Positions 1 to 64,000 of a stretch of DNA of 64,000 bases are shown here, piece by piece. The DNA comes from Aquanectria penicillioides (Eukaryota > Ascomycota > Sordariomycetes > Hypocreales > Nectriaceae). The notes beneath the pieces are model-generated. The model had not been told where the DNA came from, searched no databases, and worked only from the letters and a program-made list of their open reading frames with translations. The stretch lies in contig PYIU01000008.1 in the NCBI GenBank assembly GCA_003415625.1, positions 496,001 to 560,000 of the forward strand. Direction: 5' to 3'. How positions within the stretch are numbered: the stretch's first letter is position 1; each line of letters starts with the position of its first letter. A program made the position numbers and the translations under genes.

Positions 1-2
1 TC

Positions 3-845
3 CAAGAGTCGGATGAGTATTGGGAGACTCGCTGGCTGTCGCTGGACGACTTTCTTGCACAAGAGGCCCGGGAGGAAGTGTTGAAGAGGGAGTCTAAGCA
101 ACGAGCTGACTTGGAACCCGAAAACAAAGCCTTGAAGGTCGCGCACAAGAAGCACCAGGACAATGTCAGCAAGCATCGCAAGATCCGGGAAATCTTTGGC
201 AATGGTTCACCCTATCACCCGAACCAGCTGGTCTTCAAAGACTACCTCCCGCCCCAAGGTCTTTGCGAAAAGGAGGTCATGTACAAGCTGGCATGCAAGG
301 TCTCCGACTTTAAAGTCCTGAAGGCCAAGGGCGAGCTCGCTATGGACCCGTGGGACTTTGTACGCTGGAGGGTCAACCGCAAGATCGTGGAGCTTGTTGG
401 ACCGGATCTTTGGAGACTCCAAGACATCAACGTCAAGACGGTTATTAGCCACATGTTCGATGACAGCGGAAAGGAAGGAAATGAAAAGTACGAGGACCAC
501 ATTCTCCGCAAGGCTATCCTGCGGTCGGCCTCATACGAAGGGCGCCTTGCCAACTTCACTGAAAGAAATGTTCCAAAGCAGCATGATGCTTCCCCAAACA
601 CCGGCCGTCGGCAATGGAAGGAACCCCGGACAGCCGCCCCATGGAACCAGCCTTCGCATGAAGCAAGCAGTGTGTTTGACCAAAGCCCTGCGGAGGGAGA
701 GAACCGGAAGAAGAAGAAGAAACCCCCCAGCCTCAGGAGTACCATGGCGTCAATGGCTACCGGGCTGAACAAAAGCTCCGACAGAATCAAGCCCAAAAGT
801 GATTTGGGTTCATCACCTTGGCTCTTGTGGAACGCTCTTATCTGA
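3..845 (+). CDS. 3' end of unrecognised protein-coding gene (partial)
   Basis: The frame is open from the first complete codon at base 3 to a TGA at 843-845, so the gene starts left of the window; there is no reason to prefer the in-frame GTG at 78 as a start. About 280 residues are visible. The first part is charged and helical-looking (Glu/Lys/Arg rich), followed by a denser stretch around WDFVRWRVNRKIVELVG (encoded near 341-400) and ending in a low-complexity basic tail with a KKKKKPPS run (near 710-740). No signal peptide or membrane segment is seen in this part. I recognise no family and assign no function. Its 3' end faces the aldehyde dehydrogenase gene across about 470 bp, so the two are convergent. 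The last exon may end differently if an intron near 846 (GGTAAG just after the stop) is used. Confidence 0.55.
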   Translation, partial: QESDEYWETRWLSLDDFLAQEAREEVLKRESKQRADLEPENKALKVAHKKHQDNVSKHRKIREIFGNGSPYHPNQLVFKDYLPPQGLCEKEVMYKLACKVSDFKVLKAKGELAMDPWDFVRWRVNRKIVELVGPDLWRLQDINVKTVISHMFDDSGKEGNEKYEDHILRKAILRSASYEGRLANFTERNVPKQHDASPNTGRRQWKEPRTAAPWNQPSHEASSVFDQSPAEGENRKKKKKPPSLRSTMASMATGLNKSSDRIKPKSDLGSSPWLLWNALI

Positions 846-1318
846 CGGTAAGTTTGGTCGTCAATCTTTGACCAGCATCATGCCGACACTGGCGTTTAGT
901 TTGTTTCTTGTTCTTTCACAGGGCGTTGCTGGTTCTTCGCTTCCACGAAAAGATGATGGTCAATCATATGTGCCGTCTTTACTTTATTGGCTTCCCATGG
1001 CATGGATCTCATTGAGGTTATCATGGCGGATTTTTTATTGCTACGGCTGAAGACAGACAGTTCGGTGGGTGGGCGGCTTCATGTATGGTTATCCACAACA
1101 ATGCGCATTGGTAGCACGCAGATCAAAATGCTCTCGGTTGCAACTTAGCAGTCGGAATTCCTGTGATTAAATGTGATTCAAATTATCAATGAGTATTTCG
1201 TATATCTTGAAGACCTTGGCTCACGATACACGCAATTAATCTCAACCCTTGTTGCGACCACATACCCATGCCCCTCCCACCCTCAAGACGGCCCATTGGT
1301 TGTAATTTCGTCCACATC
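846..1318. other. convergent intergenic region
   Basis: It lies between the stop of the left partial gene and the stop of the aldehyde dehydrogenase. It should hold both 3' UTRs and polyadenylation signals. No coding frame with support is seen. Confidence 0.6.
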
Positions 1319-2764
1319 TCAGCTTTGGAGGATCAGCACTTTCGTGTTTGTAAACTCTTGGATCCCCATCACGCTGTTAATTCCTCCCCAGCCGCTGCCC
1401 TTCATTGACTGACCAAACATAGTAGGCGGGAGGTCAGTGATAGTGCAGCCATTGATATTCACGAGGCCCAATTCTAACCTTTTGCCCAAGCCAATTCCAC
1501 GAAGGACGTCTCGTGTCCATATGGCACCCGCAAGACCGTACTTTGACTCGTTTGCAAGCCTCAGTGCTTCCTCCTCACTCTCGACAACATACAGCGAAGC
1601 AGATGGGCCGAAACATTCATTGTCGTACAGCTTCGATTCGCGCGAAACTCCGGTGATAATGGTGGGTTTCAGGCTCTTTCGGCCTTCATCCAAGTATGAG
1701 TTGTCACCAACAAGAAACTGAGCACCCTTTTCTTGCGCTTCCTTTACCATTTCTTGAGCGTTCTTGCTAAAGCGCCCCAACGCGGCGATGCCAGCTCCTT
1801 GGCCCCAGGTAGTCTCGACATCCTCTTTCAAAAGACGAGAGAATTCCTCAGCAACCTCTTTGACAACGAAGATGCGCTCGGTGGAGATGCAGACTTGTCC
1901 ATGATGGAGGAATGCGCCCATGGCACACATTCGAGCAGCCACGGCAAGGTCTGCATCATGGCAGATGATGGCGGGGCATTTCCCGCCCAATTCCATTAGA
2001 ATTGGCTTCAAGTATTTGCCACACATTTGAGCGATGATGCTTCCAACAGTCGCGCTGCCGATGAACTCGACTTTGCGGATAGCTGGGTGGGCAATGATGC
2101 TCTCGGTGACCGCACTGGCGGCCTCGCGCTGGGCCACAATTTGGTTGAGGACTCCTTTGGGCAGGCCAGCGTCGGCGAATATCTGACATATCATGAAATA
2201 TGTTGCCGGGCATAACTCTGAAGCCTTGAACACCACTGTGCACCCAGCGGCTAAAGCAGTTGCAATGCCGCGTGTGCCAAGGTACGTAGGGGTGTTCCAT
2301 GGCGTGATGATGAGAACAGGCCCGATAGGATGCCTCGTGATCATGATGGTCTTGTCATCACTGCAAGGCAACGTGCCCGCAAAGGCCGTCGTGATCTGCG
2401 CTGCAAGTTCACGGATCGTCTTGGCACCGCCAACGGCAAACATTTGTCCCCATTCCGGCGGGCTGGATGTTTCCAACTGCTGCATCGCCGAAAGATCTGC
2501 TGCTCGTTCGATGAGCAGGTCCGCTGCCTTGAGAAGAATATCTCGGCGTGTAGTGCTGGAGGTAGAACTCCAGCTGGGAAATGCAGCATGCGCCGCTTCA
2601 ACAGCAGTTTGGGCATCCAACACTGAAGCGCACTGAGCATGATGGACGACTTTATCCTTGGCCGCCTGCACAACCTCGATGATGTTGTTGGGGCTCAGTT
2701 GCTGGACTTCCCCATTAATCCACAGCGGGACAACACGCTTGCCTTCGTGGTCTTCAAAGTCCAT
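1319..2764 (-). CDS. NAD(P)-dependent aldehyde dehydrogenase (salicylaldehyde/vanillin dehydrogenase-like)
   Basis: An uninterrupted 481-residue frame, the usual length of the ALDH superfamily, which oxidises an aldehyde to the acid with NAD(P)+. Visible family features: the PWN motif with the oxyanion-hole Asn157, the cofactor-side Lys180 in VVFKASELCP, the Rossmann-fold segment FIGSATVG (residues 234-241), the general base Glu258 in MELGGKCP, the nucleophile Cys292 in HGQVCIST, and the late FGPS motif. All key residues are present, so it should be active. The N-terminal half, with LWINGE near residue 15, resembles fungal salicylaldehyde or vanillin dehydrogenase-like proteins, but the substrate cannot be read from sequence. 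No signal peptide, so probably cytosolic. The ATG at 2762-2764 gives the full fold. An HET pseudogene lies upstream and a convergent gene downstream. The family assignment is firm; the aromatic-aldehyde substrate is an inference. Confidence 0.93.
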   Translation of the reverse strand: MDFEDHEGKRVVPLWINGEVQQLSPNNIIEVVQAAKDKVVHHAQCASVLDAQTAVEAAHAAFPSWSSTSSTTRRDILLKAADLLIERAADLSAMQQLETSSPPEWGQMFAVGGAKTIRELAAQITTAFAGTLPCSDDKTIMITRHPIGPVLIITPWNTPTYLGTRGIATALAAGCTVVFKASELCPATYFMICQIFADAGLPKGVLNQIVAQREAASAVTESIIAHPAIRKVEFIGSATVGSIIAQMCGKYLKPILMELGGKCPAIICHDADLAVAARMCAMGAFLHHGQVCISTERIFVVKEVAEEFSRLLKEDVETTWGQGAGIAALGRFSKNAQEMVKEAQEKGAQFLVGDNSYLDEGRKSLKPTIITGVSRESKLYDNECFGPSASLYVVESEEEALRLANESKYGLAGAIWTRDVLRGIGLGKRLELGLVNINGCTITDLPPTMFGQSMKGSGWGGINSVMGIQEFTNTKVLILQS

Positions 2765-3672
2765 GACGGAAATCTGATGAGAAAGCGCGGCAAGTTTACT
2801 AGGTTAATGAAGATATTGGAACAAATTGATGCTTCATCTCAGGATTTCACCCAAAACAACACCGCGCCACAGAATGGGTTTTATAATCTGCCGGCTTGTG
2901 CATACGACTACTCAGGCTTTCTACGATCTAACTGCCAAAGATGGATGATCGGACCACCATTGGTCCGATCAGACTGCCATTATGCTGTAATCCCAATGAT
3001 GGACTTCTCGAAGAGCTAGAGGTCCCCTCGTAAAAGTCGTCGTGCACGTGTTAGCAAGTCGGCAACTATCCCGTCACTGACGTCTTGGTTGATGCGGGGT
3101 CGTCAGCAACACCCTTGCCTGACGTAGGCTGTGTGCTGCACATCGCGATCCGTTGCCGACAAAAACCTCAATGTGTACCCACGCCTTCAACAGCCATAGA
3201 GCCAGTGGAAAGATCGAGGGTAGTTTTTAAATTTCACCGTCGACGATTGAGCGCTTAGCTAGGAGCGCAGTGGCTCTGTCACTTCTCCTATCATGAAGTG
3301 CCCGCATCACAGTGTTTCACTAGGCCCTTAAATACCTATGGTGTTGTGATCGTGGATGAGTTGTCACATATTGAACCGCGCATACATAAATGGGCTACAA
3401 GAAACCCAACTACGTTTGAAATTTGGATTCTGCAACCCTATGTTGGTCCCATGCACGACGTAAGCTGAGTAAGAGAGATCTGCGGTCAAGGAGGTGATGG
3501 TGTATACGCGACCTACGTATGTGGTATATCATCCCTTCAGGGCTTCGTCACGGCACATGAATGTCGGAGATTGCCTATTAGAGAAAAATGAATTACACGA
3601 AGGTCCCATGCTAGCAAGAAGTACGACGACGGCGGAGATGTTGAATTTTCGCTTACCTTCAATCTTAATCCT
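2765..3672. promoter_or_regulatory. upstream region of the aldehyde dehydrogenase
   Basis: About 900 bp between the ALDH start codon and the 3' end of the HET pseudogene; it must hold the ALDH promoter. Several short open frames are present but none has homology-like features. No specific operator could be identified. Confidence 0.5.
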
Positions 3673-5417
3673 CTAAAATCTCTTGAAGATTGTAACTATA
3701 AGTAACGAGTGGGCGCGATGCAACAGGCAGACCGATATCCCAAGAATTACATCTTGAAACGTGTCTAGGTGGTCTTTCTTATTAGCTCGAAGTATGCTGA
3801 TTGTCGCCGTGACTCTTGTCGACGATTCTCGAAAGGGTATCCATGGAGAAGCAGAAATTCGAATGGAATCCTCTTGCGGATTTGTTTCTGTTGTATAAGA
3901 CACTGCGCCACCTTTCTGGATAGAACTTTTGATATATTTCAATTTTTCAGTTAGCTCGTGGTCGTCAAGACCGGAGAACCATTCAGGCATTACTGTCATG
4001 AAGGACTTGCCCTCAATTCCCAATGTACACCTAACGTTTCTAAAAAATATCGTAAATTCCTTTTCATTGCCAAGAGTTGTTTTTAATTTCAAAAAGGCTC
4101 TCTCACACACGTCGATGTCGCATAGTTGAAATATGCTTGTGGTGGCGTTGAAAATGCCAGATGGATAGCTGCGACAGTCGATGAGTGGATCCAGATCTTC
4201 AATTAGAAGAAGGATACCATGTTCATCCAAGTGTTCCCGTAAATTGTAATAGGATTGACTTGCGACTCCCCTCTGAATATATAAATCATGGATTGCAGCT
4301 TTTGACATGTTCCTTGTGAGCCTTATGGGACTGGAGGGGAATAGTATCCTCCTGAAAACACAATTGCTAAGAGAGCCTTGGAGGGATATGGCACATCTTG
4401 CCCCGTTGTGATAAATATCAAGAGAGGCAAAGAAGTAAGAACAAGTCTTGATAGTCGGTAGACGAGTTGATAGCCCGGCGTTTGTATTCGCGTAAGTGAT
4501 GGGGCGGCGTTGACCCGAAAATCACTTGGAATAATCGACGGAGTTGGCAAATGCTGATGCTGATGGAGACAGTATGCTGCCCCAGTTAGTGGGAACATCG
4601 CCGTTCCAGGTTATTGAACCATAGCACCTCAGCAAAAACTGGAGGTACCCCCTTGCCGAAACAAGTGGTACTTTGGGTTCTATACTTTTAACACAGGTCC
4701 AGCAGAAAATAGATTGGTCATTGGATACGCGGATTATTTCTTCCTGTAGGCGAACAAACGCCTTCCATCCCTCTCCATAGAGAAGAGGCATGTTGATGCT
4801 GAAGATTCCCAGCATGCAATAGGCCACATCTTCAATCTTGGATATGTTTCTGCGCGCAACCCAGCTGATTCTTGTACAAGAGTTGAACTCCAAATAGGCT
4901 TCCCTGTTAGGTAAGAAATGCTGATCCCAGCTATTCGAGATATGCTTTTGGCCAACCTAACCCTGGATACGAGATATTTCCAGCCCTCTGAGTAGAATTC
5001 AACTCGTGTAGGAGCCACCAGTTCTTGCAGGGTCCAGCCGCGAGTAAACCAACGACTTTTCTCAAACGGTGTCCGCGGAACATCTCCAAGGTATACGTAG
5101 TAGACGGCCGAGTCGCGGTACCACGCATACATGGAATTTATTGCTTCTGCCAACTCTGCAGAACTAGATTTACCGATGTAGTTGGGATCGACCCACAAAT
5201 ACTCGAGCTCATCCTTCTTGGCTTGTGTACAGGCCAAAGATATTTTCCTATACCCACTCTTTGACCTTCGACATTCGATGTATCTCCAGTCTTGGAATTA
5301 AACCTCTTCTTCTCCCCATGCATGTGGGAGAATCGCATACTTGGGAAGGGGGGGGTGGGGGGGTTTGAATATACTGTATTCTTCAAGTTTCAAAGTCTTC
5401 GTGTTGATTAGATGCAT
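3673..5417 (-). pseudogene. HET-domain (heterokaryon incompatibility, HET-E-like) pseudogene
   Basis: Intact relatives carry an N-terminal HET domain that triggers incompatibility-type cell death after non-self recognition. The ATG at 5415-5417 opens a typical HET-E-like start (INTKTLKLEEY), passes in frame through the long C tracts (complement of 5348-5363), and reaches KYAILPHAWGEEEV. Here a TAA at 5298-5300 interrupts the frame just before FQDW; a CAA-to-TAA change would explain it. The same frame then carries the HET core: KDELEYLWVD, SSSAELAEAINSMYAWYRDS and SRWFTRGWTLQELVAP. The canonical WVDTCCIDK is altered to WVDPNYIGK. Near 4900-4915 the frame shifts to one holding WVARRNISKIEDVAYCMLGI and MPLLYGEGWKAF. 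A TGA at 4522-4524 follows, after which the same frame continues with the usual C-terminal region to 3673. Two stops and one frameshift make it a pseudogene; no intron explains them. Confidence 0.85.
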
Positions 5418-5971
5418 GATTTCTGCTTCATATCTTCGTGCTGTGTACCAATAAGAAATCGATAGCTGTCAATGCTCAACCTTGGTGATTAAGTTGACGT
5501 GGAATAATGATGAAGAAAAGCCATGAGGCAAGGCACTTTCTGCACAGGAACCCATTGATTGAGATTCCGTAGACATCTTATATGTGAACAATTCAACTTG
5601 TCTTGTGAATACACAGCCCCGCGGCCTTCATGTAGGGGCTATATAGCCATTGCACAGCCTCAATACACAACGCCATTTTCCGGCCCATTTTCAGGTCTGA
5701 TTAGGGATTTTACCATTTTGCACTTTGACATGAAATAGCTGTCCCTACGGGAACAAAACCAAAATAGAGGAACACTATCGAGAAAACTTTCTTGGGAGCA
5801 TAATGCCCTTACTAGCTAGTCGCTGTATTCAGGCAAAATGTCTAATTCAACAACGTGCTCATATGTCCTTCGGACCAGCCATTAGAACCAGGTAGTCCAC
5901 AGCGGCCTATCCAGTCGGCGTGCCTGTGGCAATTCTCGACTAGGAGTTCTTGATTAACTTTGAACTCCTAA
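5418..5971. other. intergenic region
   Basis: About 550 bp between the HET pseudogene start and the 3' end of the 2EXR gene. No supported gene, repeat or RNA is seen. Confidence 0.5.
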
Positions 5972-7360
5972 TCAAGTTGCAGGATCGTTGTTAAATGGCA
6001 AAAGTTGTCCTTCTTGAATCCACCACCGTTTGTTTTCGCTGGTCTCCATTTGTTGCCGCAAGTAACACCAATCTTCGCAATAAACACAGTTGTGAGACTC
6101 AAGACCTTCAGGCTCGGGCCAGTGTGCCTTTGCAAATTCTGCTTCATCGCACCAACGTGGTACAAAAGAGTCGGGTACAGATGATTTCGTCCCTACAATA
6201 ACAGACCAATGTTCTTTCAGGTTACGAAGTTCTTGTGCTGTTCTCAGCCGTTCCTGGCGAAGATTTTCCTGCATTGGCGCGGACAAAACGTGCACAAATG
6301 TGATCTTGGGAATTTTCCACAAACTCACTGAGTCATGGATCTCTGCCGCAACTAGCAAGCTTCTCTGCCTGGCTAGTTGTTTTTCCATCTCGAGCTGTAG
6401 ATTCTCGAAGAATGGGATGCTTGATTCATTATTTTGCTTGTATGCCTTTAAACCATTAGCTCTTTCACCTGCCAAGTAGACTTGAGAACGGTAAGATGAT
6501 TCTGGCGGGAAAAGGCAAGAGATACAGTCAACCTCTGCGATGGGAATGCACGCGATGAATTCCGGCCAAGGTTCTTCTTCGTTGCAATCTCCCATCACTG
6601 AAGGAGAAGGAATGCAATAACCCCATTCGGTAAGATATATATCTTTTAGACCACTGAAAAGCCTGAGAACGAAAGATATTTCCATACTATCGGAGATTGG
6701 GGGCTGGAGAATGTGAGCGGACTTGGCTAATGCTAGCTTCCGCACCATTTGCATTTCTCCGGGGTCGAATTGCCCAATATCCCACGGACAACTGTGCAGA
6801 AATTGCCTATTGCTCCCCTCTTGATATTCCATGAAGTCAAGGTACAAGACATCCCGGTCAAAATTGAACCATGTCTGGGGTTGGGCCGACCGTGTTCGAA
6901 AGGCGAGCTGGTATCCGCAATGTGTCAAGGTAGCACGCGCATCTCGGCATGTATGTAGTAATGGAGGAATTGGAGCCTTGCTATAAAAAAAGTTCTTTCT
7001 GCACAGCTCCCAGGCTATTCGGGGGTGTTCGTCCAACCAGTGCCGAGGAATCTCTGGTGTGGATGGTGAAGGGTGCCAAGGCTGGTAAGGCGTCGTGTTG
7101 CTGGTGAAGCCAAAGGTCTCAAGCATCGGCTGACGGTTTCGAGTGGGAACCCGATCGCGCCAGTTGAAGCTAAACTGAGTCAGGACCGGGTCAAGCTCTA
7201 CTCGGTATGGTATGGTGCGGAGATCCCGTTCGAAGTCTTCGTATTCCTCCTCGATCCATTCTTGGATGCGAACGACGCGGGGCGGTGTGGCCAGCAGATA
7301 GATCTCCCGGCGTAGCTCCGGAGGAAGCGAAAGCAAGAATTGGAATTTTGGAGAAGCCAT
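5972..7360 (-). CDS. 2EXR-domain protein of unknown function
   Basis: A single-exon frame of 462 residues from the ATG at 7358-7360. The open frame extends six codons further upstream to a TTG, which I do not use. The N-terminus FQFLLSLPPELRREIYLLA followed by PPRVVRI is the signature of the fungal 2EXR family, an F-box-like helical start seen in many expanded paralogues in Pezizomycotina. Downstream are the family's usual pattern PLLHTCRDAR (a conserved 'cadavers of F-box' type stretch) and a Trp/Tyr-rich segment around WFNFDRDVLYLDF, then a charged C-terminus with a CVYCEDW motif. There is no signal peptide or membrane segment. The biochemical role of this family is not known. It is divergent from the tannase-like gene and shares the 833-bp region between them. 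Confidence 0.8.
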   Translation of the reverse strand: MASPKFQFLLSLPPELRREIYLLATPPRVVRIQEWIEEEYEDFERDLRTIPYRVELDPVLTQFSFNWRDRVPTRNRQPMLETFGFTSNTTPYQPWHPSPSTPEIPRHWLDEHPRIAWELCRKNFFYSKAPIPPLLHTCRDARATLTHCGYQLAFRTRSAQPQTWFNFDRDVLYLDFMEYQEGSNRQFLHSCPWDIGQFDPGEMQMVRKLALAKSAHILQPPISDSMEISFVLRLFSGLKDIYLTEWGYCIPSPSVMGDCNEEEPWPEFIACIPIAEVDCISCLFPPESSYRSQVYLAGERANGLKAYKQNNESSIPFFENLQLEMEKQLARQRSLLVAAEIHDSVSLWKIPKITFVHVLSAPMQENLRQERLRTAQELRNLKEHWSVIVGTKSSVPDSFVPRWCDEAEFAKAHWPEPEGLESHNCVYCEDWCYLRQQMETSENKRWWIQEGQLLPFNNDPAT

Positions 7361-8193
7361 TATGTCACTGACAAACAAATACGTATCTTTTCAATAACAA
7401 ACGGTTCCCATTGTTTGTGATTACTCTTCAGCGTGGTGCTTGATACGCGAAAGGATAACGGAGAACGTGACATAAGCCTCAGCCGATATTTCTCCGACAA
7501 CGCGACATTGACAACCATGCAAATAATCAGCCATACATTGCGGACGCTTCGGATCCGTCATCAACTTGAATCTCACCGAAACTAATGCACATCAGTCCTC
7601 CTTCTTAGCACGGCCATCTTTGGCCCACTCCATATGCTACTGGTTGTTGATTGACTCATGTTAGCTGATTGGGATTGCCAGACCTCAACAAAGCTGTTTC
7701 GGGTTTGCTTTTCCCTGGCCCTTCTCGTCGATCTGTTCCTCATTTGAACTGGATTATAACGAGCTGGGAATATGACCAGCAGCGAATGAAATGGCCGCCT
7801 CTTTGGCTTAGACCTAGAAACGGCATCAAAAAGAACCCGCGCGGAGTTGTGCGGGGTCAAACGTCGAATAATCCGGGGATGACATGGGTCAAGATGGCAA
7901 AGTGGAATAGTGACCCTAGACCAGAGTCTGCGGGGATATATCCTAATGAGGCCACCTGTGGATAATCGAGTTATTCCCTCCTCGGCCTCTTCATAACATG
8001 ATTGGTTGTTGCCGCTAAGACTATGGTCTAAGCTGCCGACTTTCCTAGCCGACGTATTTTCCCCATCTGCTCTCACCTTCCAACGTTGCAACCCGCCAGA
8101 CAACCACGGCCGGTGGTAATAGAGCAGAGGGATATGCCATCATAACGATTTGTTTAAAAGCAGCATAGTCCTTATGGTAGGACTCCTTTCGAT
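7361..8193. promoter_or_regulatory. divergent promoter region (2EXR gene / tannase gene)
   Basis: 833 bp separates the two divergent start codons and must hold both promoters. The short open frames inside it on either strand are not supported by codon pattern or motifs. No defined binding site could be assigned with confidence. Confidence 0.5.
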
Positions 8194-9871
8194 ATGTTTT
8201 CTTCACGCGAACTCGTCACAATGGCTGGGCTATCATTTGTTGCGGTAATTCTCGCCATTGGCCTCTTCGGCTCGACCGCTACTTCAAGCCCATGCGTAGC
8301 CAAAGCATTTAGAGACCTCAAACTTGGCAATATTAAAATATTATCATTGAACGTTACTTCCTCAAAGAATGTTCCCATTACTACGACTACAAATCCTGCT
8401 TCAGCCCCAACTGACGCTGAGTCTTCTACATTTGACATATGCCGCATTGCTGTGCAATACACACACCCTGGTCAACATGATACTGTCAATACCTACATTG
8501 GCTTGCCACTTGATTCCTCCAAATGGAACTCGCGGTTTCTAATGAATGGCGGCGGTGGATGGACTGCTGGTGGCGAAAGCGTGATTATCGATCCCGTTGC
8601 TGCAGGCTACGCGTCCTCTTCAACTGATGGCGGGCACAACGCTACCACAACTACTGTCCAGTGGGGTCTCCGTAGCGAAGGCATTATCAACCTGCCAGCG
8701 TTGCGGGACTTTGCAAGCGTGGCGTTGGATGAAGCGGCAACATTGGGCAAAATGGCTGCTAAGATCTACTACGGTTCATCTCCCAAGTATTCTTACTGGA
8801 ACGGTTGCTCTACCGGTGGCCGTCAAGGCCATATGATGGCGCAGCGTTATCCAAAGCAATTTGATGGTATTGTTGCAGGCTGCTCGGCTTTTAACTGGCA
8901 GCGCTTCATTCCTTCTGAAGTTTGGCCCGTCGTGATGGCCCAGTTACTCGGTTAGTAACCTCTCTTTACACGGCCAGGTTCCCAAAAGCTCACCACTTCG
9001 TACAGACTTGAGCCCACCTTCCTGTGTTTTGGATGCTTTTACAGATGCGGCCATCGCGGCTTGTGATAAGGTGGATGGCGTTGAAGACGGCATCATTTCT
9101 TATCCAGGAAGATGTGACTTCGATGCCAAATCATTGATTGGACATACCATTGAATGTACCAACCCTTCTGGTGAGGTAGTTGTTACTGAAGCCATTGCTA
9201 CCCTGATCAATGCTATCTGGAAAGGTCCAACCTCAGTCGATAACAAGTTCCAATGGTATGGACTTCAGCATGACGCCAATCTCACACGACTTTTATCTAC
9301 AACCTGCAGTTCCATCGATAACTGCACAATTGCACCCTTCCAGATTGCGCTGGACTGGTTGACAGTATTTCTAGCGAAGAGCTCTTCATTTAGCATCAAG
9401 GGCCTCTCCAGGAAACAATATGACGGCTTTTTCCAACAATCCATTGATGAATATGGCTCAATCATTGGCACAGACAATCCTGACTTGTCCAAGTTCAAAG
9501 CCTTGGGAGGCAAAATGATTACATGGCACGGTATGCAAGACCCACTTATTCCACCAAACGGGACTGTCAACTATTATGACCGCGTTCTTCGCAAAGACCC
9601 TGCCGCAAGCGACTTTTATAGGTTTTTTCTTGCACCTGGCGTGGGGCATTGCGGCAATGGGCAGGGCTTTGATCCCACGAATACTGTTTTTGCTGAACTC
9701 CGAGCTTGGGTCGAGAACGGTACATTTCCTGAGACAATCACAGGGACTGGACTATCGGTGGGAAGTGGGAAAACCAGTTCAACCCGCTCTGTTCAGTTGT
9801 GTGCCTATCCTAAGGTCCTAACTTACGTTGGATCGGATCCTGATAAAGAATCATCCTTCACCTGTAAATAG
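8194..9871 (+). CDS. secreted tannase / feruloyl esterase family protein (two exons)
   Basis: Exons 8194-8950 and 9006-9871 are joined across a 55-bp intron (GTTAGT...TACAG, branch-like CTCAC), giving 540 residues, the usual size of the tannase/feruloyl esterase family. Members hydrolyse ester bonds of gallate or hydroxycinnamate esters in plant material. An N-terminal hydrophobic stretch (about residues 10-28, sharper if the Met at 8221 is used) is a signal peptide, so it is extracellular. The catalytic triad is visible: Ser206 in GCSTGGRQ, Asp431 in HGMQDPLIPP and His467 in GVGHCGNG. Cys205 and Cys468 next to Ser and His are the conserved disulfide (CS-D-HC motif). The calcium-binding loop CDKVDGVEDGIISYP (about 272-286) is present. 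Several N-glycosylation sequons occur. Tannase cannot be separated from feruloyl esterase by eye. Confidence 0.93.
8951..9005 (+). other. intron of the tannase-like gene
   Basis: 55-bp GT-AG intron; without it the frame stops at once (TAG at 8953-8955). Splicing restores LLDLSPPSCVLDAF across the junction. Confidence 0.9.
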
Positions 9872-11346
9872 GTTCGGAAGGATGGGAAGAACTCGAGAAG
9901 ACAAGATGAGACCTGCAAATCTGGATTTGGTAGTGGCGGTGGCAGACAAGGTTATTCCTCGAGTACCGTTATTACTTCGGGTTAATGGAGCCACAACCAA
10001 TATTCTGATACAATAGATTCCAAGAATTGGCCGAATAAATTAGATGTCATGAATTGATAAGCTATACATGAACTTTGATGATCATCTGCATATCCTTACT
10101 TCAACACTGCTATCTCAACCCATGGTGTACCTAAGAAGTAGCGAGCGGAGAGCCGTGGCATGCACCAATCATGACAACACTCCAAAAAAGGATATGCATA
10201 CATTCAATTCGTTTCTTATCATTCTTTCGAGCTAAGGAAGGATATGCTCGATGACCTGACTGTGTAAGTGAGGCAGGCATGTCTCTTACAATAACATATT
10301 AGTAGGGATGATCTTATTCTTTTTAGTGCTGTCAACTCAAATGGAGATTCAAAGAGCCCAAGCTTTAGGCGATTATCATATAAAAAGTCATATTGTATCG
10401 AAAATGATGGCACCCGTGTCTCGAAAGGATTATTGTGTCTCATGGCGAAGTGCAATAAGCTCTCCGGCCTTTCAAACCATGCCTGTCAATTGTAAATGAC
10501 TCGTTTAACAAAAGATAGGATTAAAGTTTGCTTGTCTCCAAAACTCCTCAAACTCGAGACGGGCAGGGCGATCTCGAAATGCTGAACACCACGCGGCTGG
10601 AAATTAGTCCACAACTAATGGAATATATATCAAAGATGTCTTAGGGGAATGGAACTGTCGCAACTAACCAACGGACAGAACGGGTTCTGGTAAACGGTCG
10701 GTTTATCTTAGGAAGCTACTTATATAAGAATGAATCGATAATTGAGAAGCTGAAAGAACTTGCACACATCCGCGCTTGGTCATGCCTAAGTAGATATTTT
10801 GCACCGTCCTTGGAATGTTTGTATTTCAGGCCTCGCTTGGTCATGAGCAATTATTAATACGTGAATATTTTGAGTTTAGCCCTGGGGAAATAAAACTACC
10901 AGACTGTGGATAGTTGCTTGACTGGCCCTACTTTGGCTCGCAACACATTACAGTCTCAGGCGACAGATGCTCACCCCCAGCAGCATATTTCATATAATTA
11001 AACGATCTGAATTTCATTCTGAAACCTCTGCTATGCGCAAGGATGGCAAAGTTCAAATCTCTCAAACTGGGAACTGGCATCAACGGGGAACTGATCAACG
11101 GATTCATGCATGTATTAAAATATGTTGAACACTAAGATACTGGGAAAATGTCGCAAAGAAAATGGACTAGCATTGGTCGTGAGTTGAAAATTTTGGTTTA
11201 ACTCGTAGTAGTCATTGCGACATGAAGAACGGTGAAGCATTCTATTGCCTTGGCATTCCACATTCTTTTTGCCACCAAATAGTACGACCGAGATTCTGAG
11301 ACATGGCACACTTTCAAAGGAGAAAAATCAGTAAGTTATTGTATTC
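9872..11346. other. intergenic region
   Basis: About 1.5 kb after the tannase-like gene. Only short unsupported frames are seen (for example 10219-10455 and 11115-11309 on the minus strand). No repeat, tRNA or mobile element was recognised. Confidence 0.5.
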
Positions 11347-11619
11347 CTAGCGGCAGCATACAATTAGATCCATACTGACTTGAACAGTCTTGCCGTCAGC
11401 GATTTGTATCCTCTTGACGCCCTCAACCAACCCTTCTGACTTTTCATCAGGCGCCTCTGCTTTGTCCCTCTGTGGATTACCCCCTGGAAGCTGTGATCCA
11501 CTTATCCCGGGCTTCTGTGAGCAAGAGAGAGCAGTGTCTTTGAGCCTCCCGTGCAGTCGAGGTGGAATAGTGGGCGTGGGATGCTGTTGGCGCGGAGTTG
11601 ACTTGTTGTTAGTCGACAT
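11347..11619 (-). CDS. possible small hypothetical protein
   Basis: A 90-residue frame starting at the ATG at 11617-11619. It is polar and Pro/Lys/Glu rich (PRQQHPTPTIPP near the start, EGVKRIQIADGKTVQVSMDL near the end), with composition more like a real small fungal protein than a chance frame. A GTATGG that could act as an intron donor lies within VSMDL, so the true C-terminus may differ. No family is recognised. It could equally be a chance frame in intergenic DNA. Confidence 0.3.
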   Translation of the reverse strand: MSTNNKSTPRQQHPTPTIPPRLHGRLKDTALSCSQKPGISGSQLPGGNPQRDKAEAPDEKSEGLVEGVKRIQIADGKTVQVSMDLIVCCR

Positions 11620-11838
11620 TCCCAGTAAGGAGTGACGAAGCTGGACAAGATTACGCCAAGCATTGGTCTTGGTACTTTATGTATTGATCTCAAGAAGGAA
11701 TCAAACTAAGAATGAAAAGGTTACGAAATATAGTTACACTATCTATATGAATTGAGAATTCGGACTCATTTGTTTACATGCAATTATGATGATTTCTTGC
11801 AAGACCAGGTCTCAGTAAATAAAGGTTAGATCTCAAAG

Positions 11839-14006
11839 TTAAAGTACGCCCATGAAACACCCCAAACTGACAATCATAGAGCCCATGATAGCAAAGCCGA
11901 TAGAGGGAATTATCTCATGGCTTCCGGAGTTGCTCACATGAGTTGGAGTGCTGCTGGAACCGCTACCGGTGGTTTTGTCGCCGGATGTTCCATTTGTGCT
12001 CGCTGGAGACACAACGATAAAATCCTTCACATCTGCAGTGCCGTCCGCCAAAGCTGCTAGCTGCTCGTCTGTGCACCTCAATGCATCATACAGGTAGCAG
12101 GTTGGTCCAGGGCCCTCGGAAAACTTGTTCTTGACATTAAAGACATTTTCCTGACCCTCACTGCTGTAGTTGCTGCTAGCACGCACTTCGGTCTTGCCAG
12201 TGGCAACATCTCGGCCGAAGATGGACCGACTGAAGATTTGGTACACAGTCTCAGGTTGATACGCCGCGACTGCATGTCCGGCCTCGAAAACGCGAGAGAA
12301 GGAAACATTTCCATGCTGCCTAACGAGACCGCCCACATAACTAGTGTTGGTTTCGATGTTAGCATATCCGGCGGATCGGAAGGCAGGTGCTTCGGGGTAT
12401 TCCATAGTTAGACTGAGACTTTCAACGCCAAGCCCTGTAATGTTGTATTAGAATAATGAAGATAAAGCTCACATAGTTTGATACTCACAATTGCAGCGAT
12501 AATCACGATCTCCGTAGACAAGCGCCAGGTTCACACCGGAAGATAGAAGATACTCCACATCAGACACGGTGCGGATCATGGGATCGCCTGTAACCTGGAA
12601 CATGTTTCCAGAAATTGTGGTTCCGGAGAGGGTGAAATTGACTGGTACGCCAAGCTCTTCCTGAACCCAGCGTTGGTTATAAAATCCAGAAGGCCAGTCT
12701 GGAGGATACACCACATTGTTTTGCAAAGCGAGATCGAAGGCACTGCGAGTGGAAGTGGAAGTGTAGGCGCCTTGAATAGCGCCGAAGCAAAGAGCTGTAG
12801 CACCTACACATGCTTCATTCACTTCCTCGTTGTTTCCGAACCCTTCAGGGTCCTTTTCGAGTTGGATGGCCCGGCAATTGTCGATCAGATCATGGCATCC
12901 ACCCTTCTTGGTGACATTGTTCTTCGCCTCTTCATAAAGTTCCTTCGCAATGACCTGGACGCCATAAGTGTTGTTGTATGCATATTCCGGGTAGGAAAGA
13001 GCCTGGATCTTGGTATCGATACATCCGTTGTTGGTACCGAGCGTGCCGAGGCGCAACTTCTTGGCGTGGGAGTCATTGATCGTGCCGTTTTCAATTCTTT
13101 CATTTTGCTTTTGAAAGTAGGCGGCAGCTGCAGGCGCGAAGAACCCTGAGTACTATATTGGTGGTCTTAGCAAATGCATTTGTTCCATGGGAAGCCTGGT
13201 ACGAACCGAATATGACCAAAAGTTGATTTCATCGTTTGTCGTGTTATGCTCGGGAAATTCTTGGAACCACACTTGGGAAATGTCCCAAATCTGGCGAGCC
13301 ACTTGCGCTGTCGTATTTGAGGTGTCTAAAGACTCCTGGCTAGAGAGTGTGGCCACGGTGGTAGTCAAATTTGTAGTCACGCTCTCAGAGCCTTCAGGAG
13401 CAGGTGTAAAAAGACCAGTCAGGAAATTGACAGTTCCGTTTTGGGCTTTTGTGTAAGAGTATCCAGTTTGAACTGGCACATCAAGGTACAGCATGTTGAC
13501 ATCGTTATTCCATGACCACGGGTTTAGAGTTGTGCTGTTTGAGTCACTGTTTAGGTTGCAGGGAAAGCCACCTCCGCCATCGAGAAAGCTTTCACCAGGG
13601 CCTCCGGGAATGAAAATGGTAGTGGGAGCCTGAGTAGGACTTTTCCTGGATTCTGAACATGGATCAGTACTACATGGTTCCATATGAGAAATTGCAAACC
13701 TAAAACTTACGGAAATACCAGAAAAAGATGCTAGCATTGTACGCTTTGTCGAAGCTAGGGAGAGTGACAAATCCGCTGTATGCTTTAACGCCTGGGGTTG
13801 TCTCGCAAATTCTCGTCTAGTGATGTCAGCTACTTGAGCGACTGAGAGCATCGAAGGCGGCAAACCTCTTTGTAGGAGAGTGAAATTTCAGGATAATTGC
13901 GAGATTGAAAGCTCGTTACATCCTTGGGGAACGGGATAAAAGTTGAAGTTGTTGCGGCAGCGAGCGCAGGAAAGAGAAGATAGGCGGAAGCCAACGTGGA
14001 CGGCAT
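11839..14006 (-). CDS. secreted, probably GPI-anchored serine carboxypeptidase (S10 family), five exons
   Basis: Exons 14006-13866, 13816-13711, 13652-13207, 13152-12489 and 12434-11839 give 650 residues; the four introns are 49-58 bp and all are GT-AG. S10 enzymes remove C-terminal residues from peptides at acid pH. Signal peptide: MPSTLASAYLLFPALAAATT. Family landmarks: YKETRICETTPGVKAYSGFV, the oxyanion GGPGESFLDGGGG, the VQTGYSY block, then the nucleophile elbow. The triad is Ser231, an Asp in GDRDYRCNW (445-453) and His506 in FEAGHAV. The elbow reads WSYSYSG instead of the usual W-x-ESYGG: Ser is kept, Glu is replaced by Tyr. Intron 3 falls right after Ser231. The C-terminus is Ser/Thr rich and ends in a hydrophobic stretch (about 625-650), as in GPI-anchored proteins. 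The start is the ATG at 14004-14006, which opens the signal peptide. Confidence 0.9.
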
Positions 14007-15703
14007 GACGGCGGTTTCTCCCACAAAGTCTTTGAACTCTAGAAAGACAAGGTCAAATGCAAGTTGCTTGGAGATTCAGGAAAGCTATGGAAGTTTGCAA
14101 GACTTATATAGCTGTAAAACCAGGCAGGTACAATTATAGACGTGCATCTGGTAGTTATTTCGCATCTCGCCAAACGATGTCATTGGGCACATCGCCTGGC
14201 CTTTGTGCCCACAAGGCGCAGCTTGGCACGGACACCCATAAGCACCCTAAACTCTTTGCGGCAAAAGCTGGGATTTGACGAGTCAACCAATCAAATGTGC
14301 TGCTCCGGTGCAACAGTGCTTGGGTTTGTGACTAGGATTCAGGACACATCGTGGTATCATTGGTAGCGATTATGGCCAACACGATTTTACGCAAGGCTAG
14401 GGCTTTGGAGCTTTCATTCATCACATCAGATTGACACGCGGGGTGACTTGGCTGCGGGATAATGCATCTCGGTTCTAGTAAAGTCGCGGTACCCAATTTC
14501 TCAAAGGGAACGTCGGCTGCACGAAGCTGCGTCACTTGTTATGTATCCATGGAGACGCAGAAGATACTCGTAATGGGAAATATATAGCAAAAGAGGGAAA
14601 TAATATAGTGCCTTGTGCAGCCGCATGAGCCCTGCATTTGAAGCTGAAAATGCTGGTCTTGTGAGATGACCCCATGTTGATACTCCTCTCCTGTTGACGC
14701 TGGCTCGGGTCCGCGTTTGAAGATCTGGAGCCCGACATCCTCTTTGGGGCTGAATTGGAGAATCTTGCAAGAAAGCTGAACTCTCCATGGATTTAATATG
14801 TCTGATAGAGCCTTTCTGCTTAGCCGATGAGTCCACGTGGTGCCGATGCCGTAGTTACCCGGCATAAGTGAATTGCATTGGAATGAAGGGTAAGGATAGC
14901 AAAACTGGTGCATGGTCCTCTAGCATTATGTCGGTGATGAACATGGATGAGCCAGGACCTTGGATATGACACACAGACTAGAAAATAGCAGAGGGATTTA
15001 GAATGACTTAGAGCTGTCTTAAATAAAGGGATTTCTCTAGTCAACATACCCGAGAGGACACAGATGGGGGCTGAATCATGGCGCCAGCGACGCATGAAAC
15101 GAACCGAGTTGGCAATTATTTCCAGTAAAAATGACTGAAAACTCTCAGAACCTGTAGCGTGAATTGTTGATGGAGCATGGCCTGTTGCCTGCTTCTGCAA
15201 GACGGACCATATTTCTTACGGTCATGCTGTGATCGATATGCACTAATTAGATTGTTCTAGCCCCTCAAGCACAACTGTTTCGTAGAGGTTTGCAAGGATT
15301 CCGGTCTCAAAAAAAAAAGGACAAACATGATGAGCCGAGGCTCTCACTGGCAAAATAATGAGCAGACTGGTTATCAGGTCTTGTTTTGCAGATGATCTAA
15401 GCCAGACTTAATGGCCTGGACGACCACCGTGCGTGGTAGGTGCACATATCTTTTGTGAGAATCAGTTTCTCACTGCATCCTGGGGTTGTATAATGGTGAA
15501 TGATAGCAAAAATGATACTATAATGCTCTTGAACTTGAGTGAGATGTAAAAGCAACCTATCAATAGGGGGATGGAATATATGCCCGTACGAGCATATAAA
15601 TTTACAATGAAGTTATTACCCTTTTCTTACGCGACTTATTATAACAAATTGGGGTCCGGTTAGCGGGTAGATAATATTGCATAAATGCCATACTCTAAAT
15701 TCT
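14007..15703. other. intergenic region left of the retrotransposon island
   Basis: It holds the promoter of the carboxypeptidase gene at its left end and 1 kb or more of apparently empty DNA up to the insertion site. Small frames at 14501-15200 on the minus strand overlap each other in all three phases and none is convincing. Base composition becomes more AT-rich near 15480 but is not RIP-like. Confidence 0.5.
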
Positions 15704-15708
15704 CATGT
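15704..15708. repeat. target-site duplication of element A (left copy)
   Basis: CATGT directly before the TG of the left outer LTR. The identical CATGT follows the CA end of the right outer LTR at 49321-49325. Confidence 0.85.
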
Positions 15709-15918
15709 TGTCAGTAGGCGGTGTTACTGCATGCAGTAGTTTTATTGTAGTCAATTCATCTCTATCTCTCCCTTTCTCTAGAGGAGGGGCTGAAGGCATC
15801 TTCCTTATAGAAGAGCCTGTTTCACATCCCTCTAAAATAAGCCTATATCTCTAATACCTATAAAACCGGACTTTAGCGCCCTTTATAATGTCTTTATTAT
15901 AATATTAAAAAACTAATA
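15709..15918 (-). repeat. left LTR of element A (3' LTR in element sense)
   Basis: 210 bp starting TGTCAGTAGG. Its outer ~125 bp is nearly unmutated, while its inner ~85 bp carries RIP-type changes and ends CTAATA where the other copy has CCAACA. All of the roughly 30 differences from 49111-49320 are transitions. Confidence 0.9.
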
Positions 15919-18900
15919 TTAGTACTTTCTTTTTATTATTATTAATACTAGATCTATTCTTTTAGCTATATCTTTAGCCTATTACTTATAATTAAGTTCT
16001 TTAAAGCTTTATTAGGCATTAGCTTTATTATTATATCTATAGGGTTATTACTACTTTTAATCTATTTAATTTTATTAATCTTTTATTATTTATATAATTA
16101 ATAAAGGCTTATTAAATTAATTATTAATCTTTTTTTATTAATTAATTTAAGCTTAATTAAATAGTTATAAAGTAAATAGAAATCTATATAAATTATTAAT
16201 AGAATTAATAATAGTTCTATTCTCTTTATAATTATATATAATATATATATAATTATATATTTAAGATTAAATCTATTAATAAAACTATAAATCTTTAATG
16301 CTAAAATGCTTTTAGTAATTCTTTTATACTTTATTAATAATTAATAAATAATATTACTATATATAGTAAATGCTTTATTTTTTATATATTCTTTATTTAT
16401 TAATATAATTATATATTTTATTTAAAAATTTAAATTTTTATTATTTATAAATGCTCTATTTATAAAGACTATTAGCTTAATATTTATTAAATTAATTGCT
16501 TTAAAGTAAAGATCTCTCTTTTTATTATTTATTTATTAAGCAATCCTTTAGTTAATCTTATAGATATTATCCTTAATAAATTATTATGCCTATACTGCAA
16601 TAAAGTAATTATATATTGCCTTTAGTTAATAAATAGAAATAATATATACTTTTTTTATATATTGTTTTATATATTATTGTATTTTATTCTTTATTTTTTT
16701 ATTTATTATTATAAGCTTTTTTATTTATTCTTTTTAAATAATTATTATTTATTCTTTTTCTATTTATATTTAATATTTATTAAAGTTATTAATTATTTTA
16801 TTCTTTAGGACTATTTAAGGTTTTACTTTAAAGCTAGCTTTTTAAAGCTTTTTCTCTTTTTTTATTAAAAAGGCATTTATTCCTAAATTAAAGGTATTAT
16901 TAGTCTATAGGCTAATAATACTAAAGTCTTTACTACTCTTTATAATCATTAAATAAAGGTTAAATACTAATATCTCTATTATTAATTTCTCCTTATAGTA
17001 GCTATAGTATATTATAAACTAATAGACTTCTGCCTCTATAATACTATATAATAGCTTTCTAACCTTTAGAATTATCCCCTTAAGGTACTTCTTTTTTAGT
17101 TTTTAAGGCAAGTATATTAGTATTAATTAATTTAATTAGGATTTTAACTATAGGTATACTTATATAATATTATATAGCATTAGGTATATTTCTTTCTTTT
17201 AGAAGGTTAGGGTAAGGGCTAAAATTAATTATTAGCTATATTATTGGATTATTAGTAATTAAATAAGAATTTCTCTCTTTTCCTTATTGCTATATCCTTA
17301 TATAATAAAATAAGACTTTTTATAGGGTATTATTATTATTTTTCCTTTAATTTTATAGACTATTTATAATCTAAAAATATATATTTTATAATATTTATCT
17401 TTATTATATAAAATTAATTTTAAAATATTAGTTTTTAGCAATAAGTTTAGTTTAGTATTATTTAATTCTTTAAATAGTTTATTAAGGCTAGTTATTTTTC
17501 CTTTTTAATATAGCCTATATATAAGTTTTTAATTAACTACTTCTTTATATATAGTAAAGACCTCTATCTTTCTATTAATTAAATAGGCATTATTTAAGAT
17601 AGAGTTCTTCTTTAGTCTTCTTTATTATTATAGTAATTTAACTATAATAGGCTATAGAAAAGGGTTCTTTTTTAATTTGCCTTTTTATTTTAATAGTTTT
17701 AATAGGGCATCTTAAGGAGTTAAGTTTCTTAAAGGTCTACTTTATTAATAGGGTTATTTTAGTTTAGAATACTTAAATAGTATTAAAATCTCCTTATATT
17801 TCTTTATTAATATATTTTCAATTACTTTAAGGTATTAATAATATAATTATATAGCTATTATTTAAAATACTATTAATCTATTCTTTATATTTACTATTAC
17901 TTTAAATTTAATTACTTTAAGGACTTTATATAGTCCTTTTTATTCTTTATTTTTTTAATAGATATAGACTTTACTCCCTAACTTAAGGGACTATAGTAAG
18001 ACCTTAATTGTATTAGGTCTATTATATATCTTTAATGCTTTATTAACCTTATATTTTACAATAAGCTTATATAGCTTTACTATTACTTTAAGGATTGCAT
18101 TTATATATTAAAAAGATAAAAAAGTTAATAGTAAATCTATTATAATTTATAGATAAGCACTAAATATTAATAAGGTTAGCATTAATCTATTAGGGCTAGC
18201 TATATTATTAATTGCCTTAAAGCTTATTTAAAGGATTATATTTATAGATATAGTATCTTAAAGTTTAGCCTTTATAATCTTAAATATATATTATATTAAT
18301 ATATAATATTATTTAACTTTATTAATTAATTAATATACTTTAATTAAAACTTAATAATAAGTAATGCCTATTAATTTAGCTTTATTTTTAAATTTAATAG
18401 CTATAAAATTAATATTAATATTATAAGTTATAATATTTAATAGGCTAAAGTAAGTATTAATTTAATATATCTTTAATGCTTCTTAAGTTTCTTTTACTAA
18501 TATATTTATAAAGAATTGTTTTATTTAAAAAGATATTATAGCATTAATAATATAGAGAATTAATTAAAAATCTAAATATATTATATTAATAATTACTTTA
18601 TAATTAAAGTTATAATTATTCTTTAGTATAAACTTAAATTATTTTAATGCCTTACTCTTTATTTAATAGTAGTAATAGAACTTTTTATTATTTTAATTGC
18701 TTTATATTTAATATTATAGCTTATTTTTATTAATAGCTTATATAGATATAATATAAATAGATAACTAAAATATATATAGATATATTATAGTTTAGCTTTA
18801 TTAAAGAAAGCAATTACTGCCTTTTGCTTAATTAAAAAGAACTATAGATATTTCTATTTTTAAATAATTAAAATCCTTTTATCTTTATATATTAATTTAT

Positions 18901-19141
18901 TAATAATATTATTTAAATAGATATTAAGGCAGTTTATATCCTTAAGATAAAGAAGAAATAGTATTAATATATCTATAATATAAAATAAAACTATTTTAAT
19001 TAAGGTTTAAACTATTATTATTTTTAGTAAACTATATAAACTATTATTACTAAAGTATATTTTAATTGCTTTTACTTTCTTTATATTAAGCTTAATTATT
19101 AGGTCTTTTTATTATAATACTAAAAATTAATTCTTTTTAGC
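15919..19141 (-). pseudogene. element A internal region, left part: RIP-destroyed copia pol
   Basis: About 3.2 kb, strongly AT-rich. Reading the minus strand through stop codons, the stretch 18060-17900 resembles the end of a copia integrase region and 17520-16950 the start of a copia reverse transcriptase (KIKGK, then PYKKS, then GYSNKEKREIL). The remaining part toward 15919 should be the end of RT and RNase H. TAA/TAG stops are very frequent, as expected from C-to-T changes on both strands. Confidence 0.7.
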
Positions 19142-19146
19142 TATTA
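19142..19146. repeat. target-site duplication of element D (left copy)
   Basis: TATTA; the same five bases occur at 46974-46978 right after the right LTR of D. The site lies inside element A. Confidence 0.75.
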
Positions 19147-19457
19147 TATTATATATGCAAATTATATAATAAATAGTACTCTTAAATAGTTAGCCTCTAT
19201 ATCTCTTAAATAGAGGTTAACAATCTATAAGTATATTTATACTTTAGGACCTATTATTATAGTAGTCTTAAGATATAAGTTAAGTAAAGTTTAATATACA
19301 ATTAATTATTACCTATAGCTAAGCTATTAATTCTAATATAACTATAGAGCCTATATATATGCCTTTTAGTATAACTATAAGATAAGTAATATAATAGTTC
19401 TATTATTAAGACTATTACTTTTAATACTATTTATAATAAAATAAATAAACTATAATA
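19147..19457 (+). repeat. left LTR of element D
   Basis: 311 bp, TATTATATATGC to AACTATAATA; the canonical TG...CA ends have become TA...TA by transitions. It matches 46663-46973 with mostly or only transition differences. Confidence 0.88.
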
Positions 19458-22400
19458 AGTAATAGCAATTACTTCTTTTTATTATATAGCTATAGTCTTT
19501 ATTAACTATTTAAAAGTTAATAATTTATAAAAGGATAATAGAAATACTAATAGAACTACTAAAATTAATAGTAAGAGCTAAATAAATAAGACTAATTGAT
19601 TTAAAAAGGAATTCTTCCTCTTTTAAGACTAAACTGCAATTAATAAGCTATAATTAATAGATCTAGCTATAATCTAAAGATTTTAGACCTTTTTACTATA
19701 AAATCTAACTTATATTATAAAAGGAGTTACTTTAGTAGATTCTTTTATTTTTAATAAATTAAAGGATCTATTCTATTAGATATATAATAATAATAGTAAA
19801 CTATAAAATATTAATTAGCCTTAAAAAAAGCCTTTTTTATTTATTAAAATATTATTAATTAATATATAGTTATATTTACTTAAAAAATAGTTAAAAGCAT
19901 TATTTTAAATGCTAAAATAATAGGATTAATGCTAAAAGAGCGCTTAAAGGCATAATACTTAAGCTCCTTAAAGGACTTTAACTATAATTAAGAATCTATA
20001 GCTAGTTAAAAAGGATCTACTAAAAAAAAGGCAGTAATCTTTAATACCTTTAATTAAAGACTTTTAATAGAAAAAGGAAAGGAATTAATAGATAATTTAT
20101 TATTTCTATAAAAACTATTATAGAACCTATTTTAATAAAAGAAGGGGGATTTAATAGACCCTAAAGAATTAAAGGGTTTATTAAGTAAGGGCTAAATATT
20201 AACTTTAATTTTATTAAACCTAATGCTAATAGAAATAAATCCTATTAATAGCTAAAAAACCTTTAGTTTAAGGGAATTATTAAAATCTTTTAATACTATT
20301 AAGTAAAGTATAGAACTTAACCCTTTAGTAGCAATAATATAAGCAATTTACTAGCAATTAAAAAGAGTAAAACTATTAAATTAAGCACTATTTATAGAGA
20401 AAGTTACTACTACCTTAATAAATCTTATATTTTAGGCTAAGGTTTAGCTACTAAAAGCAAGCACCTTAATAATAGTTTAGAATTATTATATTAAGCCTTT
20501 AGTTTTATTTATTAAAGAGCCTTTATTAATTAAGTAAAGTTAGGAATTAGGGATCTATAATTAAAGCTAGCCTTATAACTTATAGTACTTAAGGCATAAG
20601 AATAGAGGTATATTAAGCTATATAAATAGTTTCTTGCATTAACTACCCTTAGGACTAATAATATTAAAACTGCCTTAATAGAATATAAAAGTACTTAATT
20701 AAGCATTAACTTTTATATTAAAGTTTTATAAAAATAATATTTAACTTTAAGATATAGGCCTCTTTTAGCTTAATGCAAAAAAAGAAAATATTAATAGTAA
20801 AGATATATTTTATAATAAAAAATAAATTATTTTTAGTAATATTAAACTATAGATTAATACACTTAGATTTTATTAAATAAATATTAATTTTAATATTTAA
20901 AAATATATTTATATAAATCTATAAAGTTTATTCTATAGATTTGCGCTTATTTAATATTATTATTAATTAAACTAAAATAAAAGAGAAAAGCTATAAAAAC
21001 AATTAATTAATATACTATATATATACCTTTATAAAGAATTTAAAATAAAGCTAAATAATATAATAAAGTAGCTAAAATTAGCTAAATATACTAAAATTAA
21101 TATTATAAAAGATATTTTTATATAAGTATTTACTATAAAAGTCTTTATAAAAAAGTAGGCTTTTAGCTATATAGCTAATATTTAGCTCCTTTTTACAGTT
21201 TATATAAAACTAGATCTAAAGCTAAAAGTGCTTTATTTAGCACTAATAGTATAAAATATAAGATCCTTATTCTTAAGGGCAATTAATAAAAAGCAATATT
21301 AGCTTAAAGATAAGCTTTAAGCTATACTTTAGGGGGTTAATAGACTTAATATAAAAAAGGCATTTATTGCTAATAAAAGCAATAAATCTAATAATATAAT
21401 TAAGAATAAAGAAGTGCATTAAGAATATTAAGGTAGGGGAAACTATCTTAATAGATAGTACTAAACTATACCTTTAAAGCGCTTTAATAACTAAAAAACT
21501 TAATATAGGAATTTAACCTTAAAGAAGCTTAAAATGGATTAATAAAAGATAAAACCTTAATAGAATAATTAATTATATAAATAATAAAGAAATAATAACT
21601 ATAATATATATATACCTATTTAAAAGTAAAATAGTAAGAATTAACTGCCTTTATAAAGATTTAATTAATATTAATATTAAAAGGGAGCCTTAAATAGTAA
21701 AGCTAATCTTTTAGAGGTTTGGCTATACTATAATAATAAAGGATTCTATTAAAGATATTAAGAACTATTAAATAGTAGATATATATTAGTAGAAAAAGGG
21801 GATAATTCCAATAAGTTATTAAAAGGTTTCTCTATTAAAGAAAATAAAGATAATTTAGCTTTTATAGAAGTTTATTATATAAATAAAGAAAGAATAAAAG
21901 ATATAAACTTTATATTAAAAATAGACTAAATTATTAAAGCTATAAATAGGCCTAACTTTTATTAATATTTAAAAAAGAAAGTAAATACTTACTTTAAGCT
22001 ATTAATTAAGTTTAATAATAAAGGCAATTTCTATAATATTTATATTAATACTAAAACTTTAATAGTTTTAATTAATAAAGAATAGTTAAAAGTCTATATA
22101 ATAAAAATAGTATAAAAGCAATAAGCCCTAAAGAAAGTAAATAGAATTAGTGCTAATATAAAAATTTTAAAATTAGCTATTTTTAACTTTTATATACTTA
22201 AAATCGCTAAAAATAAAAAAGTATTTATATATTTTATAGTAACTATAGATATTATAAAATAATTAAAACTTAAAATACTAATAGAAATAAACTTTCTATT
22301 TAAGTATAAAGCTAAAGTTAATTTTATTAACCTTAATATTATATTTTACTTAACTTATAATATAATCTTTAGGGTAAAAGTATTTTAAATATATTAAAAG

Positions 22401-23313
22401 AACTTTATTAAGGCAGTAATTAATGCAAGTATAGTAGTAATTACACTAAAAAAGACTGCTTTTATTTAAGCTAATTAAAAGGACCTTTTTAACTTTAAAG
22501 ATACCTAAAGAAATCTAAAGGCCTATTACTTTTAATCCTTTTATAGTGCTATTTTTAATATTATAGTAAATAAAACTACCTTAAGATTAATTTAGATTTA
22601 TAATACTAATAATAAAAAGCTAGTTATAAAATAGTAATAATAGATAGAATAAATTGCTAATTATAATAGAGAGAAAGAAGCTAACTATATTAAAATAGAT
22701 AAAAGCATCCTTAGCCTATAAAGAAAGGAATTTAACTCTATAGAAGGATTTTTAGCCGCTATAAAAGGGGATAATCTATTAGAAAAAGATAAGGGATCTA
22801 ATCTATTTAAGATTAATACTAGCACTTTAAGCTATAGGATTTTTAGACCTAAAGATATTCTTAATATTAAGAATAAATATAAGGTATATATAGCCTATTT
22901 AAATTAGGCAGTAGTAAAAAGGATCTATAATATAATAGATAGATATAATATTTATAGGGATAGAGAGATTATCTCTATACTTAAGGAAATAAAGATATAG
23001 ATAGATCTAATAGATAGATAGTAGAATTAAAAATATATAGTTAGGAAATACCTATTAAGCATTAAAGACTATACCTTATTAAATAAAAAATATAATAAGC
23101 TATAAGCAAAAGGTAAAATAGAACTAATAGACTAATTAGCTTTAATAGTATGCCTTACTTTTATTATCTAAAGGGTAATAAATAGCAAAAGGAAAGGGAG
23201 AGTTATAGTTAATCTATAATTATTTAATTAACTAGCTATACCTAATGCCTACCCTTTACTTAACCAATCTAATATTATAGCTAATATAAAGGGCAAGAAA
23301 TTTTACTCTATAA
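19458..23313 (+). pseudogene. element D internal region, left part: gag to start of reverse transcriptase, RIP-destroyed
   Basis: About 3.9 kb with stops in all frames. The last 300 bases can be read on the plus strand as the gypsy RT entry: KLQAKGKIELID near 23100, then RVINSKRKGRVIVNL, AIPNAYPL and finally NIIANIKGKKFYSIID, which ends exactly at the insertion point of element C. The upstream part should hold gag and protease, but I could not identify a zinc knuckle or protease motif by eye. Confidence 0.7.
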
Positions 23314-23318
23314 TAGAT
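23313..23318. repeat. target-site duplication of element C (left copy)
   Basis: ATAGAT; the right copy at 42519-42524 reads ATGGAT. The single difference is a G/A transition. It encodes the Ile-Asp at the break in the RT of element D. Confidence 0.6.
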
Positions 23319-23703
23319 AGTGTGTTAGTGGATAGGGATACTAGCTAAAATACACACCCTACCTAAAAGGGTATAGGGTAAGTAGGTTTAGTTAAAGACT
23401 AAATAGCCTTTTTAAGCAGCTATAAATAACTTAAAAGAGTATTAAAGCATTTAATTAAATGCTTTAAAGTATTCCTTAAAGAAAAGAAAGAAAGAAAATA
23501 GGGCAAAAAGTTATAAATAAAGTAATATTATAAGGGGCTGTATTAGGACTTTAATAGAGTCTAAATGCAAGGAATTTAGAATTTCAAAAATAAAAATTAA
23601 TTAAAAAAAACTGCCTATTTATTTCCTATATCTTTAAGGTCCCTTTTATCTTTTTAATTAACCTAATAATAGATTGATTTATATTACTTTAGACCCTAAT
23701 TTA
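23319..23703 (-). repeat. left LTR of element C (3' LTR in element sense)
   Basis: 385 bp. Contains an exact palindrome with core GCATTTAATTAAATGC at 23444-23465. Matches 42134-42518 at a constant offset of 18815, with transition differences. Confidence 0.87.
23444..23465. repeat. 22-bp palindrome (core GCATTTAATTAAATGC)
   Basis: A perfect inverted repeat within the left LTR of C. The same 22 bases recur at 23807-23828 and, in the right LTR, at 42259-42280. Degenerate versions are scattered through element C. Confidence 0.8.
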
Positions 23704-26700
23704 TCCTTCTTTAATGCCTTAATGCTTGCCCTTAAGTAAACTAAAGGCATAATATAAAAAGAAAACTTTAAGCTTAATCTATTTAAATGCAAAGAAAATC
23801 TTAAAGAAAGCATTTAATTAAATGCTTTATATTTATAATCTATTATTTAATCTACTATTATCTCTCTTTATAATTTATTTTACTTTTAATATTTAATCTT
23901 TTTATTTTAATTTTATTATTACTTTTTTTTATAATGCAATTTTTAATTGCAGTATTAATTAATATAAAACTAATAAATAGAAATTAAAGGTTTAAATGGC
24001 TTATAAGCAGTAGTTATAATCTTATTCTATTGGTTTATTAAAATTAATTCTTTTAGTATATAAAAGATTTAACTCTTTATTTAAGGGAGTTTAAGAATAG
24101 CCTATTAATTAATTTAAGATAAATTTATTTATTTAGTTTTAGCAATTATCTTTCTTTTAATAAAGGCAATATAATTTAGGTTATAATTACTTTATTAAGT
24201 TTAAATAATAGTATTAGTAATATTTCTAACTATAGTATTAGTAATTATAGTATAACTCCTTTCTTTTGCTATATACTTAATTAATTAAGAAATTAATAAA
24301 GGCAATATAAAGCACTTATAAAAACTCTATTTATTACTTTTAGTAATAAATAAATTTAAGTCTATTTAATTAAATTGCTATAAAATGGCCAATTTAAATA
24401 AAGGTATCTATTAAATTAATTAAATTAATTTAATTATTTGCCTTTTACTTAAGAAATTAATAAATATTTAATTAAATACATTAAAATAAATAGATATATT
24501 TTAATTAATTTAAATTTCTTTTTTAAGTGCACTTAATTAAATAATGCTTATATAAATTAATAAGCTAATAGACAATTTATATAAATGCTAAATAGATTTA
24601 ATTATTAGTTTAGGCTTAATAATAGGTTTAAGGGCAGGAGTTTTAGACTTAAGGTATAAACTATAAAGGCAAGTTGCTTTAATGCTTTAACTTTAGCAGT
24701 TTAGGGCTTATTTAAAACCTTCTCTTTTATTATTACTTAAGGTAATAATAATTTTAATAGATTTATTAATTTTAGTAGGAAATCTATCTATTATTTAATA
24801 CCTATAAGTTTAATAGTATTTAATTAAATTATTAGCTAAAAAATAATAGAGTAGTTAAGGGCCTAATAGTAAAAGTAAACTTATTTAATAGCTATTGCTT
24901 TAAGGATTAAATAGCTTTAGGATAATTTAATATTTATTTTTAGGAGTTTAATAATTAATTTCTTTTTAGCTTATTATATAGTAATCTTTTAAATTAATAT
25001 AGAGCTATTAAATATTAAAGGAACTATTTTAAAATCTTAAAATATAGATAGATTTTTAGGTTTTAGTAAGTTTTATAAGCTTATATTAATTAAAGAACTT
25101 TCTATTAGCAATATTAAATTTATTAAAAATAATAGTATTAATAAAGTTTTATATTTAATTAATATTTAAAGCAATTAATTAAATACTTTTCTCTTATTTA
25201 TATTTAATAAAAACTTAATTATAGTGCATTAATGCTAAAAGGGGATTATTAATAGCATTATAATTGCTATTAAAGATTAAAAGCTAAATTATAAAGCGTT
25301 TAATAATTAAAGTTTTAATAAGTCTAACTATTCTTTAAATATTAAGGAAGAGAAAGAAAGTGCTTAAAAAACTATATTTTTAATTTTTAGCTTGCTTAAT
25401 AATAAATATAATAAAAATAGAGAAATTATAGGGCAATTCTATTTTAGTTATAATCTCCTTTTATACTATAATAAGTATAATAGCTTGCTTATTCTAAAGG
25501 ATATTAATAGTATTATAAATAATTAAATGCTTTAGCTATTTATTTTAAATAAAGAAGCTTTAATAAATAGTATTAGTAAAATAAATAAAGCCAATTAATA
25601 GCCTTTTATTATATATTGCTTATTAGAACTTTATAGGCATAAAACTAATTAAATATTTAGTCTTTTTAATATTTATCCCTTTTAATAAAAGCTTATAAAA
25701 AAAGCTTTTTTACTTTTATTTATTCTTTTTAATTTTAGTGCTTGCAATTAAAAGATTAATTTAATAAATTGCAAGAATATTAATAAGTCTATAGATAAAG
25801 GTAGTAAAGAGAGCTTAAATACTAAAGTTTAAGGCTATTTCCTTTTTCTATAGGTTTTTAAATAAATCCTATAAATCTTAATAATAGGATATTTAGGCTT
25901 AATAAGAGTTAAAAGGGAAGTCTTTAAAGCAATTAATATTAATACATTAAAAATCTAAATTGCTTTTATTATTTAAAATAGGCTAAGTTTTTAACTTATT
26001 AAATTAATAATTTTAATTTATTTAAGGGTAAAATAGTATAGATTAACTATTAAGCAATTAATTAAATATTTTAATAGTGTTTTCTTTATTAAAAGAAAAA
26101 AAATCTTTAATCCTATCTTTATTTTAAATAACTCCTTTAGCTATATAGAGGTCTTTATTTAGCATTAAAAATTGCATCTTTAAAGTAGTTACACTTAAGG
26201 TTGCTTTTTTTAGCCCTATTATAAAATAAAGTAAAGATTAATAAAGGGTTTAAAAGCTTATAATTAAATGCTTATAACTTAAGAGATAAAGATTATTAGT
26301 ATTTTATAGGTATTATAAATAAAGTTAAAGTAATATAACTTACTATAAAATTATTAAAAAGAGGGAAAGAGTTATAGGCATAAAGTAAGTTAATATAACT
26401 TAAGTGCCTTTATTTTTAGTTTAATATTATTTAAATAAATTACTATTTTAATATTTATATATATATAAATATTAATAAGTTTCTTAAAATAGTATACTTT
26501 TTAATATTTAATAAGAATTTTATTAGTATTTAGTTTTTACCTTAAATCTTAAGGGTTAATTTCCTATTTATTATAAAAGTACTATATTAGCCCCTCCCTT
26601 TTATTCCTTTCTTTTTTGCTTATTATTTTTTATCTCTTTAATTCTTTTGCATTTTTAGTTATTACTGCAATTTTTATTCTTTATTTTATAATAGCTTTAT

Positions 26701-28540
26701 ATTGCAATAAGCTTAAATCTTTTGCCTTTATATCTTATAATTATCTCCTTAATATATATAATCTTACTATTAGCTATATTTAGGCTTTTAAATTCTTTTA
26801 TTAATACTTTATTTATTAGTATACTTGCAATAGTTTCTTCTATAAGGCTTTAATTAATACTATTAATACTGCTATTAAATAATTAATAAATATCTCTTTT
26901 TATATTGCTTTTTAATTATTATTTTTATTTAATAATTAATTAAATACTTTTAGATTTAATAATGCTTTAATATTTAGATTTATAGCTTTTAAGCTTTTAA
27001 TTAATTTAGCTAGCCCTTATATATTAAAATTGCCTTTAAGGAAGATAGTAAATAGACTAATTGCAAACTTACTTAATAGTTTATTTTATAGTTACTATTT
27101 TACAATTTAATGCTTTATTTTAAAGTAGATCTTCTCCTTTAGTGCTAACTTTAGTCTATATATATCCCTATAGAATAGGCTTATTTAATAGAATACTTTT
27201 TAACTTAGCTATTAATTTACCTTAAGTATATTAAGGCATTTATTATTGCCTTTATTAAATATACTAATTCCTTTATATATTATAGATATATTTAATTATA
27301 TACTTTTATAGTTTTTACCTATAATAAATATATTTTTACTCCCTTTTATATATATATTTTAGCATTAGATTATATAAATAGCTACTATACTAATTATATT
27401 TAAAATAATTAATTTAAATATAAATAGAGCTTTCTTTATAGATATTAATTAAAGGGTCTTTATAAAGGCCTTTATAACTTTCCTTTAGGTAGTATAGATA
27501 CTATTAGTAAGTTTACTTAACTATTAACTTTTATAATAGATTATTTTAGGCTAATTACTTACTTATAAATTATATATAGTTTTTCTATTAATAGTATAGC
27601 TAGTAATTATTAATTAATTAAATAAGCATAAAAAGTATTTAATTAAAAGCATAAAATAGGTTTTAGTTAATAAAAATAATAGTCTTTAGCTTATCTTTTA
27701 GTATAAACTAATTAAATATAGTTTTTAATTTATTAATAATAGTTTAATAAATAAAAGATAGTACTATAAAGCAATTAATTAAGTATTTTTATGCTTTTTA
27801 AGGCTATTGCTATTATTATATTATTTTAATAACCTTAAAACTTAATTTCTATTAAATATATTTAAATTTCTAAATTTTTTATAAACATTAATACTTTATT
27901 TTTTGCTATTTTCTATACATTTTTATCTATTTTTAAATAATTTTAACCCTTTTACTATAGTTTTTAGGCATTTCTATTCTATTTTTATTAATTTTTAGTA
28001 TAATTTTTAAAGTTTTTAAATAGATTTTAAGGGATTTTTAGGGATTTTTAGCATTTTCTTAAGGTTTTTAGCTAATTTTTAGTTATTTTTATTTAGTTTT
28101 ATTTAATTTTACTATCCTTTTGCTTGCCTTTAATTACTTTTTATTTTACTTTCTTGCTTTATTTTAAGTAGCTTATTTTTTTTTAGTATAATATTAGTTT
28201 TAGTATCTTTACTTTTCTCTTTTTAACCTTTAGTACCCTTTTTTTAATAGTAATCTAACTATCTTTAGCCTAATGCTATTATTAACTATTTAATTAATTG
28301 CTTACTATATTTTAGTATTGCATTTATTAATTATTGCTTATCTTTAAAATTTAAACTTTAATAATCTCTTTAGGCCTAATATAAATGTATATTATAGTAT
28401 TATTATTTAAGCTTTTTATAGCATTTAAATTAAGTTCCTTTTATTTTTGCTATTCTATAGACTTAATTTATATTTAATTAAATACTTCCCCTTTTTTTCT
28501 TACCTTTAATAGTACTTTCTAATTTATACTAAAAGTCTCT
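23704..28540 (-). other. unexplained 4.8-kb segment of element C, between integrase end and 3' LTR
   Basis: RIP-mutated AT-rich DNA without any frame of useful length. It does not show a second pair of LTRs that I can see, and I recognise no RT, integrase or transposase motif in it. It is rich in the TTAATTAA-centred palindrome (for example 23807-23828, 25168-25190, 26052-26073, 27770-27790). The stretch 27840-28080 has a repeated TTTTTAGGGA / TTTTTAGCA texture. It may be an extra ORF, captured DNA, or a further element too decayed to recognise. Confidence 0.5.
23807..23828. repeat. 22-bp palindrome, second exact copy
   Basis: Same sequence as 23444-23465 (core GCATTTAATTAAATGC), about 100 bp inside the internal region of element C. 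An exact copy outside the LTR argues that it is a repeated unit rather than a chance palindrome. Confidence 0.75.
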
Positions 28541-31200
28541 TTATTATCCCTATTTACCCACTACTTATCCTTATTCTCTATAAACTTTCTTAATTAATTA
28601 TTATAAATTATACTAAAAAGCTTAACTTTATTTATAGTATTAAGGATATAACTCTTTATTTTATTAAATGCATTAGCAATTCTATAAGGGCTTAATTAAT
28701 ATAGCTTTATCTTTATAATGCAAGATATATCCTTTTAATTCTATATATTATATTAAAGAATTAAATCTTTTATAGCAAAAGGCTCTTTATGCAGCCTATA
28801 TTAATTCTTTTTAGTCTTTTTATTAGCAATTAACCTTTAGAATGTAATTACTTATTGCCTAGCTTCTTCTATATTTTCTTACTTTTATTTTAGGATTTTA
28901 ATTCTTTACTTAAGTAAGTCTTTAGTAAAGATTATATTATTCTATTTAATTAAATGCTATATAGGCACTTTTACTTCTAAAAGAAGGACTAGCTTCTATC
29001 TATAGAGTAGATAAAAAGGTAATCTTCTATATAAAGTGCAAATAGCTGCTCTTTTAGCTAGTAAAGCTATTAGCAAAATATTTATTTATTTTCCTTTTTC
29101 TTTACTCTTTTTCTTTAGGAAATTTATTATAGTAATATAATTACCTTTAATAAATCTATTTACTTTAAGGTTATAAATAGAAGTATTAATAACTTCTATA
29201 TTAAGGCTATTAAAATCTTTAGGAATCCCTTTTATAATCTTTTTTTTATTATTAATAATTACTCTTTTTAGCATTTTATACTAATAGTGCAGTTTTTTAA
29301 GGAATTTTATAATATAGTAATTATTTAATTTTAGAATTAGCTTAGCCTTTATCTATTTATAAAGATTATATTTAGCTTTTAGTATAAATTTAAATCTTTT
29401 ATTAAAAAATATATATTATCTATTAAAATAAATCTTTATTATTAAGTAAATAGGCTTAATAGATATAAAGGCTTTTATTAATCTTTAGGGAATATATATT
29501 TAATATATTAAGCACTGCCTAATAGCTTCTATAATGCTCTTTTTTGCATTTTATTAATAGTATCTTTTAGAAAGGAATATATAAATAGCATTATAATTAT
29601 AATGCCCTCTATTAATATAGTATAATTTAATTAAATTCTTTTAAATGTTTTCTTTTTCTATAATTAACCTTAAATTGCCTTTCTATTCTTTAGCCTTAAT
29701 CTATAAATAGCTACCTCTTATAAAGTGTTTTTTAGCCTTTAGCTATAAGCATTAATAATTCTATAGAGTAATACCTATTAGCCTTTTTAATAAAAGCAAG
29801 TATTTTTTTAATTGCAATAAGGGTTTACTATAATTCTTTTTTAATTTTATTAGTTTATTCTTAATCTTAATAATATTAAGATAAATATTAATAAACTCTT
29901 TAATATTACCTTTAGCCTTTTAGTCTATTTAATTAAATGCTTTTAGACCTTTTTTAAATAGTCTATTAGCTATATTATTTTTATTTTTAAGAATATATTA
30001 AATAGTAAAGTTAAATAATAGAATATAACTAATCTATTAAATAACTATTGCATTAAGGATATTACTAGCCCTACTATTAAGCTAATAGACTAAAACTTAA
30101 GAATCTATCTCTAAAATAAAGGGCAATTTATATATATAGCTATAAAGGCATTTAATTCTATATAATATACCCTTATATTTAAGTTTAATAGTATTATACC
30201 TTTATTCTATAGAAGTCTAAAGACTAGATTTATACCTTACTAAATGCCTCTTTCTCTTTATTATCTATATTAATATTATACTTTAGCCTTTTTTATTAGT
30301 ATTAATTATAAGGATAATCTCCTTAAATCCTTTAAAAAGGTTTAATATTGCTAAAATAAAAATAAAAGTTATCTTTTCTTTAAGAATTGCTATAGCATTA
30401 GCTTATTCCTTACTTTATATTTATATAGCATTCTTTTTTAATAATTAAATAAAAGGTTTAGCAATTTAAATATATCTTTTAACTTAAATTTAATAGTAGC
30501 CTATAATTTTTAAAAATGCTTTAACCTACTTTAGGTTATAGTATCTTTTCTATTTATTAATCTTAATTACTTTTTCCTCTATTAGCTGCCTTTTAGCTAT
30601 ACTATATAAGTATTTAATAATAACTGCAGTATACTAATAGAACTTTAACTTCCCTATAGAAATTGTACACTTAAATAGCTTAATATTTAAAAGAGTTTTA
30701 TTTAAATTAATTAAATGCTTTAAAATAAACCTCTATATATTAAAGAGTACCTCTTCTCTATTATATTTAGTCTTTAGTCCTTTAATAGTAATATTATTTA
30801 AAAAGGCTTAATAGACTTTTAATAATAGATTAAAAAGAATTTTAATTATAATCCTTAAGAACTATACTATTAAATTAATTTCTTCTTACAGTAAGGTATA
30901 TATTTTAAGAAGCCTTAATAGTATATTAAAAGTTATTAAATTCTAACTTTTCTCTATTAAGGAAATTTAATTATATTTTAAAAAGAAATTTAAAAGAGTT
31001 AAGATTTTATATATTTTAAATTTAATTAAAAATTTATTAATTCCTAAAGGAATTAATCTATTCTATATTATATATATATTATATCTTTTAGCTAAATTAA
31101 TTAAGTAAAGTCTACTATTCTTTTTTACTATTAGTATATATAGGTTTTAATAGGCAGTATAAAACTCTTAAAGGATTTCTCTTTTTATTTAAGTTTTTAG
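28541..31200 (-). pseudogene. element C pol remnant: reverse transcriptase, RNase H, integrase
   Basis: Read on the minus strand through stops. Near 30790-30540 is the RT pattern IKGLKTKYNREEVLFNI, RFILKHLINLNKTLLNI and then the connection segment VKAFLKIIGYY near 30520. Near 28700-28560 is the integrase C-terminal pattern GPYRIANAFNKIKSYIL followed by YNN-LRKFIENKD. The longest surviving frame of the piece, 29086-29274 (62 residues), lies in the integrase core region and is a relic, not a gene. This order on the minus strand defines element C as Ty3/gypsy in reverse orientation. Confidence 0.75.
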
Positions 31201-34200
31201 TAATTTAATAACTTTTTTTTTTAATTCTTTAGGGATTAAAATGTTTTCTATTTATTAGGCTTTATATTTAATTATCTTAATAATTTATAAAGGGGCCACT
31301 TTAGGGTTTAGTCTTCTATACTCCTTAAAATCCTAAATAAATACTGCTTCTCTATTATAAAGAATTTCTAAAAGAATATTTCTTTTTTTATTAATAAAAA
31401 TCCTTTCTATTTAATTAATTACTTTTTAAAGTCTTTTTTTATATAGCCTTAATCCTTTAGCTATTTTAAAGAACTTAAGTATTAAGAGCTTTAAGTACTT
31501 AAACTTCTTTTTAAGGTCTCTCTTTACTTTCTTTTATCTCTTTTCCTTTTAATATAAATCCCTTTTAGGGATAGATCTATTTAATAGAATATTATCTTTA
31601 GAATATATTTTATTAGCTTTTTATTTATATATTGTATTAATAAATACTACTTTCCCTCTTTAGTATACAATTAACTATAGCTTTTTCTTTACTTTTATTA
31701 CTTTTATATAATTAACCTTTAATTAATTTCTAACTATTAATTAAATTATTGCTTTTATTAATACTTTATTTAACTATTTAATTAATTGCTTATTATTATT
31801 TTCTTTTAAACCTTATAATTCTATTAGTTTAAAAGAACTTTAGGAATTTATCTTTAATTGCCTTAAGTAGTCTTTATACTCCTTAAGGTATTTTATTTAA
31901 TATTTCTAGTAATAAGCATAATAATCTTAATTAAGCTAAATTAATATTGCAAAAGCATTTCTTCTTTTAGAGATATATAATTAAATATAACTTTAATAGC
32001 CCTAATAAAGGGCATTCTTAAAATAAAAGGAATAAAAATATATTCTTTTAAAGCAATATAAAATCTCTATACTATTTAAATATTTTTAAGAAATAGCTTA
32101 ATATTTACTTCTTTATACATTTAGATTTAATTATTAAAGTAAAATATAGTAAAAGTTTCTATAGGCTTTACTTTTAGCTTGCATTTTTATACTATTTTAT
32201 TAAAGATAATATTTCCTTTTAATTTAAAATCTACTAAAGCTTTTTAAATTATTCTATTAGGGTTATTTAACTTTACTTAAATTTTTAGTAGTTTTTAGTA
32301 TTAAGCTAAAGTTCTTTAATACTATTAGTTTAAAATATTTATATAGACTATTAAATGCATTTAATTAAATATAACCTTTTCCCCTTTAGTTATTATATAG
32401 CTAATATTAACTTTATTAATACTTCTTTAATCCTTAATAAAGTATTCTTTAGGCAATAGTATATAATAAAGTTTAAATTCCTTTTTAATTAATATATTAT
32501 TAATACTATACTGCTTAGCAATATAGTTAAAGTACTCCTTTAAAAATGTTACTTTTAGATTATTAATTATAATTAAATTAATAGCTTATTAAATCTATTT
32601 CTTTTTAAATAAGGGTTTAGATTTTATCTATTTAATTTCTTTTATTTCTTTTATATAATTAAAAACTATCTTTAAGATATTATTATTTAAAGGAGGGTTA
32701 AAAGTAATTAAGTCCTTAATAGTTATTTAAACTTTTAATTCTATTACCTTTTTATAAACTTATTTTCTTATTTAAATGACTTTAAGTATTTAATTAAAAG
32801 CATTTTAATCCTTTTCTTTAAGAATAATATTAGTAATCTTTTTATTCTTAATAAATTCTCTATTTATAACTTAAATAAAAGACTAAATTCCTTTTTTCTT
32901 TTTTTAATTAATTAATTTCTCTTTTAATTTTACTTTTATGCATTTTATAGTATTAGTTTCTAATATAATATTAGCAATAAAAGGGTTATTAATTAATTCT
33001 ATAGCTTAATTATTAATAAAAATACAATTAACTTTAGGTTTTTAGGTCTCCTTAAGGGAATTTCTATTAAGCATTAAAGAGCTATACTTTAGTTAATTAA
33101 TATACTTAAGGAAGTCTTTAATTAAATGCTTTTCTTTTTTAGCAATTTACTATTTTTATGCATTTAGCTTATTTACTATTATAACCTTAGCTTAACTATA
33201 AATCTTAAAGGTAGGGAATTCTAAAATCTATAAAATAATTATTTTTCTTACTTCTCTATTAATAGTAAGCTTATATATTAGTTTTAAAGGCAGTAAGAGT
33301 TTCTATTGCCCTATTTAAATAAAGCTAATATTACTATTATAGTCTATAAATCCCCTCCTTTTATTTTCTATAAAAAGTAAGTAATAGTTTAGAAAATGCT
33401 TTACTTTTATATAATAGAAGTACTTTAGATCTTTATTATAACTTATATTAATATAGAAGTTATAATAGGGATATATATAATTAAATTCTTCTATTTAATT
33501 AAGGTTGTTTTTAACTAATAATAATAATTTTATTTTTAATTAATTAATCTTTTAGTATATAATCCTTTTTAACTTTTGCAATTTATTTATAATATTTTAG
33601 GCTATATTAATTTATAGCTTCTTTATTCCTTTAATAAAAAGATTTAACTTCCCTTTTAAGCTTTAAATAGGGTTAAGGAACTTAAGCTTTTAATGCTAAA
33701 GCTAATTTTAATAAGCAAAAGGTTTTTTAGTTTTCCTAAAATATCTAAAGTTATTATCCTTCTTTTCTATTTAAAAGATTTAGATTTCTTTCTTAATATT
33801 AAAAAAGTTCTTAATTAGCTTAATTATCTTTTTATACCTTATTGTTCTTAAGGTATTTAGGTATTTCCCTTTCTATTAGTAGATATTAATAATAATATTT
33901 TTTAGTATAATATTATAAATAGCCTAAGCCTATACTATAAAAGCCTTTTAGTTAATAGGATCTACTTTTCTATTAAATTAGGCATACTTTATAAGCTATT
34001 AAAGGATAATTCTATACTCTATAGACTAAATTAAAGTTATATTTATTTACTAAAGCTTATTTTTAGGTAGATTTAATTAATTTAAATCTTAATACTTAAA
34101 GGTTTTTAAGAGGTTTTACTTTATAGCAGCCTAATTATTGCCTTTTAGTAAGTTTATAATATCTTAAAACACTTTAAAGGTTATATAGTATATAAGAGCT

Positions 34201-35127
34201 TTGCCTTTTATACTATTTATAACTTTTTAATTAATTATAAATCTATTATATAATTTAAGGAAATGTATAATATTCTTTTTATTAAAAATTATATTAAGCA
34301 ATTAAATAGAAGTAATAATTACTTCTATTATTTTAGCTAATATATTTAGTTTATTTTTTTTAGGAATATTAATATTAATAGTATTAATTAACTTAAAAAG
34401 GATAGTTAAAGATTATTAACTATATTAACCCCCTTTACTTTTAATAGGGCTTAAGGGGTTTAATTGCATTTAATTAAATATTCTTTTTATTTTTTTATCT
34501 AAAGGCATTAGTAAATTGTAATTATTAGGATTCCTATAATAAGTGTTTTAGTATATATATATAAAGGAGTGTAGGCTAGCTGCCTAACTCCTAAGGTTAT
34601 AAGTTGCAATAAAACAATATATATATATAATAAAAGAATAAAATAATAAAATAAATTAAAATATATATTAAAATAATTAAAAAAAGTAAAGAAAAAGGAT
34701 AGTAGTATTATATTTAATAAGGCTTTATTTTAATAAATTTAAACTAGCTTTTTAGAGTTAATAATAATAGGTAAAGTAGCTAATTAAAATAGTAGTAAGT
34801 ATATATATATACTCTTTAGCTAAAGTTTAAAGACTAGCAAAAATAATAAAAATTTCCTATTCCCTATAATTAATTAAAGGTTAAGTAATCTTTTTCTTTC
34901 TCTTTTTTTTCCTTTTTTAGTCTATAAACTAAGCTTTTAGTAGTCTTAAGTATACTTTAATATTTAAAAGTATTTAATTAAATATTTATACATTATTTAT
35001 ACTATTATTTTGCCTTATATACCTTTATGCTAATATATTAGCACTATATTAGGTTATTGAATTTTTCTATATATTTGCCCTAACTATAGTAGTAAGTTTT
35101 CTTTTTTTAAAATGCAAATTTATATTA
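31201..35127 (-). pseudogene. element C gag/protease region, RIP-destroyed
   Basis: About 3.9 kb between the pol remnant and the insertion point of element B. By position it should carry gag and protease of C, but RIP has removed all readable motifs. It includes a GC-richer hairpin at 34566-34591 next to a TATATATATAAA box. Confidence 0.5.
34566..34591. other. hairpin next to a TATA-like run
   Basis: GGAGT-g-TAGGC, loop TAGCT, GCCTA-ACTCC: a ten-pair stem with a one-base bulge, directly downstream of TATATATATAAA (34551-34564). Its surroundings are about 80% AT, so the preserved GC pairs stand out. It could be a promoter start region of C or of a lost solo LTR. Confidence 0.5.
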
Positions 35128-35132
35128 ATATC
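35128..35132. repeat. target-site duplication of element B (left copy)
   Basis: ATATC; the right copy at 41912-41916 is GTATC. The one difference is a G-to-A transition. Confidence 0.7.
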
Positions 35133-35359
35133 TATTAAACCTAAGGTATCTTATATATAGGGAAACACCAAAACGCACTTTAAATTATAAAAATAAAGCT
35201 TAAAATAATTAAATAAAGGTTATATAAATACAATATAGCTCTATTAGGTCTAGTGCAACCCAACCCCTCTTTTAGAGCCTAAGCGATAAAGTAAGGCTAG
35301 AAGAAACAAAAAGAGAAAAACAAAAATATATATAATTATACAATTAGTTCAGTTTAATA
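35133..35359 (+). repeat. left LTR of element B
   Basis: 227 bp. It is clearly more RIP-mutated than the right copy (for example TTCAGTTTAATA against TTCGGTTCAATA at the end). Confidence 0.9.
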
Positions 35360-38300
35360 ATTAAGAGTCTTAAAGCTATATTTATTAGTATAGCTATAAC
35401 TATTTAATTAAGCTCTAAAAGCAAGAAATAAACTTTATATCTTAATTCTAAACTAAATATATAAAATAACCTTTAAGATCTATATCCTTAATAACCTAAA
35501 TAACTAAAAAACCTTTAAATAAAGCTATAAAGTGAAAATTACTATAAAATAAATTAAGAAGCTTAAAATCCTTAAGGACTCTTTTTAATTTAAGACTATT
35601 TAAATTTTTAAGCCTATAATACTAATTGCTATAAAATACTTTATAAAAGAGAAAGCTAAGGCTAAAAGCTTAAGATTAAAGTTTATTTAATTAATATAAA
35701 AGGCAACTATAATAATAAAGCTGCTTCCTAAAAACTAAAAACTACTAAAATGCAAGCTTATAATATTTTACTATAATTAAGAAAAATATAAAATTAAAGT
35801 AAATAGAATCTATAATATCCTTAATTAAATAATAGAGAAAATAAGCCCCTATTATATTTAAATATATTTATTTATAATAGATAAAGGGAATAATAATAAT
35901 AATATTATAAAATTCTATAATAACCTTAAAGCTATATATAGAATTAATAATATATTAAAAGAAAAATAAGCTTAAAAATGTTATTTTAAAGTGCTAAAAT
36001 AGACTTTAAACCCTAAAATTATCTAGTAAAATTAAATTATTAATTAAGAACAGTCTATAAAGATTATAACTATAAGAAATATTGCTAAAGCTTTATACCT
36101 AAATGTATAGTTTGTAAACTTAAAATAATACCTTAAAAGTTACTTTTAAATATTCCTTTAAATTACTAAAGCATAATATAAAGATACTATTAAGAAAAGT
36201 ACCTATATACTAACTGCTTTTACTTTAAGTTTTAAATATAAAATTAAGAAAAGAAAAGAAACTAAAGGAAAGCAATATAAAGCTTTAGTATAAAAGGGGA
36301 ACTTTAGACCTATATTTTAAGGCTTAAACCTATCTTCTAAAAAACATTTTTATCTAAAGAGCTTATAACCTAAATAACTTAAGTTAAAGAAATAAAAATA
36401 AACTCTAAAGAAAGATAATTACTGTATTTTATATAGGAAATCACACTTTAATGCTAATACCTAAAAGTATTGGATTGCATTCTCTAAAAATATACTTAAG
36501 TAAATAAAAAGGCAAAAGTAAATAGATAAAAGATAGAAAATATAATTAAAAGATTAAATTAAAGTCTAAAAACTATATAAAAAGCTTAAAAAGCAAACTG
36601 TATAATTAACTAAAGATTTAAACTAATAATTAATATTATAAATCTTAATCTTAAATTCTATAGTTATTTTCCTTATTTTATATAGTAAATACCTATTATA
36701 AATCTTAATTATACTTAACTTAAGAATAATACTATATATTTTTAATAATAAAAAGAAATTTAAAAATCTTAAATTAGCTTTATTTAATAAAATTATCTTT
36801 ACTGGATTAAAGAACCTTTTAATCTTAGAATATAAAAATATAGAAATTAAAGTTTAAAATCTATAAGGTAAAGCTTATTTCCTTATTTTAAGGTGCATTA
36901 CTTACTGCCTATAAATTAAAATAAATCTAGTCTTATTAAAAAGACTCTATTAATATAGTTATTAATAGGATTAAAAAAATAAAGATAATATTTTAAGATA
37001 TAGAAGTAGGCAAGCTTTATATAGATTAAAGATTGCCTATAATTAATATATTTTAAATTATAAGCCTATTACTTAAGAATAAAGCTTATTTATAATAAAT
37101 AAACCTTATTATAACTTATAGATATTAAAGCATTTATAATAAGCAAAAGCTATAAAATAGTATTATTAATTAAGTTATTTAGGACTTAAGGCATTAAAAC
37201 ATTTAATTAACTATACTATTAATATAAAGATTAAAGGCCTAATAATAGTTAAATATAATGCTTATAGATTAAGCAAAATAAAATGCTAAAAGCACTATAA
37301 ACTATAAATATAAAGCTTAATTCCTAAAGAGTAAGTCTCTTTAGACTTCTATAACTTTTAACCTAATATAATAAACCTTTCTTTATGCACTATTATAATA
37401 GATTATACATTAAGAATGTATTAGGATTATTACTTTAAAAATTAAAGAAAAGAATAATTATTATTAATATTATAAAACTTTACTTAAATATTAAAAATAA
37501 GATATAGAATTAAACTTTAAGTAATAGAAATAGATAATAAGCTTTAAAAGAGCAATTTAGTCTATATATAGCTAGATTAAAGAGAAATAGCAATAAAAAA
37601 AAGTGCCCCTTAAATATAGCAATAAAATAGATTAAAAGAACATTTTAGAAGGGTAGTAAAAGAAAAAACAAAAGTTCTTGCAATTAAGAGTAGTCTATTA
37701 GCTAGACTATAGCTAGAAATAGTAAGAATAGCAATATATCTATTAAACTAAACTTTAAAATAGGGACTTAAGTGGAAAATACTATATAAAAGCTTCTTTT
37801 TATTAATTTAAAGCTTAAATAAGGATTGTAAGCTATAAATTACTTACTTTAGGATAATTAATTGTAAATTATTTGCAATAACTAAAGACACTTAATTAAA
37901 AAAGAATTAACTTATATTTAAAATAAGCCTAAAGGCTTAAATAGATTATTTTATAGAATATAATTTCTAAAATCTCTTTTGCATTTAGAATTTAATTATT
38001 AATTAAGTGTATATAACCTAAGATATTATTTTTAATAAAGAAGACCTCTTTTTGGTAAGTAATACTAAAATAAAAGAAACTATAGGTAAAAAGACCCTTA
38101 AAGAAATATAAATATAAATAAAAGCTCTTCTTAATGCTAAATAGGTTAATTAAGTAAATAATATTAATTAACTATAAGATAAGCTTTAAACTATTAAAAT
38201 AAGCCTTTAAAATATAGTTAAAGACTTAAAAACTAAAAAGAAAAAGGATATAAATAAACTATAGATTAAAGATAAAAAATATACTTAATTATAGTTTAAA

Positions 38301-39100
38301 CCCTTTCTAACTTTACTAAAAAATCTAGCTTTTGCCTTTTTAGCTTTAGCAATAAAGCAAAAAGGAAAATACCTAATACTTTTAATACTAAACACTAGCT
38401 TATAGAGGGAATAAATTAAGCTTAATTAAGCCTTCTTTATAGAAATAAAAGCTATACTATTTAAAAAATATAGAAATACTATTATAATTAAGGCAATATA
38501 TACTAAAATTAAGTATAAAAAGTATAAACTAAAATATAAGCTGCAAAAGGATAAAATAGACCTTAACTTAAAGAAATAAGAACTCTATTAGAAGAACTTA
38601 CTTAAGGTATTAAGTTTTTATAGAAATATTTTTAGGCATAAGTTTAAGGCTATATTTCTAAAAGTAAAGAAAATATACTTAAAGAGTTACTAATAAATAA
38701 AGTCTTAAATTAAAATACTAAAAAGTAAAATTAAGTTTTATAACTTATAACTTATTAATTATATATAGGTATATATATATAAGTTTAATAAATATAAATA
38801 CTTATAGAAATATAAAGCTAGACTTATTGTTTAAGAAGACTAATAGCAAAAGGCAAGTTCTAAAGAAATATATATTACTATATTAATAGAAAAATCATTT
38901 AGAATACTACTTATAATTGCAGTAAGATTTAATCTTAAAATGCTATAATTTAATGCAATAAATGCATTTATAAATGCAAAACTGCTAATAGATATATTTA
39001 TAAGACCTTTACTAAAATATAAAGAGAGCAAAAATAAAGGCTAAGTATTATTATTTAAGAAAGCACTTTATAGACTAAAAATTATATCTCTTTTATAGTA
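35360..39100 (+). pseudogene. element B gag to integrase region, RIP-destroyed
   Basis: Plus-strand coding of a copia element (gag, protease, integrase) is expected here from the position upstream of RT. Stops occur in every frame and no motif is secure. Confidence 0.55.
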
Positions 39101-39900
39101 AATAGAGCTTAAAACAATATTATAAAATATTAGTTTTAAACTAATCCCTTATAAACTATACTACTATAATAAAAGTAGAGTTTTTATCTTCTTTTATATA
39201 AATAATATTATAATAATATATACTAAAAGATATAAACTAATTGTAGATAAAGTAATTATAGGTCTAAAGTTAAAATATAAACTAATCAATAAAGGCAAGC
39301 TATAGTAGTTTTTTAAGATAAAGATTATTTAAGAATAAAGTTAGAAATTAATTTAAATAACTTAAAACTTATACTTAAAGAAGATTTATAAATTATATAC
39401 TTTAAATAAAGGAAATGCAACTTTAATAGAGAAAATAGAACTTTTCCTAAATAAGTAAATTGCTAAATAAAATACAATAAATTAATATAAATAAATAATT
39501 AGCTTAATCCTTTATATAGCAGTTATTACTTAACTAAATATTGCATTTACTATATTATATCTTATAAGATTTATAATAAATCTAAAGGAACTCTATATAA
39601 AGGCAGTAAATTAAGTATTAAATTATCTTTATATAATTTATTTCCTTACTTTATAGCTTAAAGGCAAAGATAATTTTTTAGTATATAATAATGCATTTTT
39701 TGCTAATAATATATTAGATTAGAAAAGTTTATAAGTATATATAATAAAACTTTTTAGTAGATTAATTAAATAGCATATAAATAAATAAAATATAATTATA
39801 ATATTAACTATAGAGATAGAACTATTTGCTCTCTTTTAAGCTATAAAGAAAGGACTCTATTAATAAAGACTATTTATAGAACTTAAAATTAAGCTTTAAA
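39100..39900 (+). pseudogene. element B reverse transcriptase / RNase H remnant
   Basis: On the plus strand near 39178-39270 one reads VFIFFYINNIIIIYTKRYK, the copia RT catalytic block with YVDD changed to YINN by G-to-A, followed by IIGLKLKYKL and the GKL/FFKIKII block. Near 39690-39840 the RNase H part reads NAFFANNILD, YIIKLFS and then IEIELFAL, the counterparts of the conserved DASFAD, GYIIKL and TEAELLAL blocks. The replacements are all of the kind RIP makes. Confidence 0.8.
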
Positions 39901-41207
39901 ATCCTATTTTAAAACTTATTTATAATAATTAATAAATAATTAAACTTATTTAAAATTCTCTTAAGAAATTAAAGATTAAGCTTAAATACATTAATATATA
40001 CAATTATTAGCTAAAGCAATTTATAATAGTAAAAACAATCTCTATTTTATATAAATAAAGTATAAAATTAATAGCTAATAGTCTAATAAAGCTATTATAA
40101 GGCAAAACCTTTCTTAAGAGCTAAAAACAACTTAAACTTATAAACTTAATAAAATGCATTTAAATATAATAAAGTTAAGATTTATAAGAATATATAATTA
40201 AAAAAATACTAAAAGGCTTATAGCTTTAATATTTAATATTATAAAAATAGCAAAAGAATAAAGTATTAATATAATAAAATTCATTAATTTAATGCTATTA
40301 TAATAGCTATTAGCTAAAAGGCAAAATAATAAAATAAGCTATAAAATAGTAAAATAAACTTTAAAATAATTTTAATTATTTTATCTATTAAAAATAAAGG
40401 TCTTTAGTAAATAGAAAGATACTTATAGTATACCTACTTAATACAACTTTAATAGTAATGCATTACTTATTTTTTTCTTATAATGCAAAAATTAATTTTA
40501 TAGTTTAAAATATAAAAATAAAGTACTAAATTAAACTCTTATTTTCTTCTTAATATTATTGCTTTAAATATAATTTAAGAAAAATAATGCTATAAAAAGG
40601 GTAGTAAAAGGGCTATTTTATAACTTAAATTAGCAAAATAAACTATAAAATAGTAAAATAAAGTATAAAATAATAATATAAATACACTTATATAGGGCAG
40701 TAATAGCCATTAGGGTTATAGTGCTTATAGTGCTGCCCTAAGGCACTAAAGTGCTTCTAGCATTTACTATTACTTTAGCCTATAAGGGCTAATAATAGAT
40801 AGGCAAGGCAGAGTATTAGCTGCTACTAAAAGGCACTATATAAAGCAAAACTATTAAATAAAGCTTAAAAATTAATTTAAAAATACTTATAGTTTAGCAG
40901 TACGCTTAGCTGCAGCAAAAAGTTCTTTTGCTTAAGCTATATAAATAGCTTAGGCCTGCATATAACCCTATTGTTAATTTATACTGCTAAAATAAAGTTA
41001 GCAATATATAACTCGATTTTAAGCTATAAAATAACTTATAGTAGGGGCAATAGGGAGTTAATAGAGGGGGGGGATAGCTTATTAAATGAATTATTACTAT
41101 TATAAGTAGTTAGTAAAAAAAGAGCTATAAAACCTAAAAATAAACTATAAAATTTAATTTTAAATTATAAAATTTAATTTTAAACTATAAAATTAACTTA
41201 TAATATA

Positions 41208-41242
<35 letters not shown>

Positions 41243-41684
41243 CTAAAATAACTATAGTTAATATATATAAATTAAAGACTAAAAATACTATAAAGATATA
41301 TATATAAAATTGTATTAAAGCTAAAGAAAGAAGAAAGAAAAAAGTTTAAAATAAAGAAATAAATTGCTTTATTTATAGGTAAGGATCCTTCTATAAAGAC
41401 AAAAAGTAAAATTAAAGTAAAGTAATTTAAAGAATACTTTCTATTATAATTTATAATTATTTTATTATTTCTATTTATTAAATAAATAGTATTTATAGAA
41501 TAATTAAAAATGCCTATATACAATAATAAATATTAAGTAAATAATACTAATAAAAATGCAATAAATATAAAAATAAATAGAAGTATAAAATAAAAATAGA
41601 AAGCTATAAATAAAATATAGAATCAATAAATAAACAGTAAATAAGAAATATATTAGACCTACCTTTAGCAAATCTAAGGGGGTA
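39901..41684 (+). other. element B 3' region with short tandem-like repeats
   Basis: Downstream of RNase H. Repeated short units such as CTATAAAATAGTAAAATAAA (around 40340-40370 and 40640-40670) and AAAATTTAATTTTAAA (41148-41190), a comparatively GC-rich stretch at 40690-41080, and a polypurine tract at 41671-41684. Confidence 0.6.
41209..41238. repeat. (TA)15 microsatellite
   Basis: Fifteen TA units in the 3' region of element B. Confidence 0.9.
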
Positions 41685-41911
41685 TATTAAACCTAAGGTA
41701 TTCTATATATAGGGAAACATTAAAACGCACTTTAGATTATAGAAATAAAGCTTAAAATAATTGGATAAAGGTTATATAAATACAATATAGCTCTATTAGG
41801 TCTAGCGCAATCTAACCCCTCTTTTAGAGCTTGAGCGATAAAGTAAGGCTAGAAGGAATAAAAAGAGGAAAACAAGAATACACACAATTATACAACTAGT
41901 TCGGTTCAATA
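41685..41911 (+). repeat. right LTR of element B
   Basis: 227 bp, ends GGTTCAATA followed by the GTATC duplication. It retains more C and G than the left copy and approximates the unmutated LTR better. Confidence 0.9.
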
Positions 41912-41916
41912 GTATC
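41912..41916. repeat. target-site duplication of element B (right copy)
   Basis: GTATC, against ATATC at 35128-35132. Confidence 0.7.
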
Positions 41917-42133
41917 TTTACTTACCTTTAGTGTTATTTTCAATTCTAGTGCCCTCTATTTTTATAGGAGTAATTAGTTCTTTAGTATCTAGAAATTCTT
42001 AGATCTTTATAATTAATTATTTACTACTTCTTTAGGTTCTTAATAATAGCTTAAAAGTATTACTAAAGAGTTTAATTAAATACTTTAGTATCTTTTTAAA
42101 TAACTTAAAGGCTTTTTCTTATTGTAACCTTTA

Positions 42134-42518
42134 AATGTATTAATGGATAGGGATACTAGCTAAAATATATACCCTACCTAAAAGGGTATAAAGTAAGTAG
42201 GTTTAGTTAAAGACTAAATAGCCTTTTTAAGTAGCTATAAATAATTTAAAAGAGTATTAAAGCATTTAATTAAATGCTTTAGAGTATCCCTTAAAGAAAA
42301 GAAAAAAAGAAAATAAAGCAAAAAGTTATAAATAAAGTAATATTATAAGGGGCTATATTGGGACTTTAATAGAGTCTAAATGCAAGGAATTTAGAATTTT
42401 AAAAATAAAAATTAATTAAAGAAAACTGCCTATTTATTTCCTATATCTTTAAGGTCCCTTTTATCTTTTTAACTAACCTAATAATAGATTGATCTATATT
42501 ACTTTAGACCCTAACTTA
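42134..42518 (-). repeat. right LTR of element C (5' LTR in element sense)
   Basis: 385 bp matching 23319-23703. The 217 bp between element B and this LTR (41917-42133) is the leader side of C. Contains the 22-bp palindrome at 42259-42280. Confidence 0.87.
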
Positions 42519-42524
42519 ATGGAT
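42519..42524. repeat. target-site duplication of element C (right copy)
   Basis: ATGGAT, paired with ATAGAT at 23313-23318. Confidence 0.6.
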
Positions 42525-45260
42525 TAAGGTTTTTTTACTAGCTGCCTATTTTAAGTGCCTATAAAAACTATATAATTATTATATTTAATAGAGGACTTAA
42601 GGTTTTTAATATTGCATTAATAGAATTTAAAAATGCACTAGCATTTATATAAAGGTTTATAGATTAACTTTTTAAGGAATATAAACACTTTATGCAAGCC
42701 TATATTAATAATATAATTATCTTTTCTAATACTTTAAACAACTATTTAAAGCACTTAAAAATTATTTTAAGGTTAATATAAAATAATAGACTATAAATTG
42801 CAATAAAGAAATCCTTCTTTAGATACCCTATAGTATAGCTATTAGGTTTTATTATTAATAGTGAAGGAATCCATAAGATAAGCAATAGATTAAAGGCATT
42901 TATAAAAATAACCTTTCTAAAGAACCTATTAGCGCTTAAAACCTTTATTAAAATAGTAAAATACCTATAGTAAGGGATTCTATAGTATAATATTTAAATT
43001 TAATCTCTATAGATATAAAAAACAGTAATATTGCAGTAAGCTAAAAAGCAGCAATTAATTTTAATTAAGCTATTAAAACTGGCTTAAAGAAAGAAAGTAA
43101 TAACCTAAATATTTAAACTAATAGAAAAAGAATTAAAAGCATTTTAGGACCTAAAAACCTTTTTAGGAATATAGTTTCTTTTCTATTATTATAATTTAAT
43201 AAAGCCTTTATTTTTTAAGCTAAATGTATATAAGAATGGATTTAAATTATATATCTTTTAGCTCTATAGGGATTAAAATAGAATTAGCATTTTAGGCAAA
43301 AATATTCTAGCTATTTAATTAAAACTAATACTATTCCTTTTAAGGTTAATCTCTTTAATAGAATAAAGCTATAGTTCTATTAAGGCAGAAGTAATAGCAA
43401 TTGCCTAAGCTATTAAAAAGCTACAAAAAATAGTTTAATTTAACTATAGTTTAGTTAATATTATAATAGACTATACTACTATAAAAGGGATTATAATGCA
43501 TACTTCCCTTAATACAATAGACCTTAATAAAGCTAACCTAAAGCTTATTAAGATCTTTAATTATCTCTTTAGATTTAACCTAAAAATATTTTATATTCCT
43601 AAAACCTTTAATATAGTTTTAAATGCTCTTTTAAAGCTACTAATAGAAAAACCACTCTATTAGCAAGCTATAAATAGCTATTTTAATAAGCTAAATGCTA
43701 AAGCTAATATAGCAAAAGCTAATATAGTTAAAATTGCAATATTACTTAAATTCTATAAGGAAATGCTTAAAGGATATAATAAGGATCTAAAACTTAATAG
43801 AATCTATACTTATATTTAAAGGATTTAATAGAATAATGCTTAAAACCTATAAAAGAAGTAGTATATAAACCTATTCTACCTATAGAAGCTAGCAAAAGAT
43901 AGATTGCTCTATTATATAGATTATAAAGAGCAAAAAAGACTTTATATTTTAAGGCTAATAGTTAAAACTATCTTTATAATTATTTATAATAACTTATAAT
44001 ATACTAAAATCTTTAAGATTTTATATAAATTAAGCTATATTTATTTCTATAAAATAAATAAAATAGTAAGGAAGTTTATTGCATATTGCCTAATATATAA
44101 AGAGAATTTAATAAATAGAAGACTGCTAATAGGCAAACTAAAGTTAATTCCTATAGTTCTATAACTATTTTATACTATTGCATTAAACTTTATAACTAAC
44201 CTTTCTAAAGTTATATCTATAGGTATAATATAGGCAATCTTAAACTATAATAAGCTAAATTAATTATACTTAATAAACTATTTATTTTTAAAGAAAACTA
44301 TTCTTATATTAAGGCATTTAATATATATTATATAGAATTAAGCATTTATTTTACTAAAGGCATTGCTTTTATATAATTAAAGAATACCTATATATATTCT
44401 TAGCAATTAAAACCTAAAGTTTATAAGCAGTATATAAAGAGCTATATTAGCCTTTCTTAATATAAGGATCTTTATATTTACTATATATTACTTTTAAACT
44501 AATAGTATATCTAAAAGAAAGAATTAAATAGTGGAAATTGCAATATAGTATTATACTACTATAAAGCTAAATATGCCCTAAATATAGGCACTTCTAGCAA
44601 TTTAATATAACTTAAATAATATAATTGCTTTAGCTATAGGTTGCTTATTAAATAAACTACTATATAGTTTTAAACTAAAGATAATTATTAAATTTACTAC
44701 TAAAAGTAAAATTGCTAATTAAAAAGCTAATAGAATTGCACTAAAGGTTCTATATAAGTTATACTTATAGAAAGCGTAACTTTTAATAGATATAATAGCT
44801 ATATTATTAAAGATTTAATATAATTAATATTATTAATTAATTAAAATTAATAAAGGAGATATTATTTATTTATAGCTATATAAAGAATATTACTTACTAA
44901 AAAAACTAAAATGCAAATAGTTTTTTACTAAAGCTAAATCCTATAAAATAATCTATAAGATTTATAGCTAAGCTATTAAACTTAATTTCCCTTTATACTA
45001 ATAGATACATTTAATAGTCTCTATTGCCTAAATATAGAAACTAAAGTAAAAAGACAACCCTTTTAATTGTATATTACTACTACTATTAGCTATTAAAATC
45101 AATAGAAATAAAGCAATAGGCTAATAAAAAGTAAATAGAATTGTCTAGTAAAAGATTTAATAGTATAAATAAAGGCTAATGCATTACTTTCTATTGCAAT
45201 AAAAAGAATATACTATTAAAAACAATAAATAGATAAATAAAATTAAATTAAAAGAGAATG
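42525..45260 (+). pseudogene. element D pol remnant, right part: reverse transcriptase, RNase H, integrase, possible chromodomain
   Basis: It continues the RT cut by element C: GFFY-LPI, then NRGLKVFNIALIEFKNALAF near 42600, FMQAYINNIIIFSNTLNNYL near 42700 (YVDD or YIDN changed to YINN) and LGFIINSEGIHK. RNase H-like text follows around 43380 (KAEVIAIA-AIKKLQKIV). Integrase is visible near 44060-44500 (KIVRKFIAYCLIYKEN, the HHCC side, then TIALNFITNLSKVISIG). At about 45110-45260 a weak pattern (NRIV, then FLLQ-KEYTIKNN) could be a chromodomain, which would make D a chromovirus. Stops interrupt every block. Confidence 0.78.
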
Positions 45261-46662
45261 CTTTTAACTTTATTAATAAATACCTAATTGCTAACTCTAT
45301 ACTATAGGAAAAAGAATATAAAAAAAAGGTTAGAAATTGCTATAGGGTATAGTAAATCTAGTATTTAAATAGCTAAAAGCTGCCTATTAACTCTTACTAT
45401 TATAAGAAAATTCTCTTTTATATATTTGCTATTTAATTTAAAAGGATTTAGCATAAAGGTAGTTAAATTCTATAAAAAAGGGAATATTTAAAATAGATTA
45501 ATAATAATTTATAATTAGCTTATTTAATATATAATTAAAGTAATTAAGTAAAGTAAATAATTAAGCGCCTATATAGCATAAAGGCAATTACTGCAGCCTA
45601 ATATACCTCTTTTAACTTCTTTAACTTTATATAATCTTTATTTTCTATTTCTATATATAGCCCTATATTTTATTAATTTTAATAGTGCAAGTACTAAAAC
45701 CTATTGCCTATTAAACTTCTTAGCTTTTTTTCTTTATTTTATGCAAATATTTAATTGCTATAGGAACTATTACCTATACTATTGGATTTAATGTCCTTAC
45801 TATTAGTTTTAGCCCCTTTACTATTAATTTCTATACTTTTCTTTACCTCTTTTTAGTAAATATCTATATAATAGCTAGCCTAATGCTTGCTATATTAAAT
45901 TTAGCATCCTTATTGCCAATCTTAGCTTCTTTACTATTAATTTTAGCATCCCTTTATAGCTTAAGCCCTTTTAGCTTTAGACCTTCTATTATTAGCTAAT
46001 AGCAATATAGAACTTATTGCTATATATTAGTAAATTAAGCAATAGAATAATATATATAAAGCTTATTCTATTAAAAAGAAGTATAAATCTATTAATTGAT
46101 TTATTAAAAACTATATTAATTAATCTTTCTTTAATAAGTATAGAGTCTTTTATAATAACATTTTATTTAGACTTTTAGATAGGCGCTAAATATTATTTAA
46201 TAGATACAATAGGCTTATTAACGCTTATAATAATAGCAGCAATAAATCTAATATTAATATTAATAATTTTAATACTATAATATTATTAACTATAGTATTT
46301 CTAGTAGAAAATAATAATCTAATAGAATCCACTTATAACTTTACTATTAATTGTAATTATATTAACAATTTATTTAACTAATTGTATTCTTAATACTTTA
46401 TGCACTAATACTAGCAGCCATTAAGCTAGCTGGATTCTATTAAAGTTATATAGAATTAAAAGAAAATAATAGGGAAATCTATAGGTCTATATAAGGATTT
46501 AAGAACTTTATTAGGAATTTAAAAGCTAATAGCTAAATACTATAATTATATAGAATAAATAAGAATAATTAATAGATAGGGCAAGTATAAAGTAGATATT
46601 AAGGACTTAACTTTAGTTTTTACTACTATAAATAGTAGTCTTTCTTTTAATCTAAGGGCACT
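45261..46662 (+). other. element D 3' region
   Basis: About 1.4 kb of AT-rich DNA between the pol remnant and the right LTR of D, ending in a purine-rich tract (AATCTAAGGGCAC). No readable coding motif. Confidence 0.55.
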
Positions 46663-46973
46663 TATTATATATATAGATTATATAATAGATAGTACTCTTA
46701 AATAGTTAGCCTCTATATCTCTTAAGTAAAGGTTAATAATCTATAAGTATATTTATACCTTAGGACCTATTATTATAGTAGTCTTAAGATATAAATTAAG
46801 TAAAGTTTAATATATAATTAATTATTACCTATAGCTAAGCTATTGATTTTAATGTAACTATAGAGCCTATATATATGCCTTTTAGTATAACTGTAAGATA
46901 AGTAGTATAATAGTTCTATTATTAAAACTATTACTTTTAATACTACTTATAATAAAATAAATGAACTATAATA
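46663..46973 (+). repeat. right LTR of element D
   Basis: 311 bp, matches 19147-19457 at a constant offset of 27516. Confidence 0.88.
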
Positions 46974-46978
46974 TATTA
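46974..46978. repeat. target-site duplication of element D (right copy)
   Basis: TATTA, identical to 19142-19146. Confidence 0.75.
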
Positions 46979-49110
46979 ATACTATTATAGCATTTATATT
47001 TAATATAATGCTTTAGAACACTTTATATAAATAGCAGTTAAGGAAAAATTATTAGTTTTTGCTTTATTTACTTTCTTTTTTATATAACTCTTTAAATTAA
47101 TATTAAAATGCCTTATTTAAAAGGTAGGCTATAGTTAGATAGTTATTACTTTTAAACTCTTTATTTATTAAGTATTTACTATTATATATATTATCTTATA
47201 GTAGCTCTTTCTTATAGTTAGTTAAAAAAGCTATATACTTCTATATATTATACTTCTTTTTTTATAACCTTTATTTCTTAAAGTATTAGTCTTTAGCTTA
47301 ATATTTTTTATCTTTTAAGTATTTAATAAAAAAATACTCTTTTTTGCTATATATATAATACTTCTTCTTTTAAAATAGGCTGCTTTAGGTATAGCTATAA
47401 TTATATTCTTATCTATACTTTTTATTATAATTATAGCAGTAGAATTTGCAATCTAAAATATATTGATTTAATATGCTTATAATTAATTAATATTATAATA
47501 TTTTAATTAAGGATTAAAGTTATAAGTATAATTCCTTAAATTTCTTTATAGGATTAAATAATGCAAATGCTAGCTTAAGAACATTATAGTATACTTAAAT
47601 TATATTTATAATTAATTAATTTTTGCCTATATAATTAAGGTTAAGTGCTTTTTAATAAAGTTAAAGCTTATTAAATAGAGATTATAGGACTTCTATTATA
47701 TTCTTTCCTTTATATATTTTATTATTCTTTATAATATTAAATATAAAGGAGCTTTAGTTTATATAATAGTATTATTAATTAATCTTTATATTAAAGTGGC
47801 TTTTTATTTATTTATATATTTCTATAAAGATTAGATTATAGCTAATATAATAGATAAAGTAATTACTTATTTATTTATTAAGGATTATTAAAAATAGTAT
47901 ATAGAATTAAAATAGTTTTATTTTAATTATTAAATATATATTAAGGAAATATTAGATTTTATTATTTAAGATATTATATATATCTTTTATATAGTTTCTT
48001 TTTTTATTTTATATCTTTATAAAGTAAGTAGCCTTTATTAAATTTAGCTTTTTATTTAAAACCTTAATTAAAGGGATTATTTAATATAATATAGTATTAT
48101 TAATATTATTCTATATACTTATTTTAAAAGAAGGGGTTATTTATTTTATTAAAATAGTTATACTTATATTGCTTATCCCCTTACCTTTCCTTAAGGATAT
48201 TTCTTAAATCAATCTTTTATCTTTAGACTTTATTTCTTTCTCTTTACTATTATATTTCCTTTTATTATTATTATTAAGCATAGAGTTTTATAGTATTAAG
48301 GTTAATATTATTTAAAATATAATCTTTTAAATAGTAAGGAGCTTTTATTATTATTAATATACTTTTATCTTAAAGTATACCTTAAATTTATATAATATAT
48401 CTTTATTTTAAGTTAAGAGCTCCTTTACCTTTAAGAGTTTAATAAAAATAATATTAATCTTTATATTTTTCTTTTCTATATAAATCCCCTTATAATATAA
48501 TATATTTTTTAAGCTTCTTTATATAAATATCTTTAATTAAGTAAAGTTATTAGCATTTTAGTCTTAAAAGTTCTCTTTAAAGTCTTTTAATTGCTCTTCT
48601 TTTAATAGAATAACCTTTACCTTATAATTAAAAATGCATTTTAAGGTATATATATTATATTCTATTTTTATAGTTTTTAGTTTCTTTTTAAGTAAATAAT
48701 AGATATTTACTTAATTAAAAAGGTTTACTTTTACTTTAGCTATATTAATTAATTTAAAGAATTTAATTCTTTTTTTAATTATTAATTAAATTTTATTGCT
48801 TTTATTTATTTTTTATATAGATATAATACTATATATTATATATTGCTTATTATTTAATATATTTAATAGTATTATAAAGTTCTATTAGTATATTATAAAG
48901 AAATATTATATATTATAGTATATAATAGGGCATACCTTAAAGGGTTAGTTAAGACTTTTTTAGTATATATTTAAGCAAATAGTATAGATAGCTTATAGAT
49001 TATCTTTTTGCTAGATTATATACTATAGCATTTAGCTTTATACTTAAGGTATATAAGGTAAGTCTCTTTTAGCTTACTATTTTATATTATTTAATAGTAA
49101 TACTAATTAA
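46979..49110 (-). pseudogene. element A internal region, right part (gag side), RIP-destroyed
   Basis: About 2.1 kb. Because A reads on the minus strand this is its 5' half (gag, protease, start of integrase). No motif is secure. Confidence 0.55.
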
Positions 49111-49320
49111 TATTAGTAGGCAGTATTACTGCATATAGTAGTTTTATTATAGTTAATTTATCTCTATCTCTCCCTTCCTCTAGAGGAGGGGCTAAAGGCA
49201 TCTTCCTTATAGAAGAGCCTATTTTACATCCCTTTAAGATAAGCCTGTATCTCTAACACCTATAAAACCGGACTCCGGCGCCCTCCGTAATGTCTTCATC
49301 ACAATATCAAGGAACCAACA
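49111..49320 (-). repeat. right LTR of element A (5' LTR in element sense)
   Basis: 210 bp. Its inner part (from 49111) is RIP-mutated, its outer ~85 bp is not: it keeps CGGACTCCGGCGCCCTCCG where the left copy has transitions. Ends CCAACA, followed by the CATGT duplication. Confidence 0.9.
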
Positions 49321-49325
49321 CATGT
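49321..49325. repeat. target-site duplication of element A (right copy)
   Basis: CATGT, identical to 15704-15708; host sequence resumes here with normal composition. Confidence 0.85.
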
Positions 49326-49958
49326 CCTTTTTTCCCCCATGATTATTCGGAGATTATATTTGGCTGTTGATATAATAGATGGAGTTCATCTAGCCTATAT
49401 ATAGTAAGATTATTGATGCATTGTTTGCTGAAATTTATGCTTAAACACTGGCTCTTCCTATCCTTACTTCTAATCATATTCTCATCGTAATGACTAGACG
49501 GGAATTAGCCTATGATATCTAAATATTTTGAGGAGCGAAGGGATCTATAGAGCCGCTAGTAACTAGGCACAGCATAGCCTTAATCTCTAGCCTTCATACT
49601 TTTCTTTATGGGTACCCCGGTAGCTCGCCGGGGCATTGCTACTGCCATGCCGAATCTTAGCACATGGTCCTGAAGGACTCTGCTGTTTGCTGCTGGCTGA
49701 ATATATGCAGAAAGCAATAATCCGATCTGATCTGATTCGGTGCAAGAGCCAGTATGCTGTAGCTGTAGTATGATCTCTTTTAGCACCGTGGTAACTCTGC
49801 TAACCAAATTTCGTCATTTTTAAAGAATATTGGTGGAGCTGCCGCCGAGATATAAAGTTTGACTTTTTGATGGATCATCTCGGGCCATGACTTCCATAGA
49901 GGTCGTTCTGAGCTGTTTCTGAAATGCTTCATCCAAGAACAGAGCAGTTTTCTGAACA
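49326..49958. other. intergenic region right of the island
   Basis: About 630 bp between the island and the stop codon of the glycosyltransferase gene. Minus-strand frames at 49580-49807 and 49780-50022 overlap or follow the gene end in other phases and are not supported. Confidence 0.5.
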
Positions 49959-50960
49959 TCACAGATAGTCTATTAAACCTGTGGGACATACGTCCATAGC
50001 AAAAAGCCGCCACTCCTTCCATTGCTGAAGTAATATTGGATGGGCGTGAGGTTTCAACTCACTCACAGTCCACAAATCGTACATCCATGGCTTCCCAATG
50101 GCAGTAAAGTGGACAACGTGTGACTGAGCATAGAGGTCATCCAACTCGTGGTCGGATGCCAACTGCGAGAGCACAGGAGTACTGGAAGATGCAATATTTG
50201 CTCTCTGTGTAAACCATGGCGGGAGACTCTTATCTTCCCAGTGATTGTTCAACACGACGTATGAGTCGGCGAGTCGAACAGCTCGGGTCCCAAACAGACT
50301 GTTAATGATGTCCATGTCATATTGGTGTGGGGAAAGAGTGGCCACTGTTTGCTGGATATCATTCCATAGCTTAGCAGATGGTTGAATTACCATAAGCGTG
50401 CTGCTTAGGAAAGAATCTTGCATCCAATAGGCCTCAGGGGCAAGAACATCTGCAGGGGGTAGATCGAAAAGGTGATCGAGACTTTTCAAGATTAGTTGAT
50501 CTCCATCAAGAATAAGGATGCGGTTGACGTTGTGATCGATCTCGTGCATTCGAAAGGCAGCAAGCTTGAGTAAGCAACCTTTGTAGTAGTCGCTGCTGTC
50601 GGGGTGAAGAGGAATTGGCTTCTCTTTAATTACCTCGGCGCCCATGGACTTGAGGGAAGATCGATACTTTGAGGAGACGTCCTTAGATACTAGGACAATA
50701 ATTCGGTGTTTTGTGCGGTGAATGGTCTTCAGCAAGTGAATATTGACTAAAATGGAACATGCATAGGCGTCCTGCACAGCGTAGAAGACATAGGCATTGG
50801 CTGTGTCCGTTGGTGAGGGAGTTCCTGATTGTGACGTCTTCATAGGCTGGGTGGACACCCTGAAACCGCCTATGAAGGTCAACAACAGGAGTAGACATGT
50901 CAGCGTGCCTAGTAATTTTAGAACTGGCGCAATGCGCTGGAAACGGAGCGGGAGCCTCAT
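49959..50960 (-). CDS. GT8-type glycosyltransferase (glycogenin / GNT1-like), type II membrane protein
   Basis: A single-exon frame of 333 residues from the ATG at 50958-50960. A short basic N-terminus is followed by a hydrophobic anchor (about residues 14-32), so it is a type II protein, probably Golgi. The catalytic domain starts near residue 55 (AYVFYAVQDAYACSILVNI). The metal and nucleotide-sugar binding DxD motif is DGD at 152-154 in ILILDGDQLILKSLDHLFDL, and the late HFTAIGKPW (284-292) is the third metal-ligand block of GT8 enzymes. DGD in place of the more usual DAD keeps both aspartates. Fungal relatives transfer GlcNAc or Glc to glycans; the sugar is not readable here. This is the first gene right of the retrotransposon island. 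A GTATGT near the C-terminus (in the codons for MDVCP) could be a donor for an alternative 3' exon. Confidence 0.85.
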   Translation of the reverse strand: MRLPLRFQRIAPVLKLLGTLTCLLLLLTFIGGFRVSTQPMKTSQSGTPSPTDTANAYVFYAVQDAYACSILVNIHLLKTIHRTKHRIIVLVSKDVSSKYRSSLKSMGAEVIKEKPIPLHPDSSDYYKGCLLKLAAFRMHEIDHNVNRILILDGDQLILKSLDHLFDLPPADVLAPEAYWMQDSFLSSTLMVIQPSAKLWNDIQQTVATLSPHQYDMDIINSLFGTRAVRLADSYVVLNNHWEDKSLPPWFTQRANIASSSTPVLSQLASDHELDDLYAQSHVVHFTAIGKPWMYDLWTVSELKPHAHPILLQQWKEWRLFAMDVCPTGLIDYL

Positions 50961-51784
50961 ATCGGGATGCAGCGATAGATTGAGGAACTGGAGAAGAATT
51001 CCTCACACTTTCCACTTAGTCCGCCTCTTCCGGCTGGTCCGTTTCCTCATATACTCCAGGCGGCATATAACGTGTTGGTACTCGACCGGTAGCCCCTCAG
51101 GGGGGTCATGGCGGACCCACTGCCAGAGGTGATGAAATCATCTGTATGTGGGGATGCTGGCAGCAATATGACGATTGTTTCGCCGTGGGATACTAAGTTT
51201 TCTCTCAACGAGTGAGCCTTTCTGCTTCAGTAGTTGTGGCTTATATTGGAGACCTTTACAGGGAAGTCAATCCGTCAAGTATTTACCATCAACAAATTGC
51301 GTATCTTGTTACGTCGAATCCAAGGGAAACTCTCGTTCCAATCAGAGCGATCTGTGCGCGAGCGGACGCTGGCGCTGGGTCGATTAAAGACCCCCACACC
51401 TGCTGCTGACTGCAATTGAATCTCCGACGTAGCCGAGCCAAGTTTTACCCTGGATGAAAGGGGCGGAATGTGCTTGATTTGGGTCTGTTCCAGCTTCCAA
51501 ATCTAGTTCCAACGGACAGGTATGAGCCAAGCGGCCTCGACGAACATCGGTTGGGCTCTTGTTTGGTTGGCCAGATACTAGGTAAAGGACCAAGGGTTTC
51601 ATGCAAAACGGTGAATGACCAGCTGTCAGTCTATTATTTGCTGGCCATGCCGGCATAATGCCACAAACTAGATGCAGCTAAAGTAGCCAGGACGAAAGAA
51701 CCAGTTAACAGCCAGCAATTTTAGCAATACGATAGACAGTATAGTTAATCATTGCTAACTTGCGTTTGAGATTTGTGCTCGCAC
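50961..51784. other. intergenic region
   Basis: About 820 bp holding the promoter of the glycosyltransferase gene. Overlapping small frames on both strands, none convincing. Confidence 0.5.
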
Positions 51785-52590
51785 TCAGCTCCTGTCCCAA
51801 CAACTGGCGAATACCTCTGGGTCCATGGCCCCATCATCTGCATTCATTCCACCCCAACCGTCATCAAAGTCGCGATCCCAGAAGCCTATTTCATCGCCCA
51901 AGTCGTCCAATCCATGTAGCATATCATTCTGAAGGGCGTCCATGTGACTAAGATCGTCATCTGGGTCGTTTAACCTATATAATGGATCGCGCTGAAGGGC
52001 GTCCATGCGAACAAGTTCATAATCTTCAGGCCACTGCTTTAATACTCGCTTATTCAGCCCTGCACCCCATGGTCTATCGGTTGCTTGTTAAGGACATTTG
52101 TGGCTATCAAGTCTCTTGTATCCCGCTTTGCTCGAATCTAGCGATTGAGTTCTATAAACCCAAGTTTTAGGTCGGCTTGGATAAATGTGTCTAGTCATCT
52201 TACATATTTCTTATCGGTCGGTCGGGAGGCATTCTCAAGTAGCTGAACATCGGTAACACAGGCAAGGCATACACCGTGCAAGGCGCTGAGCGCATCGGCA
52301 TCATTTCTCACGTCCCAAATGTACTTCTTCATGTCACCATTTTCCAGAATTCCTTTCAACGATTTTCCATCCGAGGTTTTGGTAATGAATGCCAAATCAT
52401 TCAGTTTTAATACATCAATCATATGAGTGGTGCCCTGTGGTCGCAAATGGATGGTGTCGATGGAAACAGTGCCTTCTCTGCTGAGATTGGTTCCTTCGAG
52501 GTCGAGGTAGACGACGGATGCCTGATGGATGGACGAGAGGAAATACTTGAGGCTCAGAGGGTCCGCATTCGGTATCGGATCTGTTGTCAT
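51785..52590 (-). pseudogene. truncated DEDD-type 3'-5' exonuclease domain protein
   Basis: From the ATG at 52588-52590 the first 129 codons hold the front half of an RNase D-like 3'-5' exonuclease: VVYLDLEGTNL carries the Exo I DxE pair and YIWDVRNDADALSALHGV the Exo II Asp. The frame then meets a GTAAGA donor at 52203; without splicing it stops at 52195-52197. A CAG acceptor at 52034 allows a 170-bp intron and an in-frame second exon 52033-51785 (WPEDYELVRMDALQRDPLY, then an Asp-rich tail), giving 211 residues. In neither reading is there an Exo III motif (YxxxD), which intact relatives need for catalysis, so the middle of the domain appears to be missing. The acidic second part contains a partial repeat of the pattern MDALQ(R/N)D. 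I call it a truncated, probably inactive gene; an expressed short protein remains possible. Confidence 0.55.
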
Positions 52591-54262
52591 TTTGAGGTTG
52601 GAATGGTGATCTATTTTGGTTGCGAGCTGCGATTCATGATCCAGGAATTTGCAATGATAATTTACTGAGGAGTAGTAAGAAGGAACTCCGGTACATATAG
52701 ATGACTGATCAGGCCACATGAGTATCCCCGACATAAAGTGCAAATCATGCAAGAGTGCTTCGGCTCAGTGGTCATAGTGATCACCAGAAGAAGACTGAAT
52801 ACGTAAATGGCTAGAATCTGGATCCAGTGGTTCAGATGTGAGATGGTGCAACAAGTGCTGAATGGGGACTTTCGATTAAAACTCATCGTTGTATCACCGT
52901 GGCCTGCGCTGTTACAGCAACAATGTAACAGGAAGGTTAATAAAACGGCATTGAATCCAGGGTAAAATTTCCACACAGCCTCTGTTATTAGAGGTACATA
53001 AACAAGGTGTATGACAACTGAGATTGTGAGAGGAAGGCACAATCAACATGTGACCCAAGTTCAAGGACAACATACTGTGGATTTCTTTGTTTAAAGAGGG
53101 GCATGCATTTTGGCGAGACATTGTAATCCAGCCAGTAGCATCATGGGCCTCAGATGTCGAATTAAACGCCAGCGCTGGGTGGTACCCGGGACTTTTACTT
53201 CCTAGTAACTACCCCGAAACTCCCCGACACTCCACACATACACATAGTAGTACCGCGACTCTCCGCATTCTAGAGGAGGTAGTTTGGTAAGTCAACCACA
53301 CGTCAACCTTGTGGAACCTAAATCTGGAAGATACCACTGTGATAGCTGTATACTTTGCACAGGTGCGGTGGGAGTGTTATGAGTTGCCCAAAATCATCCA
53401 CATCAATCTCGGGTGCATCACAGAGACCGATTTACCTTCTCAATAGACGGAAAAAGTTGAGTACTTCATCGTCGACAAAAGGAAAGCTGCCCTGAAAGTG
53501 GACATGCGAGGAAGGCGTGAAGGAAGTTACATAACCAATTATTTATGATATCTAGAGCTACAGGCAAAGGAAACGTGTACATTTTCTAAATACGCGAAGT
53601 CTTTGTTCCACTAAGCTTACATCAAACGAGATTTCAGGAGAGACAACTAGAATACGATTCTCTAAAATAGTTTATGACCTCTATTAATGATTGCCTTCGG
53701 TTTCTCTTGATGTAAATTTATACACTGTAGTTGTTCTGAACTCTTTAGACATCCAATATGCGCGAATATTCGTAGTCCCGCCTCAAGCCATCTTCCTTGC
53801 GGAATCCTGACCACCCTTTGCATGTTGAGACACTGACGCACTGACACACCGGAGCCACCAGCCGACAGCCTCGCTTTCACCGACTGGGCCTCGATTCTAA
53901 TAGGATGGGATGGCATGGCTGCCATATGGGTACTGGATTCTATCTATCTATTGGTAAAGAAAAAAAGCACTGTGCCAAGGGAAGTTGCCCGATGCTGGCC
54001 AGTACTCAGCAAAGCCACCAATGCTAACCGACGTTGGGGGACTTGGAACTGCATAACGAAGATACGGCAAGGCAAACAGCAGGCAACCTTAGCAGCCTGG
54101 CCTGAAGAACATTTAAATGGATGATAAAACACGCCCGTCCCCGCCACCCAAGGCCACGGAGTCACGGCAGTGCATTCAACCTTGCCTTTGGCTACAGCAG
54201 CAATTCTGAGGACCTCAACTGAGACCCACCACCCAGGGAGCTGAATTGATCCAGCCTGAACC

Positions 54263-54499
54263 ATGTCAAGCGACCAGCAGCACCCGTCCGAGTCCCATGA
54301 GGCTCGTCACCGGCGGCCGAACCAGTCTAAGCCCGGCAATCCCATCGGGCGCGCTTGGACTATGAAACCATTCATTTCGAGCAAACAGTCAGTGCGGCGC
54401 AGATGGACAATGAACCCTGACACGACCGATTCTGCCCGAGTAAAGGACCCGTTCAGGAGTATTTTTCATGCTATCGAGATCTCCCATGGGAGAAGTTGA
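54263..54499 (+). CDS. doubtful small hypothetical protein
   Basis: 78 residues, polar and basic (HRRPNQSKPGNP, RRRWTMNPD), ATG in a favourable context. No family, no signal peptide, no neighbour logic. It may be a chance frame; kept only because no better gene covers the stretch. Confidence 0.2.
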   Translation: MSSDQQHPSESHEARHRRPNQSKPGNPIGRAWTMKPFISSKQSVRRRWTMNPDTTDSARVKDPFRSIFHAIEISHGRS

Positions 54500-54854
54500 A
54501 GGGTTACTTGCAGACCAAGTGGCCAAACTGGAAATTCCCAGATGAAGAACCTCCGAATGTATGGACAGCCCAACCCAGCCCCCTTTCCGGCCAGATTCTG
54601 CTAGATTGCTAACACTCCATGATGCAGACGGATGATAATTGGATATTTGAGGTCCCTGAGCGCCTGACAAAGGTTTGCAAAGTAACACCTGGAGGTAGAG
54701 AACCAAGTGCTGAAATGATCCTCGCTACAGGAAGACCGTTCCAACATCGCCGCCTTGAGAGACAGCAACAGGCCAACCCGACGACCATCATTTTCTGACT
54801 CCGAAGATTAGTTGGAAATTTCCTGCAAGCTTGCGCCATTTTCAGAAACTGGTT

Positions 54855-54883
54855 GGGTCGGGCTGGGCTGGGTTGGGTCGGGG
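54855..54883 (+). repeat. G-rich pentamer array, G-quadruplex candidate
   Basis: Six runs of at least three G separated by exactly two bases each (GGGTC GGGCT GGGCT GGGTT GGGTC GGGG). The spacing satisfies the usual G-quadruplex pattern on the plus strand. Confidence 0.7.
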
Positions 54884-55534
54884 AGGTGGCCACGCCAGGT
54901 TGCATGGCTCAGAGCCTCATCAGGCTGAGCGGAGACTCGTGTACCATGCGCCTCTTTGTGGACCAATTTCGCTACAGCAAACTGGAATCCATCAGATATT
55001 AAATCGAAAAACAATATAATTTCCTCGGTCAAGAGAAAATGACCCTGGTCGTATGATGAACGCTCCTTGCTAGCTTCGCCTGGACCCCCCTATTGATGGC
55101 AAACACGAGAACAACTTCGACACATGAGACCACATAGCCACGGCCCAACTGCACTCTAAACAAATACGGCTAGCAAGAGAGGGGAAACGGACGCCTTGTC
55201 ACACTGTCGCGCACCAATCTATGTGGGTGGCTCAATGGCCATGACAGCTGAAGGCGTCGGTCTCATGTGGGCACGATCATGTCACTGGGACTTTTTTGAA
55301 ACCCGTACCCGAGCCTGATTTTGAAAAGTAGAAAATCAAAAATGGCTATGCAGGTGCTCTGCCAGTACGCCCATCGCTGCGCCGTGGATGTCACAGCTTG
55401 GTCTGCGTCGCAGGCTCCGTTGGAGCGGCAACCTTTTTGGTAGAAAGACCCCATGGCTTCCGCTGGTTTCTTAGTGTCGGATTCTTGAATTACATACACC
55501 GGCAACAAAACAAGAAATTGAACGCTTGAAAATA

Positions 55535-57576
55535 ATGGCCCCGCTAATGCAGCTGCCGAACGAGTTCCAGGTCTCATACCAAAACCGAGATTCATATCCC
55601 TGCAACTACACCCACAGGACCGTCAGCACCTATCCCAGTGCGCTGGCAGAGTTTGCAAAGAGACTTGAGATAGCAGCGGACGACCTCTGTGAAAAGGATG
55701 TGACAAGGGTAGATGTTTCCTTTCGCGACCTCAAGACCGATAACGGAGCCGGCAAAGGTGGGTGGATGGGACGCCATGGGACCTCAGTTCACTAACTCAT
55801 GTCCCAGAGCTGGAAAAGCGTAACATTCACACACCAGATGGCCTCACCCAATGGCTTGGAATCAGGAAAACCCAAGCATTGGTTGCAAATGGCGCTCACG
55901 ACGTGATTGAAGTAGACCGCAAAGATCCTAAATGCCGCTTCATGTAAGCTGCCGTTGCTAGAAAACAGCGAGATAATTGAACCAAGGGCTCATTTCTGGA
56001 TAGTTACATTTTTGGCGAACATTCTAGGGCGCGACTGAACATCAGTTTGTCCATGTTGACCGAGATTTTCACATTTCATCAAGTGTTGCCAGACTACTTG
56101 GATTTCTTGTTCATTTTTGGCTTGCAAAGCGAGCTGCAGGACTTGAGGTTCAGCAGCTTCCGAGAGCAAACATCCCTACGGAATCGATGCAAATTGGTGG
56201 GAATCGATGGCTTAGCGCGTTCTGGAAGACAATATCAGCTTTGCTATAACCTGAAAGGAGTAGGCGTCGCCGATCAGAGTAAATCGAACCCAGGCAAGCT
56301 CAAATACTCAATACGGCCGGCCGCGTTCTACCATCGCCTTGACGTGGAAAATGGAAACACGCTCTGGATCGTCACAAAAGGCGGCACAGATATCCAGCAG
56401 CGGTTCAAAGAGCTGACTGGGAAGAACGCGCGGCCAGAAGACAAGTCTTTTGGCAACCCGGAGGAGTGTTTTAGGTCGAGCTTATCAGCCCATCTCCTCT
56501 TCTGCCAATGGTCGACAGAGGATTGGAGAGCATACATACGATGGCTAGAAGATGCCGTAGATACAAGAGTGGGTGTTGAAGACGGTCCGATCCTCGAGTT
56601 TGAGAATATTTTACTGACAGTTTGGTATAGACGAAGATGGCTGTATTGGGCTCCACGGGTTCTTACACTGCAGGCGATATCCAGCAGCTTCTGACATTGG
56701 AAGAAAAGATTAGCGAAGTAATCACAGTAATAGAGTCGAATGTGGAAGTAATAAGCTCGCTAAAGATGTACTACGAGAAGCTGGTCGCAAATAAGGATTT
56801 CAATCTGGTGGACTGCGACTACGACGTCGATGTCTTCGCTAGCCAGCTGACACACATGATGGATGACTTTAAGCTGCAAACTGGCAGGGCCAAGGCGCTG
56901 GTCAAGATAATGAGCAACCGAACGGAGCTGGTGAGACAGCACCGGATGGAAAGACTCAACCGCAATTTAGAGAAGGAGGCCATCGTGATGCGAATCGTCA
57001 CAATTGTGACGCTCATTTATCTTCCAGCAACGTTTGTCTCGGTACGTGCTTGAATTCCTGATTTTTGACGAATGCGCAGAGCTGACATGGGTTACTTCGG
57101 CGGCGTAGACGCTATTTAGCACCGACATCATCAAGTACCAGGACAAAACCTCACCCGGGGGGAACTACTCACCAGAAGCGATGCAGCGATGGCTGCAGGT
57201 GACTTTGCCACTCACGTTCCTGACGCTCAGCGTTGCTTATCTTGGCAAAACGTGGGCGGAGCGGAAGTCGAACCCGTTTGCGGTGGAGGAGACCAGGCTG
57301 CGAGAGGACCAAGGAGATGGACAACTGGACCACGCTGCGCAGTCGCAAACGCCGGCGGTGGCGGGGCAGCAGCAGCAGCACAGTCGGCAGTGGGTGCAGC
57401 GAGGGAAAGCCTGGGGAGACGAGACTCTGACAGCAGTTGGCCGGGCGCTAAAAGACTGGCGGCCCACAGCGCTAGCGGGCCGGGCTTTAGGGCCTCGTCC
57501 AGCGCCGGTGCTACCTCTGACCCGCCGACCATCTGGCCGGGGATCATCCCGACAAGCCCATCGTGTAGATACGTAA
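55535..57576 (+). CDS. CorA-like (Mg2+/Zn2+ transporter superfamily) membrane protein, five exons
   Basis: Exons 55535-55757, 55808-55943, 56028-56568, 56631-57041 and 57109-57576 (introns 50, 84, 62 and 67 bp, all GT-AG with branch-like CTAAC or CTGAC) give 592 residues. The N-terminal two thirds match the fungal CorA-like domain (LSMLTEIFTFHQVLPDYLDFLF near 128-149, then LLFCQWSTEDWRAYIRWLED). A long helical stretch with TLEEKISEVITVIESN precedes two transmembrane segments at about 418-440 (VTIVTLIYLPATFVSTLF) and 465-483 (LPLTFLTLSVAYLG). The hallmark GMN after TM1 is absent; the position reads STLFSTDII, as in many fungal paralogues, so metal transport is uncertain. The C-terminal tail is long, Gln/Arg/Pro rich and probably disordered. 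It lies upstream of and in the same direction as the kinase gene, 942 bp apart. Confidence 0.88.
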
Positions 57577-58518
57577 CTGTTGCATCACAATTGAAGAAAA
57601 AACAAAACAAAAAAAAAGAAGACGGAATAAGACATCTATTCTTGCCTTACCGGCCCAAAGCTGAAGGGAGGTAGAGGCAAGACATTGCCTCAATCACGAT
57701 CAGACAAGGCATCAACGTCTGTCCCCGTCCATCCCTGCCCCTTGTCCCTGGTTGCCTTACAGCCCTTACAGGCCCTACAAGCCCTACAGGGGGTGCGGGT
57801 GCCAATCCGGCAAGGCTGAGCAGCCTATAAGCCTGAGCCGCCAACACGGCGCTCGGAGCAGACGATATAGGCCAATGTATGGGCCGCCGACACCACCCCA
57901 TCGTCAGCTGTTGGTAAATTTACCATGGTCCCTTGGGTCCCTTTGGGGGCACGGCCCACGGATCATGGCCCACAGATCATGGCCCACAGATCACCGCCCC
58001 ATGAGGCTCGCAGATGCCTTGGGTGGCGTCCCTTTGCTCGCTTTAGCCGCATGGGACTGGGGCGAAGGCGCCGTGGAAGTGTGGACGTGTGGACGGATGA
58101 AAGTGCGCTGTGGATGGCTGCTGTACTGGCATCTGCCCTGGCGGTTCTGATGGTCGGTCCTGATGGTTCGCGCCTCATCCCACCGCATCCCCAGTGCAAA
58201 GCCAGCCAAGTGAGGCGGAGAGAGCTGCCCAAAACTTGGTTCTCAGCTCCCAGCCCCAGCCTTGCTCTTTTAAATGCTCCTCTCTTCCTCTCTGTATGGA
58301 CAATTGCCTGGTCTTCATCGCCTCCACGTTCGACCCACCATAGCCGGGATACCATTCCCGACGTCTGCAACGTAGCGAGCGAACCATCTTTCCACTTTAC
58401 TATCCAGCCCGAACCGCACTCAAACACCGACATCATCTCTTCGGCTCGACAATCCGCGGCCAAACCGTAGAAGGCGAGGGCCTGCGCTCGGTGTCCTCTT
58501 TCTCAACCGAATGCCAGC
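57577..58518 (+). promoter_or_regulatory. upstream region of the kinase-vWA gene
   Basis: It contains an A-rich stretch (57593-57622), a short CCTTACAG/CCCTACA tandem texture at 57756-57790, three 14-bp repeats at 57953-57994, and an out-of-frame ATG at 58511, eight bases before the assigned start, which would open a short overlapping upstream frame. Long frames here (for example 57925-58470) look like low-complexity chance frames. Confidence 0.5.
57953..57994 (+). repeat. three tandem 14-bp repeats
   Basis: GGCCCACGGATCAT, GGCCCACAGATCAT, GGCCCACAGATCAC in direct order, about 525 bp upstream of the kinase-vWA start codon. Confidence 0.9.
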
Positions 58519-61500
58519 ATGGCCCAGCCCGCCTTGTCCTCGGGTGACTGCATCCTCGATGAGTTCCGAACTTTTCTTCAAAGCGACAAAGCATGTCGGC
58601 GCAACTTCGAAGGTCGGATATTTTATCATCCGGAATCGATAAAGCAGTGGTTCTCGCAGTACAATGATGATGATCGCATCTCGAACATCGCGAAGCTGCT
58701 TGCTGCTACTCTTGCGCCGTATGATCACTTTGGCGGCTCGTCTAAGCAGCTTGCCGAAGTCCCACTCATATTCGCCATCCTTACGGACATGGATTGCGGA
58801 CATATGATTCAAGTCTTCCGAAGGGCACTATCTTCCGATAAGTTGCTTACGCAGTCGAATCTTGACCACATATACGGCCCAATCGTGGAAACTTTGCAAC
58901 AGGACAAGACACCGCTGCCAAAAAGCTACAAAAAGGGCGACTACCGAGCGGTCATTGACAAATTCGATGCGTGTCGTTGGGCCTTCGTGCCCGAATTCCT
59001 TACCCCGGAGATGGACAGTGCAATTTCGTATGGAAAGTCCATCCTGCCCTTCTTCTACATGGACAAGATCAACGAAGGAGGAACCGCAGAAGTCTTTCAC
59101 TGCAAAATACAAGTGGACTTTGTGGAGCCCGAGGTGGGAATAATTCTCAAGCCCTCCGAGAAGACAGACTTAAAGTTTGGAAAGGTGGGTTGACTCGGCG
59201 CTGTATCTGTCGGGTTTGGAAGCTGACTTGAATAATAGTATTACGAATTCGCTGTCAAGTCATACAAGAGCGGGTACGACGACGTCTACAAGAAGGAGAG
59301 CCTTGCATTCAAAGGTATGCAGCGCCAGGAGGGCTTAGGAGTGGTGAAGTATCTTGGGGAGTACCACACCGAAGATGCAAAGCTCAAGCACCACATCTTG
59401 CTCGAATACGGGGAGCATGACCTGGACGAGTACTTGGCAGACACATGCCCTCCCCTTTTGAATCGGGAAATCATCGTCTTTTGGGAAAGTCTCTTCGCCG
59501 TCGCTGAATCACTGAAGCGAATACATCAGCTTGACTACAAAGCGGAGGACGGGAGGCTGCGGCAATACAATGGGTAAGCTCAGTATGGATCTCACGAAGG
59601 GATGTACTACTAACACAGCCGGGATCTAGTTGGCATGGAGATGTGAAGCCCGATAACATTCTACGGGTTCATGATGAATTTAAACTGGCCGACTTTGGAT
59701 TCTCCGAGTTTGAAAAGGACCACTCCAAGACCCGTCTTTCCGGTGGGACAAGAACTTACGGTGTGCATCATTTCACCTTTGAGGCAATACCCAAAAGCTA
59801 ACATTCATCTTAGGGGCACCGGAGCGAGACAGCAACGGGCACAAAGGTATCGACGCACCACTGTCGCAAACCATAGACACATGGTCATTCGGCTGCGTGC
59901 TCTCCGACGTCGCGACATGGGTGGTACTAGGACCAGCATTTTATGCCCGTTATGGCGAAATCCGCCAAGAAGCCATCAAAGCACTCAAACGTCGGAAAGA
60001 TGGCACGAACATTAACTGTCCAGATTGCGGTGACGCTTTTCATGATGGAAGCGACGTTCTTCCTGACGTTTTAGGATGGCATGACCATCTGCGCAACTCT
60101 GCCCGCAAAGCCGACACGATTACTGGCCGTGTGCTTGACCTCGTTGACAAGGAGATGCTTGTCGCCGATCCCGACGAAAGGCTTACCTCTACCCAGTTAT
60201 GTCAAAGGTTAAACGAGATTATCACGCTTGCAAAAGCCGAGTATCAAGCTTCTATCAACAACGGTATTCTCAAGCTAGAATCCGAAGGCACAAAAAGAGC
60301 GCTGCTACGGCTTGATGAACACGCACCAGCGATAGCGCAGTCCTTCTCTCAAGCAGGCCTGGATTTAGTCCCCAATCTCATCAAACCCCCCCGAGTGTGC
60401 GCTATTCTTCTCAAGAGGATAGCTCGACCTCATTGAAACCCCGCCCTACCTATCGCATTCGGAAATCCGAACGCTTTAGTAAAATTGTATATGGGAAGAC
60501 CTCAAACCGGGAAATGGTCCTTAGAACTCGGCAAAAGGTACCAAATCTCCCTGGGACTGGTGAACACTTTCGCCTTCCGTCACCCATCTCGGCTAGCCCT
60601 GTTTCACAACACAATCTACAAATAGATGATCACAATCATACACAACAATCGACTGAACCCGAGGCTGTCCCTGAAGCTGAAACCCCGCCTCCCCTACCTA
60701 GCCGTCACACTTTTCCACATGTCCAAACCCAAAGACTTGGTCACCACATGGAGAATGAATTCACAGTGCTTCAAGAGCTTTGGAAAGACTCCAAGGGCCG
60801 GTGGTATAATTTCCGAAGCAAAGTTCCGAAAGACGAGTATTTGGAGCATTTCATTACTAATAGAGACATTGTATGAGTTCGAGCCCCCGACCAGAAGGCA
60901 TGTCACTAACTCTTACGCTAGAAATTCGTGGTTGACAATGGCGCAAGCATGAGAGCCCATTGGGACAATGTACAAATGACTCTTCTGGTATTAGCCATGA
61001 AAATCGGCTCTCTCGATGAGGATGGCCTTGACCTTGTCTATGCCAATGGTCAGCGTCATGCGCTGAATAACGTAAAGGGTCACAAGATCAATGTGGAATT
61101 CAAACAGTCCATGGACAACGCGTATGATGGCATGGATAATCGAGTTCATACAAACATGGCAGCGACATTGGAACGGCTGTTCGACGACTACATCAAGGAT
61201 TACAGGAAAAAGCAGACCCTCATCATTCTCACAGACGGTCTCTGGGAAGGGTCAAGCCTAAAGGACGACGTGGAGAATTTAATACGCAAATTCATCAAAC
61301 AGTTGAAAGCAAGGCTCGGCGTAATGGAATCTCGGTGGTTCTCCATTCAATTCATTTCCTTTGGTTCTGATATACAGGCGCTACAGCGCCTTCAAAACCT
61401 TGACGACAACCTTGGCGCGAGGTAAGTTCCATGCACAACACAACATTGAGATCTCCAAAAATTAACAGTCTGTCTGCCCTCTAGCGAAGATGTCATTGAT

Positions 61501-61749
61501 ACCAAGCCTTGGTACTTTGAAGACATTGACAAGCTCATCTTGGGAAGCGTGACCCAGAATGGAGACGAAGCGGCAGTCACGGTAACCGGAACACCAGCGG
61601 TCGCATCGACAACAGCAACAACGATAGAACCTCTATCAGCGTCCCCGACATATTCGCAGACCCTCTTGAACTTTCCTCGAACACCTACGAGCCCTCTGAG
61701 CCCTAGGAAAACGTGGAATCGGATGTCAAGCATTTTCTCCAAGTCATGA
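58519..61749 (+). CDS. protein kinase fused to a von Willebrand A domain, multi-exon, frame change near a C7 run
   Basis: Exons 58519-59184, 59239-59573, 59630-59760, 59814-60870, 60922-61421 and 61485-61749; introns 51-63 bp, GT-AG. Kinase landmarks: glycine loop INEGGTAEVF, Lys229 in YEFAVKSYKS, HGDVKPDN (338-343, HRD changed to HGD but catalytic Asp and Asn kept), DFG 355-357, APE 379-381, DTWSFGCVLSDV. A proline-rich linker follows, then a vWA domain with a MIDAS-like FVVDNGASM, TNMAATL and LIILTDGLWEG. The first ~170 residues are a helical region typical of such fungal proteins. Inside exon 4 the frame changes at 60386-60392 (CCCCCCC): upstream text needs one frame, PSVRYSSQEDSS downstream another. 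Either one C is missing (984 residues if restored) or an untypical 50-bp intron 60368-60417 is removed (967 residues). Substrate unknown. Confidence 0.8.
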
Positions 61750-62816
61750 GTTCGACTCTCAATGGCGACTTGAGTCTTTCTCTCTCGTCGGCAAGCTACA
61801 ACTGTTGTCATTTTGTACGCAAGGGGCCTTGGAGTTAAGTAGAGATTTCATCTTGAAAATAGAAGGGCGGGAAAGATCCATTTCGGGGGTACCTAAGGGT
61901 TCTGATGCTATAATCGGGTTTGTTGGAGTTCATTTGGTTTATTGATGTGGTCATGTAATATTCATTATACTCGATACCCATTGGCTTCGTTTTAGTGGTG
62001 GCGTTCTTCTTCCATTCCTCGATTCGGTTTGAATCTTTTGGGGGTATGCATCTGTGAGTACGAAGATTAGATCGGCCTACGGTGAGCCATAGCGGTTCAA
62101 TATTGATGTTTTCAAAATGCCGCGAGTAGAGACCCTGGTGTTAAGGGTTGTCCTAGGATATGGGTACTCAGACAGTTGCATTCTAAATAATAATAAAAAC
62201 ATGAACATATCTAAAGGAGTCAAAATATCACTATACAGAGCTCTGTGAAGGTTTAAAGCACGGTCAACTTCTACGCTCAAAGCTTCCAGGTCAATCTCGA
62301 AACTAACTGTTTGATAGTTTTACCGCCCAATAGCCACCCGAACACCCCGAAATGCTTGCCCCCATATTTCCATATCCGGTATGAAGGGAAGCACCGGTAT
62401 CTTTCTATAATATACCTACCCTTAGCTGACAGTGACTTGGGTATTCTCCCTAGACTTAGTTGTTTATCCTAGCCCTGGCGATATCTCAAAGAACCTAGGT
62501 ATCAATTCGCGTTGGAGAAATCAATTTGTCACACAGCTTCCCAAAATGCGCACGACCTCGATACGGTTGAAGGATGCTACGTACAATGAGAGTAGAATCT
62601 ACGTAGGTTCAAACCATGCGTAACACATATCGCATTCAGTTCTAAGTATCAGGTGCGAATCAGGATAGTGAGAAGGGTATTATCAAGAACCCTATAGCTT
62701 AAGCACGACCAAGGCCGGACATTTCAATTTCATATTGCGTAATATAAGGTGTATTTAAAGTGTTTCCTCATAGTTGTTTCACGAGAATACTGAATAAACG
62801 TCCCGAACATAAGTCC
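61750..62816. other. intergenic region
   Basis: About 1.1 kb between the kinase-vWA stop and the 3' end of the permease pseudogene (tail to tail). No supported gene or repeat. Confidence 0.55.
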
Positions 62817-64000
62817 TTAAGGATGCGAGTAATTTTTCCTGGCTGATACGAACCAAAATGAGCCAGCGTAGAGTAGCATGAATATGAGAACTGCTAAGAT
62901 ATGATTAATAATTTCTAGCGTGGTAGGACTTGTTACTAGCAAAAAGTAAAACACAAGCGTCACCAACGTCCAAATAAGTGTGAAAATGTTGGCAACGTAC
63001 CCAAGCTTAGGGAACCACACCGGGCCGTGACCGAAAGACCCTCTCCCTTGTACAAGGAGGAGTATGACGGTGATTGAATATGACAGATATCGAAATAGCA
63101 TTCCACCACTCATAAATGAATTGAAAGCGAGTGATGATCCGAGATATAAACAGCTAAGAACTGAAATCCAATCACAAGACCAGGGGTGGGCCATCAAAGG
63201 AACCCCCATAGGAGCTGCTGCGAGTCGGGAGAGAGTTAGGCTAGCTGGCCATTCATGACCTCAGGCAAAGTACCATGCCATGCGAGATTGCCAGGTATGA
63301 ATACTGTAGGTTGCCCCAGCAAAGTTGACCAGGATCAGGCTCTGCAGAGAACATGCCCCAACTCTGCTCTCGGTAGACTCGTAGAAGAGTTGAAGTGATG
63401 GAACCCCCGTGGGCGTGTTGATAATTGAGTCGAAGTCAATGATACAGAACATAACGCCAATCAAACCCAAAGAGATGCCCAAAGTCACTGTTGCCCTGGG
63501 GTACTTTCGGGATGTTGAGCTCCGGGTCTAGAATCTCCTCTGCCATGTGTGTTACAGCATCAAGACACGAAAACCCCCAATTGGGGCTGGTGAGTGCCGA
63601 GATGAATGCAACGCCATCTAGCCAGCCTGTTACATCATCGACATGTGCGAAGACCTGCTTTGCGGGGGTCTTGGTTTAGTAGTCGCCAGGAGAGTAATGA
63701 AGATGGTCAAAGTTCCGATCACTGAGATCCACAAATTAGCGACATTAAAAATAGGTGAGAGTTGCTTGAATAAGTCGAAGCAGAAGATTATTAGGTTTTT
63801 GTTTGGTAGCCAACGAAAATCATCCAGGGCTTGATTTGAAAGTCCGGATTGTTCAGTGTAATCATTCCAAACACGTGTTGAGCGATTGCCAACGTAACCG
63901 ACGCCCACGCCCCGGCCACAACGGCACCACTCCAACTGAGAAGCCCCACTAGGTAAGACAATTACCTTTGGATCCTAGGCGGTGCTAACTTCGAGATCCA
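62817..64000 (-). pseudogene. APC-superfamily permease pseudogene (amino-acid/GABA/choline permease type), 5' end outside window
   Basis: Intact relatives are 12-helix plasma-membrane permeases. The C-terminal part is readable from 63488 to 62817 in one frame: TWQSRMAWYFA, then a TGA at 63261-63263 at the position where relatives have Arg (CGA to TGA), then GVPLMAHPWSC, LGSSLAFNSF, and two further helices to FWFVSARKNYSHP. Upstream the frame changes repeatedly: near 63490-63502, near the G5 run at 63664-63668 (between LLATTK and AKQVFAHVDDVTGWLDG), and near 63794-63812. The block GVAFISALTSPNWGFSCLDAVTHMAEEI (63630-63540) matches the conserved permease helix. A further TAA lies at 63962-63964 before LSYLVGLLSWSGAV. 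At least three frameshifts and two stops make it a pseudogene. Confidence 0.82.

What the first reader, a model, noticed from the sequence alone, without database searches (positions are those of the whole stretch)
15704..49325. Four LTR retrotransposons nested in one another, with all eight LTRs and all four target duplications still readable
Seen directly: LTR pairs 15709-15918/49111-49320 (210 bp), 19147-19457/46663-46973 (311 bp), 23319-23703/42134-42518 (385 bp) and 35133-35359/41685-41911 (227 bp). In each pair the two copies have identical length and a constant offset, so no indel has occurred since insertion. The flanks give duplications CATGT/CATGT, TATTA/TATTA, ATAGAT/ATGGAT and ATATC/GTATC. 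This fixes the insertion order A, D, C, B and shows alternating orientation (-,+,-,+) and class (copia, gypsy, gypsy, copia). The whole island is explained by single insertions rather than rearrangement.
Basis: seen in the sequence. Interest (0 to 1): 0.85.

Follow-up and report, generated by a model that had tools for sequence, protein, structure and literature searches.

The report
Four nested, RIP-scarred fungal retrotransposons
A 33.6-kb AT-rich island in a fungal chromosome is a set of four dead jumping genes that inserted one inside another and were then mutated heavily by what looks like the fungus's own genome defence; it is well preserved but of a kind already described in other fungi.

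Summary
Window 15709-49320 is a four-deep nest of LTR retrotransposons: A (Ty1/copia, -), then D (Ty3/gypsy, +), C (Ty3/gypsy, -) and B (Ty1/copia, +). All eight LTRs align without gaps. Insert-free copies of A, D and C elsewhere in the genome show each host element continuous across its insertion site, with a 5-, 4- or 5-bp overlap. Order, orientation and class are confirmed. Two corrections. C's LTR starts at 23321 (383 bp) and its target duplication is 4 bp (ATAG/ATGG), not 6. D lacks about 1.59 kb before its 3' LTR; none of 39 other scored places shares that junction, so single insertions do not explain everything. All 92 LTR-pair differences are transitions. GC falls from about 48% to 13-23% between the outer LTRs. 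RIP-type differences in two target duplications show mutation continuing after the last insertion. LTR divergence (A 14.8%, D 5.8%, C 5.2%, B 10.1%) does not follow nesting order, so it is no clock here. Nested RIP-mutated LTR clusters are in print for another fungus. This is a new instance of a known kind.

The parts
15704..15708 (.). target duplication of A, left copy, CATGT
15709..15918 (-). LTR of A, left (3' LTR of the - oriented element), 210 bp
15919..19146 (-). A internal, left piece (Ty1/copia)
   Evidence: continuous with the right piece in L033, L034 and L035; class from family copy L059
19142..19146 (.). target duplication of D, left copy, TATTA
19147..19457 (+). 5' LTR of D, 311 bp
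19458..23320 (+). D internal, left piece, ending inside the reverse-transcriptase region
23317..23320 (.). target duplication of C, left copy, ATAG (4 bp)
23321..23703 (-). LTR of C, left (3' LTR of the - oriented element), 383 bp
23704..35132 (-). C internal, main piece (Ty3/gypsy): RNase H about 30067-30324, integrase zinc-binding match about 29503-29646
   Evidence: 12.4-kb copies
35128..35132 (.). target duplication of B, left copy, ATATC
35133..35359 (+). 5' LTR of B, 227 bp
35360..41684 (+). B internal (Ty1/copia); polyprotein match at 37941-39041
41685..41911 (+). 3' LTR of B
41912..41916 (.). target duplication of B, right copy, GTATC
41912..42135 (-). C internal, right piece (leader next to its 5' LTR)
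42136..42518 (-). LTR of C, right (5' LTR of the - oriented element)
42519..42522 (.). target duplication of C, right copy, ATGG
42519..46662 (+). D internal, right piece: rest of the reverse transcriptase to about 42856, weak RNase H about 43322-43513
46359..46369 (.). junction of the 1.59-kb deletion in D, about 10 bp alike at both ends
46663..46973 (+). 3' LTR of D
46974..46978 (.). target duplication of D, right copy, TATTA
46974..49110 (-). A internal, right piece
49111..49320 (-). LTR of A, right (5' LTR of the - oriented element)
49321..49325 (.). target duplication of A, right copy, CATGT

Best explanation
Element A, a Ty1/copia retrotransposon, inserted into non-repeat DNA between two genes. 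D, a Ty3/gypsy element, then inserted into A's protease region. C, a 12.4-kb Ty3/gypsy element, inserted into D's reverse-transcriptase region. B, a Ty1/copia element, inserted about 0.22 kb inside C's 5' LTR. Each insertion used ordinary integrase chemistry, leaving 4-5 bp target duplications. Because each family has many copies in this ascomycete, the sexual-cycle defence RIP (repeat-induced point mutation) converted C to T on both strands until no long coding frame survived, and it was still acting after B, the last arrival. At some point D also lost about 1.59 kb between short matching sequences. The nest is now an inert AT-rich block. Shown here: the anatomy, order, class, all-transition divergence and the missing piece. 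Inferred: that RIP proper caused the transitions, that the missing piece is a deletion rather than a copying error, and that the block is silent chromatin.
For: LTR pairs and coordinates. Continuity of the host elements in insert-free copies. Class: A, because the best database hit of a family copy's RT/RNase H part is 59% identical and carries PF07727 (RVT_2), and hits named Ty1/copia-type reverse transcriptase follow at 50-54%; B, by RVT_2 matches inside two of its fetched copies and a 367-residue tblastn match, 53% identical, at window 37941-39041 +; C, by an RNase H match at its cut-off (E=2.4e-5) and weaker RNase H_2 and integrase zinc-binding matches (E about 0.002, below cut-off) in one frame on -; D, by RVT_1 matches in three copies whose DNA aligns across the C insertion site. 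RIP: 92 of 92 LTR differences are transitions. In 15 comparisons with fetched family copies, transversions are 1-18 and transitions 195-664 each. The composite RIP index is 0.84-1.33 in the segments between the outer LTRs, 0.35 and 0.58 in the outer LTRs, -0.74 and -0.62 in the flanks. Among LTR sites not already lost in both copies, CpA/TpG sites differ in 43 of 66 and CpT/ApG sites in 30 of 182 (counted by hand). Two cytosine methyltransferase genes are in the genome. The C and B target duplications each differ by one RIP-type transition. The A/D junction is matched over its full 240 bases only by the window itself among 40 scored of 131 candidates.
Against: CpA is preferred but not exclusive: of the 93 differences counted, 43 are in CpA/TpG, 30 in CpT/ApG and 20 in other or unclear contexts. 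The missing piece in D is a rearrangement, although a small one. In one search, 14 of the 39 other rows run 21-70 bases past the A/D junction at 81-88% identity. Three of them, checked by position, are 3' LTRs of other D copies, whose interior end is about 70% like the A flank, near the 95th percentile of random island pieces; the other 11 were not traced. No other isolate was available to show an empty site for A. Misassembly cannot be excluded without the reads.
Confidence: 0.96

Rival explanations
1. The nest formed by recombination or assembly joining of separate elements rather than by successive insertions.
For: D lacks a piece with short matching ends, so recombination may act here. AT-rich repeats are prone to assembly errors.
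Against: Every host element is continuous in other copies at single-base resolution with a 4-5 bp overlap, and each LTR pair is gapless. This is unlikely from recombination at three separate places.
Confidence: 0.03
2. The GC drop and C-to-T changes come from passive deamination of methylated cytosines over long time rather than RIP.
For: CpT changes are common as well as CpA.
Against: No transversions in 1,131 aligned LTR sites against 92 transitions, and 1-18 transversions in comparisons of 2.3-6.8 kb. Slow decay should also have accumulated transversions (inference). The RIP index turns negative within about 300 bp outside the outer LTRs, apart from one positive 100-bp bin at 49521-49620.
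Confidence: 0.08
3. The two gypsy elements home to existing silent AT-rich blocks through an integrase chromodomain, so nests are a product of targeting.
For: Of the 10 full-length family copies fetched, 6 have both 295-bp flanks below 21% GC, 3 have one flank at or below 27% GC, and 1 has neither. At least four (L037, L038, L039/L040, L041/L042) have a flank matching A, B or C.
Against: A chromodomain search of the genome gave 12 matches, none within a C or D copy whose place I know; heavy mutation makes that negative weak. The fetched copies were not a random sample. Copia elements are nested too.
Confidence: 0.25

Closest known systems
Nested transposon clusters of Mycosphaerella graminicola (Zymoseptoria tritici), PMC4522978 (passages read)
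   Same: LTR retrotransposons often the base element, 4-5 bp target duplications, RIP-like CpA bias, GC drop over the nest. 78 putative clusters of 7.5-63 kb with 2-7 different elements. The authors state that LTR ages may be overestimated because of RIP.
   Different: Different fungus and element families (families not compared by sequence). There the base element's duplication was checked; here every layer is resolved, and a missing piece in one layer is located.
AT-rich nested clusters of Leptosphaeria maculans (recalled; named in the and 47 passages)
   Same: RIP-degenerate blocks of nested retrotransposons between gene-rich blocks (recalled).
   Different: Different class of fungus and much larger blocks (recalled).
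Colletotrichum LTR age survey, PMC6180176 (passages read)
   Same: Copia and gypsy elements with RIP-like changes at both CpA and CpT sites; LTR divergence used as an age.
   Different: That paper infers ancient bursts in species that include its two strongly RIPed ones. In this nest the innermost element shows high all-transition divergence.

Membership tests
Ty1/copia LTR retrotransposon (A, B) | paired LTRs and short target duplication | tested here: met
Ty1/copia LTR retrotransposon (A, B) | copia-type reverse transcriptase (RVT_2) | tested here: met
   A family copy L059: best hit 59% identical and bearing PF07727. B: PF07727 in two fetched copies and tblastn to the window itself. Direct Pfam scans of the window pieces on the expected strand gave no copia match for A or B, and none for A copies L034 and L059. 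Six copia protein pieces from four loci did not match A by tblastn.
Ty1/copia LTR retrotransposon (A, B) | integrase before reverse transcriptase | tested here: inconclusive
   For A, order protease, integrase, RT, RNase H read by eye in the X-masked frame of L059, motifs recalled. Not tested for B.
Ty3/gypsy LTR retrotransposon (C, D) | gypsy-type RT/RNase H | tested here: met
   C: PF17917 at its cut-off, E=2.4e-5, and PF17919 below cut-off. D: PF00078 in three copies; RNase H in the window only weak, E=0.011.
Ty3/gypsy LTR retrotransposon (C, D) | integrase after reverse transcriptase and RNase H | tested here: inconclusive
   C: integrase zinc-binding match downstream of RNase H in the same frame, E=0.0023, below cut-off. 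D: integrase not seen; D's left piece was not scanned.
RIP-mutated repeat | repeat-limited C-to-T transitions with hardly any transversions | tested here: met
   the left flank probe 15500-15703 has one match in the genome, itself
RIP-mutated repeat | CpA preference | tested here: met
   43 of 66 CpA/TpG sites against 30 of 182 CpT/ApG sites differ within LTR pairs. Preference, not exclusivity.
RIP-mutated repeat | RID-type cytosine methyltransferase in the host | tested here: inconclusive
   two DNA_methylase genes; the RID and DIM-2 labels are recalled from architecture
RIP-mutated repeat | acts in the sexual cycle | not testable with these tools
   needs crosses
Nested transposon cluster | base element continuous across the insert with target duplications | tested here: met
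   three nested junctions tested against insert-free copies; the outer site has a matching CATGT pair, with no empty allele available

The most novel reading that the evidence does not exclude
In a RIP-active genome the distance between two LTRs rises and then falls as RIP targets run out, so a resolved nest such as this one, with known order, can calibrate RIP exposure instead of time. Remaining RIP targets (CpA+TpG per kb) roughly follow nesting depth: A interior 14-15, D 16 and 31 in its two halves, C 21, B 26. Against it: D's right half breaks the trend, and copies of one family differ widely elsewhere (B: 19, 36 and 45 per kb in three copies).
Probability: 0.3. Interest if true: 0.4.

Novelty: new member of a known kind. 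Interest (0 to 1): 0.25.

Why it matters
The nest gives an insertion order that does not depend on mutation rates. Against that order LTR divergence ranks wrongly: the innermost element, B, looks nearly twice as old as C and D, which it sits inside. At least one published survey of fungal genomes reads LTR divergence as age in strongly RIPed species (PMC6180176, passages). A nest like this is a clean internal control showing that such ages fail; the caution itself is already in print (PMC4522978, PMC4981457; passages).

Tried and rejected
A hidden fifth element inside C was considered because C is 12.4 kb and its base skew switches near 26 kb. It was rejected: both other full-length C copies are also 12.4 kb and collinear, and the 24.2-26.0 kb stretch recurs over at least 98% of its length at 39 other scored places (40 of 129 candidates scored).

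Segmental duplication of the nest found no support: over the A/D junction only the window matches in full (40 of 131 candidates scored). I first took the rows that run partly across the junction for chance likeness between D's interior end and A. A BLASTN check at default scoring did not show that likeness; a global alignment gives about 70%, near the 95th percentile of random island pieces, and three of the rows lie where 3' LTRs of other D copies belong. The D/C and C/B junctions were not searched for in the genome.

An edge effect of unique flanks as the reason why A's LTRs keep more CpA/TpG than A's interior was rejected: copies L033 and L035 have AT-rich flanks on both sides and show the contrast too, more weakly in L035. 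The contrast stays unexplained.

Pfam scans with little result: window A and B pieces on the expected strand, the 3' part of C on both strands, the gag-side part of C on -, and A copies L034 and L059. Single matches at E=0.098 and 0.073 were treated as noise. D's left piece was not scanned. Naming the host failed: the top protein hits are 62% identical for aldehyde dehydrogenase and 67% and 65% for a neighbouring glycosyltransferase, to Cylindrodendrum and Ilyonectria, which suggests Hypocreales only.
Full report
What was checked. They are equal in length and gapless, with 31 differences in 210 bp (A), 18 in 311 (D), 21 in 385 (C as given) and 23 in 227 (B): 93 in all, every one a transition. 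After the C boundary is corrected the totals are 92 differences in 1,131 bp, again with no transversion. A repeat search of 14-51 kb found these four pairs and, beyond them, only two direct repeats of about 60 bp at 70-74% identity.

Proof of nesting. The genome has 53.76 Mb in 13 contigs; the window is C12:496001-560000. Each LTR has many copies: 40 candidates were scored for each, the window's own included, out of 59 (A), 321 (C), 118 (D) and 169 (B). Ten full-length copies were fetched: three of A, three of B, two of C and two of D. A's pieces 15709-19146 and 46974-49320 fall side by side in all three A copies. C's pieces fall side by side in both C copies. D's pieces fall side by side in both D copies and in three further short D stretches. 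B is continuous in all three B copies, with small indels. This settles the order A, D, C, B.

Corrections. D copies show that the left flank of C runs to 23320, so C's LTR is 23321-23703 / 42136-42518 (383 bp) and its duplication is ATAG/ATGG, 4 bp. The other two C copies fit ATAG/ATAG and ATAT/ATAC (by eye). D in the window lacks about 1.59 kb near 46359-46369, present in both fetched D copies; about 10 bp are alike at the two ends of the missing piece. A search over this junction scored 40 of 93 candidates: apart from the window, 32 rows match the left arm and 7 the right arm, and none matches both. Four D LTR pairs elsewhere keep a spacing of 9,910-9,912 bp; another same-strand pair on C2, 10,553 bp apart, was not examined.

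Class and orientation. C shows an RNase H match at cut-off and, downstream in the same frame on -, a sub-cut-off integrase zinc-binding match. B is matched by a 367-residue piece of a copia protein from the same genome at 37941-39041 on +, and two of its fetched copies carry RVT_2. D copies carry RVT_1 at the place where C sits, so C landed in D's reverse-transcriptase region; D reads on +. The RT/RNase H part of an A family copy has a best hit 59% identical with an RVT_2 domain and reads on -. The D insertion falls about five codons after a protease-like DTGA motif in A (by eye; motif recalled). B sits about 220 bp inside C's 5' LTR. So -,+,-,+ and copia, gypsy, gypsy, copia are right. Four strictly alternating orientations have a one-in-eight chance and need no explanation.

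RIP. Base composition falls from 47-49% GC in the two flanks to 16-23% in the segments between the outer LTRs (13-22% in 1-kb bins); the outer LTRs themselves are at 37-39%. The composite RIP index is 0.84-1.33 inside and -0.74/-0.62 outside; it turns negative within about 300 bp of the outer LTRs apart from one bin at 49521-49620. Against other copies, transversions are 1-18 and transitions 195-664 in each of 15 comparisons. Differences favour CpA/TpG (43 of 66 such sites) over CpT/ApG (30 of 182), counted; sites lost in both LTRs are invisible to this count. The genome has two cytosine methyltransferase genes, one with a DUF7893 and a sub-threshold BAH match, the other with a methylase domain alone; by recall these look like DIM-2 and RID. 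The C and B target duplications, identical at insertion, now differ by one RIP-type transition each, so mutation went on after the last insertion.

Consequence. LTR divergence is A 14.8%, B 10.1%, D 5.8%, C 5.2%, while the insertion order is A, D, C, B. The innermost element looks older than C and D around it. D's LTRs keep only one CpA/TpG site intact in both copies, so low divergence there may reflect exhausted targets. With no transversion in 1,131 sites the 95% upper bound on transversion divergence is 0.27%; I do not turn this into years.

Known ground. Nested clusters with LTR bases, 4-5 bp duplications and RIP are described for M. graminicola, 78 putative clusters of 7.5-63 kb, and that paper says RIP may inflate LTR ages (PMC4522978, passages). 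Excluding RIP-prone sites is recommended in PMC4981457 (passages). A Colletotrichum survey uses LTR divergence as age and infers ancient bursts in species including two strongly RIPed ones (PMC6180176, passages). PMC10502011 and PMC8759822 were seen as passages only. Literature searches; other papers were seen as listings only.

Verdict.

Noticed in passing
46359-46369: D lacks about 1.59 kb just before its 3' LTR, about 10 bp alike at the two ends; none of 39 other scored places shares the junction.
   Followed up: yes
15709-15918 and 49111-49320; L033, L035: A's LTRs keep far more CpA/TpG (67-76 per kb) than A's interior (14-15 per kb); copies with AT-rich flanks show it too (L033 67 against 26, L035 38-48 against 18). 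Reason unknown.
   Followed up: partly
G000:C1 about 3.0-3.7 Mb: Five of the seven best copia RT matches of the genome lie here with 0-6 stops each, and two A copies here have 36-39% GC, so this region seems less mutated than the rest.
   Followed up: no
23704-28000: C carries about 4-5 kb of unknown content between its integrase region and its 3' LTR, with reversed base skew; it recurs in both fetched C copies, and 1.8 kb of it at 39 other scored places.
   Followed up: partly
G000:C1, C7: Four copies of the C-family stretch lie within about 2-14 kb of contig ends (C1 both ends, C7 both ends), so the family may be common near chromosome ends.
   Followed up: no
11839-13863 (-) and 49959-50960 (-): Nearest genes recognised by a Pfam match: a serine carboxypeptidase in three pieces on the left and a glycosyltransferase family 8-like gene on the right. 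The insertion site lies between them.
   Followed up: partly
1319-2764 (-), 5972-7378 (-), 8194-9871 (+), 52195-52752 (-): Aldehyde dehydrogenase, 2EXR-domain protein, tannase/feruloyl esterase in two pieces, and a weak 3'-5' exonuclease match.
   Followed up: no
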